Shown one piece after another: positions 1 to 64,000 of a DNA stretch of 64,000 nucleotides. A model generated the notes under the pieces. It was not told where the DNA came from. It did not search any database and worked only from the letters and a program-made list of their open reading frames with translations. The translations under genes and the position numbers were made by a program. How positions within the stretch are numbered: position 1 is the stretch's first letter; every line of letters starts with the position of its first letter. The stretch is taken from positions 62,001 through 126,000 of the forward strand of contig CAMCUN010000001.1 in assembly GCA_945878995.1 (NCBI GenBank), given 5' to 3'. Source of the stretch: Polaromonas sp. YR568 (lineage in GTDB: Bacteria > Pseudomonadota > Gammaproteobacteria > Burkholderiales > Burkholderiaceae_C).

Positions 1-1
1 G

Positions 2-82
2 GCCGAGCCTGGTGGCAGCCGCATCTCCATTGGCTCTTTTGTCGGTCGCATGCCCGACCACCAACTGATGCTGTGGTCATGA
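2..82 (+). CDS. 3' end of an unidentified gene (partial)
   Basis: An open frame enters from the left edge and stops at a TGA ending at 82, giving about 26 C-terminal residues that finish in RMPDHQLMLWS. The rest of the gene lies outside the window. I do not recognise the family from so short a tail. It points the same way as the TRAP operon that follows, so it could belong to the same catabolic locus. Confidence 0.4.
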   Translation, partial: AEPGGSRISIGSFVGRMPDHQLMLWS

Positions 83-92
83 GCGGCAGGCC

Positions 93-314
93 ATGAGCGT
101 CGAGTTGCGCACTGACATGCTGCACCCGGGCCAGCAGGGCGGCTTCTTGGCCCTCATGGCCGAGGAGGGCAGCGCCATAGGGCGGACCATCCTGGGCCGC
201 TTGCTGGGCTTTTACACCTGCGACATGGACAAGCGCATCCTCATGCCGGCGCCGTTTGAGGCGGCTCAAAGCCTGGATTGGCAAGGTCCTTGGCGGCCTG
301 AAATACCAACCTGA
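93..314 (+). CDS. small hypothetical protein (73 aa)
   Basis: A 73-residue frame starts at an ATG 11 bases after the preceding stop and ends before the operator of the TRAP operon. It has no clear ribosome binding site, signal peptide or membrane segment, and I recognise no domain. It may be a genuine small gene, a fragment of a larger decayed gene, or chance. The only support is its position between two same-strand genes and the lack of a better frame in this interval. Confidence 0.25.
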   Translation: MSVELRTDMLHPGQQGGFLALMAEEGSAIGRTILGRLLGFYTCDMDKRILMPAPFEAAQSLDWQGPWRPEIPT

Positions 315-344
315 AACTCGGCCACATACGGACATACCCGATGC

Positions 345-362
345 CGTAATTTGTTCGGACAA
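345..362 (-). promoter_or_regulatory. GntR-type operator upstream of TRAP operon 1
   Basis: Read on the minus strand, this 18-mer is TTGTCCGAACAAATTACG, which matches the site in front of the gntR gene (12239-12256) at 16 of 18 positions. The core TTGTNCGNACAA is a near-perfect palindrome, as expected for a dimeric winged-helix repressor. A second, partial match, TACGGACATA at 327-336, is identical to 10 bases of the sites at 6512 and 13100. The TRAP small permease starts 16 bases downstream, so binding would control the whole operon. Confidence 0.7.
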
Positions 363-377
363 CACAAAATTCAGTCC

Positions 378-1013
378 ATGAACACTTCAGTCAATTCTTC
401 GGTTGCTCCGGTACCGCCCAACAATGATGACGGTTTGCTGGGTGCTGCGCTGCTGGGCGCGGCCAGGGTCTCGCGCTGGCTGGCCCGCATCGGTGGGGCC
501 ATGATGCTGGTCTGTGCCATCTTGGTCACGCTGGACGTGGTGGTTCGCGCTGCCTTCAAGGTCACCTATTTCGAGAGTTTCGAGCTGTCCACCTACGCCT
601 TTGCCATCGCCACGGCGCTGGGCCTGTCGTATGCGCTGGTCAGCCGCGCCCACATCCGCATCGAGGTGCTGTACATGTTGCTGCCTGCGCGGCGGCGCGG
701 CTGGGTGGACCTGTTCGCCTATGTGGTGCTGGCGGTCTGTGCCCTGACGCTGCTGTACTGGAGTGCGCAGCTGGTGCTGGGCAACTACCAAAGTGGTGCG
801 CGGTCCAACTCTTCGTTGTCCTTGCCGCTGGTCATTCCGCAAGGCATCTGGCTGGTCGGCCTGGCCTGGTTTGCCTTGCTCTCAGTGCTGTACGCCTTGC
901 TCGGCCTGCGCCTGTGCCTGCGCGGCCGGCCTGAGCAAGCCCATAGGCAGTTGGGTGTGGCCTCGCTGGAAGAGGAAATCGAAGCCAACGTGACCAGGAA
1001 ATCCTCACCATGA
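378..1013 (+). CDS. TRAP transporter small permease (DctQ family)
   Basis: This is the small four-helix membrane subunit of a TRAP system, which uses an ion gradient to import carboxylates or similar solutes bound by a periplasmic protein. The 211-residue product has a polar N-terminal 30 residues and then four hydrophobic segments, roughly residues 35-60, 70-90, 110-135 and 155-180, as usual for DctQ. I chose the ATG at 378 because an in-frame TTG at 351 lies inside the operator. The gene overlaps the large permease by four bases (ATGA). It is the first gene of a dctQ-dctM-dctP order. Confidence 0.9.
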   Translation: MNTSVNSSVAPVPPNNDDGLLGAALLGAARVSRWLARIGGAMMLVCAILVTLDVVVRAAFKVTYFESFELSTYAFAIATALGLSYALVSRAHIRIEVLYMLLPARRRGWVDLFAYVVLAVCALTLLYWSAQLVLGNYQSGARSNSSLSLPLVIPQGIWLVGLAWFALLSVLYALLGLRLCLRGRPEQAHRQLGVASLEEEIEANVTRKSSP

Positions 1014-2302
1014 TGCTCACCACTGTTTTGTTGTTGCTGTTGCTTGCAGGCGGCAGCGTGTTCGTGGCTGCCGTGCTGGGGGTGCTGGGCACCACGCTGG
1101 CGCAGCTTTTTTCGAGCTTTCCCCTGCAGCGGGCCTTGGGCGAGATGGCCTGGAGTTCGAGTGCAGACTTCATCTTGGTGGCTGTGCCCATGTTCATCCT
1201 CATGGGCGAGCTGCTGCTGCGCTCCGGGGTCACAGACAACATGTACACCGCCTTAGACCGCTGGGTGGGACACATCCCCGGCGGGTTGATGCACACCAAC
1301 GTGGCGGCCTCGGCGGTGTTTGCCGCCACCTCGGGCTCGAGCATCGCCACAGCGGCCACCATAGGCACCATCTCCATCCCGAACATGGATCGTTATGGCT
1401 ACAAGGCACCGCTGTTCCTGGGCACGATTGCCGCTGGGGGTACGCTGGGCATCCTGATCCCGCCCAGCATCAACATGGTGCTTTATGGCGCCATGTCCGA
1501 AACCTCGGTGTCTGAGCTCTACCTGGCGGCCACCATTCCTGGCCTGATGTTGGCCCTGATTTTTTCCATCTACGTCTACATCGCCTGCAAGATCGATCCT
1601 AGCTTGGGGCCCAAGCGTGAGCCGGCGCCCTGGGGTGAGCGCTTTCGCGCCCTGGTGCATCTCATGCCGCCTTTGATGCTGTTCATGCTGGTGGTCGGCT
1701 CCATCTACGCGGGCCTGGCCACCGCCACAGAGGCTTCGGCCCTGGGCGTGGTCGGCGCGCTGGGCTTGGTGGTGGTGCGCCGGCGCCTGAGCATAGACAT
1801 GCTGATGCTTTCCTTTGAGAGCACGGTGCGCACCACGGCCATGGTCATGATCATCGTGATCGCCGCCTTTTTCTTGAACTTCGTGCTCTCGACCCTGGGC
1901 CTGACCGATGCGGCCGTCAAATGGGTGGGTAAGTTGCAGTGGTCACCCAATACCATTTTGCTGTGCATTGTGCTGCTCTACATCGTTCTTGGTTGCTTTG
2001 TGGAGTCGCTCACGCTGATGGTGGCGACCACGCCCATCGTGGTGCCCATCATCCAGAACCTGGGCTTCAGCCCCATTTGGTTCGGCGTGGTGTTTGTGAT
2101 CCTGATCGAGACCGCCTTGATCACGCCGCCCATAGGCATGAATCTTTTCGTCGTGCAGTCGGTGCGCAAAGGCGGGGCTTTCCGGGACGTGGTGATCGGC
2201 TCGCTTCCCTTTGTGGGCCTGATGTTCTTGATGATCTTGCTGCTGATCGCGTTTCCGTCCATCGCGCTGTGGCTGCCTTCTGTTTTTTCCGCCCGTGCAT
2301 GA
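1010..2302 (+). CDS. TRAP transporter large permease (DctM family)
   Basis: The 430-residue product is the 12-helix transport subunit of the TRAP system. Family-typical stretches are visible: the SSIATAAT segment near residue 105, GTLGILIPPSI near 147, and ITPPIGMNLFVVQ near 370. It begins inside the last codons of the small permease (ATGATG), so the two are probably translationally coupled. The binding protein follows 34 bases later. The substrate cannot be told from this subunit. The 2210-2302 end carries the usual final hydrophobic helix. Confidence 0.95.
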   Translation: MMLTTVLLLLLLAGGSVFVAAVLGVLGTTLAQLFSSFPLQRALGEMAWSSSADFILVAVPMFILMGELLLRSGVTDNMYTALDRWVGHIPGGLMHTNVAASAVFAATSGSSIATAATIGTISIPNMDRYGYKAPLFLGTIAAGGTLGILIPPSINMVLYGAMSETSVSELYLAATIPGLMLALIFSIYVYIACKIDPSLGPKREPAPWGERFRALVHLMPPLMLFMLVVGSIYAGLATATEASALGVVGALGLVVVRRRLSIDMLMLSFESTVRTTAMVMIIVIAAFFLNFVLSTLGLTDAAVKWVGKLQWSPNTILLCIVLLYIVLGCFVESLTLMVATTPIVVPIIQNLGFSPIWFGVVFVILIETALITPPIGMNLFVVQSVRKGGAFRDVVIGSLPFVGLMFLMILLLIAFPSIALWLPSVFSARA

Positions 2303-2336
2303 ACGCATGCACCTTATCAACCTTTGGAGATTTCCC

Positions 2337-3392
2337 ATGAATAACAGCAAGAAATTCCTGGCCACTGCGGTGGCCCTTGGCCTGGGCCTGCTGGCCACGG
2401 CGGCCAGTGCCCAAAGCAAGCTCAGCTTGCAGGTGGTGGGCAACTTGGGCATCACCACCCAGTACAAAGAACTCGAAGAGCCCTTTTGGTCCAAGCTCAT
2501 TCCCGCCGCCACGGGCGGGCGCATCACGGCGGCCATCAAGCCTTGGAACGAGATGGGCCTGAAAGGCCCTGAAGTGTTCCGCATGCTCGGTCAGGGCGTG
2601 TTCGACGTGGGCACCTCGCAGCTGGGTTTTGTGGCCGGCGACAACGCCATCAACGATGCCACCGACTTGGCCGGCGTCTCACCCGACATCGAGACCTTCC
2701 GCAAGGTGACGCAGGCCTTCCGGCCACAGATCGAGCGCTATTACGAGCAGCAACTCAAGGTCAAGACCTTGGGCATGTTCTCCTTTCAGGCGCAGGTGAT
2801 GTTCTGCCGCAACGAGATCAAGGGCCTGTCTGACATCAAGGGCCGCAAGATCCGCACCTCGGGCGCCTCGCAGGCCGATTTCGTCAGCTACTTCGGCGCC
2901 TCGGGGGTGAACATGGCGTTTGGCGAGGTGCAGCAGTCCCTGCAAAGCGGCGTCATCGACTGCGCCATCACCGGCACCCTGGGGGGCTACAAGGCCAAGT
3001 GGTATGACGGCGCCAAATACCTGTACGCGCTGCCCATCAACTTCGGTGCCGGCATGTCGGCCATGAACATGACGACTTGGCGCAAGCTGGACGCTGCCAC
3101 GCAAAAAACCATAGAAGCCGAGTTTGTCAAACAGGAGCAGGCGGTGTTCGAACAGAACGTGCGCGAGAACGAATTGGGAATTTCCTGCAACACCGGAGGC
3201 GCCTGCTCTGAAGGGCCGGCCGGCACCATGGTGCTGGTGCGCCCCTCGGCTGCCGACCTGGATCTGCGCAAGAAAGCCCTCGTTGAGCAGGTGCTGCCGC
3301 GTTGGGCTGGCCGCTGCGGCGCGGCCTGTGTGACGGCCTGGAATGACTCGGTGGGCAAGATCGTTGGGCTGACCGCCACCGCCGCCAAGTGA
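2337..3392 (+). CDS. TRAP transporter substrate-binding protein (DctP family)
   Basis: The 351-residue product is a periplasmic binding protein that delivers the solute to the permease. The ATG at 2337 follows a TTGGAGA ribosome site and opens a clear signal peptide (MNNSKKFLATAVALGLGLL, cleavage near ASA-QSK). An ATG at 2295 would add a tail that spoils the signal. The central part has the conserved IKGLSDIKGRKIRTSG segment and the GEVQQSLQSGVIDCA segment of DctP proteins. A C-terminal pair of cysteine-containing stretches (SCNTGGACSEG and GRCGAACV) could form disulfides. It overlaps the next gene by four bases. Confidence 0.93.
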   Translation: MNNSKKFLATAVALGLGLLATAASAQSKLSLQVVGNLGITTQYKELEEPFWSKLIPAATGGRITAAIKPWNEMGLKGPEVFRMLGQGVFDVGTSQLGFVAGDNAINDATDLAGVSPDIETFRKVTQAFRPQIERYYEQQLKVKTLGMFSFQAQVMFCRNEIKGLSDIKGRKIRTSGASQADFVSYFGASGVNMAFGEVQQSLQSGVIDCAITGTLGGYKAKWYDGAKYLYALPINFGAGMSAMNMTTWRKLDAATQKTIEAEFVKQEQAVFEQNVRENELGISCNTGGACSEGPAGTMVLVRPSAADLDLRKKALVEQVLPRWAGRCGAACVTAWNDSVGKIVGLTATAAK

Positions 3393-4309
3393 GTACCGCC
3401 AGCGGTGCGGGCATCTCACCAGGGATGGCCGCGCTGCTACTGGGCGTCATGCTGGCATGGGGCTTTAACGTGCCCATTGTCAAAGCCATGACCGAGGTCA
3501 TGGACGTGGTCTGGGTCGCGGTGGTGCGCATGGGTTCTGCCGCATTCACCCTCACGCTGGTGCTGTTGCTGCGCGACCGGCGTTTGCCCCGGTTTGAACG
3601 CCGCCAGTGGTTTTGGCTGGGCGCCAGTGCGGTGCTGCTGATTTACCTGAACCAGTGGCTGTTTGTGATGGGCATGCGCCTGTCGGCCGGCACCACGGCC
3701 TCTTTGGTGATGGCGGTCAACCCTTTGCTGGCCGTGCTGGCCGGAGCCCTGGTCTTCAGAGAAAAGGTAAGCTTCACGCGCGCTGCTGGGGTGGTCTTGG
3801 GCCTGTCCGGCGTGTCCTTGGCCGTGTTCATGGCGCCTCAGGCCGAGGTGGCATGGCCCGGACAAGGCGAGCTCTTGATTTTTCTGGGACAGGTGTTGTT
3901 CATAGGCGGGGGCTTGATGATCCAGCGCCTTACCCGCGACCTCGATGTGTTGGTGATAGGCTGGGCTGTCTATGTGCTGGGCAGCCTGATGCTGCTGGTC
4001 AACGCCCTGCTTCTGGGCGGCTGGCCACGCACGCAGGCGGCGTTTTCGCTGGACTGGGTCTGGGCCTGCGCGCTGTATGCGGGAATCCTGGGCACGGCGC
4101 TGCCCAATGTGGGCTGGTACCACGTGATCGGCAAAATCGGCCAGAGCCAGGCCAGTCCTCACCTGTACTGGCTGGCGGTGTTTGGCATGCTGTCCTCTGC
4201 GCTGACCTTGGGCGAGCCTTTGAGCCTGTGGCACGCCATCGGCCTGGCCTTGCTGGTGGCCGGTATCCGCTTGGGATCTGCGCCCGTGCGCCTGGGTCCG
4301 GGCGCCTGA
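3389..4309 (+). CDS. EamA/DMT-family transporter
   Basis: The 306-residue product has ten hydrophobic segments in two tandem EamA halves, typical of drug/metabolite transporters that export small metabolites or amino acids. The start is a GTG overlapping the stop of the binding-protein gene (GTGA); an ATG at 3425 is an alternative. Coupling to the TRAP operon suggests it exports a by-product or moves the same class of solute. It runs tail to tail with the MmgE/PrpD gene, with only 15 bases between them. Confidence 0.88.
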   Translation: MSTASGAGISPGMAALLLGVMLAWGFNVPIVKAMTEVMDVVWVAVVRMGSAAFTLTLVLLLRDRRLPRFERRQWFWLGASAVLLIYLNQWLFVMGMRLSAGTTASLVMAVNPLLAVLAGALVFREKVSFTRAAGVVLGLSGVSLAVFMAPQAEVAWPGQGELLIFLGQVLFIGGGLMIQRLTRDLDVLVIGWAVYVLGSLMLLVNALLLGGWPRTQAAFSLDWVWACALYAGILGTALPNVGWYHVIGKIGQSQASPHLYWLAVFGMLSSALTLGEPLSLWHAIGLALLVAGIRLGSAPVRLGPGA

Positions 4310-4324
4310 GCCTGAGCTTCAGTC

Positions 4325-5716
4325 TCAGCCGGCCAACAGCTGCACCAGTGGCCCCAGCTCGGTCTGCGTGGGCAATTGCTTGAGCCAGGCGATCGCCTCC
4401 TCCATGGCTGGACCAGACTGGCGCGTCAGGCGCCAGCACAGGCGAAATTTGTCTTCGCGCTCCAGTGGGCTCAAGGGCATCAGCGGATGGCCCCAGGCGT
4501 GCGGAATCTGTCTTTCAAGGCTGCGGCCGTCGGCCAGCTCCAGCCTCAGGGTCTGCGGGTAAAAGGCGTTGGGGTTGGGATGCGGCTTTTCAGCCGTGTG
4601 CACGCGGCGGCCCAGGGTTTCGACGCGCGCATCGTGCAGGCACTCCGTTGTGAAACTGGTCGGGTCAACCCGGCCGAACACCAGCTCGGCCGCCGCCACA
4701 TAGGCAATGCTCAGGCGGGCGTAATTGGGGGCCGGTTGGTGGACCATGGGCCGGCCCACCAGGCGAAAGCCCAAGGGCGGCAGGTCCACATGAATGGCGC
4801 TGACCTGCTCTAGCGCCTGCTCGGGGCTCAGGCCCAGTTCCTGGCGCAGCTGGTGCAGGGCATGGATCACGCCGTGTGTGACGCGGCCGCTGGGAAAGGG
4901 CTTGTGCGACAGCTGCGTGACCTTCCAGTGTTTCGTCATTTCCGCCAGCGCCTGCTGCAATTCGCCGCCGTCCTCGAAGTTGCGAAAAAAGCCAAAGCGC
5001 CCGCCCAGGATTTCGACAGGGGCAGTCAAGCCCACCTTGGCCATGTCGTGGGCTTGGACCGCATTGCGCGCGGCAAAGCCCATTTGCATGGCAAGCATCA
5101 TGGAGCCTTCCTCGTGCGCCTGCATGGGGCCGCAGACCTGCGAATAAGCAATGCCGAAGGCATGGCGCAGCTGCTCTCGCGGTAGCCGGTCCAGGCAGGC
5201 CAAGGCTGCCAGACCCGAGAACACCCCGGTGGTGGCCGGTCGGAAGAAAAACATCGCCTGGCGCGTGGCCGCCGACAGCGTGCACGAGACTTCCAGGCCC
5301 ACCACAAAAGCCCGCAGCAGATCGCGGCCCGAGGGCGAGCGGCCGGCCGCTACGAGCTCGTCGACCTTGGTCATCAGTGCGGCCAGCAGTGGCGCGGTCG
5401 GCAAGATCACACCGGGCTCGTAGACGCAGTCGTATTCCAGGGCATGGCACTGGTAGCCGTTGACAAGCGCAGCCACCGGCGCTGGCACTCGGCGGCTCTG
5501 GTTCCAGAGCACGGCGTCGCCGCCAGAGCCCCAGCGGCTGGCAGCGCTGAGCAGGTCGTCGAGCTTGGGCGCCATGCGACCAGCACAGGCCACGCCCACG
5601 GTGTCTAGGAAGAACACCGTGGCGGCTTCGACCGCCTCGGCCGGCAGGTCCTCAAAGCGTGTTTGCTCGATCAGGTCCAGGATGCGCTCTATGGGGTCGT
5701 GAAAGGTGGTGCTCAT
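4325..5716 (-). CDS. MmgE/PrpD family protein
   Basis: The 463-residue product belongs to the family of 2-methylcitrate dehydratase and cis-aconitate decarboxylase, whose members dehydrate or decarboxylate tricarboxylate-like substrates. Family-typical stretches include DTVGVACAGR near residue 35, ALVNGYQCHALEYDC near 88, and the SHKPFPSGRVTHGVIHAL segment near 270. The first codons overlap the stop of the crotonase gene (ATGA), so the two form one leftward operon. The exact substrate is unknown. A second MmgE/PrpD domain occurs at 24479, fused to a ligase. Confidence 0.9.
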   Translation of the reverse strand: MSTTFHDPIERILDLIEQTRFEDLPAEAVEAATVFFLDTVGVACAGRMAPKLDDLLSAASRWGSGGDAVLWNQSRRVPAPVAALVNGYQCHALEYDCVYEPGVILPTAPLLAALMTKVDELVAAGRSPSGRDLLRAFVVGLEVSCTLSAATRQAMFFFRPATTGVFSGLAALACLDRLPREQLRHAFGIAYSQVCGPMQAHEEGSMMLAMQMGFAARNAVQAHDMAKVGLTAPVEILGGRFGFFRNFEDGGELQQALAEMTKHWKVTQLSHKPFPSGRVTHGVIHALHQLRQELGLSPEQALEQVSAIHVDLPPLGFRLVGRPMVHQPAPNYARLSIAYVAAAELVFGRVDPTSFTTECLHDARVETLGRRVHTAEKPHPNPNAFYPQTLRLELADGRSLERQIPHAWGHPLMPLSPLEREDKFRLCWRLTRQSGPAMEEAIAWLKQLPTQTELGPLVQLLAG

Positions 5717-6498
5717 GGCTGGTGTGAAGGAAAAAGGGCAGGGCGTTTTTGCAGGAAGGCGTCGCGGCCTTCAATGAAGTCGGGGCCGGCAAACATCTGG
5801 ACAAAGGTTTGCTGCGCTTGCGCCAGGGCTTGCGTGTCACCTGCGGCGACCGCGTGCAGGCCGCGCTTGAGCGCGCGGGTGGCGTCCAGCGAACTGGCGC
5901 TGATGGCTTGCAGCAGGTCCTCGGCGGCCGCATCCAGGGCGCCTAGTTCGTGCACCTGGTTGACCAGGCCGGTCTGCAGCGCGCGCTGCGCGGACCACAG
6001 CTGCGTGCCATAAAGCAGCTCGCTGGCGGCGGCCAGGCCGCAGGCCTGCACCAGGCGGGCGATGTCGGACACCGGGTAGGACAGGCCCAGTCGCGCGGCC
6101 GTGATGCCAAAGCGCGAGCGGGTGCTGGCCAGGCGCATGTCGCAGGCCAGGGCCAGGGCCAGGCCGCCGCCCACGCAGGGCCCGTCTATCAGTGCCAGCA
6201 CCGGCAGCGGGCAAGCCGCCAGGGCCGCTCCGGCGTCCTCGATCTCCCGGCTGGCGCGCGCCGCTTCTTCGGCGGTGGCATAGGTCGCCTCGAACTCGCT
6301 GATGTCGGCACCCGCGGCAAACATGCCGGGTGTGGCGCTTTGCAGCACCAGCACGCGGCAGCGGGCATCAGCGCTGGCTTGCTGCACCAGGGCGGGCAGG
6401 TCGCGCCACATCTGGCGGGTAAAGGCATTGCGCCTTTGCGGGTGGTCGATCAGCAGGCGCGTCAGAGCGCCGCTGGCATGGAGCCGGAGTGGATTCAT
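5713..6498 (-). CDS. enoyl-CoA hydratase/isomerase family protein (crotonase fold)
   Basis: The 261-residue product has the crotonase oxyanion-hole segments AAGADISEFEA (near 62) and GPCVGGGLALALACDMR (near 102). At the place where classical hydratases carry a catalytic Glu (usually in a PE motif), it reads FGITAARLGLSYPVSD, so a standard hydratase reaction is doubtful. Isomerase, lyase or thioesterase chemistry is possible. The ATG at 6498 is only 14 bases from the operator and its TATTAT box, which would give a very short leader. It is coupled to the MmgE/PrpD gene. Confidence 0.85.
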   Translation of the reverse strand: MNPLRLHASGALTRLLIDHPQRRNAFTRQMWRDLPALVQQASADARCRVLVLQSATPGMFAAGADISEFEATYATAEEAARASREIEDAGAALAACPLPVLALIDGPCVGGGLALALACDMRLASTRSRFGITAARLGLSYPVSDIARLVQACGLAAASELLYGTQLWSAQRALQTGLVNQVHELGALDAAAEDLLQAISASSLDATRALKRGLHAVAAGDTQALAQAQQTFVQMFAGPDFIEGRDAFLQKRPALFPSHQP

Positions 6499-6511
6499 AG
6501 ATATTGCGGAT

Positions 6512-6529
6512 GATAATATGTCCGTACAA
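6512..6529 (-). promoter_or_regulatory. GntR-type operator between divergent operons
   Basis: On the minus strand this is TTGTACGGACATATTATC, identical over all 18 bases to the site at 13100-13117. TATTAT (6513-6518) can serve as a -10 box for the crotonase operon. On the plus strand the same bases give GATAAT, a possible -10 for the deacetylase operon. One bound repressor could therefore silence both directions. Confidence 0.75.
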
Positions 6530-6553
6530 CTGAGCCAAGTGACGGGGGACGCC

Positions 6554-7438
6554 ATGAACTACCAGATTGAAAAAAAAAGTTATGAATGGCCGGGCGGTGC
6601 GCCCCTGGCCCTGTCGGTGGTGCTCAACGTGGAGGAGGGCGCCGAGGCCAACATCCTCGATGGCGACAAGTACCCCGAGCCGGTCGACGAAATGGGCCTG
6701 GCGCTCAAGCGCAGCATCCGCAACCACGGCAACGAGTCCAATTACCGCTATGGCCTGACCCGGGGCGGGCCTCGTGTGATGCGCCTGTTCGAGCAATACG
6801 GCATACGCGCCACCATCACCGCCTGCGCGCTGGCGCTCGAGCGCGCCCCCGAACTGGCACGCGAGATCATGCGCCAGGGCCACGAGGTCACCTCGCACGG
6901 CTACCGCTGGGCGCACCAGTTCCACATGGACGAGGCGCAGGAGCGCGACTACATCCGCAAGGCGGTGGCCTCGCTGGAGAAAACCACAGGCCGCAAGCCG
7001 CAGGGCTGGCTCTCGCGCTACCTGCTGACCGACCACACCCGCCGCCTGCTCTGCGAAGAGGGGTTCCTCTATCACATGGACGACTATGGCGACGACGAGC
7101 CGCGCTGGGAAGCCATTGACGGCAAGCCCATCGTGATCCTGCCTTACCAGGTGGACAACAACGACATGAAGATGTGGTCCGCGCCGGCCTACAGCCCGGA
7201 GCAGTGGCTCAAGTACGCGATTGACAACCTCGAGTGGATGATTGCCGAGGGCGCGCACGAGGTGAACATGATGTCGCTGGGCCTGCACATGCGGATCATT
7301 GGCCGGCCCGGCCGCGTCTGGGCGCTGGAAAAGTTCTTGGCCCATGCGGCCGCGCGCGCCCAGCAAGGCCAGGTCTGGCTGGCCACACGCGAGGAGATCG
7401 CCCGCCACTTTGCCAGCCAGGTGCCCTGGCGTGGCTGA
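6554..7438 (+). CDS. polysaccharide deacetylase family protein, PuuE/allantoinase-like
   Basis: The 294-residue product resembles the PuuE branch of the NodB-fold deacetylases, which includes cofactor-free allantoinase. Matching stretches are VVLNVEEGAEA (residue 18), ITACALALERAPE (near 86), EVTSHGYRWAHQFHMDEAQE (near 111), MDDYGDDEPRW (near 175) and PYQVDNNDMKMW (near 197). Such enzymes open cyclic amides, so it may hydrolyse a ring amide or imide of the unknown substrate. There is no signal peptide, which argues against a cell-wall role. I chose the ATG after GACGGGGGAC because upstream codons run into the operator. It overlaps the next gene by eight bases. Confidence 0.82.
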   Translation: MNYQIEKKSYEWPGGAPLALSVVLNVEEGAEANILDGDKYPEPVDEMGLALKRSIRNHGNESNYRYGLTRGGPRVMRLFEQYGIRATITACALALERAPELAREIMRQGHEVTSHGYRWAHQFHMDEAQERDYIRKAVASLEKTTGRKPQGWLSRYLLTDHTRRLLCEEGFLYHMDDYGDDEPRWEAIDGKPIVILPYQVDNNDMKMWSAPAYSPEQWLKYAIDNLEWMIAEGAHEVNMMSLGLHMRIIGRPGRVWALEKFLAHAAARAQQGQVWLATREEIARHFASQVPWRG

Positions 7439-8687
7439 CATCGACTGGCCGCGCTGGCTGCGGCCAGGCGACCAAGTGGTGTGCTCCCACATGTCGGCCG
7501 AGCCGGTGGCGCTGCTGGCCTCCATGGCACGCTGCACCCAACTTCCGCAACCGCTTCACCTCCTGCTGGGTGTGCCTTTTTCCCGCGCAGCCGCCGATTT
7601 GCCGGCCGGCTGCCTGCTCAGCACCTATGGCGGCATGGGCAGCGCCGGTGGGCTCGCCCGCGAGCGCGAGGTGGACATCAGTTCTCTGGCCTACAGCCGC
7701 TCGGAGCGGGTCTACCAGGCTGGTCTGGCGCATTGCGACGTGGCCCTGGTCTCGCTGGGCCGCCGCAGCGATGGCCGGCTGTTCATGGCCCCCTCGCACG
7801 GACCGGTGTTGGAAGCGGCCCGCCAGGCAAGGTATGTGATTGCCCAACTCAGCCCCCATGTGCCTTGTGTGCCGGGTTCCGAATGGCCGGCTGAGCTGGC
7901 GCCGGTGGCGGTGCTCGAGACCGAGGACGGCCCCTGGCCGCTGCGCGATGCCGAGCCGGGCGAGGTCGAGCGGCGCATAGCCGGCTTGATCGCCGTTCTG
8001 GTGCCCGACGGCGCCTGTCTGCAAGTTGGCATTGGTGCGCTGCCCTCGGCGGTGCTCGATGCGCTGGCTTCGCACCGGCACCTGGGGGTGCACACCGGCA
8101 TGCTGTCCGACGGGCTGTGGCGGCTGATCGAAAAGGGTGCGGTCGACCACTCTCGCAAAACCCGCGACCCTGGCGTGGCCGTGACCGGCTGCGTCTGCGG
8201 CAGTGTGCGGCTGTATGCGGCAGTCGACGGGCATGCAGGCATCGTGATGCGCGAGCCCGGCTACACGCACGACCTGGCGGTGATTGCGGCGCAAAGCGCC
8301 ATGGTCTGCCTGAACAGCGCGCTGGAGGTGGACCTGCTGGGCAACGCCAACGCCGAAACCGTGACCGGCCCCGATGGGGCCTGGCGCTGGGTGGGCGGGG
8401 TCGGCGGCCTGCCCGACTTCACCCGCGGCGCCTTGCTGGCCCCGGGCGGCCAGGCGGTGCTGGCGCTGGCTTCGCGCTCATCGCAGCAGGCGCCGCGCAT
8501 CGTCGCCCGCCTGTCCGGACCAACCACCCTGGCGGCCAGCGACGCCGACCTGGTGGTCACCGAACATGGGGTGGCCAGGCTGCGCGATGCCAGCATGCGC
8601 CAGCGTGCGCAGCGCATGATTGCGGTGGCGCATCCGCAAGACCGGGATGCCTTGTCGGCGCAGGCGCGCGCCCTGGGCCTGCTCTGA
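7431..8687 (+). CDS. acetyl-CoA hydrolase/transferase family protein
   Basis: The 418-residue product matches the family of acetyl-CoA hydrolases and 4-hydroxybutyrate or succinyl CoA-transferases. The C-terminal half has the family core NSALEVDLLGNANAE (near 295), GVGGLPDFTRGA (near 323), VVTEHGVARLRD (near 376) and a final IAVAHPQDRDAL stretch. The GTG at 7431 overlaps the deacetylase gene by eight bases. It probably moves CoA onto or off an acid in this pathway. The N-terminal half is less conserved than usual, so hydrolase and transferase roles cannot be told apart. Confidence 0.83.
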   Translation: MADIDWPRWLRPGDQVVCSHMSAEPVALLASMARCTQLPQPLHLLLGVPFSRAAADLPAGCLLSTYGGMGSAGGLAREREVDISSLAYSRSERVYQAGLAHCDVALVSLGRRSDGRLFMAPSHGPVLEAARQARYVIAQLSPHVPCVPGSEWPAELAPVAVLETEDGPWPLRDAEPGEVERRIAGLIAVLVPDGACLQVGIGALPSAVLDALASHRHLGVHTGMLSDGLWRLIEKGAVDHSRKTRDPGVAVTGCVCGSVRLYAAVDGHAGIVMREPGYTHDLAVIAAQSAMVCLNSALEVDLLGNANAETVTGPDGAWRWVGGVGGLPDFTRGALLAPGGQAVLALASRSSQQAPRIVARLSGPTTLAASDADLVVTEHGVARLRDASMRQRAQRMIAVAHPQDRDALSAQARALGLL

Positions 8688-8723
8688 GGCAGCGCCCCTG
8701 CTTTTTTATGAAGGAAACATTCG

Positions 8724-9461
8724 ATGCACCCAGACCTTGAAAGAACCCGTGCGGAACTTGCACCATCAAGCCACCTGCGCGTGGGTTTGAACCTGGCCAA
8801 CTTCCTGTTGATCCAGTCTGGCACGGGCCAGACCAACCCTCTTGGCATCGTGCCGGACCTGGCCCGAGCGCTGGCTCAGGAGTTGGGGGTATCGGTCCAG
8901 TTCGTGCCTTATCCCTCGCCGGCACCGCTGGGCGATGCGGTCGAGCACGGTGCCTGGGACGTGGCTTTTCTGGCCGATGAACCAGCCCGGGCCACAACCA
9001 TCGCATTTTCACCCGCCTACCTGGAAATACAGGCGAGCTATCTGCTGCCTGCTGGCTCGACCTTCACCCATGTGGACGAGCTTGACAGGCCTGGCCACCG
9101 CATAGCTTCCTTGGAGGGGGGCGCCTACGCGCTGTACCTGCAGCGCAGTCTGAAGCACGCCCAACTGGTGCTCACAAGCACCATGGAAGAGTCCTTCCGC
9201 ATTTTTGTCGAGCAAGGTCTGCATGCCTTGTCTGGCTTGCGGCCCAGGCTGCTCAGTGACCAGGCCAGGCTGCCGGGCAGCGTGCTGCTGCCTGGGTCTT
9301 TCATGGCGGTGCAGCAGGCCGTAGGCACCTCCAAGCGCCACCAGGCAGCGCCGGTCTACCTGGCCGATTTCGTGGAGCGGGCCAAGGCCCAAGGCCGGGT
9401 GCAGGCGGCCATTGATGCGCATCACGTGTCGGGTGTGAACGTCGCGCCAGCACGTCGCTGA
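8724..9461 (+). CDS. family 3 solute-binding-like protein lacking a signal peptide
   Basis: The 245-residue product has the shape of the small bacterial solute-binding proteins (SBP_bac_3): LRVGLNLANFLLIQ near residue 19, LGIVPDLARALAQELGV near 40, and AWDVAFLADEPAR near 76, followed by the second lobe. Normally these are secreted, yet this N-terminus (MHPDLERTRAELAPSSHLRV) has no hydrophobic signal segment, and no ABC permease or ATPase genes are nearby. A cytoplasmic sensing or enzyme role is possible. A good AAGGAA ribosome site precedes the ATG. It ends the deacetylase operon. Confidence 0.75.
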   Translation: MHPDLERTRAELAPSSHLRVGLNLANFLLIQSGTGQTNPLGIVPDLARALAQELGVSVQFVPYPSPAPLGDAVEHGAWDVAFLADEPARATTIAFSPAYLEIQASYLLPAGSTFTHVDELDRPGHRIASLEGGAYALYLQRSLKHAQLVLTSTMEESFRIFVEQGLHALSGLRPRLLSDQARLPGSVLLPGSFMAVQQAVGTSKRHQAAPVYLADFVERAKAQGRVQAAIDAHHVSGVNVAPARR

Positions 9462-9555
9462 GTTCAGCCCCAGGCCAGAAGACCGAGGGCGGTGCTGGCT
9501 TGTGTCGCGCGCAGCCCGCGCCAGTTGCGCATGGCGCCCAAAGGGGCGGGCCTGC

Positions 9556-10845
9556 TCAATGCGCCCGGACTTGCAGCGCTTGCTCCACCCAGGCGGCGAT
9601 GTCCAGCAAAGCCAGGTCATGCCCTCGGTGGCCAATGAGTTGCAGGCCCACGGGCAGGTCACCAGCGGCCACTGTCAGCGGCAGGCTGATGGCCGGCGCA
9701 CCATTGGCATTGGCCAGGGCGGTGAGGTCGGCCTGGTTCGCAGGCACAGCACCGTCCATGGCAAAGCTGGTTTGCGGCGCGGTGGGCAGGATCAGCGCGT
9801 CCAGGCCGCAGGTCAGCGCCTCCATGGCCTCGGCCGCCTGCGCCACCCGCGAGACGGCCCGGCCCAGGTCCAGGGCCGACTTGCCTTCAATGAAACGCAT
9901 CATGGCCAGCAGGTCGGCCGGCAGCACAGTCGGCTCATGGGCCAGCAGCGGGGCGACCAAGGCGTGCAGTTCGGCCTCGCACAGCAGCAGGCCAGAGCGG
10001 CGCACGGCGTCGAGCGCCACCCCGGCCAGCTTGACATCCACCCACTGCACTTCTTGACTGGGGCTCAACTGGCGCACGCCGTCTTCATAGGCGCGCATGA
10101 CGCTGGCGCTGGCGCCGTGCTCGGCGGCATCGCGCACGATGCCCACCTTCCAGGGCCGGCTGCGCGGTGAGGGCGCAGGCAAGTGCGGCGCCATGATTTG
10201 CAAGGCGGCCACCACGTCTTCAACCCGCCGTGCCAGCACACCCACATGGTCCAGCATGCGGCACAGCGGCATGACACCGGCCAGGCCCAGGGTTTCGTGG
10301 CTGGGCTTGAAGCCCACCACGCCGCAATAGGCGGCCGGGATGCGCACCGAGCCCATGGTGTCCGAGCCCAGCGCGATGCTGCACAGGCCAGCGGCCACCG
10401 CCGCGGCCGAGCCACCGCTGGAGCCGCCCGCCGTGTGCCCCGGGTGCTGGGGGTGAAAGCAGTCGCCGTAGTCGGGGTTGTGGTTGGTCGCGCCCAGGGC
10501 CAGCGGGTGCATGTTGAGCTTGCCCACGCAGTGAAGGCCGGCTGCGCGCAGGCGCGCCACCATGGGGGCATCGGCCGTGGCCAAGCGCTGCAGGGCGCGC
10601 AGGCCGCCGGCGGTGGGCAGGCCAGCCACGTCGATGTTGTCCTTGGCGCCAAAGCTGGTGCCGGCCAGCGCCGAGTGACCCGATAACGGCTGCAGCGGCG
10701 CCTGGGCAATGAGGGCCCGGATGCTGGGATTGCGCTCGGCGATCGCCGCGTATTGCGCCGCCATCAACGCGTCACTGCTCAGCTGTCCGCGGGCGATCAG
10801 CCGGGCCTGCTCGCAGGCGCCGGCCAGCAAAAAGTCTGGGTTCAT
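9556..10845 (-). CDS. amidase (amidase signature family)
   Basis: The 429-residue product has the amidase signature: the catalytic Lys in SFGAKDNIDVAGLP (near 70), the Gly-Ser-rich loop TAGGSSGGSAAAVAAG (near 137), and the nucleophile Ser in GSDTMGSVRIPAAYCG, where family members usually read DTGGS. These give the Ser-cisSer-Lys triad of enzymes that hydrolyse amides or carbamates. Its start overlaps the stop of the ligase gene (ATGA). It may cut the linear amide left after ring opening by the PuuE-like enzyme, which is an inference from context. Confidence 0.88.
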   Translation of the reverse strand: MNPDFLLAGACEQARLIARGQLSSDALMAAQYAAIAERNPSIRALIAQAPLQPLSGHSALAGTSFGAKDNIDVAGLPTAGGLRALQRLATADAPMVARLRAAGLHCVGKLNMHPLALGATNHNPDYGDCFHPQHPGHTAGGSSGGSAAAVAAGLCSIALGSDTMGSVRIPAAYCGVVGFKPSHETLGLAGVMPLCRMLDHVGVLARRVEDVVAALQIMAPHLPAPSPRSRPWKVGIVRDAAEHGASASVMRAYEDGVRQLSPSQEVQWVDVKLAGVALDAVRRSGLLLCEAELHALVAPLLAHEPTVLPADLLAMMRFIEGKSALDLGRAVSRVAQAAEAMEALTCGLDALILPTAPQTSFAMDGAVPANQADLTALANANGAPAISLPLTVAAGDLPVGLQLIGHRGHDLALLDIAAWVEQALQVRAH

Positions 10846-12224
10846 GTCTTGATCAGTCGCAGCGGTTTTTGGCGGGCCTCGACCCCGGTCAGCTCGGCCA
10901 GGGCGCGGGGGGCTTCCAGCACGACCTGCACCTCCACGCCAAGTTGCTGGCGAAGGTGGGCATGGTAGCGCTGTAGCAGTTCGTCATCGCGCGGGGCGTG
11001 ACATTCGATGCGCACCGTCATTTCCTCGCGGCCGCTGACCTGGGCCAGCACGCACAGGTACTCGCCATGAAAGCCGGGCAGGTTCGCCAAGATGTTGGAC
11101 AGCGACTGCGGAAACACATTGATGCCGCGCAGCTTGACCATGTTGTCGCTGCGGCCTAAAAAGCCCTCCATGCGGGCAAACGGCAAGCCCAGCGCCGAGC
11201 TGCCAGGAAGCATGCGCGTCACGTCATGGGTGTTAAAGCGGATGATGGGGAAAATATCTTCGCTGAACAGACAGGTGACAACCAGGTCCCCTGGCTCGCC
11301 CTGGGCCACGGGGCGGCCGGTGTCTATGTCGCAGACCTCAGCCCAGTGCGCGTCCTCCATCACATGCATGCCCTCGTGGTCCGGACCTTCGGCCGCAATC
11401 AAGCCGGTGTCGCCCACGCCATACCAGTCAAAAAGCTCGGGCCCGCCCCAAGCCTTGGCCAGTCCGGCCCGGGCGTCTTTGGACAGGTGGCCAGAAATCA
11501 TGCGGATGGGAATGTCCAGGCCGGGCTCCATCCCGTGCTCGCGCGCGACCTCGGCCAAGCGCTGGATGTAATCGGCAAAGCCGACGATGACACTGGCGCG
11601 AAACTCGCGCATGTACTCCACTTGCTTGAGAGAAGGCGTCTCCACCCCAGTGCCGGCCGAAAAGAACAAGGCCCCGGTGTGGTGAACCACAGACTCACGA
11701 ACATAGTGGCCGCCGTTGACCGGGCCGTGGCCATAGACCGAATGCACCACATCGCTGGGGCGCAGCCCTTGCATCAGGTAGGCCCGCGCCAGCATCAGCT
11801 TGTGGACCTCGCGGGTGCGCGGGCTGAACAGCAGGGGCTGGGGCCGGCCGGTGGTGCCGCTGGTGGCATGGACAATCATGGGCAAAATGCGGCCGTTCAC
11901 CGGGATGTCGCGGCCATGGTGGTCGCCCAGGGGGGGCTGGCGCTCTATCGAGGCCATGATTTCATGCTTGCCAAAGCTGGGCAGGTTGGCAATGTCCTCA
12001 ATGCGGCGGATGTCTCCAGGGGCGATGCCGGCTTGCCCCCACAGCCGCTGGTAAAACGGAATTTGCCAGGCCCGCAGCATGACGCGATTGAAAAGCGTTT
12101 GCTGGTGGTGGCGCAGCGCATCGACAGACATGGCGCAAAATTTTTCCAGGAATGCCTCACCCACCGGAAACTCCTGTCGGAGTTGGCGCACGTCTATGGC
12201 TTCAAAATAGCTTGCGTGTGACAT
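10842..12224 (-). CDS. PaaK-like acyl-CoA ligase (AMP-forming)
   Basis: The 460-residue product resembles phenylacetate-CoA ligases of the adenylate-forming superfamily. It has the phosphate-binding loop ATSGTTGRPQPLLFS (near 120), a DWYGVGDTG adenine-site motif (near 274), GRSDNMVKLRGINVFP (near 362) and a late Lys region (RQKPLRLIKT). It should activate a carboxylic acid with ATP and CoA. The ATG is 15 bases from the operator at 12239. It is the first gene of a two-gene leftward operon with the amidase and diverges from gntR. Confidence 0.88.
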   Translation of the reverse strand: MSHASYFEAIDVRQLRQEFPVGEAFLEKFCAMSVDALRHHQQTLFNRVMLRAWQIPFYQRLWGQAGIAPGDIRRIEDIANLPSFGKHEIMASIERQPPLGDHHGRDIPVNGRILPMIVHATSGTTGRPQPLLFSPRTREVHKLMLARAYLMQGLRPSDVVHSVYGHGPVNGGHYVRESVVHHTGALFFSAGTGVETPSLKQVEYMREFRASVIVGFADYIQRLAEVAREHGMEPGLDIPIRMISGHLSKDARAGLAKAWGGPELFDWYGVGDTGLIAAEGPDHEGMHVMEDAHWAEVCDIDTGRPVAQGEPGDLVVTCLFSEDIFPIIRFNTHDVTRMLPGSSALGLPFARMEGFLGRSDNMVKLRGINVFPQSLSNILANLPGFHGEYLCVLAQVSGREEMTVRIECHAPRDDELLQRYHAHLRQQLGVEVQVVLEAPRALAELTGVEARQKPLRLIKT

Positions 12225-12238
12225 GGGATCCTGTTAAT

Positions 12239-12256
12239 TTGTCCGAACATATTATG
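12239..12256 (+). promoter_or_regulatory. GntR-type operator between ligase and gntR
   Basis: The 18-mer TTGTCCGAACATATTATG shares the TTGTNCGNACATATTA consensus with the other four sites. TATTAT (12250-12255) can act as the -10 of gntR. It sits between the divergent starts of the acyl-CoA ligase (12224) and gntR (12297), so it fits autoregulation plus control of the ligase-amidase operon. Confidence 0.72.
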
Positions 12257-12296
12257 AGGGCATACTTGCCGACCATCAAGACGCGAGGGAAATGGC

Positions 12297-13052
12297 ATGG
12301 GCAAAGAGGGGCAGGCAGAGCTGGACAAGGGAACAGGCCCTTTTTACAAGCGGCTGGCAACCATCCTAATGGACGACATTCGCAGCGGCAGGTGGGCTGT
12401 GGGTGCGGCCCTGCCGACGGAAAAAGAACTGTGCGACACCTTCCAGGTCAGCCGGCACACCACCCGGGAGGCCTTGCGCCAGCTTGAAGAAAAAGGCCTG
12501 ATCGCCCGCCGCCAGGGGTCGGGCTCCACGGTCTTGGCCACCAGCCCGTTGGTGCGCTACGAGCAGAACATTCAGACCATTGAGGACATGCTGCACCACG
12601 GTGCTTCCACCAGGCTGCATGTGATCTTGGCGCAGGAGGTGGGCGCCGATGCGAACGCCTATTCCAGCCAGGTCTGGCAACTGGCCAAAACACCATGCGT
12701 GTGGGTGCGCTCTATCCGCTATCCGCGCAATGACGCACGGCCACTGGCCCTGGTCGACGTCTATGTGGCGGTGCGCAGCAAGCGTCAGCACAGGCAATTG
12801 CTCAATGTAGAGACGGCGGCCAAGGAGATCGTTGCCACGGTCGATGTGAACAAGATTGACCGCATTGACCAGCATTTCAGTGCCATCAACGTTGGGCCAG
12901 CTGAAGCCAAGTTGCTGCATGTGCAGGCGGACGAGGCGGTATTTCAGATCTTGCGCTACTACTTTGATGCCGCTGGACGGCTGATGGTGGTGGCTCACTC
13001 GCTCTACAACGGCGGCTTGTTCACCTATGGATCGACCTTGCGTCGTTCCTGA
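12297..13052 (+). CDS. GntR/HutC-family transcriptional regulator
   Basis: The 251-residue product has an N-terminal winged helix (residues about 14-82, with LPTEKELCDTFQVSRHTTRE and the wing GLIARRQGSGSTV) and a C-terminal UTRA ligand-binding domain (about 95-245) as in HutC. UTRA domains bind small metabolites, so the inducer is probably a pathway intermediate. A GAGGGAA ribosome site precedes the ATG. The central position and the five matching palindromes nearby make it the probable regulator of the whole 345-18723 block. This is an inference; the sequence does not show binding. Confidence 0.9.
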   Translation: MGKEGQAELDKGTGPFYKRLATILMDDIRSGRWAVGAALPTEKELCDTFQVSRHTTREALRQLEEKGLIARRQGSGSTVLATSPLVRYEQNIQTIEDMLHHGASTRLHVILAQEVGADANAYSSQVWQLAKTPCVWVRSIRYPRNDARPLALVDVYVAVRSKRQHRQLLNVETAAKEIVATVDVNKIDRIDQHFSAINVGPAEAKLLHVQADEAVFQILRYYFDAAGRLMVVAHSLYNGGLFTYGSTLRRS

Positions 13053-13086
13053 TGTTCATCCGTATTTCCACCTAGCTGCAACCCCC

Positions 13087-13117
13087 TTGCATGGACAGCT
13101 TGTACGGACATATTATC
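13087..13117 (+). promoter_or_regulatory. promoter with embedded GntR-type operator for TRAP operon 2
   Basis: TTGCAT at 13087-13092 and TATTAT at 13111-13116, 18 bases apart, form a plausible sigma-70 promoter. The operator TTGTACGGACATATTATC fills 13100-13117, covering spacer and -10, the classic arrangement for repression by occlusion. The same 18-mer occurs inverted at 6512-6529. Confidence 0.72.
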
Positions 13118-13190
13118 TAGCCCATCTTAGTCCGGGCAGGTCTGGTGAGGGTCTGTCTTTTTGTGCATTGCATTTGTTCAGGAGTCTGCT

Positions 13191-14198
13191 ATGAAAGTTT
13201 CATTTCGGGGTCGTCGCATCGCCTTGTCATTGCTGGTTGCCGGCGCATCGGTGGGCTTGATAGGCGCCGCACAGGCACAGACCAAATTAGAAATTTCCGT
13301 GCCCTGGGGCCCCAATGAGTTTCACTCGCTCAATGCGGCGGCCTTTGCCAAGCGCATCACCGAGGAAACCAAGGGTCAGGTGCAAGTGTTCTCCCGCCCG
13401 GGTGGCGAGCTCGGCGTCAAGGCCAATGAGTCGGTGCGGGCGGTGGCTGAAGGCGTGGTGCCCATGGCCGACCTGGCGCTGTTTCAGAACGCCAGCCGCG
13501 GCCCTGCGATGGCGGTCGAGACCTTGCCATTTTTGGTCAACGATTACGAGCAGTTGCAGGTGCTACATAAGAGCTTTCGTCCCTTGTGGGAGAGCCTGCT
13601 GAGCAAGAACAACCAAAAAATGCTCTACGTGGTGCCTTGGCCCAAACAGTTCTTTTTCACCAAAAAACCAGTCCAGACCGTCGATGATCTCAAGGGCTTG
13701 AAGATGCGCTCTTTGGACAAGCTGACCACCGATTGGATCAACCGCCTGGGCATGGTGCCTGTGCAGTTGACCAACCTGGAGATATTGCAGGCCCTGGGCT
13801 CTGGCATGCTTGAAGGTGTGCCGACCTCGGCGGGCACGGCGGTGGCGCAAAAGTACTGGGACTTCATGAAGTTCGGTTACGAGACCAACCACATCTGGGC
13901 TTCCAATGTGATGACCATCAACATGGACACTTGGAAAAAACTCACGCCTGAACAGCAGCAGACCATTGAGCGCGTGGCCCGCGAAATGGAGCCAGGTTTT
14001 TGGGAAAACAGCAAGCGAGATCACCAAGTCAAGGTGGTTGAGTTGCAGAAAAACGGCATGAACATTCAACCCATGCCGCGCGCCGTGGTCGACGAGATGC
14101 GCCGCCGCACCGCAGCCTTGTGGGAGCAGTACACCAAGCCCATGGGCGACGAGGCCGTCAAAGCCTTGGGCCAGTACCGCAGCGCGATTGGTAAGTGA
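13191..14198 (+). CDS. TRAP transporter substrate-binding protein (DctP family), second system
   Basis: The 335-residue product begins after a CAGGAG ribosome site with a signal peptide (MKVSFRGRRIALSLLVAGAS, cleavage near AQA-QTK). The mature part has family-typical stretches: KPVQTVDDLKGLKMRSLDK near 160, NLEILQALGSGMLEGVPTS near 190, and a W-Q/E-rich C-terminal helix. It is distinct from the protein at 2337, so the locus imports two related solutes or keeps two affinities. It is first in its operon, while the first system has it last. An operator-bearing promoter lies directly upstream. Confidence 0.92.
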   Translation: MKVSFRGRRIALSLLVAGASVGLIGAAQAQTKLEISVPWGPNEFHSLNAAAFAKRITEETKGQVQVFSRPGGELGVKANESVRAVAEGVVPMADLALFQNASRGPAMAVETLPFLVNDYEQLQVLHKSFRPLWESLLSKNNQKMLYVVPWPKQFFFTKKPVQTVDDLKGLKMRSLDKLTTDWINRLGMVPVQLTNLEILQALGSGMLEGVPTSAGTAVAQKYWDFMKFGYETNHIWASNVMTINMDTWKKLTPEQQQTIERVAREMEPGFWENSKRDHQVKVVELQKNGMNIQPMPRAVVDEMRRRTAALWEQYTKPMGDEAVKALGQYRSAIGK

Positions 14199-14228
14199 CC
14201 GCTTCTAAGGGGCAAGCAGGGTCTGGCT

Positions 14229-14750
14229 GTGCGTAAACTGCTTGACCGTATCTATGCGGCCAGCTTGTTTGTGGCCGCCTTGTTCTTGGTGGCCATCTTT
14301 GCCTTGATGATAGGCGAGGCCGTGATGCGCAAGATGGGCAGCTACATCACGGGCGCTTCCGAGTTGGTGGGGTGGTGTTGCGCTGCGGCAGGGTTTTTGG
14401 CCCTGCCAGCGACCTTCAAGCGCGGTGACATGGTCAGAGTCGGGCTGCTTGTTGACGTCATGCCGCCGCGTTTACGCAAGCCTGTGCTGCTGGCCTGCCT
14501 GCTTTTGGGCCTGGTGTTCACCGCTTACATGCTCAAGGCCATTGCTGCGTACATGTGGGGCAGTTTTGTGGTCGATGAATTGACGCAGGGCATGATCGAA
14601 ATCCAGGTCTGGGTTCCCATGATCAGCTTTCTTGTGGGTGTGGCCCTGATGCTGGTGGCCATTTTGGATGAATGGGTGGTGGCCTGGCGCACCCCGGCAG
14701 CCGATCTGCGCGCTGAAAAACCGCCCGCGATCAACGAGCCTGGCCTGTGA
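14229..14750 (+). CDS. TRAP transporter small permease (DctQ family), second system
   Basis: The 173-residue product has four hydrophobic segments (about 10-32, 45-65, 85-107 and 125-150), as expected for DctQ. It starts at a GTG 30 bases after the binding-protein gene. The C-terminal tail from about 152 is polar and cytoplasmic. It would form the membrane complex with the product of the next gene. Confidence 0.88.
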   Translation: MRKLLDRIYAASLFVAALFLVAIFALMIGEAVMRKMGSYITGASELVGWCCAAAGFLALPATFKRGDMVRVGLLVDVMPPRLRKPVLLACLLLGLVFTAYMLKAIAAYMWGSFVVDELTQGMIEIQVWVPMISFLVGVALMLVAILDEWVVAWRTPAADLRAEKPPAINEPGL

Positions 14751-14763
14751 CCGGAGCCCTGTT

Positions 14764-16062
14764 GTGAAGACCTCTGCCCTTTTGATCGTGCTGCTGATCT
14801 TGCTTCTTGCAGGCGGGGTCTGGATTTCATTCGCTTTGGGGGTGGTGGCTTGGGCTGGTGTGGCATTTTTCTCCAACACGCGCCCCGACATCAACTTGGT
14901 GACCTCCTACTGGAACACCTATTCCTCGCTGTCTCTGGCTTCCTTGCCCATGTTCATCTGGATGGGTGAAATCTTGTTCCGTACACGCCTGGCCGAGCAG
15001 ATGTTTGCGGGCCTCGCGCCCTGGTTGGACCGCCTGCCCGGCCGCCTGCTGCATGTCAATGTGCTGAGCTGCGGCATCTTTGGCGCGGTCTCTGGATCGT
15101 CTTCGGCTACCTGTGCCACCATCTCCAAGATCGCCTTGCCTGAGCTGGCCAAGCGCGGCTATGACCAGCGCCTGAGCATAGGCAGTTTGTGCGGCGCGGC
15201 CACGCTGGGCATTTTGATTCCCCCCTCCATCGCGATGATCATTTATGCGGTGGCGGCTGATGTATCGATTGTCCGAATGTTCCTTGCGGGCATCATTCCT
15301 GGCATCTTGATCCTTTTTCTTTTTTCCGGTTACATCGCCTTGTGGGCCTGGCGCCACCCTGAACTCATGCCGCCGCGCAGCTTCGAGACCACCTTCTGGG
15401 AGCGCGTCAAGGCCAGCTCACGGCTGCTTCCGGTGCTGCTGCTGATCGCGGCGGTTTTCTTGTCGATGATGCTCGGTGTGGCCACCGCCAATGAGGCCTC
15501 TGCCTTTGGCGTGCTCGGCGCCCTGGTGATCGCGGCTTTGGGCGGCAACCTCACCTGGGTCAATTTGCGCGACAGCCTGACCGGGTCCTTGCGCATGAGC
15601 GCCATGATCATGTTTATTCTGGGCGCAGCCAGTTTCTTGACGGTGGCCATGGGTTTCACTGGCATTCCCCGGGCCTTGTCCGAGTGGGTGGTGTCGCTGC
15701 AACTGTCCCCCTACGCCTTGATGGCGGTGCTCACGGTGGTCTACCTGGTGCTGGGCATCGCCCTGGATGGCGTGTCCATGATTGTGCTGACCACCGCAGT
15801 GGTCCTGCCCATGGTGCAGGCTGCTGGGTTCGATCCAATCTGGTTTGGCATTTACATCATCATCATGATCGAGTTGGCAGAGATCAGCCCGCCTGTGGGT
15901 TTCAATCTTTTTGTTCTGCAGAACATGACGGGCAAAAGCATGATGACCATTGCCCATGCCGCCATGCCCTTTTTCTTCATCTTGTGCTTGGCAACCGTCT
16001 TGCTGATCGTGTTTCCTTCGATCGCCACCTGGCTGCCGGGCGCAATGATGGGCACAAGATGA
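14764..16062 (+). CDS. TRAP transporter large permease (DctM family), second system
   Basis: The 432-residue product carries about twelve hydrophobic segments with the family stretches SGSSSATCATISKIALPE (near 117), GAATLGILIPPSIAMIIY (near 144) and EISPPVGFNLFVLQNMTG (near 379). The GTG at 14764, just after the small permease stop, is the best start: codons further up overlap the previous gene in another frame. A weak hairpin with a T run follows the stop, suggesting that the operon ends here. Confidence 0.92.
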   Translation: MKTSALLIVLLILLLAGGVWISFALGVVAWAGVAFFSNTRPDINLVTSYWNTYSSLSLASLPMFIWMGEILFRTRLAEQMFAGLAPWLDRLPGRLLHVNVLSCGIFGAVSGSSSATCATISKIALPELAKRGYDQRLSIGSLCGAATLGILIPPSIAMIIYAVAADVSIVRMFLAGIIPGILILFLFSGYIALWAWRHPELMPPRSFETTFWERVKASSRLLPVLLLIAAVFLSMMLGVATANEASAFGVLGALVIAALGGNLTWVNLRDSLTGSLRMSAMIMFILGAASFLTVAMGFTGIPRALSEWVVSLQLSPYALMAVLTVVYLVLGIALDGVSMIVLTTAVVLPMVQAAGFDPIWFGIYIIIMIELAEISPPVGFNLFVLQNMTGKSMMTIAHAAMPFFFILCLATVLLIVFPSIATWLPGAMMGTR

Positions 16063-16071
16063 AGGCTCTTG

Positions 16072-16095
16072 AACTGTTTTAAACAGACAGTTTTT
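16072..16095 (+). terminator. possible weak terminator after TRAP operon 2
   Basis: AACTGT (16072-16077) pairs with ACAGTT (16087-16092) around a nine-base loop and runs into five Ts. The six-pair, AT-rich stem is weak, so read-through is likely. Confidence 0.35.
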
Positions 16096-16158
16096 GGCCC
16101 TACATCGCCAAGGATCACCGGCCCAGCAGATTGACATCTGGCCAGCCGATTCCTACAC

Positions 16159-16176
16159 TTGTCCGTACATATTTAC
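16159..16176 (+). promoter_or_regulatory. GntR-type operator upstream of acyl-CoA dehydrogenase
   Basis: The 18-mer TTGTCCGTACATATTTAC matches the consensus of the four other sites, with TATTTA (16170-16175) in the -10 position. It lies 118 bases before the dehydrogenase ATG, inside the 231-base gap after TRAP operon 2. This gap holds no gene. Confidence 0.7.
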
Positions 16177-16293
16177 AGTCTGGACGCCCCCTTGATTGCA
16201 TGCGCAGATCAGTCTGCAAGCATGCAGGGCCAGCAAGTACCGCAGGGCGTTCCTGCGGAGATCAAAAAATTGAAACAAGGTGAGGAAAAGCGC

Positions 16294-17448
16294 ATGAGCA
16301 CGAACAGCAAGCCGCAGGACGATGCCGAGATCCTGGACGCCATTGAGCAGTGGGCCGAAAAGGAATTGCGCCCGGTGGCGCGCAAGTTCGATCACGCCGA
16401 CGAATACCCGCACGAGATCGTCGAGCAAATGAAGTCGCTGGGGCTGTTCGGCGCCACGATTGGCGAGGCCTACGGCGGCTTAGGCTTGTCGGCCAGCACC
16501 TACGCCAAGATCGTGGTCAAGGTGTCCTCCATCTGGATGGCGCCCTGCGGCATCTTCAATTCGCACCTGATCATGGCTGCCGCCATTGAACGGGCGGGCA
16601 CCGAGGAGCAAAAACGCCACTGGCTGCCACGCATGGCTTCGGGAGAGTTTCGCGGCGGCATTGGCCTGACCGAGGCCAACGCCGGATCGGACCTGCAGGC
16701 CATTTGCACCGTGGCCAAGCGGGAAGGCGATGACTACGTGGTCAATGGCAGCAAGATGTGGATTACCAACAGCCTGCATGGGCAGGGCATTTTGCTGCTG
16801 GTCAAGACAGACCCCAAGGCCGAACCCCGCTACAAGGGCATGAGCCTGCTGATTGCGCCCAAGGGGGATGGTTTTAAGGTCTCCAAGCTCAAAAAGCTCG
16901 GCTACCGCTCCATTGACAGCTGCGAGGTCCATTTGCAGGACTACCGGGTGCCGGCCTCCCATTTGCTGGGCGGCGTGGAAGGCAAGGGCTTTATACAAAC
17001 AGCATCGGGGCTGGAACTCGGGCGCATCAACGTAGCCGCCCGCGGCGCAGGCATAGGCGAGGGCGCGCTGCTGTTGGCGCTGCGCTATGCGCAAGAACGC
17101 AGCGCCTTTGGCAAGTCCATCAGCAACCACCAGGCCATCCAGCTCAAGCTGGCCGACATGGTGACCCAGGTGGAGGGGGCCAAGCACCTGATTGAGGCGG
17201 CGGCCCGCCGCTACGATGCCGGCGAGCGCTGCGACCTGGAAGCGGCCATGGCCAAGCTGGCGGGCTCTGAGGCCGGGGTGTTTTGCTCGCAAGAGGCCAT
17301 GCGCATCTTTGGCGGCTACAGCTACTCGGTGGAGTACGACATTGAACGCTTTTACCGCGACAGCTTGCTGATGTGCATTGGCGAAGGCAGCAACGAGATC
17401 TTGCGCCAGGTCATCGCCAAGCAACTGATAGAACGCCACCCCGCCTGA
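16294..17448 (+). CDS. acyl-CoA dehydrogenase
   Basis: The 384-residue flavoenzyme oxidises an acyl-CoA to the 2,3-enoyl-CoA. It shows GGIGLTEANAGSDLQAI (near 120), KMWITNS (near 152), RSAFGKSISNHQAIQLKLADM (near 268) and the C-terminal IGEGSNEILRQVIAKQLI, in which the Glu of GEG is the expected catalytic base. I chose the ATG at 16294 after GTGAGGAAAAG; in-frame starts further up would add an unstructured leader. It is followed by the CoA transferase gene and probably acts on the product of that enzyme or of the PaaK-like ligase. Confidence 0.92.
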   Translation: MSTNSKPQDDAEILDAIEQWAEKELRPVARKFDHADEYPHEIVEQMKSLGLFGATIGEAYGGLGLSASTYAKIVVKVSSIWMAPCGIFNSHLIMAAAIERAGTEEQKRHWLPRMASGEFRGGIGLTEANAGSDLQAICTVAKREGDDYVVNGSKMWITNSLHGQGILLLVKTDPKAEPRYKGMSLLIAPKGDGFKVSKLKKLGYRSIDSCEVHLQDYRVPASHLLGGVEGKGFIQTASGLELGRINVAARGAGIGEGALLLALRYAQERSAFGKSISNHQAIQLKLADMVTQVEGAKHLIEAAARRYDAGERCDLEAAMAKLAGSEAGVFCSQEAMRIFGGYSYSVEYDIERFYRDSLLMCIGEGSNEILRQVIAKQLIERHPA

Positions 17449-17514
17449 GCGCCGCCGTGGGCAGCGCTGCATCCTTGTGGCGCTCAGCCCGGCATTGAAT
17501 GACAAGGACTTTGC

Positions 17515-18723
17515 ATGAAGCTCGAAGGCTTGCGGGTGATCGATCTGTCGCAGTTTTTGCCCGGCCCGCACTTCACCATGATGATGGCCGACCATGGCGC
17601 GGAGGTGATCCGTGTCGAGTCCCGCGCCGGTGAGCCCACGCGCGTGATTGGCGCGCGCCAGGCCAATGCCAGCGTCTGGTTTCGCAACACCCACCGTGGC
17701 AAAAAAAGCGTGGTGCTCGATCTCAAACGGGCCGAGGGCGTGGCGGCTTTTATCAAACTGGCGGCCAGCGCCGACGTGGTGGTCGAGGCCTTCAGGCCTG
17801 GCGTGGTGGACCGGCTGGGCATTGGCTACCAGGCTGTGCGCGCTGTGCATCCCGGCATCGTCTATGTCTCCATTGCGGCCTTTGGCCAGAGCGGACCGCT
17901 CTCTCAGCGGCCGGCCCACGACCTGAGCATCCAAGCCGAGAGCGGCGTGCTCAGCCTCAACTGCGGCAGCGACGGCAAGCCCGCTCTGCCGGGCGTGCCT
18001 GCCGCCGACATGGTGTCCTCACTGATGGCCATGAACGGGGTCATGATGGCCTTGCTGCGGCGCCAACAGACCGGTCTGGGCGACTACATCGACATCTCCA
18101 TGCAGGACAGCCTCCTCAGCTGGCTGGTCAATGTGGTGGGCCCTGTTTTTGGCGAGGAGCGCGATCTGGTGCTGGCCAACGAGCGGGGCTTTGGCGGCAA
18201 TGCTTTTTACAAGCTCTACGAGTGCGCCGACGGCCGCTTTATCTCTTTGGGCGGCAGCGAAGTCAAGTTCGCGGCCAACTTGCTCAAGGCGCTGGGCCGC
18301 CCTGAGCTGATCGACCTGTGCCGCCAGCCACCCGGCCCTGCGCAAGCGCCTGTGCGTGCCTTTTTGCAAGAGACCTTTGCGTCACAACCCTTGCCGCACT
18401 GGGAGGCTTTTTTGCAGCCGCTCGATGTGTGCTGGGCACCCGTGCGCTCGATCAAAGAGGCGCTGGAGACGGCTCAGGTCCATGAACGCGGCATGCGCCA
18501 AGAGGTGACTCAGAGCGGCTTTGGTGGCGGCAAGGTGACCCAACTGGGCATTCCCATTCGCTATCAAGACGAGCCAGGCCGCATCAACCCTGAGATTCCC
18601 GAGCTCGGTGAGCACACGCACGAGGTGCTGGGCAGCTTGGGGATGGCCAGCGAAGACATTGCTTTGGCCTCGGGCTTGGCACCTGGGCAAACTCTGACGG
18701 CCCAGGCCCAGGCCCACGGCTAA
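17515..18723 (+). CDS. CaiB/BaiF family CoA transferase (class III)
   Basis: The 402-residue product has the class III layout: the N-terminal MKLEGLRVIDLSQFLPGPH, then DHGAEVIRVES, GKKSVVLDLKRAEG, and HDLSIQAESGVLSLN, where the Asp is at the place of the catalytic residue that forms an acyl-anhydride. It moves CoA between two carboxylic acids. It lies 66 bases after the acyl-CoA dehydrogenase gene. The locus therefore has three ways to handle CoA: a ligase, a class III transferase and a member of the acetyl-CoA hydrolase/transferase family. Confidence 0.92.
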   Translation: MKLEGLRVIDLSQFLPGPHFTMMMADHGAEVIRVESRAGEPTRVIGARQANASVWFRNTHRGKKSVVLDLKRAEGVAAFIKLAASADVVVEAFRPGVVDRLGIGYQAVRAVHPGIVYVSIAAFGQSGPLSQRPAHDLSIQAESGVLSLNCGSDGKPALPGVPAADMVSSLMAMNGVMMALLRRQQTGLGDYIDISMQDSLLSWLVNVVGPVFGEERDLVLANERGFGGNAFYKLYECADGRFISLGGSEVKFAANLLKALGRPELIDLCRQPPGPAQAPVRAFLQETFASQPLPHWEAFLQPLDVCWAPVRSIKEALETAQVHERGMRQEVTQSGFGGGKVTQLGIPIRYQDEPGRINPEIPELGEHTHEVLGSLGMASEDIALASGLAPGQTLTAQAQAHG

Positions 18724-18803
18724 AGGGCCTTGGGAGATTGGCTTTGCAGCGGCTGGGTCAGGTTCAGACCAGACGCTCAGAGCTTGAGCGCTGGCCTGTG
18801 AAT

Positions 18804-18877
18804 TGGAGCGGGTGATGGGAATCGAACCCACGTTATTTGCTTGGGAAGCAAGAGTCCTGCCATTGAACGACACCCGC
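18804..18877 (-). tRNA. tRNA-Gly (anticodon CCC)
   Basis: The minus strand folds as a cloverleaf: acceptor GCGGGTG pairs with CACCCGC, the T arm reads GTGGGTTCGATTCCCAT, and the anticodon loop TTCCCAA inside TTGC/GCAA gives CCC. The 3' CCA is encoded. On the other strand TATAAA at 18895-18900 could be its -10 box. The integrase remnant begins about 220 bases from its 5' end. Confidence 0.95.
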
Positions 18878-18885
18878 GTGTCTGG

Positions 18886-18910
18886 AGTCCTTGTTTTATA
18901 AGGACTTTTT
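18886..18910 (+). terminator. Rho-independent terminator
   Basis: AGTCCTT (18886-18892) pairs with AAGGACT (18900-18906) around a seven-base loop and is followed by a run of five Ts. On the plus strand it would stop transcripts from the acyl-CoA dehydrogenase operon after they cross the tRNA gene antisense. Confidence 0.6.
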
Positions 18911-19015
18911 ATCCTAAGAGCATGTTTTTAGACGACCTTACCTGATTTTCGGTTACGGTAGTTGGCGTAACAAAGACTATCAAAGCATGCCTGTTATTTA
19001 GCATCTGGCGTCCCA

Positions 19016-19068
19016 TTTGGCGTAGCATTTCTTTCGGTGCCCCGGTCTGTCAAAAATGCTACGCCAAA
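19016..19068. repeat. 15-bp inverted repeat with further partial copies (probable integrase arm sites)
   Basis: TTTGGCGTAGCATTT at 19016-19030 is repeated exactly in inverted form at 19054-19068, with 23 bases between. A partial direct copy, TTGGCGTAAC, lies at 18962. Clusters of short repeats of this kind next to a tRNA and ahead of an integrase gene are typical of arm-type binding sites of P4-like integrases. The arms are well preserved although the integrase gene is truncated. Confidence 0.6.
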
Positions 19069-19096
19069 AACCGCGCTTCAGACGGAAAAACCGATC

Positions 19097-19525
19097 ATGA
19101 AATTCGACGCCAAAGCCGCCAAAGCTAAGCAACAAAGCGAGCATATATTAATCGAAGCTTGTCCAGGACTGTGCCTTGAAAGCCGGGCAAGCGCCATGAC
19201 TTGGACTTGCCGCTACAAGACCGATGCGGGCCTGCTGAAGCAGACCTCCATCGGGCGCTGGCCCGCCGTGTCAAGCCATGAGGCAGTGTCCGCGTGGCTG
19301 TCCACCCGCGACACCCGACGGCAGACGGGCGTCGACCCGCACGCCGAGCGCCTTAGCCAACGCGCCGCTGCCAGGGCCCCAGAAATGTTTGGCAGGCTTA
19401 CCGAAGTGCAGGATCGCTCCGAAGGTGGATCTTTGCCAGCGAATCGGATGGCATGCCGGGCTTACGCAGTGCCGATCCGAGCGATTCACCTTTGGCGATC
19501 CGTTCGAGTATGTCCGGCAAAATGA
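19097..19525 (+). pseudogene. truncated phage-type integrase (N-terminal arm-binding domain only)
   Basis: From the ATG at 19097 the first 90 or so codons match the N-terminal domain of P4-type tyrosine recombinases: an ACPGLCLESRAS strand, TWTCRYKTDAGLLKQTSIG, then RWPAVSSHEAVSAWLSTRD. After about 19370 the similarity stops and the frame runs on for some 50 unrelated codons to a stop at 19525. The catalytic domain with its Arg-His-Arg-Tyr residues is missing, so it cannot recombine. It marks the left edge of an imported segment beside the tRNA-Gly gene. Confidence 0.65.
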
Positions 19526-19537
19526 TGGTGGGTTAGC

Positions 19538-20143
19538 TCAACGCAACCCGTCTCGCTCGCGGATTTCGCTGGATCGCAGGCCGCCCAGGCGGGCGTGCAA
19601 CCTGCCGCCCGTGGCCAAGGCAAAGACAACCAAAAGCTCGTCAGGGTTGGGGCCGTCGTGAAAAGTGGCGGTGATGGTGTCGTAGTGGGACCGCACGTAG
19701 AGTGCATCCCGGTGGGCCAACGGTACGTCTATCGTGGTCCCGGGGCCCCCGCGCTTGCCCGTCGAAGGCACCCATGCGAGCCCTCCACCCAGCAGTTCGC
19801 GCAGCGGATCCATCATGGTCGCGGTGAGAAAGGCATTGCCGTGCTCGTATTCGCCCGCCGTCCCCACGATGCAAGCTTTGCCATAGCTCTCGAAAGCGTG
19901 GCCGCCCAGTGCGACCAATGCGCGCCGGCCCATCTCCAGGCCCAGCGCGGGAGAGCGTTTGACCACATCGCCGAGGTCAGCGCTAAAGCGCCCGTTTGCA
20001 TAAGGGTTCTTCACGCAGGCCGCAATGACAATCTTGCGCAAGGGCGCGCCGGTGGCCGGATGACCTGCCTCGCTGGCAAGGATTTCTTCTTCCTGAATGT
20101 ACCAACGGCGGATGCCGAATTCGGTCGCCAGCTCTGGGCTCAT
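19538..20143 (-). CDS. amino acid synthesis family protein (PF06684-like)
   Basis: The 201-residue product resembles the small family annotated as amino acid synthesis, whose reaction is not established. Typical stretches are IRRWYIQEEEILAS near residue 11, IVIAACVKNPYANGRFSADL near 38, and SHYDTITATFHDGPNPDELLVVFALATGGR near 158. The ATG at 20143 follows GGAGAA. It is the last gene of a leftward set that starts with the SMP-30 gene, 22 bases after the enamidase-like gene. Confidence 0.75.
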   Translation of the reverse strand: MSPELATEFGIRRWYIQEEEILASEAGHPATGAPLRKIVIAACVKNPYANGRFSADLGDVVKRSPALGLEMGRRALVALGGHAFESYGKACIVGTAGEYEHGNAFLTATMMDPLRELLGGGLAWVPSTGKRGGPGTTIDVPLAHRDALYVRSHYDTITATFHDGPNPDELLVVFALATGGRLHARLGGLRSSEIRERDGLR

Positions 20144-20165
20144 CGTTTTCTCCGTTCTTGCGGAT

Positions 20166-21362
20166 CTAATGGGCCGCGCCACTGAAATCGTGCGGCACGC
20201 GGTTTTGAGCCACGCGAACGGTCTTCATGGGTGCGGGCGTATTGCGGCTGCGTCCGACGAAGCGGGGCACCCCGTCTGTGATCACCGCTGCAACGGCCGC
20301 GATATCTCCATTTGCCAGTGCGGACATCGCATCATTCCTGGAGCCACCTACGCAGGCATCCACGATCACGACGTCCGCGTCGCGGCCGGCCGCAATGAAG
20401 CCGGAGTTTCGCTTGTAGACACGCGCATTGTTCCCCGTTGCTGCGGCGATCGCCATTTCAACGGGCATCTCGCCGAGGCTGGCCAGGTGGCTGATGGTGT
20501 ACATCATCCCCAGCGGCATGATGCCCGAGCCGGTGGGCGTGTCCGTGGCGATGAGAAAGCGATCGAACTGATCGGCATCGCGCATCAGGCGCCCAAGCCA
20601 CAGCGTGGTGCGCAGATTGCCTGCCGTGCACACCTGCAAATTGATCCGCGACTCATTGACCAACCGGGGATAGTCTTCATCCGGCATGGCCACGGGGCCC
20701 CCGTTGGTGTGGAAGGAGACATCGGGCTGCATATCGATCAGGTGATCTGCCCAAATGCCGGAGGATCCGGGAATCGAGGAGCCCCCGGTGTGTACCAGCG
20801 TGGTCATCCCATGTTTTTTGGCAGCAGCGATCATGGGCGTGTACTCGTACGGCGTCTTCACGGCGCCGAACCCCGCCTTGGCCAGCCAGACGCCGTCGCG
20901 CGCGATGTCAGCAAAGTCTGACTCGACCAAACCCGGCTCGAGGATGACCGCACCGGCCCATACCCGCATGCCGCCCGGGCGAAAGTGCTCAAAGCACTTC
21001 ATGGCAGCCACTGCGAGCGCTTTCACGCCTGCAGGGTCCTTGGGCCGGCCGGGGACGTGCACCTCCGACGCACTGATGGCCGTGGTCACGCCGCCGTGAA
21101 CGTAGCTCTCCAGGAAACCAACGGTTTTCTGCCGCGGCGTGTAATCGCCAAAGGTGTTGTGGACCTGGGAGTCGATCAGGCCAGGAATGGCGGTCGCGCC
21201 ACCCGCATCGATCACGACATCGCAGGATGTCAACTCGCTGTCGGCGACCTTGCCGGCCGCAACGATCAGGCCGCCTTCCATCAGGATGGCATCGCCTTGG
21301 ACAAACGGATTGCGCCAATCGCCAGACAGGATGCGGCCCAAATTGACGATAGCTGTACGCAT
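20166..21362 (-). CDS. enamidase-like amidohydrolase
   Basis: The 398-residue product is an amidohydrolase of TIM-barrel type. As I recall the sequence, it matches enamidase of the Eubacterium barkeri nicotinate pathway closely: GDYTPRQKTVGFLE, HGGVTTAISAS, PGRPKDPAGVKALA, AVILEPGL, VHTGGSSIPGSS, FHTNGGP, TDTPTGSGIMPLG. Enamidase opens a partly reduced ring lactam. The metal-site Glu (AVILE), both later His residues and the Asp are present, but the first His of the HxH motif is replaced by Gln (DSQVHN, residue about 62). A strong AAGGAG site precedes the ATG. The substrate here is unknown. Confidence 0.82.
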   Translation of the reverse strand: MRTAIVNLGRILSGDWRNPFVQGDAILMEGGLIVAAGKVADSELTSCDVVIDAGGATAIPGLIDSQVHNTFGDYTPRQKTVGFLESYVHGGVTTAISASEVHVPGRPKDPAGVKALAVAAMKCFEHFRPGGMRVWAGAVILEPGLVESDFADIARDGVWLAKAGFGAVKTPYEYTPMIAAAKKHGMTTLVHTGGSSIPGSSGIWADHLIDMQPDVSFHTNGGPVAMPDEDYPRLVNESRINLQVCTAGNLRTTLWLGRLMRDADQFDRFLIATDTPTGSGIMPLGMMYTISHLASLGEMPVEMAIAAATGNNARVYKRNSGFIAAGRDADVVIVDACVGGSRNDAMSALANGDIAAVAAVITDGVPRFVGRSRNTPAPMKTVRVAQNRVPHDFSGAAH

Positions 21363-21411
21363 GGAAACTCCTTCAGATGGGGAAGATCAGGCGAATCTCT
21401 TAGATGAACGC

Positions 21412-21624
21412 CTAGTTGCTGGTAACGACCGGAACGCCGAACAGATCCTCAAAAATTTGAAGGGTCTCGCAGGCCCCGAAATTGGTGCAAAAGTTGAAGA
21501 TGGCATCGAAATCGAGACCTTGAAGTTTGTCCTGACCGATCTGGAAAATGTAGCTGGATTTCGGTGAGAGAGCTTTTCGGATTCCGGCGAGCGTGACCGA
21601 TGGCAGATTGAGGATGACTCGCAC
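21412..21624 (-). pseudogene. fragment of an Asp/Glu racemase-superfamily gene (maleate isomerase or arylmalonate decarboxylase-like)
   Basis: About 70 codons read IFQIGQDKLQGLDFDAIFNF, then CTNFGACETLQIFEDLFG and VPVVTSN, which resembles the second Cys motif and following helix of maleate isomerase and arylmalonate decarboxylase relatives. A TAG directly follows VTSN, where family members continue, and the upstream part is unrelated sequence. Both ends are therefore missing. It lies between the enamidase-like and DUF35 genes. Confidence 0.55.
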
Positions 21625-21691
21625 GCCGCTGCGGCCGGCGCTTAACCGCTCCAGGGCGTCGCGACGACGCCCCGCGCGGCACGCTTGTTCC

Positions 21692-22105
21692 TCACGCCGC
21701 TGCCGGGCGAAAACGCGGCAGCGTGATGCCTTCGCGTTGCTCGTCGTAGTCGATTTCCACTGCCAGCCCGACCGCGAGGCGCTCGTTCGGCAGCCCGACG
21801 ACATTCGCGGTCAGGCGCGGCCCTTCGTCAAGCTCGACCTGCACCACGTTGTAAGGCACGTCGGCGGCGAATGACGGGAACCAGGCCTTGTAGACCACCG
21901 TCCAGGTCGAGATGCGGCCGCGCCCGCTCACCGCGCGCCATTCCAGCCGGCCCGAGAAACAGGCCGGGCACACCGGGCCGGGCGGCAGGTGCGGCAGCCC
22001 GCAATCGAGGCAATACGGCAGCAGCAGGCGGCGTGTGCGCAGTGCGTCCCAAAATGGTGCCGAGTCGGGTGTGATGCGCGGCAGTGCCTTGGTGTCCGTC
22101 GTCAT
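21692..22105 (-). CDS. Zn-ribbon/OB-fold protein (DUF35 family)
   Basis: The 137-residue product has an N-terminal rubredoxin-like zinc ribbon (YCLDCG, then CPAC, residues about 31-50) and an OB fold (about 60-125, with GRGRISTWTVVYKAWFPSF). DUF35 proteins act as partners of thiolase-like enzymes, for example in steroid side-chain retro-aldol cleavage. The thiolase-like gene lies 18 bases upstream, which supports a two-subunit complex. Confidence 0.88.
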   Translation of the reverse strand: MTTDTKALPRITPDSAPFWDALRTRRLLLPYCLDCGLPHLPPGPVCPACFSGRLEWRAVSGRGRISTWTVVYKAWFPSFAADVPYNVVQVELDEGPRLTANVVGLPNERLAVGLAVEIDYDEQREGITLPRFRPAAA

Positions 22106-22123
22106 GGGCGCCTCTTCATGGGT

Positions 22124-23299
22124 TCAATTCCTAAAGATCACAGAGTCGCCCCAGGCGGTTGCCCACTGCAGATGGCGCGCGTTTTCGATCTGGCGCTCGC
22201 CGGCAACGCCGCGCAACTGGCGCACGATTTCGAGAATCGAGTTCCAGCCGCCCACATGGGCCTCCGAGAGCAGGCCGCCGGAGGTGTTCATCGGCAGTTC
22301 GCCCCCCAGTTCGATGCGGCCGCCCTGCACCCAGGCGGCCGCCTCGCCGGGCCCGCAAAAGCCAAGACGCTCCAGGACGAACAGGACCAGCGGCGAAAAT
22401 GCATCGTAGGTATAGAGACCGGCCACGTCAGCGCGGTTGATGCCGGCCATGCGGTAGGCCAACAGGTCGCGTGCGTCAGGCCCGGCGGGTACATCGCGCT
22501 GCTGGTTGATGCCCAGCCCGCGCGGCGCGAAGATGAATTCGTCGCGGCCGCTGCGCAGCCCCTGCATGCCGGAGATGTACACCGGGCGCTGTCGCAGGTC
22601 GCGCGCGCGTTCGGCCGAGGTGACGATGGCCACCGCGGCGCCATCGGTGATCAAGCAGCAATCGAACAGGCGCAGCGGGTCGACCACCATGCGCGAGGCC
22701 TGGTGGTCGGCGAGCGTCATCGGCTTTTGCATGACCGCGCAGGGGCTTTTTTGCGCGTGCTTGCGAAATGCCATCGGCACCGCGGCCAACTGCTCGGAGG
22801 TCGCGCCGTAGCGTGCCATGTAGCGCTGCATGCCGAGCGCGACGCCGCCCGCCGGCGCGGTCAGGCCGTAGGGCGGCGACTCGCCGTGGGTGCCGCCGTC
22901 CTCACGTGTGCCCTCGGCATCGCCGGGGCCGCCGAGAATCTGCCGCTCGCGCGTGAAGCTGATCGCATTCACGCAGGCGACCACCTCGGCCAGGCCGCAG
23001 GAAACTGCCATCGCGGCTTGCTGGATCGCACTGGTGACGAAGCGCCCGTGCAGCCAGGTCTGGCAGACCCAGCGCACGTCGAGCCCATAGGCCTCGGCGA
23101 CGCGGTCGTAGTCAATGCCCAGCGGCCAGCCCATGTGGATGGCGACGCCGTCGATGTCGGCGCGGGTCAGGCCGGCATCGTCGAGCGCGGCCTTGAGCGC
23201 GGTCGCGCCAAGCGCCAGCTGGCTGTCGGGCAGGAAGCGCCCGTAGGCGCTCTGGCCGATGCCGACGATCGCTGACTGGTCACGCAGTGAAAGTGTCAT
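22124..23299 (-). CDS. thiolase-like protein, probably partner of the DUF35 protein
   Basis: The 391-residue product has the SCP2/lipid-transfer branch of the thiolase fold: AIVGIGQSAYGRFLPDSQLA near residue 10, DDAGLTRADIDGVAI near 40, an AIQQAAMAVSCG helix near 90, and a C-terminal MNTSGGLLSEAHVGGWNSI. The stretch before that helix reads TWLHGRFVTS, without the nucleophilic Cys of true thiolases, so condensation or thiolysis is unlikely. Together with the DUF35 neighbour this fits an acyl-CoA retro-aldolase of the Ltp2 type. That role is inferred from family context. Confidence 0.85.
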   Translation of the reverse strand: MTLSLRDQSAIVGIGQSAYGRFLPDSQLALGATALKAALDDAGLTRADIDGVAIHMGWPLGIDYDRVAEAYGLDVRWVCQTWLHGRFVTSAIQQAAMAVSCGLAEVVACVNAISFTRERQILGGPGDAEGTREDGGTHGESPPYGLTAPAGGVALGMQRYMARYGATSEQLAAVPMAFRKHAQKSPCAVMQKPMTLADHQASRMVVDPLRLFDCCLITDGAAVAIVTSAERARDLRQRPVYISGMQGLRSGRDEFIFAPRGLGINQQRDVPAGPDARDLLAYRMAGINRADVAGLYTYDAFSPLVLFVLERLGFCGPGEAAAWVQGGRIELGGELPMNTSGGLLSEAHVGGWNSILEIVRQLRGVAGERQIENARHLQWATAWGDSVIFRN

Positions 23300-23302
23300 G
23301 GT

Positions 23303-23509
23303 TTATCCGTTGGGCTGCAGTAAGTCCGGGATGCGGTTGATGATCAGGCCGTCGATGTCGTCGATGTCGTCGAAACCGAGACCGCAGTCGTCGAGCGTTT
23401 CCTTGAGCGCCCAGGCGCCGAGGTCATAGGCATCGTACTCGGGCAGGCGACCGGAGCGAGTCGTGCCGATCCCGGCTACAGCGACCGTCCCGGCGAGGGC
23501 CTTGTTCAC
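23303..23509 (-). pseudogene. N-terminal fragment of a second thiolase-like gene
   Basis: The 68 codons read like the first segment of a lipid-transfer thiolase (AVAGIGTTRSGRLPEYDAYD, LGAWALKETLDDCG, FDDIDGLII) and then end at a TAA three bases before the intact thiolase gene. Its GTG start overlaps the stop of the SMP-30 gene (GTGA). The parallel to the start of the 22124-23299 product suggests a tandem thiolase pair, one copy of which lost most of its length. Confidence 0.65.
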
Positions 23510-24384
23510 GCGCCGAACCTCGCCTCGGGCAGGCCGCGCACACCCACATCCAGCGCGAATACGTTGCCCGCCTGCGGCTGCGTCACCTCGGCATCGGCCG
23601 CCAGGCCCACGCGCGCGCTGGTCACATAGAGCGTCGCCAGGTCGGGCCCGCCGAACATGCAGGTGGTGGGCCGCTGCACCGGCATGGGGATGCTGCGATC
23701 AAGCGAGCCGTCGGGCGCATAGCGATGGATGCACCAGCGATCGAATTGCGCGCTCCACACGTAACCCTCGGCATCGACGGTCATACCGTCGGGTCCGCCG
23801 TGCCCAGGCGCAGCCTCGACGAACACGCGGCGGTTGGCGACCTGGCCACTCACCAGGTCGAAGTCGTAGCGGTAGATGCGCCGCGCCGTGGTGTCGGTGA
23901 AATACATCACGCGATCGTCGGGGCTCCAGCCGATGCCGTTTGAGACCGTGAAGCCGCGGTCCATCACCGTGACCTGGAAATCGGTGCCCAGCCGGTAGAG
24001 CTGTCCGATCGGGCGCGCCACGTTGCGATCGAGCGTGCCGGCCCAGAAGCGCCCGGCGCGGTCGACCTTGCCGTCGTTGAAGCGCTCGTCGCCAAACGCG
24101 ATGCCCGCAACATCGCGCCAGATGCATTCACCGCCGGCCTCCTCCAGCGTCGCGAACCCTTTCTGGAAAGCGAACAGCAGGCCGCGAGCTGCGCGCAGTG
24201 CGAAGGAACCGGCACGCTTTGGCAGGGGCCATTGCTCCACTCGGCCCGTGGCCGGCGTGAAGCGCCACAGGACCACGCTCACCACATCGAACCACCACAG
24301 GACCTGCTCGCGGGGGCACCACAGCGCGTTCTCGCCGAGCATGTTGCGACTGTCGACGACTGCTAGCGCCTCGCTGGAACTCAC
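23506..24384 (-). CDS. SMP-30/gluconolactonase family protein
   Basis: The 292-residue product is a six-bladed propeller lactonase-type enzyme. The metal-site residues are visible: Glu in GENALWCPRE (near 18), Asn in FNDGKVD (near 101), Asn in VSNGIGWSPDD (near 145) and Asp in GPDGMTVDAEG (near 196). I prefer the GTG at 24384, eight bases after GAAGGGA; an ATG at 24414 is an alternative. Lactonases open cyclic esters, so it fits with the ring-opening enamidase-like enzyme. It is the first gene of the leftward set and diverges from the 994-residue fusion gene. Confidence 0.85.
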   Translation of the reverse strand: MSSSEALAVVDSRNMLGENALWCPREQVLWWFDVVSVVLWRFTPATGRVEQWPLPKRAGSFALRAARGLLFAFQKGFATLEEAGGECIWRDVAGIAFGDERFNDGKVDRAGRFWAGTLDRNVARPIGQLYRLGTDFQVTVMDRGFTVSNGIGWSPDDRVMYFTDTTARRIYRYDFDLVSGQVANRRVFVEAAPGHGGPDGMTVDAEGYVWSAQFDRWCIHRYAPDGSLDRSIPMPVQRPTTCMFGGPDLATLYVTSARVGLAADAEVTQPQAGNVFALDVGVRGLPEARFGA

Positions 24385-24401
24385 GTCTTTCCCTTCGCTT
24401 A

Positions 24402-24430
24402 ATAGACTAAACATTGTATTGACATAGACT
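24402..24430. promoter_or_regulatory. direct repeat in the divergent promoter region
   Basis: ATAGACT occurs at 24402-24408 and again at 24424-24430, 22 bases apart (two helical turns), with an AT-rich TTGTATTGACAT stretch between. The 94-base gap separates the divergent SMP-30 and fusion genes. A regulator binding the repeat could control both, but no regulator gene lies in the imported segment. Confidence 0.4.
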
Positions 24431-24478
24431 GCCGCTTTCCCGCCGATCATTGGCCCCGCAACGACACCGGTAGACGAA

Positions 24479-27463
24479 ATGAGCAAACGATCGCCACCCG
24501 ATTCACCCGCCCTTCCGATGGCGCGCGCAATCGCGCGCTGGATCCGCGCCGTGGACACCGCGGCCCTTGATGCGCAGGTGACTGCCAAGGCCCGGCTCTG
24601 CCTTCTCGACATGATCGGCGTGGCCGCGCAGGCGCACGACCTGCCCTGGAGCCGCCAGGCAGCCACCCATGCCGCCGCGATGGGCGGCGAGCGCGCGACC
24701 CTCATCGGTGCGGCGACCCGCGCGAGCGTGGCCGACGCGGCCTTCGCCAACGCCACCATGGCGCATGGCCTGGTGCAGGAGGACATGCACACCGCGAGCG
24801 TTTCGCACATTGGCGTCATCGTATGGCCGACCCTTTTGGCTCTGGCCGAACAGCAGCATGCGAGCGGCACGGAACTGCTGAGCGCCGGCATCATCGGCTA
24901 CCAGGTGATGGCGCGGCTGGGTCAGGCCCTGATCACGCCGGAGGTGGCGCGCAAATTCCGCCCGACCGGGCTCACCGGCGCGATTGGCGCAGCCGCCGCC
25001 GGCGCGCGCCTCTTGCGCCTGACCGAAGATGAGACCGTGCATGCGCTCGCCCTCGCGGCGAACACCGCCGGCGGCCTCAACGAATGGCCGCATGCGGGCG
25101 GCGGTGAAATGTTCTTTCATGCCGGTTTCGCGGCGCGCAACGCGGTGAGCTCCGTTCTGCTGGCACAAGCGGGTGCCGACGCGTCAGCATCGGCGCTCGA
25201 CGGGCGCGCCGGCCTGTTCGCCGCCTTCGGTGGCGTTGAGCGGACCACCCTTGAGCTTAGCGGTGACTGGGAGATCCTGGCCGTCTATCACAAGCCGGCG
25301 CCGGCCTGCAATTACGCGCAGACCGCGGCGCAGGCCGCGCTTGCCGTGCGCGGCCAGCACGCCTTCGCGCCGGCGCTGATCGATGAAGTGATCGTGCGCA
25401 GCTTCCCGCAAGCCATCGAGTATCCCGGTTGCGATCATGCCGGCCCCTATCGCTCGCAGCTGCAGGCGAAAATGAGCATCCAGTTTGCTGTTGCCGCGGT
25501 GCTGGCGCATGGCCGCCTGGACGACGCCGTGTTCCGCGATTTCGCGCCCGAAAGTGTCGCGTCGTGCCTGGCCACGCGCGTGCGCCTGCACAGCGACGCG
25601 GAATTCGCTGCGGCGTATCCGCAGCGGCAGGGCGCCGAGGTGATCGTTTCACTGAAAGACGGGCGCACCCTGAGCCACCGCCTCGCCGCGCTCGAAGCGC
25701 TCGACGCGGCCGGCGTGCGCGCCCGCACCCGTGCCACCTTGACGCGGCTGTTCGACGCGGTGCGCGCCGCGACCATTGAAGCGGAGGTCGATGGCCTGGT
25801 GTCGTGCCCCGACGCCGCGCGCATTGCGCGCCTGCTCGGCGCCAACGGCTCGGCGGTCGCGCCACCGACCATGCCCACCAGTCGCACCATCGCCGACCTG
25901 ATCGACGAGATGGCGCAGCGCTATCCGCTGCGCGAAGCCCTGGTCGGGTCCGGCAAGCGCTACACCTACCGCACGCTGCGCGCCGAGGTGCGCCGCATGG
26001 CGCGCGCGCTGCACGGTCTGGGTGTGCGCCATGGCGACAAGGTGGCGATCCTGATGGACAACCGGCCAGAGTGGCTGATCGCAGATTTCGCCATCACCCT
26101 GCTGGGCGGCGTGATGGTCGGCATCAACACCTGGGCCACCGCGCGCGAGCTCGAGCATGTACTCGCGCATTCCGACACCCGCATCCTGATCACCGTCGAC
26201 GGCTTCCTCAAATATGACTATCGCGCGCTGCTTAAGGCGCTCGAACCGCATCGCGAGCGCCTGCCGAGCCTGCAGCACATCGTCTGCCTGGCTGACGAAG
26301 TGCCAGCCGGCTGGCTGCGCTACGCCGACCTGAGCAAATACGCCGACCAGGTGCCGGAGGCCGCTATCGACCTGGCCCAGCGCGCCGTCGGTCCCGACGA
26401 CGTGGCCTACCTGCTTTACACCTCGGGATCGACCTCGCTGCCCAAGGGCGTGCTGCTGCAGCACCGCGGCCTGATCGAGAACATGTGGCAGATCGGCGAG
26501 CGCCAGCGCGTCATTGGCCGCGACCGCCTGTGGCTGGCGGTGTCGCTCTTTTGGGGCTTGGGCTGCGAGAACGCGCTGTTCAACATCTTGACCCACGGCG
26601 CCTGCGTGGTGCTGCAGGAGCATTTCGACGCCGGCGAGGCACTTGCGCTGATCGAGCGCGAGCGCTGCACCCTCTTTTACGGCACGCCGAACATGGCCTA
26701 CGCGATGCATCAGCACCCCGAGCGGCCGGCGCGCGACCTTTCCAGCCTGCGCAGCGGCGGCACCTTAGGCACGCCCGAGCAGATCATGCGTGTGGTCGAG
26801 TTGGGCGCGCGCGAGATCTGCAACATCTACGGCCTGACCGAGACCTACGGCAACTGCAATGTCACCGACGCCCGCGACCCGCTGGAAAAGCGCATCGGCA
26901 ATGTCGGCCGGCCGCTACCCGGCGTCGACCAGCGCATCGTCGACCCGCAAAGCGGGCAGGTGCTGGCGCCCGGCAATGTCGGCGAGATCCGCGTCAAGGG
27001 CTGCGTCACGCCGGGCTATTACAAGGACCCGGAGCGCAGCGCGCAGGCCTTCGATGAACACGGCTATTTCATGACCGGCGACCTGGGTCTTGTTGACGCC
27101 GACGGCGCGCTGCATTTTCGCGGGCGCATCAAGGAGATGGTGAAGACCGGCGGCATCAACGTGGCGCCGGTCGAGGTCGAGGAAATTCTCATGACCCATC
27201 CCGGCGTGCATCTGGCGTTCGTCATCGGCGTGGCCGACGCCGTGCGCGACGAAGCGCTCGTCGCCGTCATCGTGCCCAAGGCGGGAGGCACCCCGTCGAT
27301 CGCCGAGCTCGACACATTCTGCCGCCAGACCCTGGCGGCGTACAAGGTGCCGCGGCTGTTCCGTTTTGTGGGTGAGAGCGAACTGCCGCTGACCACCACC
27401 GGAAAGCTGCAGAAGAGCCGCTTGGCGGAACTGTTCTTTGCGGATCATCTCAAGATGGATTGA
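24479..27463 (+). CDS. fusion protein: MmgE/PrpD domain plus AMP-forming acyl-CoA synthetase
   Basis: One uninterrupted frame encodes 994 residues. Residues 1 to about 455 are a MmgE/PrpD domain (MIGVAAQAHDLPWSRQAA, HGLVQEDMH, PTGLTGAIGAAAAGARLL, YHKPAPACNYAQTAAQA). From about 465 the chain is a full acyl-CoA synthetase: LLYTSGSTSLPKGVLLQHRG (near 645), IYGLTETYGNCN (near 783), YFMTGDLG (near 863), and the late Lys in TTTGKLQKSRL (near 980). Met465 (25871) could be an internal start. It could dehydrate or decarboxylate an acid and activate it with CoA. The stop codon lies at the edge of an IS remnant. Confidence 0.88.
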   Translation: MSKRSPPDSPALPMARAIARWIRAVDTAALDAQVTAKARLCLLDMIGVAAQAHDLPWSRQAATHAAAMGGERATLIGAATRASVADAAFANATMAHGLVQEDMHTASVSHIGVIVWPTLLALAEQQHASGTELLSAGIIGYQVMARLGQALITPEVARKFRPTGLTGAIGAAAAGARLLRLTEDETVHALALAANTAGGLNEWPHAGGGEMFFHAGFAARNAVSSVLLAQAGADASASALDGRAGLFAAFGGVERTTLELSGDWEILAVYHKPAPACNYAQTAAQAALAVRGQHAFAPALIDEVIVRSFPQAIEYPGCDHAGPYRSQLQAKMSIQFAVAAVLAHGRLDDAVFRDFAPESVASCLATRVRLHSDAEFAAAYPQRQGAEVIVSLKDGRTLSHRLAALEALDAAGVRARTRATLTRLFDAVRAATIEAEVDGLVSCPDAARIARLLGANGSAVAPPTMPTSRTIADLIDEMAQRYPLREALVGSGKRYTYRTLRAEVRRMARALHGLGVRHGDKVAILMDNRPEWLIADFAITLLGGVMVGINTWATARELEHVLAHSDTRILITVDGFLKYDYRALLKALEPHRERLPSLQHIVCLADEVPAGWLRYADLSKYADQVPEAAIDLAQRAVGPDDVAYLLYTSGSTSLPKGVLLQHRGLIENMWQIGERQRVIGRDRLWLAVSLFWGLGCENALFNILTHGACVVLQEHFDAGEALALIERERCTLFYGTPNMAYAMHQHPERPARDLSSLRSGGTLGTPEQIMRVVELGAREICNIYGLTETYGNCNVTDARDPLEKRIGNVGRPLPGVDQRIVDPQSGQVLAPGNVGEIRVKGCVTPGYYKDPERSAQAFDEHGYFMTGDLGLVDADGALHFRGRIKEMVKTGGINVAPVEVEEILMTHPGVHLAFVIGVADAVRDEALVAVIVPKAGGTPSIAELDTFCRQTLAAYKVPRLFRFVGESELPLTTTGKLQKSRLAELFFADHLKMD

Positions 27464-27530
27464 CATCCTCCCGGCCCAAAAGAGCCGGGATTCCCGATAC
27501 CTTGCGGTACCAGTCCCTTCCTGAGCACGC
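27464..27530 (-). mobile_element. IS200/IS605-type right-end remnant, possible guide-RNA scaffold relic
   Basis: On the minus strand this reads through GGGAATCCCGGCTCTTTTGG and GCCGGGAGGATGTCA, which is the right-end pattern of tnpB-carrying IS200/IS605 relatives. The hairpin CCCGGC/GCCGGG spans 27470-27489. In such elements this stretch also gives the 3' part of the tnpB-associated guide RNA. No left end and no tnpA are visible. The terminal TGTCAA overlaps the TGA stop of the fusion gene on the other strand. Confidence 0.65.
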
Positions 27531-27710
27531 TCAATGAGCATGCGCAGGGATTCCTCCTGCGAGACGCTGGTGTCCCAGTGCGAGAATGTTTTTTGCAGCG
27601 TTGACGTCCCGGTCGTTGACCGAGCCGCAAGCATCGCAAGTCCACTTTCTTATTCCAAGGCCTGCGCTACCTTTCGGACTGCTTGCAGATATGCATCCGC
27701 AGCACGCTTG
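27531..27710 (-). pseudogene. tnpB fragment (C-terminal zinc-finger part)
   Basis: The last 58 or so codons of an OrfB/TnpB protein remain: CCGCISASSPKGSAGLGIRK, WTCDACGSVNDRDVNAAKNI, then a GHQRLAGGIP tail. The Cys motifs of the zinc finger and the RDVNAAKN segment with the last RuvC Asp are intact, but the RuvC I and II parts are missing. It joins a vapC relic of the other strand at about 27710. Confidence 0.7.
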
Positions 27711-27714
27711 GCCT

Positions 27715-27919
27715 TGCCGATGGAATGGATCTCCAACAGTGAACCCTTGCTGTTGAAGGCGGCAGACTACAAAGCCCACTTTCCTTTGTCCATGGCAGAC
27801 GCTTGGATCGCTGCCTGTGCGTCAGAAAACAGTGCGGTTTTGCTGCACAAAGACCCGAGTTTGCCCCCTTGCCTGTTGCGCAAGAATTGCTGCCTCTCAA
27901 AGATAAACAAGCCCAATAA
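27715..27919 (+). pseudogene. vapC-like PIN toxin fragment with frameshift
   Basis: The frame ALPMEWISNSEPLLLKAADY, KAHFPLSMADAWIAACASEN, SAVLLHKDP resembles the C-terminal half of a PIN-domain toxin, including the SMADAWIA acidic motif. At about 27858 one base is missing; shifting the frame restores EFAPLPVAQELLPLKDKQAQ to a TAA at 27919. The N-terminal half is absent. From 27920 to 28099 I see no gene, only the alaS leader with a possible GATAAT box at 28029. Confidence 0.55.
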
Positions 27920-28099
27920 GCAGGTGACGGTGCAAGGGCTGGCTTGCATGAGCCGAGCCGCATCCCGGTCTTGAGCAAGGGCTGGCTCGCCGCACGGGCA
28001 AAAGCGCAGCCCTGGAAAGCCCTGGCGCGATAATGCTCTATTCGTTTTTCAGGACGGTCTGCCAAGCCGCAGGCCTCCTTTCTTTGAGAGAACACCGAC

Positions 28100-30724
28100 A
28101 TGAGCCGCCCCGCCATGAATGTCGCCGACATTCGCACCACTTTTTTGGACTTTTTTGCCTCCAAGGGCCACACGGTGGTGGCCTCCAGCCCGCTGGTGCC
28201 CGGCAACGACCCCACGCTCATGTTCACCAACTCGGGCATGGTGCAGTTCAAGGACGTGTTCTTGGGCACTGACAAGCGGCCTTATGTGCGCGCTGCCTCG
28301 GTGCAAGCGTGCTTGCGCGCTGGTGGCAAGCACAACGACCTGGAAAACGTGGGCTACACCGCCCGCCACCACACCTTTTTTGAAATGCTGGGCAACTGGA
28401 GCTTTGGCGACTACTTCAAGCGCGAGTCGCTCAAGTGGGCTTGGGAACTGCTCACCGAGGTGTACAAGCTGCCGCCCGAGCGACTGCTGACCACGGTCTA
28501 TGAAGAGGACGACGAGGCCTACGACATCTGGACCAAGGAAATCGGCCTGCCGCCCGAGCGCGTGATCCGCATTGGCGACAACAAAGGCGGGCGCTACAAG
28601 AGCGACAACTTCTGGATGATGGCCGACACCGGGCCTTGCGGTCCCTGCAGCGAGATCTTCTACGACCACGGCCCGCACATCGCTGGCGGCCCCCCGGGCA
28701 GCCCCGATGAAGACGGCGATCGCTTCATTGAGATCTGGAACAACGTGTTCATGCAGTTCAACATGGCCGAAGACGGCTCTGTCTCGCCGCTGCCCGCGCC
28801 CTGCGTGGACACCGGCATGGGCTTAGAACGCGTGGCCGCCATCTTGCAGCATGTGCACAGCAACTACGAGATCGACATCTTTGACGCGCTGATCAAGGCC
28901 GCCGCCCGCGAGACCGGCGAGAAAGACCTCGGCCACAAGAGCTTGCGCGTGATTGCCGACCACATTCGCGCCACCGCGTTTTTGGTCAGCGACGGCGTGC
29001 TGCCCAGCAACGAGGGCCGGGGCTATGTGCAGCGCCGCATCGTGCGCCGCGCCATCCGCCACGGTTACAAGCTGGGCCAGAAAAAGCCTTTTTTCCACAA
29101 GCTGGTGGCCGATCTGGTGCTGCTCATGGGCGATGCTTATCCCCGCTTGCAAGCGCAGGGCGAGCGCATCACCGAGATTTTGAAGACCGAGGAAGAGCGC
29201 TTTTTTGAAACGCTGGCCAACGGCATGGAGATTTTGGACGCCGCGCTGGCCAGCGGCGCCAAAGAGCTGCCCGGAGAGGTGGCGTTCAAGCTGCACGACA
29301 CCTACGGCTTTCCGCTGGATTTGACCAAAGACGTGTGCCGCGAGCGTGACCTGGGCGTGGACGAGGCCGGCTTTGCCGCCGCCATGGACAAGCAAAAAGC
29401 CCAGGCCCGCGCGGCCGGCAAGTTCAAGATGGACCGCGCGCTGGAGTACGCAGGCGCCGGCCACGCCTTCACCGGCTACGAGCGCCTGGAAGAGGCCGCC
29501 CAGGTGGTGGCGCTCTACCACGAGGGCCTGGCCGTGCAGCAGCTCCACGCGGGCGAGCAGGGTGTGGTGGTCTTGTCGAGCACGCCGTTTTATGCCGAGT
29601 CTGGTGGCCAGGTGGGTGACCAGGGGCAGCTGAGCTCGGGCGCCAATGTGTTTGCGGTGGACGACACGCTCAAGATCAAGGCCGATGTGTTTGGTCACCA
29701 CGGCAGCGTCAGCCAAGGCACGCTCAAGGTGGGTGACAGCGTGACTGCCCAGGTGGACGCCGCGCGCCGCCATGCCACCGTGCGCAACCACAGCGCCACC
29801 CACCTCATGCACAAGGCCTTGCGCGAGGTGCTGGGCGAGCATGTGCAGCAAAAAGGCTCTTTGGTGAACGACGAGCGCACACGCTTTGACTTTGCGCACA
29901 ATGCACCGGTCACTGACGCGCAAATTCGCCAGATTGAAACCTTGGTCAACGCCGAAATTTTGGCCAACGACGCGGCTCAGGCCGCTGTCATGGACCTGGA
30001 GTCCGCGCAAAAAACCGGCGCCATGATGCTCTTTGGTGAAAAGTACGGCGAGACCGTGCGCGTGCTCTCCATTGGCAGCAGCAAAGAGCTGTGCGGCGGT
30101 ACCCATGTGGGCCGCACCGGCGAAATTGGCCTGTTCAAAATCGTGGCCGAAAGCGGCGTGGCCGCGGGCGTGCGCCGCATTGAAGCCGTCACCGGCGGCC
30201 ACGCGCTGGCTTACCTGCAGACCCTGGAAGCTGCGGTGCACAGCACCGCCGCCTCGCTCAAGGCCAACCCGGCAGAGCTCGAGCAGCGCGTGGCCCAAAC
30301 GCTAGAGCAAATGCGCGGTCTTGAAAAAGAAGTGGCGGCCCTCAAAGGCAAACTCGCCTCGGCCCAGGGCGACGAGTTGCTCAGCCAGGCGGTGGACGTC
30401 AAGGGCTTGAAGGTGCTGGCCGCTTTGCTGGTGGGGGCCGATGCCAAAGCCCTGCGCGAGACCATGGACAAGCTCAAGGACAAGCTCAAAACGGCGGCCA
30501 TCGTGCTGGCTGCGGTGGACGGCGACAAGGTGCAAATTGCCGCCGGCGTCACCGCCGACAGCGTGGGCCGGCTCAAAGCCGGCGAGCTGGTCAACTTTGT
30601 GGCCCAACAGGTGGGCGGCAAAGGCGGCGGCAAACCCGACATGGCCATGGCCGGGGGCACCGACCCCAGCCGCCTGGGCCAGGCGCTGCAGTCTGTGCAA
30701 GCCTGGGTCAGCGAGCGGGTTTGA
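28100..30724 (+). CDS. alaS: alanine--tRNA ligase
   Basis: The 874-residue product charges tRNA-Ala. It has the class II catalytic core ([20 protein letters not shown] near 34; [20 protein letters not shown] near 87), the editing-domain zinc/His motif [11 protein letters not shown] (near 564) with [13 protein letters not shown] (near 664), and the C-terminal glycine-rich domain ([15 protein letters not shown]). Length and order are normal for bacterial AlaRS. It is the first core gene after the imported segment and is probably transcribed alone. Confidence 0.98.
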
Positions 30725-30736
30725 GCGGCGCTGGGC

Positions 30737-30850
30737 TCAGTCCAGCGCCAGTGCAAAGAGCTGGTTGCGAAAGTGAATGCCCAGGCGCGCAAAAGCGCGG
30801 TTGCGGTAGGTTTTGACCGTGGGCAGGCTCAGGCCCAACTCGCTCGCCAC
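30737..30850 (-). pseudogene. 3' fragment of a LuxR-type regulator gene
   Basis: The minus strand encodes VASELGLSLPTVKTYRNRAF, ARLGIHFRNQLFALALD and a stop: the recognition helix and end of a LuxR-family helix-turn-helix domain. Nothing upstream in frame continues it; at 30851 a fragment of another gene begins on the opposite strand. It is a relic. Confidence 0.65.
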
Positions 30851-30852
30851 AC

Positions 30853-30975
30853 CAGATCGAAGAGGCTGGCTTTCGCGTGACCTGCACCAGCCGCGAGGAC
30901 TTTGCCCGCACCATCGCGGCAGACACTGTGACCTGGGGCCGCGTGGTCGCTGCCAGGGTTTTCAAGGCCGATTGA
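30853..30975 (+). pseudogene. 3' fragment of a TctC-type binding protein gene
   Basis: The frame reads QIEEAGFRVTCTSREDFART, IAADTVTWGRVVAARVFKAD and TGA, the last helices of a tripartite tricarboxylate transporter binding protein. It is cut off abruptly at its 5' side, where the luxR fragment starts. The two tails point toward each other, so the junction probably formed by a deletion that removed the bodies of both genes. Confidence 0.6.
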
Positions 30976-31040
30976 GGCGGGCTCTGACGACTGCGTGCTT
31001 GTTCAGCGCGCCCGCACTGAACGGGCACCGATGCACGCGA

Positions 31041-31224
31041 ACCATCGCTTGCAGGCTTGTCTCTTACAGGGGACGCGCATTTTTCTATTTGTAGGAGCCA
31101 GCCTGCTGGCGATTCGTGGCAATCAACGCGCATGGCCGCAAGCGAACAATCGCTTACAGGCTTGCCCCTTACATGGGACGGGGATTTTGTATTTGTAGGA
31201 GCCAGCCTGCTGGCGATTCGTGGC
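31041..31224. repeat. REP-like palindromic repeat cluster
   Basis: GTAGGAGCCAGCCTGCTGGC followed by GATTCGTGGC occurs exactly at 31091-31120 and 31195-31224, 104 bases apart. Degenerate inverted relatives (TCGCTTGCAGGC..., TCGCTTACAGGC...) start at 31045 and 31150, giving alternating orientations. Each unit can form a CCAGC/GCTGG hairpin. This is the structure of REP/BIME elements, which lie between genes and may affect mRNA stability or gyrase binding. Further copies occur at 49756-49880. Confidence 0.8.
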
Positions 31225-31237
31225 GAAGAACCGACCG

Positions 31238-32392
31238 TCAGCGCTGCGTCGAACTGGCGCTGAAGGCGTCTGCGGCGGGCAATGAAACCTCAAACACCGC
31301 GCCTGCTCCTGGCTTGCTGCGTGCGGTGATCACCCCCTGGTGGGCCTGCACCACGCTTTTGGCAATGGCCAGGCCCAGGCCCGTGCCCTTGGATTTGCCG
31401 TGGGTCACAAAGGGCTCGAACAAGCGGCTCATGAGCTCGTCGGAAATACCCACCCCCGTGTCGCTGACCTGAAACAACACCCGCCCGGCCGCGTCTTGCT
31501 GCACCGTCAGGCGCAAGATGCCGCCTTGCGGCATGGCGTCGACGGCGTTTTTCACCAAATTGAGCAGCACCCGCGCAAAGCGGCCCGCATCAACCATGAT
31601 CTCGACCCGGCAGTCGTCTTCGCGCACCAAATGCACCATGGGGCCGATGGCGCCGCGCAGCTCGTCGTCGATTTCGGCAAACACTGCATTGGCGGGCAGA
31701 CGTTCAAACTGCAAGCTGCTTTCACCGCGTGCAAAGTCCAGCAGCTCTTGCGTCATGTCGAGCATCTTGTCGACGGCCTTGTTGATCAGGCCCACAAAGT
31801 CGTCAATGTCAGGGTCTGCCGAGCGCATGCGAATCAGATCGGCACACGACAAGATGACGGTCATGGGGCTCTTGATGTCATGGATGATGGAGTTCGCCAT
31901 GGTGCCCACCGTGCTCAGACGCTCCGAGCGCATCAGTTCGCTCACAAAAGTGCTGTTGACGCTGCGCAGCCGCTGCACCACCGAGCGCAAAAAGTTCATG
32001 TGCAAGCTGCTGGGCGCGCGCGCCAAGATGAGCTCAAAAATGTCTCGGTCCACCCGGGCCAACACCGTGGGCTGGCCGGTGGCCGTGGCCTGGGCGCTGC
32101 GGGGCTGGCCGTCAATCAAGGCCATTTCGCCAAAAAAATGCCCGGCCTGAATGAACCCCAGCGTTTCTTGCTGCGCGCCCCGCCCGGTCTTGGAGATGCG
32201 CACACTGCCTTTGCACAACAGGTACAGGCAGTCGCCGGCGTCGCCCTCGTTGAAGATGCGCTCGCCCTCGTCAAACTGCAGCAGCGCCATTTGCGCGCCG
32301 AATTCGGTCGCCAGCTCAGCGGGCAAGCCTTCAAACAAGCGGTTGGAGCTGAAAAAATGGTCCTCAGTGGGGCCTGTGTATGTCGAAACCAT
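31238..32392 (-). CDS. soluble histidine kinase with cyclic-nucleotide-binding domain
   Basis: The 384-residue product has an N-terminal cNMP/CRP-type domain (about 15-130: FDEGERIFNEGDAGDCLYLL, FFGEMALIDGQPRSAQATAT), a HisKA dimerisation helix with phospho-acceptor His in SIIHDIKSPM (near 169), and an HATPase domain (NLVKNAVDAMPQGG near 279, DTGVGIS, GKSKGTGLGLAIAKSVV). There is no membrane segment, so it senses a cytoplasmic signal. No response regulator gene lies beside it. The partner and signal are unknown. Confidence 0.9.
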   Translation of the reverse strand: MVSTYTGPTEDHFFSSNRLFEGLPAELATEFGAQMALLQFDEGERIFNEGDAGDCLYLLCKGSVRISKTGRGAQQETLGFIQAGHFFGEMALIDGQPRSAQATATGQPTVLARVDRDIFELILARAPSSLHMNFLRSVVQRLRSVNSTFVSELMRSERLSTVGTMANSIIHDIKSPMTVILSCADLIRMRSADPDIDDFVGLINKAVDKMLDMTQELLDFARGESSLQFERLPANAVFAEIDDELRGAIGPMVHLVREDDCRVEIMVDAGRFARVLLNLVKNAVDAMPQGGILRLTVQQDAAGRVLFQVSDTGVGISDELMSRLFEPFVTHGKSKGTGLGLAIAKSVVQAHQGVITARSKPGAGAVFEVSLPAADAFSASSTQR

Positions 32393-32770
32393 GTGCGTTA
32401 AAAGCGGCTAAATAGGTCCTGGCCTGGGCGCAGGTGGGGCAAGGTCGGCGGTGCTGTGAACAAGTCACAGCTGAGGGCCAGTAAAACAGGGGTATGCAGC
32501 AGATAGTCTTAAAGTGTTGCCAAGTATGGCATGAACAGCTCTGTTTATAAGCCAGTAAGAGTGCGGCATGGCTATTCTCGATGGCGCTCATCGCCCTGGA
32601 TACAGGCGTGGCGATGGTTGCCACACAGGGCATGGCCCTGCGGCATGTTGAACCTCAGCCCAGCTGTTTGAAGGTGGACTGCGCGGGGCTTAGGTGGCTG
32701 AAAATGAGTGCGGTCGAGGCAGGGTTCCCCAACCGCTTGGCGTATGCGCGCCGCGCGGAGGCTGGCTCGC
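32393..32770. other. 378-base intergenic region, no gene recognised
   Basis: Between the histidine kinase start and the RidA stop I see no frame with a recognisable product on either strand. The part at 32480-32560 is AT-richer and could hold the kinase promoter, but no clear -35/-10 pair stands out. Confidence 0.5.
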
Positions 32771-33166
32771 TCAGATGGCGGCGATCACCTGAATCTCCAC
32801 CATCAAGCCCGGGTCGGCCAGGTGGACCACCTCCACCATGGTGCTGGTGGGCAGGTTGGTTTTGCAGAACTCTTCGCGGGCGGTCACGATCTGGCGGAAC
32901 TCGCGGATGTCGGTGGTGTACACCGTGGTCCAGACGATGTCCGAGAGGCTGCCGCCCGCCGCGATCAGGCAGGTTTCAATGTTGCGAAAGCATTGGCGGG
33001 TTTGCTCCAGCATGCTGCCTGCGCCAACCTGTTGGCCTTCGCTGTCGCGAGACACTTGGCCCGATACAAAGATCATGCTTTTGGGTTGATCGACGCGCAC
33101 AAAGTGGTTGTAAACCGTGGCGCGCACGTTTTTGAGGCCGTCTGGGTTGCCGCGGGTGATGGGCAT
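32771..33166 (-). CDS. RidA family protein
   Basis: The 131-residue product belongs to the RidA/YjgF family of imine/enamine deaminases and related enzymes. Typical stretches are MIFVSGQVSRDSEGQQVGAG near residue 31, TRQCFRNIETCLIAAGGSLS near 56 and a C-terminal ADPGLMVEIQVIAAI. RidA members lack a signal peptide, as here. It lies 14 bases after the TctC-type gene and near an ornithine cyclodeaminase family gene whose products can include imines, which fits imine handling. Confidence 0.85.
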   Translation of the reverse strand: MPITRGNPDGLKNVRATVYNHFVRVDQPKSMIFVSGQVSRDSEGQQVGAGSMLEQTRQCFRNIETCLIAAGGSLSDIVWTTVYTTDIREFRQIVTAREEFCKTNLPTSTMVEVVHLADPGLMVEIQVIAAI

Positions 33167-33180
33167 AGGGAGTCCTTGAA

Positions 33181-34167
33181 TCAGTCGGAAGAAATATTGG
33201 CTGCTTGGATGATGGCCGACCAACGCTTTTGGTCGTCCAAGGCCGCTGCGGCAAATTGCTCTGGCCGGTTGCCTATGGGCTCGTAGCCCATTTGCAGCAG
33301 GCGCTCGCGCACATCGGCCTGGGCCAAGATTTTGATGACCTCTGTGGCCACGCGGTCCACCACCGGCTTGGGCGTGCCCGCTGGGAACAGCAAAGACTGC
33401 CAATTCAGGGCTTCGTAGTCGCGCAGGCCCAGCGCCTCGTTGATGGTGGGCACGTCGGGCAAGGCGGGCGAGCGGCGCCGGCCTGTGACCGCGAGAGCGC
33501 GCACTTTTTCAGACTTGATTTGCGGCAGCGCGCCTTGCATGCCCGAGATCATGGCCGGAATCCGGCCGCCCACCAAGTCGGTGAAGGCCGGGGGACCCCC
33601 TTTGTACGGGATGTGGTTGATTTGTATGGAGGTCATGCGCGCCAGCATCTCGCCGGCCAGGTGCTGCATGCTGCCCACGCCTGAAGAGGCGTAGTCTATG
33701 CGGCCCGGGTTGGCCCTTGCCTGGGTCACCAGATCAGCCAGCGTTTTGCCCGTGAAAGAGGGTCCCACCACCAGCACGTTGTGGGAGGCTGTGAGCTGCG
33801 TGATGGTGGCAAAGTCGCTCACGCCATCAAAAGGCCGGCGTTTGCTGACCAGGGGCGCGGTGATGGTGTCAATGGCGCCCAGCAGCATGGTGTAGCCGTC
33901 GGGCGCGGCGGTCTTCACGATCTCTGCGCCCAACATGCCCGCGGCGCCCGGCTTGTTGTCCACCACCACCTGCTGGCCCAGCGCGGTGGAGAGTTTGTCG
34001 GCCACATAGCGGGCAATGGTGTCCGAGCCGCCGCCGGCCGCTTGAGGCACCACCAGCCGAATGGTTTTGCTGGGAAAGGTTTGGGCCCAGGCTGGCCACG
34101 CGGTCGCCCCGAGCAGGCTGGCCGCGCCCGAGCCCAAGAGCAGTTTTCTTCTGGAGGTCTGAGGCAT
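33181..34167 (-). CDS. tripartite tricarboxylate transporter substrate-binding protein (TctC/Bug family)
   Basis: The 328-residue product has a twin-arginine-like signal (MPQTSRRKLLLGSGAASLLG, cleavage near WAQ), then the Bug fold: KTIRLVVPQAAGGGSDTIAR near 34, VVDNKPGAAGMLGAE near 72, DYASSGVGSMQHLAGEML near 152, and a late ALNWQSLLFPAGTPKPVVDR. No tctA or tctB permease genes lie nearby, as is common for the expanded Bug proteins of Burkholderiales. It may bind a carboxylate or amino acid processed by the neighbouring enzymes. Confidence 0.9.
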   Translation of the reverse strand: MPQTSRRKLLLGSGAASLLGATAWPAWAQTFPSKTIRLVVPQAAGGGSDTIARYVADKLSTALGQQVVVDNKPGAAGMLGAEIVKTAAPDGYTMLLGAIDTITAPLVSKRRPFDGVSDFATITQLTASHNVLVVGPSFTGKTLADLVTQARANPGRIDYASSGVGSMQHLAGEMLARMTSIQINHIPYKGGPPAFTDLVGGRIPAMISGMQGALPQIKSEKVRALAVTGRRRSPALPDVPTINEALGLRDYEALNWQSLLFPAGTPKPVVDRVATEVIKILAQADVRERLLQMGYEPIGNRPEQFAAAALDDQKRWSAIIQAANISSD

Positions 34168-34317
34168 CTTTTGTGCTTTCTGGTGAATGAGTCAACAACG
34201 CTGGCAAAAGCAGCGTGCGCTTTAATTCATAGGGTACTAAGAAAACCGCTTGGCCGCCCTAGTGAAAGCCCGTGGCACACCCACATGGTGGGTGCTCAAA
34301 CGCCGCAGATCCTCAGC

Positions 34318-35247
34318 TCAGTGGCTGCCGCGCATGCCCGCCATGACCAGCCGCGCGGCCGCCAAGTCCCAACCCGCCCAGCCGCAGCTTTTGAAAAACA
34401 CCGGGCCTTTGGCTTGGTTCAGGGCGGGCCGAGAGATCATGTCAGCCAGCGTGGGCAGGGCCGTCACGTCAATGCCCGCTTGCAGCAAGTCGCCAGCTTC
34501 GTGGTCGGCGTCGCGGGTGTCCACCACCAGCTGGCCTGTGGCCTGCAGGTGCTGGCACACCTGGGGCGCCCACTCCACCATGCGGGGCGTGAAAGCGCCC
34601 ACGGCCGCCACAAAGGCGTCTGCTCGCGGCCGGGCGCTGAGCACCACGCCTTGCGCCGGCGTGCAGCTGACCACCAGCGGGCAGTCGGCCAGCGCGGCGT
34701 TGGCATCGGCCACCACCTCAGCGTGCATGCCCAGCGTGCGCGCATGCGCCACCAAGGCGTGGGCGCTTTCAGGCGTGCGCGAGGCGACCTTCACCTCTGT
34801 GGTGCCCAGCCCCTGATGAAACGCGTCCAGGTGGGCGCGGCCCTGCACGCCCGCGCCCACGATGAGCAGCGGGCCACGGTCTTGTGGCGCCAGACGCTGG
34901 GCCGCCAGCAGCGACACCGCCGCCGTGCGCCGCGCCGTCACCGTGGGGCCATCGAGCACGGCCAAGCGCTGGCCACGGCGCGCGTCAAACACCACGATGT
35001 CGCCCTGAATGGTGGGCAGGCCCTGCGCGGCGTTGCCCGCCACAAAGGTAATGAGCTTGGTGATGGCCAGCTGCGCGTCAGCGGCAGGCATCACGAACAG
35101 GCTGCCCCCGCCTGCCAGCGGCTGCACCAGCCGGGGCGGCACCGCCACGCTGGGGTCGCGCAGCAAGGCTTCAATCTCGCGGGCCAAGGCGGGGTAGGGC
35201 AGGGCAGCGGCGGTGGCTTTTGGGCTGAAAAAGGCGGGGGTGCTCAT
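34318..35247 (-). CDS. ornithine cyclodeaminase / mu-crystallin family protein
   Basis: The 309-residue product has the family's NAD(P)-binding half: LLIVGAGVQGRAHLDAFHQG near 132, EVKVASRTPESAH and ADANAALADCPLVVSCTPA. The N-terminal half has FVMPAADAQLAITKLITFVA near 50 and GPTVTARRTAAVSLLAAQRL near 101. Members include ornithine cyclodeaminase, alanine dehydrogenase and pyrroline-2-carboxylate or ketimine reductases; the sequence does not separate these. With RidA and a Bug protein downstream it may act on an imino acid. Confidence 0.85.
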   Translation of the reverse strand: MSTPAFFSPKATAAALPYPALAREIEALLRDPSVAVPPRLVQPLAGGGSLFVMPAADAQLAITKLITFVAGNAAQGLPTIQGDIVVFDARRGQRLAVLDGPTVTARRTAAVSLLAAQRLAPQDRGPLLIVGAGVQGRAHLDAFHQGLGTTEVKVASRTPESAHALVAHARTLGMHAEVVADANAALADCPLVVSCTPAQGVVLSARPRADAFVAAVGAFTPRMVEWAPQVCQHLQATGQLVVDTRDADHEAGDLLQAGIDVTALPTLADMISRPALNQAKGPVFFKSCGWAGWDLAAARLVMAGMRGSH

Positions 35248-35268
35248 GCGCGGCAGTGTTGGGCTGTT

Positions 35269-35985
35269 TCAGACGCGCTGGAACACCATGTCCCACACCC
35301 CGTGGCCCAACTTCAGGCCTCGGTTTTCAAACTTGGTCAGCGGCCGGTAGTCGGGCTTGAGGGCGTAGCCTTCGGCGGTGTTTTTGATCAAGGGCTCGGC
35401 CGACAGCACGCCCAGTATTTGCTCGGCGTAGGGCGCCCAGTCGGTGGCCAGGTGCAAGTAGCCGCCGGGCTTGATGTGGCGCACCAGGGTGGCCACAAAA
35501 GCCGGCTGAATCAGCCGGCGCTTGTGGTGGCGTGACTTGTGCCAAGGGTCGGGGAAAAAAATGTGCACGCCGTCCAGGCTGCTGGGGTCCAGCATGTGCT
35601 GCAACACCTCGACCGCGTCATGCTGCACGATGCGGATGTTGCCAATGCCCGCCTCACCGCAGCGCTTGAGCAGCGAGCCCACGCCGGGGGCATGCACCTC
35701 GCAGCACAAAAAATTGTCCCCAGGCCGGGTCTGTGCAATCTGAGCAGTGGCGTCGCCCATGCCAAAGCCAATTTCCAAAATCAGCGGAGCGTCCCGGCCA
35801 AAGGCCTGGGCCGCGTCCACCAGCGTGGGCTGAAAAGGCAGCAACAGGCGCGGCCCCACCTCGCCAAAGGCCCGCGCCTGGCCAGGCCCCATGCGGCCGG
35901 CCCGCAGCACAAAGGTCTTGATGGGGCGGTGCTTAGGGGGGCTGGCTTCAGGGGCGATGGGGGCTTGCTCGTCGGGGCGGGTCAT
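35269..35985 (-). CDS. trmB: tRNA (guanine-N7-)-methyltransferase
   Basis: The 238-residue product methylates G46 in the variable loop of tRNAs using S-adenosylmethionine. It has [20 protein letters not shown] near 65 (SAM site), [20 protein letters not shown] near 138, [19 protein letters not shown] near 160 and the late [24 protein letters not shown] box at 36012-36017 on the minus strand, 27 bases before the ATG, may be its -10. The 36018-36280 stretch holds no recognised gene and becomes AT-rich toward its end. Confidence 0.95.
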
Positions 35986-36280
35986 GCGGTGGCTCGTGGT
36001 TGGAGGGCGCGATTATCGCGGTGTGCATGGAGCGGGCCAAAGTGACGGATCGCTCCAATGCCGCCGTGCTGCTCGCACATCGTGCGCGTGTGCGGCAAGG
36101 CACTTCTTCACCAATGCTGAAAAGCCAATTCTTGCCCCTCAAGTCTTGACCGCTTGGACCCACACTCGGGCTGAAGAGTTATGCTGATCGCTGCACCAGC
36201 CAGGTCTTAAAAGAATTAAAAATTTTTGATAAAGATGGACTGAAGACCTTTTAGTTAATCTTTTGTATTATTAAAAAACG

Positions 36281-36505
36281 ATGGGCACACTTTTCTTTGA
36301 AAAACCCATCCTCAACTCCCTCTACGACGATCCCAGTCAGCATTGGGAGTTGGATGAAACGGGCCAGCCGACGCAAAAAGTCATTGAGTCACATCGTCAA
36401 GCCGAATTCAAAGATGTGTATGCCATGCAAAAAGACTTTGGCGATAAGGTCAAGGTGCAGTTTGATGCCATGCTGAACAAGGTCAAAACGGGAGCCGCAC
36501 TATGA
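36281..36505 (+). pseudogene. N-terminal fragment of a type III restriction endonuclease subunit gene (probable)
   Basis: The 74-codon frame starts FFEKPILNSLYDDPSQHWEL, DETGQPTQKVIE, which resembles the conserved beginning of large type III restriction (Res) subunits. After about 43 residues it turns into an unrelated tail (VYAMQKDFGDKVKVQFDAML) and stops, so the helicase and nuclease parts are gone. The last codons overlap the dinD start (ATGA). The upstream 60 bases are very AT-rich, unlike the flanks, with TATTAT at 36266. Confidence 0.5.
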
Positions 36506-37344
36506 AAAAAGAGTTGGTCCAAACCCTCACCGACACCTTTGAGGGCCATGCGCAACAAACCGAAACTGGCGTTGAGTATTGGCTGGCACGCGACATTCAG
36601 CATCTGCTTGGCTACACCAAGTGGGAAAACTTCCTGAATGTCGTCAGCAAAGCCAAAACAGCTTGCGAAGTCTCTGGGCATGACATCGACAACCATTTTC
36701 CTGACGTCAGGAAAATGGTCGACCTGGGCTCCGGCAGTCAGCGCGAAATCGACGACATCATGCTCACCCGCTATGCGTGCTACCTGATTGCGCAAAACGG
36801 CGACCCACGCAAACCCGAAATTGCTTTTGCCCAAACCTACTTTGCGGTGCAAACCCGCAAGGCAGAATTGATTGAGCAGCGCATGCTCGAAACCGAGCGG
36901 GTGCAAGCAAGGCGCAAGCTCACAGAAACCGAAAAAGAACTCTCGCAAGTCATCTACGAACAAACCGGCGGCAACCAAGACTTTGCGCTCATCCGCAGCA
37001 AAGGCGACCATGCCCTGTTTGGCAAAAGCACCCAAGCCATGAAAGCCCACTGGAAAGTGCCAGACAGCCGCCCACTGGCCGACTTTGCGCCCACCATCTT
37101 GCTCAAGGCCAAAGACTTCGCCGCCGAAATCACCATCTTCAACGCCCGTCAGCACCAGATGGACCGCGAAGGGCAAATCTCCAAAGAGCACATCACCAAC
37201 AACCAAGCGGTGCGCAACACGCTGCTGGAACGTGGCATTCGCCCCGAAAGCCTGCCGCCCGAAGAAGACGTGAAGAAAGTTGAGCGCCGCTTGCAGTCAG
37301 ATGATAAAAAAGCGCTCAAAACACCCGACACCTTGGACAGCTGA
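36502..37344 (+). CDS. dinD: DNA-damage-inducible protein D family protein
   Basis: The 280-residue product looks full length for the DinD family. It has an N-terminal BRO/ORF6N-like segment (EYWLARDIQHLLGYTKWENF near 28), the DIDNHFPDVRKMV and LTRYACYLIAQNGDPRKPEI stretches, and a central coiled region (residues about 130-155). E. coli DinD inhibits RecA strand exchange; other family members sit in phage and defence loci. It overlaps the restriction fragment by four bases and precedes a broken ORF6N gene, so it is a survivor of a decayed island. No LexA box is evident. Confidence 0.88.
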   Translation: MKKELVQTLTDTFEGHAQQTETGVEYWLARDIQHLLGYTKWENFLNVVSKAKTACEVSGHDIDNHFPDVRKMVDLGSGSQREIDDIMLTRYACYLIAQNGDPRKPEIAFAQTYFAVQTRKAELIEQRMLETERVQARRKLTETEKELSQVIYEQTGGNQDFALIRSKGDHALFGKSTQAMKAHWKVPDSRPLADFAPTILLKAKDFAAEITIFNARQHQMDREGQISKEHITNNQAVRNTLLERGIRPESLPPEEDVKKVERRLQSDDKKALKTPDTLDS

Positions 37345-37356
37345 CCAGCGCAAAGC

Positions 37357-37749
37357 ATGGCCAGCCGCAAAACCACATCCAAAGCCACTGTTCTTGTGGA
37401 TGACTCCATACCCCACGTTCAGCACCAGGACTTACTGGTCCATGATGTGCGCCATGGAAAAGTCTTGATTGATGCCGATTTGGCCCAGCTCTAGGGTGTT
37501 AAGACAGGTGCGCTGAACCGCGCCGTTAAACCCAAAGCCGGTCGGTTTCCGGTCGACTTCATGTTCCTGCTCAGCGCCCAAGAGTGGGGCAACTTGAAAT
37601 GCCAAATTGGCATCTCAAGTGCGCATGGGGGTCGTCGGGCCCTGTCCTGCGTCTTCATCGAACAAGGCGTGGCCATGCTCTCCAGCGTGCTGAACTCGCC
37701 GCGTGCAGTCGGTTTGCGTGATCATAGGCAAACTTCGCAACTGCGCTGA
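37357..37749 (+). pseudogene. ORF6N-domain gene interrupted by an amber codon
   Basis: One frame from ATG 37357 to TGA 37749 encodes an ORF6N DNA-binding domain: VRHGKVLIDADLAQL, then TAG at 37492-37494, then GVKTGALNRAVK, RFPVDFMFLLSAQEWGNL, FIEQGVAMLSSVLNSPRAV. Family members read DLAxLYGV at the break, so the TAG replaces a Tyr codon by a single change. The end is also shorter than usual. The downstream part could be made only by reinitiation or suppression. Confidence 0.7.
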
Positions 37750-37778
37750 TGTCCCTTGCAGCAGACTGCCCCCTCATT

Positions 37779-38675
37779 TCACCCTGCGCGCTGGATGGCC
37801 CCGCCTTGGTCGCCACTTTGACGCATGTCGCACCAAGCCATCAGGGCCTCTTGAACACGGCTTTGGGGGGCTGATTGAGGCAAGCCGAGCACTTGCGCTG
37901 CCTTGTTCAAGGCCGACATTGGATCGCTCAAGTCCAGCGCTTGCGCGCCGTTTTGTTTGCTGAGTTTTTCCCCATTCGCTCCTAAGACCAGCGGCGTGTG
38001 CAGGTACACCGGCGTGGGCAGGCCCAGTGCGCGTTGCAGCATGATTTGGCGGGCGGTGTTGTCGGCCAGGTCTTGGCCGCGCACCACATGCGTGATGCCT
38101 TGGGCCGCATCGTCCACCACCACGGCCATCTGGTAGGCCCACAGGCCGTCGGCGCGCTTGAGCACAAAGTCGCCCACAGCCTGGGCCACGTCTTGCTGCT
38201 GCGGGCCTAGGCGGCGGTCGTGCCAGTGCAGCAGGCCGGGTTCGGCCCGCAAGCGCCAGGCGCGTGCGGGCTTGCCCCTCAGGCCGTCTCTGCAGGTGCC
38301 GGGGTAGATGAGTTCGCCATGGCGGGCACGCGCTTGGCCTTGCTCGCCCCAGGCCAAAGCGATGTCTTGCCGCGTGCAGCCGCAGGGGAAGGCTTGGCCT
38401 TGGGCAATCAGCCGGTCCAGCGCCGCTTGGTAGAGCGTGCCGCGTTGTGACTGGTAGGCCGGTGGCTCATCGGGGTGCAGGCCGCAGGCCGTGAGTTGGT
38501 GCAAGATGGCCTGGGACGCGCCGGGCACACAGCGCGGGGTGTCTACGTCTTCCATGCGCACCAGCCAGCGCCCGCCGTGCGCGCGTGCGTCCAGCCAACT
38601 GGCCAGCGCCGCCACCAAGGAGCCTGCGTGCAGCAAGCCCGTGGGCGAGGGCGCAAAGCGGCCCACATAAGGCAT
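37779..38675 (-). CDS. gluQ: glutamyl-Q tRNA(Asp) synthetase
   Basis: The 298-residue product is a GluRS-like enzyme without the anticodon-binding domain; it attaches glutamate to queuosine in tRNA-Asp. It has the HIGH-like motif [15 protein letters not shown] (residue 6), the zinc site CGCTRQD with YPGTC (near 98-125), and the KMSKS-like KLSKQNG (near 238). Length is normal. It is followed at the left by the broken ORF6N gene. Confidence 0.93.
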
Positions 38676-38709
38676 GGCAGTGGGGCTTGAAGCCGGCTTG
38701 AAAAAAGTC

Positions 38710-39777
38710 TCAGGCCACCGTCAGCGCCAACTCCAGGCCGGAGACAAAGGCGTCTTCCACCCGGTGGCCCAGGCACCAGTCGCCGCACAGGCCCAGGCCT
38801 TGTTTGGCGTCCCACACATGGCTTTGACCCAGGGGGGTGACGGTTTGGGCATAGAGCCAGCGGTGCACCTCGGCGTAGGGGGGCGCCGCGCGTATGCCAG
38901 TGATTTCAGTGAAGCCGCGCAGCAGCTTGGCCTTGACGCGTTCGGCGTTGTCCTCGATGTGGCGCTTAGACCACTCGGGGCTGGCTTGCACGGTCCAGCG
39001 CTCTATGGCCTCGCGGCCCGGCTTAGATGTCTCGCGGGCCAGCCAAGAAATGCGGTGGTGCGCGCTGCGAGCGGCCTGCCAGTGGGGGCCAAAGGCCGCG
39101 CCGCGCACGGCCTGCGGAAAAGCCAGCATCAGGGTCCAGCAGGGGGCCACTTCAGTCTGGGCTATGCGCTCTTGCACCTTGGGCAGCTGGCCAGAGGCGC
39201 GCAGCAGGGCCAGGGCTTGCGTGGCGGGCAGGGCCAGCAGCACCGCGTCAAAGCCAGCGTGCACCTGGCGGCTGTCGCCCAGGCCAGAGGTTTGCAGCTG
39301 CCAGCGCGAGGCGTTCAGGCGGTCGGGCTCTATCAACTCCACCAGGGTGTCCAGGTGCAAGGCGGTGGGCTCGGCCCAGTGCCTGACCAAGGCGTTCATG
39401 CCGGGTGTGGCCACGTAGTGCTCGTGCTGCTGGGGCTTGGCAGCCACCACCACGCGGCCTGTGCTGTCTTGCACCGAAATGGTGTTGGCGCGCCAAGCTG
39501 CCACACGGGTGGGCGAGGTGTTCAGGGCTTGCTGAAAACGTGCATCGCGCACCGTGAAGTACTGGGCGCCGTGGTCAAAGCTGCCAAATTCGGTGTGCCG
39601 GGTGGACATGCGGCCGCCCGCGCCTCGGCTTTTTTCAAATACTTGAACCTCATGGCCGGCCTGCATCAGCGTGCGTGCGCAGGCGATGCCGGCCATGCCC
39701 GCGCCTATGACGGCAATGCGGGAGGCAGGACGAGAGGTGGGGCGGGGGGTGGGGCGTGTGCGCTTGGTGCTTGTCAT
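38710..39777 (-). CDS. FAD-dependent oxidoreductase (renalase/amine oxidase-like)
   Basis: The 355-residue product has an N-terminal FAD-binding fold ([20 protein letters not shown] near 22, then [15 protein letters not shown] and [12 protein letters not shown]). After this come a substrate domain and a C-terminal FAD motif ([20 protein letters not shown]). This matches renalase-like NAD(P)-binding proteins of proteobacteria, whose substrates are mostly unknown. The first 20 residues are Arg/Pro/Thr-rich. It ends 34 bases before the gluQ start and may be cotranscribed with it. Confidence 0.83.
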
Positions 39778-39874
39778 GCAGCTACTCTACACGCACTGGA
39801 CCGGCCCGACCATGGCGCTTGCCCCCCCGGTGACAAGCACGGAGTCAGCCACAGGGTCTGCTGCAGTTCAGGCG

Positions 39875-40825
39875 CTACAGCGCCTGCGGCAAGTTCAACA
39901 GGGCTTGCCGCGTCACCGGGGACTGCAGCTGCGCCAGCCACCATTGCAGCGCTCGACCTGTAGGGGCCGCGCCGCTGGCGTGCTCTTGACGCCAGGCGCA
40001 GCTGATGCGGGCCACCCGGGTGGGCCGCTCGACCTGCTTGACCACCAACCGACCGCTGGCTTGGTAGGACCGCACCAAGTAGCTGGGCAAAAAACCTGCG
40101 CCCAAGCCGTGCAACTGGGCTTCGAGCTTGGCCATCATGTTGGGCACGGTGAGCACGTCTTGCCCGCCCAAAAGACCCACGGTTTGGGCGCTGCCGCGCT
40201 GCACCGAATCGGCCACCGCCACGGCCCGGTGCTGGCGCAGCAACGCGTCTGACAGTGGTTCTGCCGCTTGGGCCAGCGCATGCTGGGGCGCCACTGCAAA
40301 AATGAAGTCGAGCGAGCCCAGCAGCATGCTTTGAAAGCCGGGCAAGGTCAGCGACTCCTGCGCCACGCCCAGTGCCAGGTCGGCCTGGCCGGAGGTCAGC
40401 GCCTCCAGCGTGCCGCTCAAGGCCTCTTCGCGGATCTTTAAGCGGGTGGGTGGGTCTTGGGCGTAAAAGGCCTCGCACAGCTCCATCACCGTGCTGCGCG
40501 AGATCACGCCGTCGACGGCCAGCGTGAAGTGCGGCTCCCAGCCTGTGGCCACGCGCTTGACGCGGTGCGCCACGGCCTCCAAGTCGGCCAGCAGGCGCTG
40601 ACCTTCGCGCAGCAGCTCATGCCCGGCTTCGGTGAGCCTGGCTTGGCGCGAGGAGCGGTCCAGCAGCAACACGTCCAGCGCGTCTTCAAGCTGGCGCACG
40701 CGGTAGGTCAGGGCGCTGGGCACCAAACCGAGCTCGCGGGCAGCGGCGGCCAGGCTGCCCAGGCGGTGCACAGCCTCCAGCATGCGCAATGCTTCAGGTG
40801 TGAGAACGTGGGTGATGTGTGGCAT
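39875..40825 (-). CDS. LysR-family transcriptional regulator
   Basis: The 316-residue product has an N-terminal winged helix (LRMLEAVHRLGSLAAAAREL, GLVPSALTYRVRQLEDAL) and a C-terminal effector domain. It diverges from the pirin gene across a 119-base gap, the usual arrangement in which a LysR protein controls the divergent gene. The gap contains an AT-rich TCAAAAAATTTGAATGATGC stretch that could be its binding site. The effector is unknown. Confidence 0.9.
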   Translation of the reverse strand: MPHITHVLTPEALRMLEAVHRLGSLAAAARELGLVPSALTYRVRQLEDALDVLLLDRSSRQARLTEAGHELLREGQRLLADLEAVAHRVKRVATGWEPHFTLAVDGVISRSTVMELCEAFYAQDPPTRLKIREEALSGTLEALTSGQADLALGVAQESLTLPGFQSMLLGSLDFIFAVAPQHALAQAAEPLSDALLRQHRAVAVADSVQRGSAQTVGLLGGQDVLTVPNMMAKLEAQLHGLGAGFLPSYLVRSYQASGRLVVKQVERPTRVARISCAWRQEHASGAAPTGRALQWWLAQLQSPVTRQALLNLPQAL

Positions 40826-40944
40826 AAGACGGTGTGAGCTTCAAAAAATTTGAATGATGCCATCAAAAAGCTTCAATCTCAGCAAGGGTGCGGGCCGGTA
40901 AATTACGGGTTATTCACTTTTCTTCCCCTTTTTTCGGAGCTCCT

Positions 40945-41646
40945 GTGCTGACCCTGCGCCGTTCTGCCGACCGTGGCTATGCCGACCACGGCTGGCTCAA
41001 GTCCTTTCACTCCTTCTCGTTTGCCGGCTACCACGACCCGGCCCACATGGGTTTTGGCAACCTGCGCGTGATCAACGAGGACCGCATTGCCGCCGGCCAA
41101 GGCTTTGGCACGCACGGCCACCGGGACATGGAGATCATCAGCTACGTCATGTCGGGCTCGCTCGCGCACAAAGACAACATGGGCAATGGCACGGCCATCG
41201 TGCCCGGCGACGTGCAGCGCTTGAGCGCCGGCCGGGGCGTGATGCACAGCGAGTTCAATCACGAGCGCGCAGGCCAAACGCATTTTTTGCAAATTTGGAT
41301 ACAGCCCAACGTCACTGGGATTGACCCGGGCTACGAGCAAAAAAGCTTTGCCGACGCCGACAAGCGCGGCCAGCTTCGCCTGGTGGCCTCGCCCGATGCG
41401 GCCCAAGGCTCGGTGAAATTGCACGCCGACGCCCGGCTGTACGCCGGTTTGTTTGACGGCCCAGAAGAGGCCCGCCTGACGCTGGACCCCACCCGCCTGA
41501 GCTATGTGCAGCTCATTCGCGGCGAGCTCAGCGTCAATGGCCAGGCCTTGGTGGCGGGCGACGCGGCCAAGCTGGTGTCTGAATCTCAATTGCACCTGAG
41601 CCACGGCCGCGATGCCGAGGTGCTGGTATTTGACCTGGTCGCTTAA
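40945..41646 (+). CDS. pirin family protein (YhhW-like)
   Basis: The 233-residue product is a bicupin pirin. The N-terminal cupin has the metal-site pattern THGHRDMEIISYVMSGSLAH (near 59) and GDVQRLSAGRGVMHSEFNHE (near 94). Some relatives show quercetin dioxygenase activity; the natural role is unsettled. I chose the GTG at 40945 after CGGAGC because upstream codons are not conserved in type. It is the first gene of a rightward set with a flavoprotein and a second pirin, opposite the LysR gene. Confidence 0.88.
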   Translation: MLTLRRSADRGYADHGWLKSFHSFSFAGYHDPAHMGFGNLRVINEDRIAAGQGFGTHGHRDMEIISYVMSGSLAHKDNMGNGTAIVPGDVQRLSAGRGVMHSEFNHERAGQTHFLQIWIQPNVTGIDPGYEQKSFADADKRGQLRLVASPDAAQGSVKLHADARLYAGLFDGPEEARLTLDPTRLSYVQLIRGELSVNGQALVAGDAAKLVSESQLHLSHGRDAEVLVFDLVA

Positions 41647-41690
41647 GTCCGTTTTTTAACCTTTTTTCCCCTCACTGAAAGAGCACCTCC

Positions 41691-42242
41691 ATGAGCAAGA
41701 TCGCTGTCGTTTACCACTCCGGCTACGGCCACACCCAACGCATGGCCCAGGCCGTGGCCGACGGCGCAGGCGCCGAGTTGGTCGCCATTGACGCCGATGG
41801 CAAGCTGCCCGAAGGCGGCTGGGAGACCCTGGCTGCGGCGCACACCATCGTGATGGGCTCGCCCACCTACATGGGCAGCGTGAGCTGGCAGTTCAAGAAA
41901 TTTGCCGACGCCAGCTCCAAAGTCTGGTTCACCCAAGGCTGGAAAGACAAGCTGTTTGCCGGTTTCACCAACAGCGCCAGCATGAACGGTGACAAGCACT
42001 CCACGCTGAGCTACCTGTTCACCCTGGCCATGCAGCACGGCGGTCTGTGGGTGGGCATGGCGCAAATGCCCAGCAACACCCAGGCCGCCCAGCGGAATGA
42101 TCCCAACTACCTGGGCTCCTACGCCGGTGCCATGGCCCAGTCGCCATCCGATGCCGGCGCCAAAGACATGCCCCAGGGCGACCTGAACACTGCGCGTGCC
42201 TTTGGCCAGCGTGTGGCCCAGGTGAGCGGCCGCTTGAACTGA
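41691..42242 (+). CDS. flavodoxin-like NAD(P)H oxidoreductase (WrbA-like)
   Basis: The 183-residue product has the flavodoxin-type FMN loop IAVVYHSGYGHTQRMAQAVA at its start, the second loop GSPTYMGSVSWQFKKFADA (near 60) and WKDKLFAGFTNSASMNGDKH. This fits quinone-reducing WrbA relatives, which protect against quinone redox cycling. It is placed between two pirin genes, a combination seen in stress-related sets. Spacing to neighbours is 44 and 21 bases, so one operon is likely. Confidence 0.88.
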   Translation: MSKIAVVYHSGYGHTQRMAQAVADGAGAELVAIDADGKLPEGGWETLAAAHTIVMGSPTYMGSVSWQFKKFADASSKVWFTQGWKDKLFAGFTNSASMNGDKHSTLSYLFTLAMQHGGLWVGMAQMPSNTQAAQRNDPNYLGSYAGAMAQSPSDAGAKDMPQGDLNTARAFGQRVAQVSGRLN

Positions 42243-42263
42243 TCACTTTACCCAGGACCTGGC

Positions 42264-43163
42264 ATGCCCATCGAGCTCATTCTTCAAGCGCAGGCCAAGG
42301 ACCTGGGCGGCGGCCTGCGCATCAAGCGCTTGCTGCCCGCTTCCGAGCGCCAAGCCATCGGCCCTTTTGTGTTCATGGACCACTTTGGTCCGATGCAGGT
42401 GGAGCCTGACAGCCAGCATGATGTGCGGCCACACCCGCACATTGGCCTGGCCACGCTGAGCTATTTGTTTGAGGGCGCCATGATGCACCGCGACAGCCTG
42501 GGCGTGGCCCAGCGCATAGAACCCGGCGCCATCAACTGGATGACCGCAGGCCGAGGTATTGTGCATTCAGAACGCCAGCCCGGGGATTTGCGCGGCCAGC
42601 GCTACGTGAACCACGGCATGCAGCTGTGGCTGGCGCTGCCGCGCTCGCATGAAGACTGTGAGCCCGGCTTTGCCCACACCCCGGCCGAGCAGATTCCAAG
42701 CCTAGAACTGCCAGGCGCAAAGGTGCGCGTGCTGGTGGGCGAGGCCTTTGGCCTGCGCTCACCGGTGGCCACTTTTTCACCCACGCTCTTCCTCGACATA
42801 GAACTGCAGGCAGGCGCCAGCTTGCGCTTGCCCGCCTTGGCCGAGGAAATGGCGGTGTACAGCGTCAGCGGTGCGCTGAGCTTGGACGGTGACACCTTGC
42901 CCGAGCATCAGCTGGCCGTACTGGGCGGAGAAACCTTGGTCTACTCGCCGCAGACCAGCCGCTGCATGGTGGTGGGCGGCGCGGCTCTGGATGGTGGGCG
43001 CTACCTGTGGTGGAACTTTGTGGCCAGCCGCCGCGACCGCTTGGTGCAGGCTGCGCAAGACTGGCGCGAGATGCGTTTTGGCCAGGTGCCTGGCGAGACA
43101 GAATTTATACCGCTGCCAGACCGTGCCTTTCCGCCTGCACAAGCGGACGGCAACAAGCGGTGA
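42264..43163 (+). CDS. pirin family protein
   Basis: The 299-residue product is a second pirin with the usual N-terminal metal-binding pattern HPHIGLATLSYLFEGAMMHR (near 56) and INWMTAGRGIVHSERQPG (near 92), plus the C-terminal cupin ending in a TEFIPLPDR segment. It is longer than the pirin at 40945 and closer to the classical pirin form. It is the last gene of the set; the segment to 43252 holds no recognised gene. Confidence 0.9.
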   Translation: MPIELILQAQAKDLGGGLRIKRLLPASERQAIGPFVFMDHFGPMQVEPDSQHDVRPHPHIGLATLSYLFEGAMMHRDSLGVAQRIEPGAINWMTAGRGIVHSERQPGDLRGQRYVNHGMQLWLALPRSHEDCEPGFAHTPAEQIPSLELPGAKVRVLVGEAFGLRSPVATFSPTLFLDIELQAGASLRLPALAEEMAVYSVSGALSLDGDTLPEHQLAVLGGETLVYSPQTSRCMVVGGAALDGGRYLWWNFVASRRDRLVQAAQDWREMRFGQVPGETEFIPLPDRAFPPAQADGNKR

Positions 43164-43252
43164 CGCTCTGCTGGCCATGCCTGCAGCGACTCCTCAAGGC
43201 AGGCCGTCCTGGCGCCATGGTGGTTGCTGGTGGCCGCTTTCATGCGCCAGCT

Positions 43253-44219
43253 TTATGCCACGGCTGGCGCTGAGCCCCCGTCACGCGCCAAGCGCAGGCC
43301 CGTGAACTGCCACTGCGCCTCAGGCGGGAAAAAGTTTCGGTGGCTGTCCCGCGCATGACCTTCTGGTGTGGCCACTGAGCTGCCGCGCAGCACCAGCTGT
43401 TGGCACATGAACTTGCCGTTGTACTCGCCCACGGCCCCTGCCCAAGGTTGGTAGCCCGGGTAGGGACTGAAACTCGGGCCGCTGGTAGCCACCGCTGGCC
43501 ATGAATTGCCAAAACTCTTGCTGCGTCACCAAGCGATGCCCAATGTCGAAGGGCTCCAGCCACACGCGGTGGCGCGGAGTTTCGTAGTCAAAACAAAAAT
43601 CGCCATCGCGCTCAGCGGTCCAGCCTTGCTGCACCAACCCGCCTTCATAGGGCAGCCACGCCAAGGCGGTTTGCTGCAAAGCCTCGGTGGGGGGCTGGCC
43701 TGCAGGCCACTGGGGGTGGCGCGAGAGCGCGTGCTGCATGTCGGTGAGCAGCAACTCTTGGTGCTGCTGCTCGTGCTGCAGGCCCAGCGCCACCAGCTGC
43801 TGCACGCTGGCCGCGGGCGAGCCGTGGGCCAGCAAGCGCTGCATGCGTTCATCCACCTGGGCGCGGTAGTTCATCACCTCAGCCAGCGTGGGGTGGCTGA
43901 TCAGCCCGCGCTCAGTGCGCGCATGGGCCGCACCCACGCCTTGGTAGTAGCTGTTGAACAGCACGCGAAAGTGCGCATCAAAAGGCGCAAAGTTGGGCTC
44001 TGCCGCTTCCAACACCATGGTTTCAAAAAACCAGGTGGTATGCGCCAAATGCCACTTTGCTGGGCTGGCATCGGGCATGGACTGCAGCTTACAGTCTTCG
44101 GGCGAGAAGGGCGCCACCAAGGCCAGGGTGTGCTGGCGCACTGTGCGAAAGCGTGTCAGCAGGTCTGCAGTTGCATCAGAGGTTGAGGTTCGCATGTCCA
44201 GGCGATCGGGTGCATTCAT
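43253..44219 (-). pseudogene. egtB-like gene with internal deletion and frameshift
   Basis: The frame from ATG 44219 encodes the DinB-like first domain of EgtB-type sulfoxide synthases (SPAKWHLAHTTWFFETMVLE; HEQQHQELLLTD, the iron-site His motif) and the start of the FGE domain ([19 protein letters not shown]). At about 43485 it leaves frame. The shifted frame continues directly with the FGE end: [55 protein letters not shown], to a stop at 43253. Roughly 110 codons between these parts are missing compared with the family. No egtD lies beside it. Confidence 0.78.
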
Positions 44220-44542
44220 GTGGGGGCTTTCATGAACAAAGTCGGATGGCCGGAAGGTTGAAAAACTCAGGGTTTGGTTGTGTGATTGAGCTGCCCAGGC
44301 AAGGCGGCCCCCACCTGGCGCCAGCTGCAGATCACACTCACCATGTGACAGGGTCAGTATCCATGGAAACGCTTGGCGCAATGGCTTCGACTCAGCTTTG
44401 CGCCCTCAAACCAGGGCGTGCTCACCTGCAACATTCACGACAAAAAAGTCAGCTAAGGCACCATGGACGAAGGGGTGACTGGCTTGCCCGCAGCGCAAGT
44501 CTTTCATCTGCGATCGACAAGCTCAATCAAGTCCAAGGAGGC
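44220..44542. other. 323-base intergenic region, no gene recognised
   Basis: This gap separates the egtB relic from the PIN toxin gene. Short frames exist on both strands but none resembles a known protein, and I see no clear repeat or terminator. Confidence 0.45.
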
Positions 44543-44977
44543 TCAATGCGGCTGCCAGGGGTTGACGACTTGCAAGCCGTCTATGCCCTCAAAGTCTTTG
44601 GTGTTGCGGGTCACCAGCGTTAAGTTGGCAGCCAGGGCGATGGCGGCTATTTGAGCGTCAGCTGTGTCTATGGGTCTGCCTGCCTGTTGGCGTTGTGCTT
44701 TGGCCAAGGCGTACTGCGCAACGGCCAACCCACCAAAGTCAATGCAGCGGCCCAAAAAGTCTTCTTCAAAAATTTGGCTGGCTGCCAGGGCCATGGCTTG
44801 CTGGCGTTTGCCAGAAGGCAGCAGTGCAACGCCGGTCAGGATTTCTGCTTGCGTCACCGCGCTGGTGTGCAGGTGGTTGACGGTTTGTTTGGAAAACCAG
44901 GTCAGCACTTGCGGGTCTGGTTTGTCGCGCATGAGTTCTGACAAAACGTTGGTATCGATCAGGAAGCCACTGCTCAT
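44543..44977 (-). CDS. PIN-domain toxin of FitB/VapC type
   Basis: The 144-residue product has the PIN acidic residues: Asp in FLIDTNVLSELMR (residue 8), Glu in AVTQAEILTGVALL (near 45), Asp in RPIDTADAQIAAIALA (near 104) and Asp in LVTRNTKDFEGID (near 128). Such toxins cut RNA, often tRNA. Its start overlaps the antitoxin stop by four bases, and ends with the NPW motif common in FitB-like proteins. All key residues are present, so it is probably functional. Confidence 0.92.
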   Translation of the reverse strand: MSSGFLIDTNVLSELMRDKPDPQVLTWFSKQTVNHLHTSAVTQAEILTGVALLPSGKRQQAMALAASQIFEEDFLGRCIDFGGLAVAQYALAKAQRQQAGRPIDTADAQIAAIALAANLTLVTRNTKDFEGIDGLQVVNPWQPH

Positions 44978-45231
44978 GGCTTGCTGAAGTCTGGGGCTGG
45001 CCTGGCGATCGTGCGATCAGGCATAACCAGCTCATCACCGGCAAGCCCTTTGAAACGGTGGTTGATGCGAAGCGCAAACTCCAAGCCACTGACTTGACCG
45101 GCATCTGCAGCCAAGGTGCTTTGCAAAATGTTTCTTACCTCTTGCTCCATGGACAAGCCGTGTCTAGCGGCGCGCATGCGCAAACTTGCTTTGAGGGTGT
45201 CGTCAAGATTGCGGATGGTGATGCTGCTCAT
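44974..45231 (-). CDS. FitA-like ribbon-helix-helix antitoxin
   Basis: The 85-residue product begins with a ribbon-helix-helix DNA-binding segment (MSSITIRNLDDTLKASLRMR, ARHGLSMEQEVRNIL) and ends with a tail likely to wrap the toxin. It precedes and overlaps the PIN toxin gene. A pair of overlapping palindromes just upstream (45252-45274) is a likely self-repression site. Confidence 0.9.
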   Translation of the reverse strand: MSSITIRNLDDTLKASLRMRAARHGLSMEQEVRNILQSTLAADAGQVSGLEFALRINHRFKGLAGDELVMPDRTIARPAPDFSKP

Positions 45232-45251
45232 GGGCTCGAATTAAAAATGCT

Positions 45252-45274
45252 TGCAATGATTGCATTGTAATCAT
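45252..45274 (-). promoter_or_regulatory. palindromic operator upstream of the FitAB-like pair
   Basis: TGCAATGATTGCA (45252-45264) is a palindrome around one base. ATGATT (45256-45261) and AATCAT (45269-45274) form a second, overlapping inverted repeat. They lie 20-43 bases before the antitoxin ATG, the normal place for binding by a ribbon-helix-helix antitoxin-toxin complex. Confidence 0.55.
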
Positions 45275-45424
45275 GGAGTGTCAGCCGTTGCATCGCAAAG
45301 CGGTGATTTTCATGCATCATTTGGCGCAGCTTGAGCTCAAAAACAGAAGCTTTTCACACCTGCCGTGTGCGGGTCAAGATGCGTTTGGCGGCTACGCCTG
45401 CACTTGATTCCAGCCAAAAAAAGC

Positions 45425-45715
45425 TCAAATCCCAGCCATGAGCACATCGACAGCGCGACCGATGAGATCACCTTGGTCAGCCACGCTGCCGATGCGGCGC
45501 AAACTTGAGCGCCGCACGGAAGCCACCAGTCGGGTTGCAAGGACAAGGTGTTGACCGTTGTGCACAAGCTGTGGGTTCAAGTCTTTGACCGCGGGGTAGT
45601 CGACAAGCAAAGGAATCACCACCACCGCAGGGTCAGGAGGCAAGAGATCGCTTTCGACCACGACCATCTTCACCCCGATGAATTCAGCCACGTCGTACCG
45701 GCTTAAGCGCTCCAC
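45425..45715 (-). CDS. CcdB-family toxin
   Basis: The 96-residue product resembles CcdB gyrase poisons: VVVESDLLPPDPAVVVIPLL (near 17), then LNPQLVHNGQHLVLATRLVA and the C-terminal GDLIGRAVDVLMAGI, the part that contacts gyrase in CcdB. I prefer the GTG at 45715, eight bases after AGGAG, which overlaps the antitoxin gene by 13 bases. The N-terminal strand (RYDVAEFIGVKM) is less typical than in plasmid CcdB. From 45275 to 45424 I see no gene. Confidence 0.75.
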   Translation of the reverse strand: MERLSRYDVAEFIGVKMVVVESDLLPPDPAVVVIPLLVDYPAVKDLNPQLVHNGQHLVLATRLVASVRRSSLRRIGSVADQGDLIGRAVDVLMAGI

Positions 45716-45957
45716 GATCTGGCTCCTGGCGCACAAATAATGTCTGCCAGGGGGTGCCCATGGCGTTCATGCCAAGCCGCTTGTGCAGCGAAGGCCTGCG
45801 CATTGCCGCTGAGCCATTGCCTGTGTCGGGCGTTTGCAACCGCGGTTTTGAGCGCGGCTTCCGCTACAGCGGACACATTGATCTCGAGTGCTTTGGCGCT
45901 GTCAAGCAATTGGGCATCGAGTGTCAAAGACGTCTTGCGTTTTGTTGCAGTAGCCAT
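45703..45957 (-). CDS. CcdA-family antitoxin
   Basis: The 84-residue product starts with a DNA-binding ribbon-helix-helix (KRKTSLTLDAQLLDSAKALE, INVSAVAEAALKTAV) and ends with a toxin-binding tail (AWHERHGHPLADI). I chose the ATG at 45957, which follows a GGAAGGAG ribosome site. It overlaps the toxin gene, as in other ccdAB loci. Confidence 0.8.
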   Translation of the reverse strand: MATATKRKTSLTLDAQLLDSAKALEINVSAVAEAALKTAVANARHRQWLSGNAQAFAAQAAWHERHGHPLADIICAPGARSWSA

Positions 45958-45974
45958 GGCAAAGAACTCCTTCC

Positions 45975-45993
45975 ATACCGTAAAAATATACCG
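45975..45993 (-). promoter_or_regulatory. possible promoter/operator of the ccdAB-like pair
   Basis: ATACCG occurs at 45975-45980 and 45988-45993 as a direct repeat 13 bases apart, separated by an AT-rich stretch that on the minus strand gives TATATT. It lies 18-36 bases before the antitoxin ATG and may combine a -10 box with an antitoxin site. Confidence 0.35.
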
Positions 45994-46209
45994 CATTTTG
46001 GGTCGATGAAGTGCGTCAGCCAGTCAGATGCCCCGTTGACGGTCCTTTTATTTTTTAAAGTGCCGATGGTCATCAAAACGCAATGAAGCCTGTTGAGCAA
46101 GCTCGCTAAGGATTGAGGGGTGACTTGCTTGCCGCGCAGCGCTTGCGAAAGTGCCGCATCCATCTCAAAGCTCAGGGGGGCCCAAAACCCGCCGCCTACA
46201 ATCAAAACC

Positions 46210-49200
46210 ATGTTTGTTCACCTGCGCATCCACACCGAGTTTTCAGTGCTTGACGGCACCAACCGCATTGACGAGTTGGTGGCCAGTGCGGCCGGGGACC
46301 AGCAGCCGGCGCTGGCCATCACGGACTTGTCCAACCTGTTTGGCACGGTCAAGTTTTACAAAGAGGCGCGGGGCAAAGGCATCAAGCCGCTCATAGGCGC
46401 CGACGTCTGGATGGAGGCGCCTGGCAAAGAGGCGGGCTCGCCGCCTGTGCGCTTGTTGCTGCTGGTGCAGGGCAAGCAAGGCTACCTGCATTTGTGCGAG
46501 CTGTTGGCCCGCGCCTGGACGCAAAACGTGCAGCGCGACCAAGCTGTGATCAAGCTGGCCTGGTTGCAAGAACTCGGAGAGGGCTTGATTGCCCTGTCGG
46601 GCGCGCAGTTTGGCGCCGTGGGCCAGGCTTTGCTGCAAGGCGACGACGCGCGCGCAGCCGATGCGGCCTTGCAACTGGCCGGGCTGTTTCCGCACCGTTT
46701 TTACTTGGAACTCCAGCGCGCTGGCCGCCCAGACGACGAGCGCCACGTGACAGCCGCCGTGCAACTGGCCGCCCGCCTGAAATTGCCCGTGGTGGCCACG
46801 CACCCGGTGCAGTTTGGCCAGGCCGAGGGCTACGAGGCCCACGAGGCGCGCGTGTGCATTGCCGAAGGCGAGATCCTGGGCAACGCCAGGCGGGTGCGCA
46901 AGTTCACGCGGGAGCAGTACTTCAAGTCGCAAGCGCAAATGACCGAGCTGTTTGCCGATGTGCCCTCGGCCTTGGCCAACACGGTGGAAATTGCCAAGCG
47001 CTGCAGCTTGACGCTGGAATTGGGCCGGCCGCAGCTGCCCAACTACCCCACGCCGGTGGTCGATGGCGCGCCCCTGCCCATAGATGTTTACTTTCGCCAA
47101 TCCTCATTTGAAGGCCTGGAAGAGCGCCTGCACAAGCTCTACCCAGACGCGGCGTTGCGCGAGCAAAAGCGGGCTGAGTACGTGGCGCGGCTGGAGTTTG
47201 AGATCGACGTGATCTTGAAGATGGGTTTTCCCGGTTACTTTTTGATCGTGGGCGACTTCATCAACTGGGCCAAAAAGAACGGTTGCCCGGTGGGGCCTGG
47301 GCGCGGCTCGGGCGCGGGCTCCTTGGTGGCTTACGCGCTGAAAATCACCGACCTGGACCCGCTTCAGTACAACTTGCTGTTTGAGCGCTTTCTCAACCCG
47401 GAGCGGGTGTCCATGCCCGACTTCGACATTGACTTTTGCCAGGCCAACCGGGACCGCGTGATCGACTATGTCAAGGCCAAGTACGGCCACGACGCGGTCA
47501 GCCAGATTGTCACCTTTGGCACCATGGCCGCGCGCGCGGCCATTCGCGACGTGGGCCGCGTGCTCGACTATTCATACGGTTTTTGCGACGGCATTTCCAA
47601 GCTCATTCCCAACAAGCCGGGCATGTCTGTCACGCTGCAGTACCCGCCCAGCCCCAAGGTGGACGGCGACAAAAACAACTACGCGCTGGAGATGGAGCCC
47701 ATCTTGGCCGAGCGCTTGCAAAAAGAAGACGAGGTCAAAACCCTCATTGAACTGGCGCAAAAGCTCGAAGGCATGACCCGCAACGTGGGCATGCACGCGG
47801 GCGGCGTGCTCATTGCCCCGGGCAAGCTGACTGACTTTTGCCCGCTTTACGCGCAGCCGGGCAGCGACTCGGCGGTGAGCCAGTTCGACAAAGACGATGT
47901 GGAGGCCATAGGCCTCGTGAAATTCGACTTTTTGGGCCTGGCCACGCTGACCATTTTGGAGATTGCGCGCGAGTTCATCATCCAGCGCCACCGGGGCCAG
48001 GAGGATTTCAGCTACGAGAACATCGCGCTGGACGATGGCCGCACCTACAAGCTGTTTCAAGACGGCAGCACCGAGGCCGTGTTCCAGTTTGAAAGTGCAG
48101 GCATGCAGCGCATGCTCAAAGACGCCAAGCCCACGCGCCTGGAAGACCTGATTGCGCTGAACGCGCTCTACCGCCCCGGCCCCATGGACCTGATTCCGAG
48201 CTTTGTGGCGCGCAAGCACGGCCGCGAGGTGGTGGAGTACCCGCACCCGCTGGTCGAAAAAGTGCTGTCCGAGACCTACGGCATCATGGTCTACCAAGAG
48301 CAGGTGATGCAGACCGCCCAGGTGCTGGGCGGCTACAGCCTGGGCGGCGCCGACCTTTTGCGCCGCGCCATGGGCAAGAAAAAAGCCGAAGAAATGGCCG
48401 AGCACCGGCAGATTTTTCGCAAAGGCGCGGCTGAAAAAGGCATTGACGAGAAAAAAGCCGACGAGGTCTTTGACCTCATGGAAAAGTTTGCCGGATACGG
48501 CTTCAACAAGTCGCACGCCGCCGCCTACTCCCTGCTGGCCTACCACACGGGCTGGCTCAAGGTGCACTACACCGCCGAGTTCTTTTGCGCCAACATGACG
48601 GTGGAGATGGACGACACCGACAAGCTCAAGGTCTTGCACGCCGACGCCCTGAAAATGGGCATCAGCTTTGAGGCGCCCGACGTCAACCGCGGCCACTACC
48701 GCTTTGAGCCCATCACCGACACCTCCATACGATACGGCCTGGGTGCTGTTAAAGGCACAGGCCAGCAGGCCGTGGCGGCCATGGTGGCCGCGCGCGAGGA
48801 GGGCGGCCCCTTCACCTCGCTGTACGACTTTTGCGTGCGGGTGGACAAGTCGCGCCTGAACAAGCGCACGGTGGAAGCCCTCATCAAGGCTGGCGCGTTT
48901 GACAACCTGCAGCGCAACCGCGCCACCTTGCTGGCCTCGGTGGACCGCGCCTTTGAATTTGCCGCCGCCACCCAGGCCAACGCCAACCAGGGGGGCCTGT
49001 TTGACATGGACTCGCATGCGGCCAGCACGCAAGAGCCGCCGCTGGTGGATGCGCTGCCCTGGGGCGTGAAAACGCAGCTGACGCACGAGAAAACCGCCAT
49101 TGGCTTTTACCTCTCGGGCCACCTTTTTGACGAGGTGGTGCTGGAGGTGCGCCAGTTTGCCAAGCGCAAGATTGAAGACCTGATTGACTCGCGCGAGCCG

Positions 49201-49716
49201 CAGCTGCTGGCTGCTATCGTGACGGACTTGCGCGTCATCAACGGCCAGCGCGGCAAGGTGGCCATCTTCAAGCTCGACGACAAAACGGCCGCCATCGAGG
49301 CCACCGCCGACGAGAACCTCTACAACGCCAACCGCCACTTGCTCAAAGACGACGAACTGGTGGTGGTGCAGGGCGTGCTGCAGCCCGACCGCTTTTCAGG
49401 CGGCTTTCGCTTCAAGGTGCAGCAGGTCTGGGACCTCGAAGCCGCGCGCTGCCGCTTTGGCAAGTATTTGCGCGTGGCCGTCAACGGCACGCCCCCCGAC
49501 ATCGCCCGCATGGTGCGCGAGCACCCGCCGCGCCGGCTGGAGACCGAACAAGGCGAGCTGGTTCGTGGCTTGGCCGTGCGCCTGTCGGTGTTCCGCGAGG
49601 GCGCCACGGCCGATGTGCAACTGGGCGAAGCCGCGCGCTTTTACCCCAGCGACGCGGCCTTGGGCAGTTGGATCGCGCAAGCCGACAAAGGCTTGGCGCA
49701 CATCGTTTACGAGTAA
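46210..49716 (+). CDS. dnaE: DNA polymerase III alpha subunit
   Basis: The 1168-residue product is the replicative polymerase. It has an N-terminal PHP domain (MFVHLRIHTEFSVLDGTNRI), the palm with GCPVGPGRGSGAGSLVAYAL (near 358) and the catalytic acidic residues in MPDFDIDFCQANRDR (near 402). Then follow fingers and helix-hairpin-helix parts (FNKSHAAAYSLLAYHTGWLK near 768) and a C-terminal OB fold. I chose the ATG at 46210. TACAAT at 46197-46202 is close enough to suggest a very short or absent leader. No intein or break is present. Confidence 0.98.
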   Translation: MFVHLRIHTEFSVLDGTNRIDELVASAAGDQQPALAITDLSNLFGTVKFYKEARGKGIKPLIGADVWMEAPGKEAGSPPVRLLLLVQGKQGYLHLCELLARAWTQNVQRDQAVIKLAWLQELGEGLIALSGAQFGAVGQALLQGDDARAADAALQLAGLFPHRFYLELQRAGRPDDERHVTAAVQLAARLKLPVVATHPVQFGQAEGYEAHEARVCIAEGEILGNARRVRKFTREQYFKSQAQMTELFADVPSALANTVEIAKRCSLTLELGRPQLPNYPTPVVDGAPLPIDVYFRQSSFEGLEERLHKLYPDAALREQKRAEYVARLEFEIDVILKMGFPGYFLIVGDFINWAKKNGCPVGPGRGSGAGSLVAYALKITDLDPLQYNLLFERFLNPERVSMPDFDIDFCQANRDRVIDYVKAKYGHDAVSQIVTFGTMAARAAIRDVGRVLDYSYGFCDGISKLIPNKPGMSVTLQYPPSPKVDGDKNNYALEMEPILAERLQKEDEVKTLIELAQKLEGMTRNVGMHAGGVLIAPGKLTDFCPLYAQPGSDSAVSQFDKDDVEAIGLVKFDFLGLATLTILEIAREFIIQRHRGQEDFSYENIALDDGRTYKLFQDGSTEAVFQFESAGMQRMLKDAKPTRLEDLIALNALYRPGPMDLIPSFVARKHGREVVEYPHPLVEKVLSETYGIMVYQEQVMQTAQVLGGYSLGGADLLRRAMGKKKAEEMAEHRQIFRKGAAEKGIDEKKADEVFDLMEKFAGYGFNKSHAAAYSLLAYHTGWLKVHYTAEFFCANMTVEMDDTDKLKVLHADALKMGISFEAPDVNRGHYRFEPITDTSIRYGLGAVKGTGQQAVAAMVAAREEGGPFTSLYDFCVRVDKSRLNKRTVEALIKAGAFDNLQRNRATLLASVDRAFEFAAATQANANQGGLFDMDSHAASTQEPPLVDALPWGVKTQLTHEKTAIGFYLSGHLFDEVVLEVRQFAKRKIEDLIDSREPQLLAAIVTDLRVINGQRGKVAIFKLDDKTAAIEATADENLYNANRHLLKDDELVVVQGVLQPDRFSGGFRFKVQQVWDLEAARCRFGKYLRVAVNGTPPDIARMVREHPPRRLETEQGELVRGLAVRLSVFREGATADVQLGEAARFYPSDAALGSWIAQADKGLAHIVYE

Positions 49717-49755
49717 GCGGTATGGCCCGACGCCCGGATGCGTCGCCATGTCTGT

Positions 49756-49880
49756 GTAGGAGCCAGCCTGCTGGCGAATGGTGCCGGTCAACAAGCATGA
49801 CCGCAGGCGAACATTCGCTTGCAGGCAAGCTCCTACAGGGGATGAGATTTTTGTCTTTGTAGGAGCCAGCCTGCTGGCGA
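49756..49880. repeat. REP-like palindromic repeat cluster (BIME)
   Basis: GTAGGAGCCAGCCTGCTGGC plus GA occurs at 49756-49777 and 49859-49880, matching the copies at 31091 and 31195. Between them, 49815-49836 carries an inverted relative, GTAGGAGCTTGCCTGCAAGC plus GA on the minus strand. The stem changes CCAGC/GCTGG to CTTGC/GCAAG in a compensatory way, so hairpin formation seems to be kept. The cluster fills most of the gap between dnaE and tolA, which are convergent. Confidence 0.82.
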
Positions 49881-49957
49881 TGTGTGCTGGTCAACGGGCA
49901 TCAGTTCGTGCCATTCCCCCTTAACGCGCTGCCTCGCAGCCACTGCCAAAAAAACAG

Positions 49958-50929
49958 TCACAGTCCGAACGTGACTTTGATTTCTAAGCCGTCTTGCAAC
50001 AGCACCTCAGGGATGCGGCCATCGGTGTCGCGGGGCACGTTGGCCATTTTGTCGACGGCGCGCAGCACCGCCTCTTCCCAGGCTTTGTTGCCGCTGCTGG
50101 TGACCACGCGCCGGCTCACTATCAGGCCGCTCGATGAGGTCTTGACCATGACCACCACCGAGGGTCGGCCAGCGTTGGCGTCGTTGAAGACGGTGTTTTG
50201 TTGGATCAGCTCAATGATCTTGCCTGCGTAACTGGCCGAGGGGGCCGACGCGCGCAGGGCCGTTCCTTTGGCGTCGGGCGAGCCGGTGGCGCCTGCCATG
50301 CCTTGAATGCGCTGCATTTGTTCTTGGCGTAATTTGGCCTGGGCTGCGGCTTGGGCCTCTTCTGCTGCTGCTTCTTTGCGGGCCTCTTCTTTGCGCGCTT
50401 CTTCTTTGGCCTTGGCGAGTTCTCGCTCTTTTTCTTTGTCTTTGAGCTTGCGGGCCTCCTCGTCTTTGAGGGCTTTGTCCGCCTTGTCTTTGGCCAGCTT
50501 GTCTTTTTCGGCCTTGTCTTTCTCGACCTTTTCTTTCTCGGTTTTTTCTTTGAGCGCGGCGGCTTTTTTGCGATCTTCTTCGAGCTTGCGCTTTTTCTCG
50601 CGCTCCAGGGCAATGTCGGCCTGGGGCTGCGGTGGCCGCGCCTCGGGCGTGGGGGGCGGTACACGCTTGACGGGCGCCGCAGGTGGTGTTGGAGGAGGTG
50701 GAGGCGGGGGCGGGGGCGGGGGCGGAGTTACCGCTGCAGGCGCGGCCGCTTTCACGCTGGGCGACCACAACTCGGCGCTGAAGCCCACCTGCGGGTCGCT
50801 CTTGGTCCAGTTCACGCCCCAGGCCAGGGCGGCGCCCAGGAGCAGGTGGGCCAGCAGCGACAAGGCCACGGCAGGGCGAGAGCCCGCTTCAGCGGGTGGG
50901 GCCAGGTCCAGGCGGGCTTGCGTGTTCAT
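49958..50929 (-). CDS. tolA: cell envelope protein TolA
   Basis: The 323-residue product links the inner-membrane TolQR motor to the outer membrane. It has one N-terminal membrane helix (VALSLLAHLLLGAALAWGV, near 25), a stretch of twelve prolines near residue 75, a long Lys/Glu/Ala-rich coiled region (about 105-215), and a C-terminal TonB/TolA-like domain (SYAGKIIELIQQNTVF; PSVVVMVKTSSSGLIVSRRV). It is the last gene of the rib-nusB-tol string. Confidence 0.93.
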   Translation of the reverse strand: MNTQARLDLAPPAEAGSRPAVALSLLAHLLLGAALAWGVNWTKSDPQVGFSAELWSPSVKAAAPAAVTPPPPPPPPPPPPTPPAAPVKRVPPPTPEARPPQPQADIALEREKKRKLEEDRKKAAALKEKTEKEKVEKDKAEKDKLAKDKADKALKDEEARKLKDKEKERELAKAKEEARKEEARKEAAAEEAQAAAQAKLRQEQMQRIQGMAGATGSPDAKGTALRASAPSASYAGKIIELIQQNTVFNDANAGRPSVVVMVKTSSSGLIVSRRVVTSSGNKAWEEAVLRAVDKMANVPRDTDGRIPEVLLQDGLEIKVTFGL

Positions 50930-50974
50930 GGTCTGGGCATGAAGGGGGGCACTTGGGAGGGCATCAAGGTGGCT

Positions 50975-51406
50975 TCAGCGGCCGGTTTGCACCGACAGGG
51001 CAATGCGGCTGACGCCCGCCTTGTTGAGCGCGTCCATCACGTTCACCACGGTTTCGTACTTGATGGACTTGTCGGCACTGATGACCACCGGCGCGGTTTG
51101 CTCGCCTTGCGGCACGGCCGGCTGCAGGCGCTTGACCGCCTGGCCCACGGTGGCCAGGGTGGCGCTCTGGGCCGGGCCGCTGGCGCGGATTTCAATGCGC
51201 TCTTTTTTGTCAATCAGCACCTGAATGGGCTTGACTGGCTGAGAGGCGGCTTGCCCCACTTTGGGCAGCGAGATCATGCTGGGCGTGATCAGCGGCGCGG
51301 TCACCATGAAGATGATGAGCAGCACCAGCATCACGTCAATGAACGGGACCATGTTGATCTCGTTGATGGTGCGCCGGCCTCGGCGGCGGGTGGACATGCT
51401 GGGCAT
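50975..51406 (-). CDS. tolR: Tol-Pal system protein TolR
   Basis: The 143-residue product is an ExbD/TolR protein with one N-terminal membrane helix. The helix contains the conserved proton-path Asp (NMVPFIDVMLVLLIIFMVTA, near 20), followed by a periplasmic domain. It works with TolQ to energise TolA. Its start is two bases after the tolQ stop. Confidence 0.95.
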   Translation of the reverse strand: MPSMSTRRRGRRTINEINMVPFIDVMLVLLIIFMVTAPLITPSMISLPKVGQAASQPVKPIQVLIDKKERIEIRASGPAQSATLATVGQAVKRLQPAVPQGEQTAPVVISADKSIKYETVVNVMDALNKAGVSRIALSVQTGR

Positions 51407-51408
51407 GG

Positions 51409-52095
51409 TCAGTGGGCTTGCGCGCCCAAGTTGCGCTGCAAGATGTTGGAAAATTCCTCAATGAAAGTCTCCAGCCGATTGGCCACGCGGTCGATGTCGT
51501 GGGCAAAGCGGTTGTAAGCGATCACCGCTGGTATGGCGGCAAACAGGCCAATGGCCGTGGCCACCAGGGCCTCGGCAATGCCAGGGGCCACGGTGGCCAG
51601 CGTCACTTGCTCCAGCGCGGCCAGCCCGGTGAAGGCGTGCATGATGCCCCAAACCGTGCCAAACAAACCCACATAGGGCGAGACCGAGCCGACGGTGCCC
51701 AAAAAGGACAGTTTGGACTCCACCGCGTCAAGCTCGCGCTGGTAGCTCGCGCGCATGGCGCGGCGAGCGCCGTCGAGCAGGGCGCCTGAGTCGGTGACTC
51801 GGCGCTCGCGCAGCTTTTGGTACTCGCGCATGCCACTGGCAAAAATGCGCTCCATGGGGCCGCTGGTGCGGGCGTTTTGCACGGCCGCAGCGTACAAATC
51901 GTTCAAGCTGGTGCCCGACCAAAACTCGCGGTCAAACTCGTCGTTGAGCCTGGCTACTCTATGGAGTGAAAAAAGCTTGCGAAAAATAGCGGTCCAGCTG
52001 GCCATAGACATGCCCACCAAGATGAGCACCACGGCTTGCACCACCCAACTGGCGTGGAGCAGGAGTTGAACAATAGACAGGTCTTGCTGGTTCAT
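51409..52095 (-). CDS. tolQ: Tol-Pal system protein TolQ
   Basis: The 228-residue product has the MotA/TolQ/ExbB layout: a first membrane helix (about 15-38), a long cytoplasmic loop, and two further helices (about 135-160 and 170-195) with GTVWGIMHAFTGL and AEALVATAIGLFAAIPAVIA. It forms the proton channel with TolR. The ATG at 52095 overlaps the ybgC stop. Confidence 0.95.
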   Translation of the reverse strand: MNQQDLSIVQLLLHASWVVQAVVLILVGMSMASWTAIFRKLFSLHRVARLNDEFDREFWSGTSLNDLYAAAVQNARTSGPMERIFASGMREYQKLRERRVTDSGALLDGARRAMRASYQRELDAVESKLSFLGTVGSVSPYVGLFGTVWGIMHAFTGLAALEQVTLATVAPGIAEALVATAIGLFAAIPAVIAYNRFAHDIDRVANRLETFIEEFSNILQRNLGAQAH

Positions 52096-52514
52096 GGCTT
52101 TGTGGTGTCGGCCGCAGCGATCAGCTGCAAAAGGGTGGCGGGAATGCGGCTGGGCTTGAGGCTGTGTGCCTCCACCCAGGCCATGCGTATTATTGCCTCG
52201 CACAAGAGTGTGCGCTCAGCTCCTTTGAAAGCTTGTTGGCGCAGCTCCAGCAGGGCGCGGCCAGCGTGCACCAGCTCGGCCGTGACACTGAGCTCATCGT
52301 CGAGCCGGGCCGGTGCCAAATGACGGGTGCGGGTGTCGCTGACCACAAACATGCCGCCTGTGCGCTCGCGCAGGGCGTGCTGCTCCACGCCCAGCGAGCG
52401 CAACCACTCGGTGCGGGCGCGCTCAAAAAACTTCAGGTAATTGGCGTAAAACACGATGCCACCGGCATCGGTGTCTTCCCAGTAAATCCGCACGGGCCAG
52501 CAGAAATCAGCCAA
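52092..52514 (-). CDS. ybgC: YbgC-type acyl-CoA thioesterase (tol-pal associated)
   Basis: The 140-residue hot-dog-fold thioesterase has the catalytic stretch IYWEDTDAGGIVFYANYLKF (near 10) followed by FERARTEWLRSLG. I chose a TTG at 52514 because it gives the same distance from start to the PVRIYWEDTDAGG motif as in E. coli YbgC and overlaps the aminotransferase stop. Upstream codons lie inside that gene. ybgC before tolQ is the standard order. Confidence 0.88.
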   Translation of the reverse strand: MADFCWPVRIYWEDTDAGGIVFYANYLKFFERARTEWLRSLGVEQHALRERTGGMFVVSDTRTRHLAPARLDDELSVTAELVHAGRALLELRQQAFKGAERTLLCEAIIRMAWVEAHSLKPSRIPATLLQLIAAADTTKP

Positions 52515-53739
52515 GCACGGCCTCCAGGCGGGAAACAGCTTCTTGCAGCTGCGCCATGGCGCTGGCCGTGGAAAAGCGCAGGTAGCGCTGCGGCTGGGCC
52601 TGGCCAAAATCGCGGCCGGGCGTGAGCACCACGCGGGCGCGCTGCATGAGCTCAAAGGCCAAATCCCAGCTGCCACCTGTGCCGTCGGCGCGGCCAGTGT
52701 GCAGGCCCAGTTTGTCTATGGCTTTGCGGGCGTCGGCATAGGCGTAAAACGCGCCATCGGGCACCACGGGCACCTCAAAGCCCAAGCGCTGGAGCTCGGG
52801 AATAAAGTAGTCACGCCTGGCCTTGAACTCGGCGCGGCGCTTTTCATACTCGGCCAAGCTCTCGGGCTCAAAACACGCCAGCGCCGCATGCTGGGCCACG
52901 GTGCTGGGGCAGATGTAGAGGTGCTGCGCGAGCTTTTCCACCACAGGCACCAGCGCGGGCGGCAGCACCAACCAGCCCAGGCGCCAGCCGGTCATGTTGA
53001 AGTACTTGCTGAAACTGTTGATGCTCACCAGGCTGTGCTGCAGTTCATCGGGCAGAGCCAGGGCAGTTTGGCCGAATTCGGCCTCGTGGCTTAAGGCCAG
53101 GTAAATCTCATCAATCAGGGTGACGCCGCCGCGCTCGTGCACCAAGGTGTGCAAGCGCCTCAGTTGGTCGGGCGCGATGGAAGTGCCCGTGGGGTTGGAG
53201 GGCGAGGCCAGCAGCACGCCGCGGGTGCGCGGGCCCCAGGCGGCCTCGACCGCTTCGGCCGAGAGCTGAAAGCGCTGCTCGGGCGTGGTGGGCAGCAGCA
53301 CGGCCCGGCCCTCGGCGCTGCCCACAAAATGGCGGTTGCAGGGGTAGCTGGGGTCGGGCATCAGCACCTCGTCGCCGGCCTCTATGAGCGCCAGGCAGGC
53401 CAGTTGCAAGGCTGCCGAAGCGCCTGCGGTGACCACAATGCGCGAGGCGGGCACCTGCGCGCCAAAGCGGTCCTGGTACCACTGGCTGATTTTTTCGCGC
53501 AGCGGCATCAGGCCCAGCGCGGGCGTGTAGCTGGTGCGGCCCTCGCGCAAGGCGCGGGCGGCGGCCTCTTGCACCAAGGGCGGGGCCGTGAAATCGGGCT
53601 CGCCAATGTTGAGGTAGACCATGGGCGGCTGCTGGGGCGTGGCGGCGCTGAGTGCCGAGGCCGCCTTGGCCAGCTCCATCACATAAAAGGGCTCCATGCT
53701 TTGGGTACGGGCGGCCACGCGAAGGGGGGCTGGCGGCAT
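52507..53739 (-). CDS. class I/II pyridoxal-phosphate aminotransferase
   Basis: The 410-residue product belongs to fold-type I aminotransferases. It has VTAGASAALQLACLALIEAG near 102, NPTGTSIAPDQL near 183, the cofactor Lys in INSFSKYFNMTGWRLGWLVL (near 245), and a late Arg in PQRYLRFSTAS. The amino donor cannot be told. It is inserted between nusB and ybgC; its start is 11 bases after the nusB stop, so it is part of the same transcript. Confidence 0.9.
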   Translation of the reverse strand: MPPAPLRVAARTQSMEPFYVMELAKAASALSAATPQQPPMVYLNIGEPDFTAPPLVQEAAARALREGRTSYTPALGLMPLREKISQWYQDRFGAQVPASRIVVTAGASAALQLACLALIEAGDEVLMPDPSYPCNRHFVGSAEGRAVLLPTTPEQRFQLSAEAVEAAWGPRTRGVLLASPSNPTGTSIAPDQLRRLHTLVHERGGVTLIDEIYLALSHEAEFGQTALALPDELQHSLVSINSFSKYFNMTGWRLGWLVLPPALVPVVEKLAQHLYICPSTVAQHAALACFEPESLAEYEKRRAEFKARRDYFIPELQRLGFEVPVVPDGAFYAYADARKAIDKLGLHTGRADGTGGSWDLAFELMQRARVVLTPGRDFGQAQPQRYLRFSTASAMAQLQEAVSRLEAVLG

Positions 53740-53750
53740 GGCTTGCAACT

Positions 53751-54266
53751 TTAGCGCGCCTTGTCGCGCGCCACCTCGAGCTCGCGCAACTGTGGCGCGA
53801 GTTGGTTGAGCACGCCGTTGACCCATTTGTGGCCGTCGGTGCCGCCAAAGGCCTTGGCCAGCTCAATGCATTCGTTGATGACCACGCGCCAGGGCACGTC
53901 AAGGCAGTTTTTGAACTCGTAGGCGCCTATCCACAGCACGGCGTGTTCCACCGGCGAGATTTCGGCCATTTTGCGGTCCAGGTGCGGCGTGATCAGCGCG
54001 TCCAGCTCTTGGGCCGCTTCCAGACAGCCGTGCAGCAGCGCGTCAAAGTGCACCGCATCGGCCTTGTGAAAACCAATCAAATCGCGGGTGAAAATGTCAA
54101 TGTCGCCCGCCTCGTTGCCACCCACCAGGTGCTGGTAAAGCGCTTGCAGGGCGAACTCGCGGGCGCGGGTGCGGCCCGACTTGTCGGCCGCCTTGCGCAC
54201 GCCGGTATCGGTCAAGCCGGTGCGGCTTTGGGGCGGGCGTTTTTGTGGCGCAGGTGTGGTGGTCAA
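53751..54266 (-). CDS. nusB: transcription antitermination factor NusB
   Basis: The 171-residue product is an all-helical RNA-binding factor for rRNA antitermination. Typical stretches are [20 protein letters not shown] (near 33) and [20 protein letters not shown] with [20 protein letters not shown] and FVNGVL-like WVNGVLN. A 30-residue polar N-terminal extension is present, common in this group. Its start overlaps the ribH stop by four bases. Confidence 0.95.
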
Positions 54267-54721
54267 TTCAGACTTTCGAGCAGCAGGGCCATCTCGACCG
54301 CCACGCGCGCGGCGTCTCGGCCCTTGTCTTGCTGGCGTGCCACGGCTTGGGCCAGGTCTTCGGTGGTGAGGATGGCATTGGCAATGGGCAGGCTGTAGTC
54401 CAGGCCAATGCGGGTGACGGCGGCGCCGCTTTCATTGGCCACCAGCTCAAAGTGGTAGGTCTCGCCGCGGATGATGCAGCCCAGCGCAATGAGGGCGTCG
54501 AACTCGTCGCGCTCGGCCAGGGCCTGCAGGGCCAGCGCCACTTCCAGCGCGCCTGGCACCTGAATGTGGGTGATCTCGCGCACACCCAGGGCATGGAGCT
54601 CGGCCGTGCAGGCCTGGGCCAGAGCGTTGGTCACGTCTTCGTTGAAGCGCGCTTGCACGATGCCTATGTTCAGACCGTGACCGTTGAGCTGGGGCCCCTG
54701 ACCTTGATTTGCTGCTTGCAT
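54263..54721 (-). CDS. ribH: 6,7-dimethyl-8-ribityllumazine synthase
   Basis: The 152-residue enzyme makes the lumazine precursor of riboflavin. It has [16 protein letters not shown] near 18, [14 protein letters not shown] near 52 and the active-site His in [13 protein letters not shown] (near 84). I chose the ATG at 54721; a TTG five codons up overlaps the previous gene. It is coupled to nusB. Confidence 0.95.
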
Positions 54722-54732
54722 GTTTTTTCTGT

Positions 54733-55878
54733 TCAAGTGGACTGAGGTGCCGCGATTTTGCTGAGGTAGCCCGTGATTTCCAAGCCAAAGCCGGCCATGC
54801 TGGGCATGCGGCGTGGGTTGCCCAAGAGCTGCATTTTGCGCACGCCGCTTTGCAGCAAAATTTGCGTACCTATGCCGTAGGTGCGCAGGTCCATGCGGCC
54901 GCGCGTGGGGGCTTGGCTGGCGGTGGCCCGGCCTTCAAACTGGGCCAGCAGTTGCTCGGCACTCTCGCCGCAGTTGAGCAGCACGGCCACGCCGCGCCCT
55001 TCTTTTTGAATGTGGGCCAGCGCCTCGTCCAAGCTCCAGGAGTGCATGGCGCGCCCGGTTTCCAGGGCGTCAAAGAGCGACAAGGGCTCGTGCACGCGCG
55101 CAGGCACGGCTTCGTCTGGGCGCCAGCTGCCCTTGACCAGGGCCAGGTGCAAGCTGCCGCTGGGCCGGTCGCGGTAGGCGTGGGCGGTGAACTCGCCCCA
55201 TTGGGTTTGCATGGGGCGGCTGCCCAGGCGCTCAATGAGTGACTCAGTGCGGCTGCGGTGCTCAATGAGATCGGCGATGGTGCCGATTTTCAGGCCGTGT
55301 TCGGCGGCAAATACCAGCAGGTCGGGAAGCCTCGCCATGGTGCCGTCGTCTTTCATGATCTCGCAAATCACAGCGGCCGGCGAGCAGCCAGCCATGGCCG
55401 CCAGATCGCAACCGGCTTCGGTGTGGCCAGCGCGCATGAGCACGCCGCCATCGACCGCTTGCAACGGGAAAATATGACCTGGCTGCACCAGATCGCTGGC
55501 CTGGGCCTGGCGGGCCACGGCCGCTTGCACGGTGCGGGCGCGGTCGGCCGCCGAGATGCCGGTGGTCACGCCTTCGGCTGCCTCAATGGAGACCGTGAAA
55601 GCGGTGGCATGCTTGGTGCCGTTGCGGCTGACCATGGGAGGCAGCTGCAGCAGCTCGCAGCGCTCGCGGGTGAGCGTCAGGCAAATCAGGCCACGGCCAA
55701 AGCGCGCCATGAAGTTGACGGTCTCAGGCGTGACGTGGTCGGCGGCCAGCACCAAATCGCCCTCGTTTTCACGGTCTTCTTCGTCAATCAAGATGACCAT
55801 GCGGCCGGCGGCCATCTCGGCCACGATCTCTTGCACGGGGGAAATGGCCACGGGTGGCAGGGGAGCGGCGGCGTTCAT
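54733..55878 (-). CDS. ribB: 3,4-dihydroxy-2-butanone 4-phosphate synthase with degenerate GTP cyclohydrolase II domain (RibBX type)
   Basis: The 381-residue product has a complete RibB domain ([20 protein letters not shown] near 27; [20 protein letters not shown] near 136; [12 protein letters not shown]). The C-terminal domain follows the RibA fold, but where GTP cyclohydrolase II carries its three zinc Cys residues (an ECLTGD-type motif) it reads [18 protein letters not shown]. No zinc site remains, so GTP hydrolysis is not expected. This matches the class described as RibBX; a separate ribA should lie elsewhere. It overlaps ribE by four bases. Confidence 0.9.
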
Positions 55879-56528
55879 GCGGTCCTTGGGAGAGTGCTGT
55901 CTTGGAGCATGCGCTCGACGTAGCGGGCGATCAGGTCGATCTCGAGGTTGACAGGCGACGTGGCCTGGAGGGTGCCCAAAGCGGTGTGGTCCACCGTGTG
56001 GGGAATGATGTTGATGCTGATCTCGCAACCCGCGCCCTGGGGGTGCGAGGCGTCCACGTCCAGCACGCGGTTGACCGTCAGGCTCACGCCGTTGACGGTG
56101 ATGGAGCCTTTGTAGGCCAGGTACTTGGCCAGCTCGCGTGGCGCGAGGATGCGCAGCTCCCAGCTCTCACCCACAGGCGCGAAATACGTCACCGTGCCCA
56201 GCCCGTCCACATGGCCGGAGACGAGGTGGCCACCCAAACGGTCGTTGGCGCGCAGGGCTTTTTCAAGGTTGATGGAGCCGGCCTGGTCCAAGCCGGCCGT
56301 TTTGGCCAGGGACTCTGCGGAAATGTCTATGGTAAAACTCGGGTCTTCGGGGCTGAGCGAGGTCACTGTCATGCAGGCCCCGTTCAGCGCAATGCTGTCG
56401 CCCAAACCCACATCGTCCAGGTAAGACGGGGGGGTCTGTATGCGCAATCGCTTGCCATGGTCCAAGGAGCTGCCTAGGGGGGCGATGGCGACGATGCGCC
56501 CCACGCCTGTGATGATGCCGGTAAACAT
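55875..56528 (-). CDS. ribE: riboflavin synthase (alpha subunit)
   Basis: The 217-residue product has the two tandem lumazine-binding repeats: [15 protein letters not shown] with [15 protein letters not shown], then [16 protein letters not shown] with [13 protein letters not shown]. It converts two lumazines to riboflavin. It follows ribD after a 65-base gap and overlaps the ribB start. Confidence 0.95.
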
Positions 56529-56593
56529 TTGTGTATTTTCGCAGGGATTTGCCCCACCCGGCCTGGCCTGGGCGCCAAGCCCCTTGAATGGCT

Positions 56594-57682
56594 CTAAAAG
56601 GAGTCCCGGCCCTGCACCCGTGCGAGGATGCGCAGGTCCGGGCCCATGCGCTCGCAGCTGATGAAGTCCAGCGCCGTGCCTTGGTCCAAAGACTCAAGCG
56701 CGGGCAGGGCCAGCAGCCCCTGGCCAGGGCCCAATAAGCGCGGGGCCAGGTACACCAGCAGCTCATCGACCAAGCCCGCGCGCATGAAGGACGCGTTCAG
56801 CTTGCTGCCTGCTTCCAAGTGCAGCTCATTGATCTCACGCTGGGCCAAATCGCGCAGCATGGCGGCCAGGTCCACCTTGCCCTGGGCGTCGGGCAGACAA
56901 GTGAGGTGGGCGCCTGCAGCTTGCAGGGCCTGGGTGCGCGCCGCGTCCGTGCTGGCGGTGTAAATCCAAACTGGGCTGCCCGCCTTGAAGAGCCGGGCCG
57001 AAGGCGGTGTTTGCAAGCCGCTGTCCACCACCACCCGCACCGGCTGGCGCGGCGTGTCCACCAAGCGCACATCCAGGCTGGGGTCGTCGGCCAGCACCGT
57101 GCCTATGCCGGTGAGCACCGCACCGGCCCTGGCCCGCCAGGCATGGCCGTCGGCGCGGGCTTCGGGCGAGGTGATCCATTGGCTTTGGCCGTTGCCCAGG
57201 GCGGTGGTGCCATCGAGCGAGGCGGCGGCTTTCATGCGCACCCAGGGCAGGCCGCGCTGCATGCGGCTGAAAAAGCCCAGGTTGAGCTCGCGTGCGGCCT
57301 GTGCGCCCGGCCCCACCTCCACGCTGATGCCCGCCGCCCGCAAGCGCGCAAAGCCCTGGCCGGCCACCAAGGGGTTGGGGTCTTGCAAGCTGGCCACAAC
57401 CCGGCTGATGCCGGCGTGCACCAAAGCGTCGCAGCAGGGGCCGGTGCGGCCTGAGTGGGCGCAGGGCTCCAGCGTCACATAGGCGGTGGCGCCGCGCACG
57501 TCGTGGCCTTGGGCCGCGGCATGGCCCAGCGCCATGACCTCGGCATGCGCCTGGCCCGTGCGCTGGGTGTGGCCTTCGCCCAGGATGCGGCCATCGGCGG
57601 CCACCAGCACGCAGCCCACCGCCGGGTTGGGCGGGGCCAGCAGGCGGGCAAGGGCGGCCAAAGCAAGGGCGCGGTCCATCAT
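56594..57682 (-). CDS. ribD: riboflavin biosynthesis deaminase/reductase
   Basis: The 362-residue bifunctional enzyme has an N-terminal zinc deaminase (NPAVGCVLVAADGRILGEGH, HAEVMAL, EPCAHSGRTGPCCDALVHAG) and a C-terminal reductase (MKAAASLDGTTALGNGQSQW, GIGTVLADDPSLDVR, LHLEAGSKLNASFM). The ATG at 57682 is the first of two adjacent Met codons. It opens the rib-nusB-tol string. I see no FMN riboswitch (RFN) consensus in the 103 bases before it, which are shared with the divergent pilin operon. Confidence 0.94.
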   Translation of the reverse strand: MMDRALALAALARLLAPPNPAVGCVLVAADGRILGEGHTQRTGQAHAEVMALGHAAAQGHDVRGATAYVTLEPCAHSGRTGPCCDALVHAGISRVVASLQDPNPLVAGQGFARLRAAGISVEVGPGAQAARELNLGFFSRMQRGLPWVRMKAAASLDGTTALGNGQSQWITSPEARADGHAWRARAGAVLTGIGTVLADDPSLDVRLVDTPRQPVRVVVDSGLQTPPSARLFKAGSPVWIYTASTDAARTQALQAAGAHLTCLPDAQGKVDLAAMLRDLAQREINELHLEAGSKLNASFMRAGLVDELLVYLAPRLLGPGQGLLALPALESLDQGTALDFISCERMGPDLRILARVQGRDSF

Positions 57683-57785
57683 GTGCGGGGTCTTTGAAAG
57701 GGCAGGTTGAGCAACTTGCGGCAGTGTATCGCTGCCCCTAAACACAATTTACACGGGGTTCAACGGGGCTCACTAATATGAATTG

Positions 57786-58340
57786 ATGAAAGTCTGCGCG
57801 CTCACTGACAGAACGTTTGGCTTGGGTTTGAGCTTGCTGGAGCTGCTGGTGGTGCTGGGCTTGGTGGGGGTGTTGGCCAGCCTGGCCGTGCCGTCCATGG
57901 GTGCGCTGCTGCTCAAGCGTTCGGTGCACAGCCAAGCTGAGGCTTTGGTGGCCGACTTGCGGCTGGCGCGCAGCGAGGCCGTCAAGCGCGCCCACACCGT
58001 GGTGATGTGCTCTTCTCTTGACGGCCAGGCCTGCAGCGCCTCGGCCGCTTGGCTGGAGGGCTGGATTGTTTTTGCTGACCGCGATGGCGACAGGCTTCTT
58101 GACGCCAGCGAGGAGCTCATCCGGGTACAGCCGCGTCTTTCTGGCCTGATCTCTGTGGCCAGCACCAAGCCCCAAAACGACAATGCTTATTTTGTGTACC
58201 ACCCCACGGGCTGGGCCAAGGCCGCCAACCAAACGCTGGTTTTCACGCCACAAGGCAGCGCGGCAGCGCCTCGTGTGGTGTGTATTTCTGGCCAGGGCCG
58301 GCCCACCTTGCGCCCTGAGGGCTGGAGCGAATGCAGATGA
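57786..58340 (+). CDS. fimT: type IV minor pilin, FimT/GspH-like
   Basis: The 184-residue product has a prepilin peptidase site (FGLG then LSLLELLVVLGLVGVLA, with Glu at +5) and a hydrophobic helix, followed by a GspH/FimT-type domain (ALVADLRLARSEAVKRAHTV, GWIVFADRDGDRLLDASEEL) and Cys residues near the end. Such pseudopilins help start pilus assembly. It begins a rightward operon of five pilin-type genes and overlaps pilV by ten bases. Confidence 0.88.
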   Translation: MKVCALTDRTFGLGLSLLELLVVLGLVGVLASLAVPSMGALLLKRSVHSQAEALVADLRLARSEAVKRAHTVVMCSSLDGQACSASAAWLEGWIVFADRDGDRLLDASEELIRVQPRLSGLISVASTKPQNDNAYFVYHPTGWAKAANQTLVFTPQGSAAAPRVVCISGQGRPTLRPEGWSECR

Positions 58341-58906
58341 AGTCGGCCTCATCGCCGGTGGCGGGCTTCATGCTGGTGGAGGTGCTGGTGGCCATGCTGC
58401 TGGCCAGCCTGGCCGTTGTGGCAGTGGCCCGCACCCATGCCGCAGCCCTGCAGCTCACGCGCTCAGGCCTCAACCGGGTGCAAGCCGCGCAACTGGCCGC
58501 TGACTTGGCCGAGCGCCTGCGCGCCCACCCGGCGGGCGCCTTGGGCGAGGGTGGGCCCAGCCCTTACCAGTTCAGCCAAAGCTGGGCGGCCCAGCAAACG
58601 GACGCGGCCGACCCCCTGGCCACGGCCTGCGATGGTGCGGCCGCCACCTGCACGCCCCGGGAATTTGCCCAAGCCGACGCCGCGCAGTGGCGCATGCTGC
58701 TGAGGCGAGCTTTACCTTCGGCCGCAGCGCAGGTGCAGGTGCAGGTCGATCAGGCTTTGCCCCTGGCCGATGTCTGGGTGGCTTGGCGCGACGCGCAGCC
58801 GCTGCGCGCCGACGAGGCGCCCCAGGCGGCTGCCGAGTGCCCGGCAGGTTTGGGCCTGAGCCCCGACAGTGGCGTGCGTTGCTTGCACCTGAGGTTCGCG
58901 TGGTGA
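58331..58906 (+). CDS. pilV: type IV pilus minor pilin PilV
   Basis: The 191-residue product has a prepilin site (AGFMLVEVLVAMLLASLAVV, Glu at +5) and a PilV-like body with a Cys pair in the ACDGAAATCTP segment. It overlaps fimT upstream and pilW downstream, so the set is coupled. Confidence 0.85.
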   Translation: MQMKSASSPVAGFMLVEVLVAMLLASLAVVAVARTHAAALQLTRSGLNRVQAAQLAADLAERLRAHPAGALGEGGPSPYQFSQSWAAQQTDAADPLATACDGAAATCTPREFAQADAAQWRMLLRRALPSAAAQVQVQVDQALPLADVWVAWRDAQPLRADEAPQAAAECPAGLGLSPDSGVRCLHLRFAW

Positions 58907-59787
58907 GGCGCTGCGGCCACTTTGTACCTCTTAATGGCTTCAGACCCCGTGGCGCATGGTGCGGCATGGCGGGCGCCACACTGCTTGAATTCATGGTGGG
59001 ACTGGCCCTGGGCTTGGTGGTGGTGTCGGCCGTGGCCGTGCATTACCTGGCCACCGGCCAAAGCAGCCGGCTGCAGGCGGCACAGGCGCAAATGGTGGAG
59101 GACGCTCAGATCGGGCTGGAGCTCTTGCGCACCGACTTGATGATGGCAGGCTTTGCCCAGCCTCAGCGTTTGCTTCTGGACGCCCAAGGCCGGCAGCGCT
59201 GGCAAACTGCCTTGGCGGGTCAGTTCCCGCTGATGGCCTGCGACAAGGGCTTTGAGTCCCCCGCCAGCGAGGGTTCGGTGGCTTGTGCGGCCAGCGGCCT
59301 TTCGGCCGCCATAGAGGTCAGCTACCAGGCCGATGCGTTCAACACCGTGCCCTTGTCGGGCACGTCTCGCCCCTCTGACTGCCTGGGCTATGGGCTGAGC
59401 GCCAACGAGGGTGTTTACCTCACCCACAACCGCTGGTACGTGGCCAGCAGCCAAGGTCGCACCGAATTGCGCTGCGCCAGCCGTCTGGGCAACCCGGGCC
59501 AGCCCTTGGTGGACAACGTGGAAGTGCTGGCGCTGTGGTTCAGCGTGGCCCAGGTGGCCGACCCCATGGCGCCGGTGCGCTATGTCAAGGCATCTCAGGT
59601 GGACAGCTTCAGCCGGGTGCGCAGCGTGCGCCTGTGCTTGCTCATGCGCAGTACCGACGCGGTGTTGGCGGCCGATGACGCCTCGGCTTACCTCGATTGC
59701 GAGGGCACGCCCCAAACCTCCAGCGACCGCCGGCTGCGGCGCGCCTTTCATGCCGTGGTGGCCGTGCGCGCTGCCCCGGGCGGCTGA
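58903..59787 (+). CDS. pilW: type IV pilus minor pilin PilW
   Basis: The 294-residue product has a prepilin site (MAGATLLEFMVGLALGLVVV, Glu at +5) after a leader of about 23 residues, then a PilW-like body (AQMVEDAQIGLELLRTDLMM; ALWFSVAQVADPMAPVRYVK). I chose the GTG at 58903 overlapping the pilV stop; the ATG at 58966 would give a very short leader and is possible. Confidence 0.83.
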   Translation: MRRCGHFVPLNGFRPRGAWCGMAGATLLEFMVGLALGLVVVSAVAVHYLATGQSSRLQAAQAQMVEDAQIGLELLRTDLMMAGFAQPQRLLLDAQGRQRWQTALAGQFPLMACDKGFESPASEGSVACAASGLSAAIEVSYQADAFNTVPLSGTSRPSDCLGYGLSANEGVYLTHNRWYVASSQGRTELRCASRLGNPGQPLVDNVEVLALWFSVAQVADPMAPVRYVKASQVDSFSRVRSVRLCLLMRSTDAVLAADDASAYLDCEGTPQTSSDRRLRRAFHAVVAVRAAPGG

Positions 59788-59793
59788 GCTCAC

Positions 59794-60345
59794 ATGGGGC
59801 TGCAAGCCAAGGCCAGTGGCGGGTTCAGCTTGGTCATGGTGTTGATTTTGCTGGGCGCGCTGGCCTTGGCCTCGGCCCACACCATGCGCTCGGCCAGCAG
59901 CAGCGCCAAGGTGGCCAACAGCTTTCACATGCAGGCCATGGCGCTGCAGTCGGCGCAAACGGCACTGTATTTTTGCGAGCAACAACTGTTGCAGCCCGAG
60001 GCCCAACGCCTGGCGCAACTTTTGGACGCGGCCTTGCCTGTGGGCACGGCGGCTGCGCCCGTGTGGCTGCAGGCCGCGCGCTGGCGCTCGGCCGCGCTGC
60101 TTTCGCCCCCGGCTTCGTGGCTGGCGTCCGGGGTGTGGCCGGTGTGCATGGTTGAAAAACAGCCCTTGGGGGCCGGCCATGTGCATGTGGTGACGGCGCG
60201 CGGCTTCAGCCCCGATTGGCGGGGCGATACAGAGGCTGCCACCCTGGGCGGCAGTGCCGTGTGGCTGCAGTCCGTGGTGTTGGTGGACGCGGGCGAGGTC
60301 CGCGACCGTGTTCAACGCCGGCTTTTGCAACCCCCAGTGAGGTGA
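59794..60345 (+). CDS. pilX: type IV pilus minor pilin PilX
   Basis: The 183-residue product has the prepilin-like start GGFSLVMVLILLGALALASA. The residue at +5 is Met instead of Glu, a feature shared with PilX and GspK proteins that sit at the pilus tip. The body (FHMQAMALQSAQTALYFCEQ) also fits PilX. It lies 6 bases after pilW and 3 bases before pilE. Confidence 0.8.
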   Translation: MGLQAKASGGFSLVMVLILLGALALASAHTMRSASSSAKVANSFHMQAMALQSAQTALYFCEQQLLQPEAQRLAQLLDAALPVGTAAAPVWLQAARWRSAALLSPPASWLASGVWPVCMVEKQPLGAGHVHVVTARGFSPDWRGDTEAATLGGSAVWLQSVVLVDAGEVRDRVQRRLLQPPVR

Positions 60346-60348
60346 GCC

Positions 60349-60780
60349 ATGAAAATTTCGCGCACAAACCCGGGCTTTAGCCTGATTGAATTGATGACCG
60401 TCTTGCTCATCACGGGCTTGCTGCTGACCCTGGCTTGGCCCAGCTACCAAAGCCATGTGCGGCGCGGCCACCGCGTGGAGGCGGCCACCGCCTTGATGGA
60501 GGCGCAGCACTTCATGGAGAGGTATTACGCCGTGCAGGGCCGCTACACCACGGCCACGGGCTCAGCGCCTGCCTTGCCTGTGCGGCTGCAAACGGTGCCA
60601 GCCCAGGGGACGGTGCGTTACAGACTCAAACTCGAAGGGGTGGAGGCGGGCAAATACACGCTGCACGCCGATCCGCAAGATGCCTTGGCCGTTGATGCGT
60701 GTGGCAGCCTCACGCTGGCGAGCACGGGGGCCAAGGGGCGCACGGGCAGTGGCTTGACCGTGCAGCAATGCTGGCAGTGA
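60349..60780 (+). CDS. pilE: type IV pilin PilE-like
   Basis: The 143-residue product has the pilin start PGFSLIELMTVLLITGLLLT with Glu at +5, the VEAATALMEAQHFMERYYAV helix and a C-terminal Cys pair (DACGSL ... VQQCWQ) for the disulfide loop. It directly follows pilX; in many Burkholderiales a large pilY1 gene lies between, but here there are only three bases. Confidence 0.87.
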   Translation: MKISRTNPGFSLIELMTVLLITGLLLTLAWPSYQSHVRRGHRVEAATALMEAQHFMERYYAVQGRYTTATGSAPALPVRLQTVPAQGTVRYRLKLEGVEAGKYTLHADPQDALAVDACGSLTLASTGAKGRTGSGLTVQQCWQ

Positions 60781-60804
60781 ATGCCGCGCAGCGCCTGAAG
60801 TGAT

Positions 60805-61254
60805 TCAGCTTCTGACCTCGTCCACCAGGTTTTTGAAGTCGTCGAGGTCCTCAAAGCTGCGATAGACGCTGGCAAAACGCACGTAAGCGACCTTGTCCAA
60901 CTTTTTGAGCTCGCGCATCACCAACTCACCCAGGCGGGTGGAGGCCACTTCGCGCATGCCGAGGTTGAGGATTTTTTCTTCCATGCGCTCAATGGCCGCG
61001 TCCACTTGCTCCGTGCTCACCGGGCGCTTGCGCAGCGCCAGGTTCATGGATTCGAGAATTTTGTCGCGCTTGTAGGGAATGCGGCGGCCGTCTTTTTTGA
61101 CGATGGCCGGAAAATTCACATCTGGCCGCTCGTAGGTGGTGAAGCGTTTTTCGCAGGCGCCGCACTGGCGGCGGCGGCGGATGAAGTCCGCGTCCTCGGA
61201 CACCCGGGTCTCCACCACCTGTGTTTCCAGATGGCCGCAAAAGGGGCACTTCAT
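60805..61254 (-). CDS. nrdR: transcriptional repressor NrdR
   Basis: The 149-residue product has an N-terminal zinc ribbon ([36 protein letters not shown]) and an ATP-cone ([20 protein letters not shown]). It represses ribonucleotide reductase genes in response to nucleotides. It lies just downstream of glyA on the same strand, behind a terminator. The pairing with glyA is common in betaproteobacteria. Confidence 0.97.
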
Positions 61255-61271
61255 GCATCAGGCCTTGAATG

Positions 61272-61292
61272 AAAAAAGGCCCCAAAGGGGCC
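61272..61292 (-). terminator. Rho-independent terminator between glyA and nrdR
   Basis: On the minus strand GGCCCC-TTT-GGGGCC (61278-61292) is followed by six Ts (61277-61272). It ends glyA transcription, with some read-through possible into nrdR 18 bases on. Confidence 0.85.
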
Positions 61293-61302
61293 AGTGTGAA
61301 GG

Positions 61303-62547
<1,245 letters not shown>

Positions 62548-62753
62548 GGCAGTTCTTGATGACGGTCCCTGCTCCCTGAAAAGAAAGCGGAGGGCTGCCC
62601 AGGCGAACGGCTAAACACCAACGCCCCATGACGCCAGCTGCGCGCTCCCCAGTGGTGTCCCCACGTCAGCTGAGGCCCTTTAAAAGCCTAGCCTATCGCC
62701 AGTTGCGCACAACCGCCAGTGTAGCCCAGCGACCGGCCCCAGGCCGCCTGTAA

Positions 62754-63590
62754 TTAGGAACTGCCCAGGCCCGCGATTTGGTCTTGGGGCTTGGCCTGTG
62801 GCCGAGAAACCGGTGGTGCCGTCACGGGCGTGGTGCTTAAGGTCGGCACGTTGACGCCCTTGGCAACCTGCCGCAGGCGGTCATGTTCGGCCAATACCTT
62901 GGCCACGTACCCTCCATCGCTGTCCAGGTTGGCCGCGCCCACGTAAAAGCGCAAGCCACCTTCCAAGGAGCCGGCCCGGTTGATGCAGTCCAGCAGTACG
63001 TGAATGCCCACGCGCAAATTGCTCACAGGATCAAAGGCTGCATGCTTGCCACCAAAGTCTTTGTATTTTTCGTGGTGGATGCCGGTCATGACCTGCATCA
63101 GGCCCTGCGCACCCACAGGGCTTTGGGCAAATGGGTTGAATCCCGATTCTGTGGCCATGATGGCCAAAATCAGCGTGGGCTCGAGCTTGGCCTTGGAACC
63201 CATTTTGTAGGACTCTGACACCAAGGCCGCCACCGGCTCCGGTGCCACGCCGTACTTGCGGCTGATCCAGTTGGTGACCGCCGCTTGCTCTTTGGGTAAA
63301 TCCTTGGGGTTCATGGCCGTTGCCCGATTGACAGCCTTGGGCTCTATCAGGCCCATCATGGCCTCTTGCCGCTCCAGCAGCAGCGTCATCAGGCGTGACT
63401 CTGCCGCGTCACGCAGGTCAGGGCGCGCGGCCAATGCAATGCACAGGCAGGCCACCGCCAGGCCCAGCATGGCCAAGCCACTGTGGCTGATTTCAAAAAA
63501 ACCTTGGGCAATGTCGTCCGCCACGTTGACGAGGCTGCGGTGCACACGGTGCAGGCCGGCCTTGATGCCAGTGTGTACTTGCGCTGTCAT
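62754..63590 (-). CDS. membrane-anchored lytic transglycosylase (SLT domain)
   Basis: The 278-residue product has one N-terminal membrane helix (SGLAMLGLAVACLCIALAAR, near 38) and a C-terminal SLT domain. The catalytic Glu is in ILAIMATESGFNPFAQSPVG (near 146), with GAQGLMQVMTGIH following and a VGAANLDSDGGYVAKVLAEH stretch near 223. It would cut peptidoglycan glycan strands. The ATG at 63590 follows AGGAAAG. A good promoter lies about 180 bases upstream. Confidence 0.88.
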   Translation of the reverse strand: MTAQVHTGIKAGLHRVHRSLVNVADDIAQGFFEISHSGLAMLGLAVACLCIALAARPDLRDAAESRLMTLLLERQEAMMGLIEPKAVNRATAMNPKDLPKEQAAVTNWISRKYGVAPEPVAALVSESYKMGSKAKLEPTLILAIMATESGFNPFAQSPVGAQGLMQVMTGIHHEKYKDFGGKHAAFDPVSNLRVGIHVLLDCINRAGSLEGGLRFYVGAANLDSDGGYVAKVLAEHDRLRQVAKGVNVPTLSTTPVTAPPVSRPQAKPQDQIAGLGSS

Positions 63591-63775
63591 GTCTTTCCTA
63601 TTGGTGATCACGGCCTGGCCCTGGGGCCTGAAGGCTGTGCGAAAGGGGAATCCGAAAGTTCTTCGTGTCTCTCTCTTGATAAAAGAGCAGATTGAAAATT
63701 CGGGTGGTCACCAAATGCCGTCCCGGCAAGGCGATGGGTGCGGGGCAGGGCTTTGGCGATAAAGCCGGAGAATGA

Positions 63776-63805
63776 ATTCTAGGAGCCGTCTAAATAACCT
63801 GTCAA
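63776..63805 (-). promoter_or_regulatory. sigma-70-type promoter for the lytic transglycosylase gene
   Basis: On the minus strand TTGACA (63805-63800) and TAGAAT (63781-63776) are 18 bases apart. This is a near-consensus promoter that would give a leader of roughly 180 bases to the ATG at 63590. The leader region 63591-63775 has no recognised gene. Confidence 0.6.
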
Positions 63806-63817
63806 GAATATAGAATG

Positions 63818-63835
63818 ACTTTGTTATTTCAAAGT
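63818..63835. repeat. short inverted repeat upstream of the lytic transglycosylase promoter
   Basis: ACTTTG (63818-63823) and CAAAGT (63830-63835) form an inverted repeat with a six-base AT-only spacer, 13 bases upstream of the -35 box. It could be a regulator site. The remaining sequence to 64000 shows no recognisable gene. Confidence 0.35.
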
Positions 63836-64000
63836 AGTTTCTTTGCGCGGCTGTCCAGCCCTAAAAGCATGACCAAGAACTGAGGCGCGCGCGATCACTG
63901 GGGTTTTTTAAGATCAAAAAAATTGCGCAGCTGCCAAAGCCAGGACCAGGCCTTGTTCATTGCATCTGTTGTGCCGCAGACCCAAGCATGGGGCTGAAAC

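Follow-up and report, generated by a model that had tools for sequence, protein, structure and literature searches.

The HutC subfamily of GntR regulators (HutC, YvoA/NagR, DasR and PhnF) combines a GntR winged helix with a UTRA effector domain. As described in the sections of PMC4494728 used here, the operators of GntR regulators are palindromic and contain GT and AC, with a spacing of 4 nt in most HutC sites; a single operator within a divergon sits mid-way between the genes. For AraR, Table 1 of the same paper gives Arg-63, His-64, Gln-83 and Gly-84 as the base-contacting residues. The window analysed here (the whole 64-kb stretch of DNA) encodes a regulator of the HutC architecture, for which DasR and YvoA are the closest full-length solved relatives. 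We consider it highly probable (roughly 0.87) that five sites in the window are operators of this regulator (12297–13052), read as a palindrome by a dimer and governing a seven-unit transport and degradation module. An earlier note on this DNA knew of no regulon in the literature with such a set of genes; searches of open-access papers turned up nothing to the contrary and no description of the regulon or of its operator.

Sites and genes of the module

The earlier note had proposed five near-identical 18-bp operators, at 345–362, 6512–6529, 12239–12256, 13100–13117 and 16159–16176, all of which are confirmed by the sequence; 6512–6529 and 13100–13117, said to be identical in opposite orientation, are exact 18-bp reverse complements. 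The shared ATTA-type tail is present as one arm of a palindrome that extends further and whose other arm is often degenerate. Of the five sites, three contain the TATTAT (−10) box (12239, 13100 and, on the minus strand, 6512), while 16159 has TATTTA and 345 has none. The operators are as follows, with no strand assigned.

347–366, operator 1, core 351–362 TTGTTCGGACAA (18-mer 345–362), 16 bp before the likely DctQ1 ATG (378); from genome pattern scans
6514–6533, operator 2, core 6518–6529 (18-mer 6512–6529), between the divergent hydratase and PuuE-like genes
12235–12254, operator 3, core 12239–12250 (18-mer 12239–12256), between the divergent ligase and gntR genes
13096–13115, operator 4, core 13100–13111 (18-mer 13100–13117); from pattern scans and conservation
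16155–16174, operator 5, core 16159–16170 (18-mer 16159–16176); from pattern scans and conservation

All five window sites have CG at their centre. The core TGTNCGNACA occurs six times within the 64-kb window, the sixth copy (3145) lying inside the first DctP gene without the A/T shoulders. A set of 40 sites, for which the core was the selection criterion, gives the profile AA(T/G)TTGTCCGGACAA(C/A)TT; the TGTNCGNACA palindrome, in which GT and AC lie 4 nt apart, is found in this set and also in the sites at conserved positions. Promoter-like matches in 1–18900 number four, which is not above shuffles (mean 2.6), and three of them overlap operators.

The Pfam assignments agree with a gene content of seven transcription units that hold two TRAP systems, eight enzymes, one EamA exporter and one GntR/UTRA regulator.

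378–1013, + strand, TRAP system 1 small permease DctQ (PF04290; scanned from 351)
1010–2302, + strand, TRAP system 1 large permease DctM (PF06808)
2337–3392, + strand, TRAP system 1 solute-binding protein DctP (PF03480; ORF 2295–3392, start 2337 assumed)
3389–4309, + strand, EamA-type exporter, final gene of unit 1 (PF00892)
4325–5716, − strand, MmgE/PrpD family protein (PF03972, PF19305)
5713–6498, − strand, enoyl-CoA hydratase/isomerase family protein (PF00378)
6554–7438, + strand, PuuE-like hydrolase of the polysaccharide deacetylase fold and candidate cyclic imidase (PF01522)
7440–8687, + strand, acetyl-CoA hydrolase/CoA-transferase family protein (PF13336; ORF 7299–8687, start 7440 assumed)
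8724–9461, + strand, family-3 solute-binding-domain protein (PF00497)
9556–10845, − strand, amidase (PF01425)
10842–12224, − strand, PaaK-like acyl/aryl-CoA ligase (PF14535, PF00501; TIGR02155 below cut-off; PDB 4r1l)
12297–13052, + strand, GntR/HutC-type regulator (GntR + UTRA), helix SRHTTR (PF00392, PF07702)
13191–14198, + strand, TRAP system 2 solute-binding protein DctP (PF03480)
14229–14750, + strand, TRAP system 2 small permease DctQ (PF04290)
14764–16062, + strand, TRAP system 2 large permease DctM (PF06808; start assumed)
16291–17448, + strand, acyl-CoA dehydrogenase (PF00441, PF02770, PF02771; start assumed)
17515–18723, + strand, CoA-transferase family III (CaiB/BaiF) (PF02515)

The regulon reaches further than the earlier note had it and continues beyond 345, since just left of the window a branched-chain-type ABC transporter and an acyl-CoA dehydrogenase are accompanied by two strict sites and a tandem partner with one mismatch. 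A tRNA-Gly lies near the end of the cluster; a reading of the region as an island 64 kb wide was considered, and the uneven G+C shows no clear boundary.

Candidate pathway and substrate

The conserved operators are very probably bound by the regulator encoded among them and so mark one co-regulated degradation pathway. Its conserved partners are the PuuE-like hydrolase, the amidase, the PaaK-like ligase, the CoA-transferases and MmgE/PrpD (64–72% identical in L026 of Caenimonas soli, L027, L118 and L119), with a lyase and a hydratase in kin loci; no homologue of the family-3 solute-binding-domain protein was found in kin loci L025–L027, L118, L119, L114 and L121. Further members of the kin regulons are a hydratase of the homoaconitase family (PRK00402, above cut-off), a RipC/CitE-like lyase and a MaoC protein resembling mesaconyl-CoA hydratase, and they also include up to three PuuE-like paralogues and a TonB-dependent receptor, which (in L076) matches siderophore, haem and B12 receptors alike among families and PDB entries and therefore names no substrate. 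The conserved partners suggest that a cyclic imide or ureide is opened and deamidated, then activated with CoA and cleaved; the pathway may be one that opens cyclic nitrogen rings. The substrate would be taken up via the TRAP systems, its ring opened by the PuuE-like hydrolase and the product deamidated by the amidase; CoA activation would proceed via the PaaK-like ligase or the CoA-transferases, and dehydrogenation, hydration and cleavage would be the last steps.

We tentatively favor, at somewhat below even odds, a cyclic-imide pathway in which a PuuE-like imidase and an amidase acting on the half-amide are followed by CoA activation and dicarboxylate cleavage. A precedent exists in Aspergillus, where the cyclic imidase HxnM is followed by the amidase HxnN (PMC9304392, in the part used here); the amidase and the PuuE-like gene are both conserved partners, and the hydratase, lyase and MaoC protein of the kin regulons count in its favor. 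Against it, PuuE is a closer relative of the window protein than the HpPgdA/imidase branch (as represented by the HpPgdA structure), most family models were matched only below their equivalog cut-offs and neither the window nor its left flank yielded the aconitase-family gene.

It is possible, though rather unlikely, that the operators are real but serve a ureide or hydantoin-type catabolism, with the PuuE-like protein resembling allantoinase in function and not acting on imides. Its nearest solved relatives are the PuuE allantoinase structures 3cl6 and 1z7a (229 and 225 bits), compared with 59 bits for HpPgdA (3qbu), a cyclic-imidase relative, and its best NCBIfam model is that of allantoinase PuuE (TIGR03212). 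The score of 244.6 bits nevertheless lies below the equivalog cut-off of 424.6, no allantoicase or uricase family name appears among the cluster proteins scanned, and the lyase, hydratase and aconitase-family partners in kin better suit a dicarboxylate product.

A more specific form of the imide pathway, which we regard as improbable, would have as substrates the dialkyl-substituted cyclic imides from haem, bilin or chlorophyll breakdown (hematinic acid, methylvinylmaleimide or methylethylmaleimide). Hydrolysis of hematinic acid would give a methyl-cis-homoaconitate, a product that would suit MmgE/PrpD (methylcitrate-dehydratase type) and homoaconitase-family enzymes, and a CitE/RipC-type lyase could provide the finishing step. 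The TonB-dependent receptor and the multiple PuuE-like paralogues in kin would be expected for larger pigment-derived substrates. If true, the regulon would give the last steps of tetrapyrrole carbon a genetically defined route in bacteria.

The regulator and its operators

The GntR/HutC identity of the gene lying centrally among the sites, noted earlier, is borne out by Pfam: the product scores 72.3 bits against a cut-off of 27 for the N-terminal GntR winged helix (PF00392) and 33.1 bits against 23.8 for the C-terminal UTRA domain (PF07702), the best stretch of which covers profile positions 84–137 of 141 only. Against the HutC histidine-utilisation repressor equivalog (TIGR02018) it reaches 91.7 bits, below the cut-off of 220. 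Its residues Arg53, His54, Gln73 and Gly74 occupy the base-contact positions of AraR (mapped by position in an equal-length match to 4egy). A strict site lies within 1.5 kb of 14 of 18 regulators that carry His in the recognition helix (window included), compared with none of 38 control loci whose regulators lack it (0/8 and 0/30; 36 distinct regulators, two being counted twice); test and control regulators were chosen by similarity. Two His-bearing regulators, L035 and L042, lack any core site within 1.5 kb, and the sole core sites of two others, L034 and L039, are apparently intragenic. The regulon also suggests a simple rule for one HutC-type lineage, in which the CG-centred operator goes with His in the recognition helix.

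It is very unlikely that another regulator occupies these sites and that the central gntR gene is merely a passenger. Two strict sites elsewhere in the genome (C35 and C80) speak for such a regulator; however, the gntR promoter carries the site in all seven loci that cover this region, the sites follow His-helix regulators across genera, and the seven other GntR matches in the genome (E up to 1e-5) have neither an SRHTTR-type helix nor a site.

The pattern WTGTNCGNACAW is found at nine places in the 4.15-Mb genome, compared with two for a reversed-pattern control: the five window sites, two within 6 kb to the left of the window and the two at C35 and C80. Seven of the nine fall in C1:56340–78170 (21.8 kb), with a binomial probability of 4e-15 that was calculated post hoc with the region already known. 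With up to three mismatches the 20-mer TAATWTGTNCGNACAWATTA has four genomic places, all in this cluster, and none in the control; operator 3 is the top match of the whole genome. First-order Markov resampling (60 draws each) gave means of 0.05 for window positions 1–18723, where five sites are observed, and 0.18 for 18724–64000, where there are none. Frequent occurrence of the 18-mer elsewhere in the genome, named by the earlier note as an argument against its own proposal, was not found. Loose scans are weak, with 21 matches to TTGTNCGNACA in the window at one mismatch (shuffle mean 12.7) and 92 genomic places for the A/T-shouldered pattern at three mismatches (control 111, thus no enrichment), so that only near-exact matches are informative. 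The C80 site (L030 6353) adjoins an ORF that matches no Pfam family and a gene of the ClpX family and was set aside as chance or unrelated; at the C35 locus (L079) a scan for homologues found none. Of 17 G466 sites, nine fall in C1:1418134–1463511.

In orthologous loci of seven relatives, all 22 upstream regions that could be compared, at five syntenic operon starts, carry a strict site. This count excludes row L119 13310–13500, where no TRAP gene follows, and the relatives are not independent: some are near-duplicates, L119, L114 and L121 are mutually close, and the L025 regulator is 96% identical to that of the window. Across six genomes the hydratase/PuuE divergon (operator 2) keeps about 20 near-contiguous positions invariant, at the site and its shoulders, while the flanks differ, and operator 1 has a site at the same position in L119 and L121. 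The core set of regulator, ligase, amidase and MmgE turns up together with sites in further families of the order, and is also found on plasmid pTM2 of Tistrella mobilis, where a site lies in the intergenic region between divergent genes. GntR homologues (about 33%) occur in an Azospirillum plasmid relative (L071), which has no core site, and in a Cupriavidus plasmid relative (L072), which has one, before an acyl-CoA dehydrogenase operon. Within the genus, the PaaK-like ligase is matched at E ≤ 1e-80 in only seven of 87 genomes, its own genome and a 37% match being counted. That the repeats arose by chance or belong to a non-regulatory dispersed element is for practical purposes refuted, short as the sites are and with no enrichment in loose scans, since near-exact sites are rare genome-wide, are intergenic or at gene starts and keep their position while the flanks diverge.

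A single GntR regulon tying these units together, as first proposed, is supported by what the computation establishes: the sites themselves, their genome-wide rarity, their same-place conservation in relatives and their association with the His-bearing regulator lineage. The regulator encoded amid the sites very probably binds them, and it is most likely an autoregulated repressor acting over promoters and freed by a pathway intermediate. Its dimer would read the operator profile at the starts of the seven transcription units, its own included, would probably repress by covering the −10 region or spacer and would be released when the UTRA domain binds the intermediate. Activators exist among GntR regulators, which counts against the repression reading. 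Physical binding, repression over activation, the effector and the chemistry are what we infer from these patterns. The conserved operators group transporters and CoA enzymes that family annotation alone would only list side by side, and the regulon provides both a testable gene set and a testable operator, with the effector of the regulator as a route to the substrate. The His/CG rule would allow the same regulon to be found in many genomes.

Comparison with known systems

PuuE allantoinase and the cyclic imidases, with their polysaccharide-deacetylase fold, are the best fold relatives of the 6554–7438 protein, which differs from PuuE in falling short of the allantoinase model and in having CoA-ester enzymes rather than purine genes as neighbours. 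The pathway also resembles itaconate/mesaconate degradation, in that a kin operon behind the operator encodes CaiB, a mesaconyl-CoA-hydratase-like MaoC and a RipC-like lyase, although these proteins score below equivalog cut-offs. The window operon, unlike that of the kin, is without this lyase and hydratase; the same contig encodes a MaoC protein (65% identical) and a lyase homologue (34% identical) to the left of the window.

The operators share with those of the HutC subfamily the GT/AC spacing of 4 nt and the near-middle position in a divergon, but the consensus NyGTMTAKACNy given in the part of PMC4494728 on HutC has TA at its centre, whereas the window operators have CG and do not match it. 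The regulator does not reach the cut-offs of the equivalog models for HutC, PhnF and others, and its gene set is unlike theirs. AraR of Bacillus subtilis has a LacI-type sugar-binding domain and governs arabinose genes, whereas the window regulator has a UTRA domain instead; the DNA-binding domain of AraR is of the GntR type, the residues of the window regulator match by position the contact residues tabulated for AraR, and the AraR operator ORX1, as given in the portion of PMC4218819 used here, ends in CGTACAAAT, with CG at the centre as in the window sites.

Predicted operators and their genes

The five sites claimed as operators by the earlier note were all found where it placed them, and two of them do share 18 identical bases on opposite strands, as it had stated. 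The site core is a 10 bp dyad, TGTNCGNACA, flanked by A/T shoulders. The genes behind the sites form the same set as was previously described, with eight enzymes and two TRAP systems spread over seven units.

351: TRAP DctQ-DctM-DctP and an EamA exporter (unit 1), downstream
6518, minus side: enoyl-CoA hydratase and MmgE/PrpD
6518, plus side: PuuE-like hydrolase, CoA-transferase-family protein and SBP3-domain protein
12239, divergon: PaaK-like ligase and amidase (minus), regulator (plus)
13100: second TRAP set, downstream
16159: acyl-CoA dehydrogenase and CaiB-type CoA-transferase, downstream

No homologue of the SBP3-domain protein of the PuuE unit (8724–9461, plus) was found in the relatives' loci searched.

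The source assembly (4,145,272 bases, 154 contigs, completeness 96.5%; window G000:C1:62001-126000) contains the strict pattern WTGTNCGNACAW in nine places, compared with two for the reversed pattern; seven of the nine fall within C1:56340-78170 and the remaining two on contigs C35 and C80. A stricter 20-mer with at most three mismatches gave four genomic matches, all inside the cluster, and window positions 1–18723 hold five strict sites versus 0.05 in resampled sequence. Looser motif scans found no enrichment. At key places of a 40-site profile the shoulders reach 90% A and 78% T; only the shoulders are informative, owing to the hand-picking of exact cores.

Judged from sequence, the putative regulon appears to extend leftward out of the window, beyond the interval previously proposed. 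The strict site at C1:56340 has a tandem partner 16 bp further with one core mismatch, and the pair (13341–13367 of L029, the stretch left of the window) occupies the gap between the gene for a branched-chain-type ABC permease and a divergently oriented one for a binding protein. Another site, C1:58566, lies upstream of an acyl-CoA dehydrogenase. Pairs with 16 bp spacing occur in two relatives (G466 C1:1428669/1428685 and G613 C79:36427/36443). L029 also carries an arylmalonate decarboxylase/Asp-Glu racemase family gene (16949–17704) adjoining that acyl-CoA dehydrogenase.

The immediate right neighbour of the cluster is tRNA-Gly (ccc; 18804–18877, minus), which may mark the border of a region that is mobile or patchy. 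In a single 994-residue ORF (24479–27463, plus), MmgE/PrpD and AMP-binding ligase domains are fused; these two families adjoin each other in the regulon's relatives. The protein at 36502–37344 (plus) has a BRO-N domain; such proteins are frequently phage-derived.

Positions 1–18900 hold four promoter-like matches, a number close to that in shuffles, and three of the four overlap predicted operators (16131–16159, 12279–12251 and 6538–6510). This overlap fits steric repression, which the putative regulator would exert at promoter-covering sites. Since one site lies in the gntR promoter, autoregulation is predicted.

Conservation and distribution

A strict site is present in 22 of 22 comparable upstream regions of relatives at the five window-type operon starts (TRAP1 2, hydratase/PuuE 5, ligase/gntR 6, TRAP2 4, acyl-CoA dehydrogenase operon 5), a count that exceeds the independent evidence because L119, L114 and L121 are mutual near-duplicates. 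Adding the window's five and the L119 13310–13500 row, which has no TRAP gene behind it, gives 28/28. The loci with orthologues are L025 (a Comamonadaceae MAG with a 96% identical regulator; same sequence as G863), L026 (Caenimonas soli, 74%), L027 (a Rubrivivax MAG, 69%) and L114, L118, L119 and L121 from the window's genus. In the hydratase/PuuE divergon ATAATATGTCCGTACAACT is invariant across six genomes with divergent flanks, and AATTTGTTCGGACA is invariant across three genomes at the TRAP1 start.

The regulator is matched in 3/399 family genomes at E 1e-40 and in 13/399 order genomes at E 1e-30, its own counted in both. In seven genomes (G366, G037, G449, G532, G671, G613 and G466) it is accompanied by a PaaK-like ligase (55–64%) and an amidase, together with either one MmgE protein or two. 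All seven loci have core sites, one of the two in G449 being intragenic. Whole-genome strict sites versus the reversed control number 12/1 in G366, 8/3 in G037, 14/8 in G671, 23/6 in G613, 17/4 in G466, 21/4 in G583, 7/0 in G718 and 3/2 in G499, the enrichment being weak in G671 and G499. Sites cluster near the regulon in G366 (8/12 on C2:131933-163688), G037 (7/8 on C10) and G466 (9/17 in C1:1418134-1463522). No ligase was found in the stretch examined of the order-level relatives G409, G718, G633, G499 and G745 or of G714, which form a looser group. On pTM2 of Tistrella mobilis, a CoA-transferase/regulator pair and a divergent MmgE-ligase-amidase operon have a site between them.

Candidate substrates

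In relatives, putative operators are also found ahead of a hydratase of the homoaconitase family, from which a PuuE-isochorismatase-acyl-CoA dehydrogenase group diverges. A TonB receptor and an SDR-PuuE-lyase-MaoC-acyl-CoA dehydrogenase-CaiB-CaiB operon are likewise preceded by such sites. In the G366 locus (L047), the neighbours of a PrpR-type sigma-54 activator gene (2391–4412) include the TonB receptor and the sites at 4402 and 4535. The pathway may act on a cyclic imide (probability roughly 0.4), and an Aspergillus pathway of imidase then amidase, as outlined in PMC9304392, is a precedent. A ureide is a somewhat less likely substrate. Although it scores below the allantoinase cut-off, the PuuE-like protein resembles PuuE more closely than it does the HpPgdA/imidase branch. 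The boldest version of the cyclic-imide reading, a tetrapyrrole imide, is improbable.

The regulator and known systems

The regulator's helix residues are SRHTTR. Of the 18 regulators with His at this helix place (window counted; L037, L038 and L040 are all one genus), 14 have a strict site no more than 1.5 kb away, compared with 0/8 GntR loci and 0/30 UTRA loci (21 genomes) without His; the corresponding values for core sites are 16/18, 1/8 and 1/30. The 38 control loci represent 36 distinct regulators, as two of the window genome's regulators (C11 and C90) were counted in each control set and L010/L012 overlap. The Fisher value for the His/site association is 5e-10, with kinship ignored.

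As a prediction, the regulon is very well supported and directly testable, and its regulator is of a known kind. In AraR, the DNA-reading residues are Arg-63, His-64, Gln-83 and Gly-84 (PMC4494728, Table 1); by position they map onto Arg53, His54, Gln73 and Gly74 of the window regulator, the two sides of the match to 4egy being equally long. A central CG is found in the AraR operator ORX1 (PMC4218819), and PMC4494728 gives a central TA for the HutC consensus and links helix position 39 to the operator's central bases. Taken together, the regulator resembles a HutC-type protein whose reading head is AraR-like.
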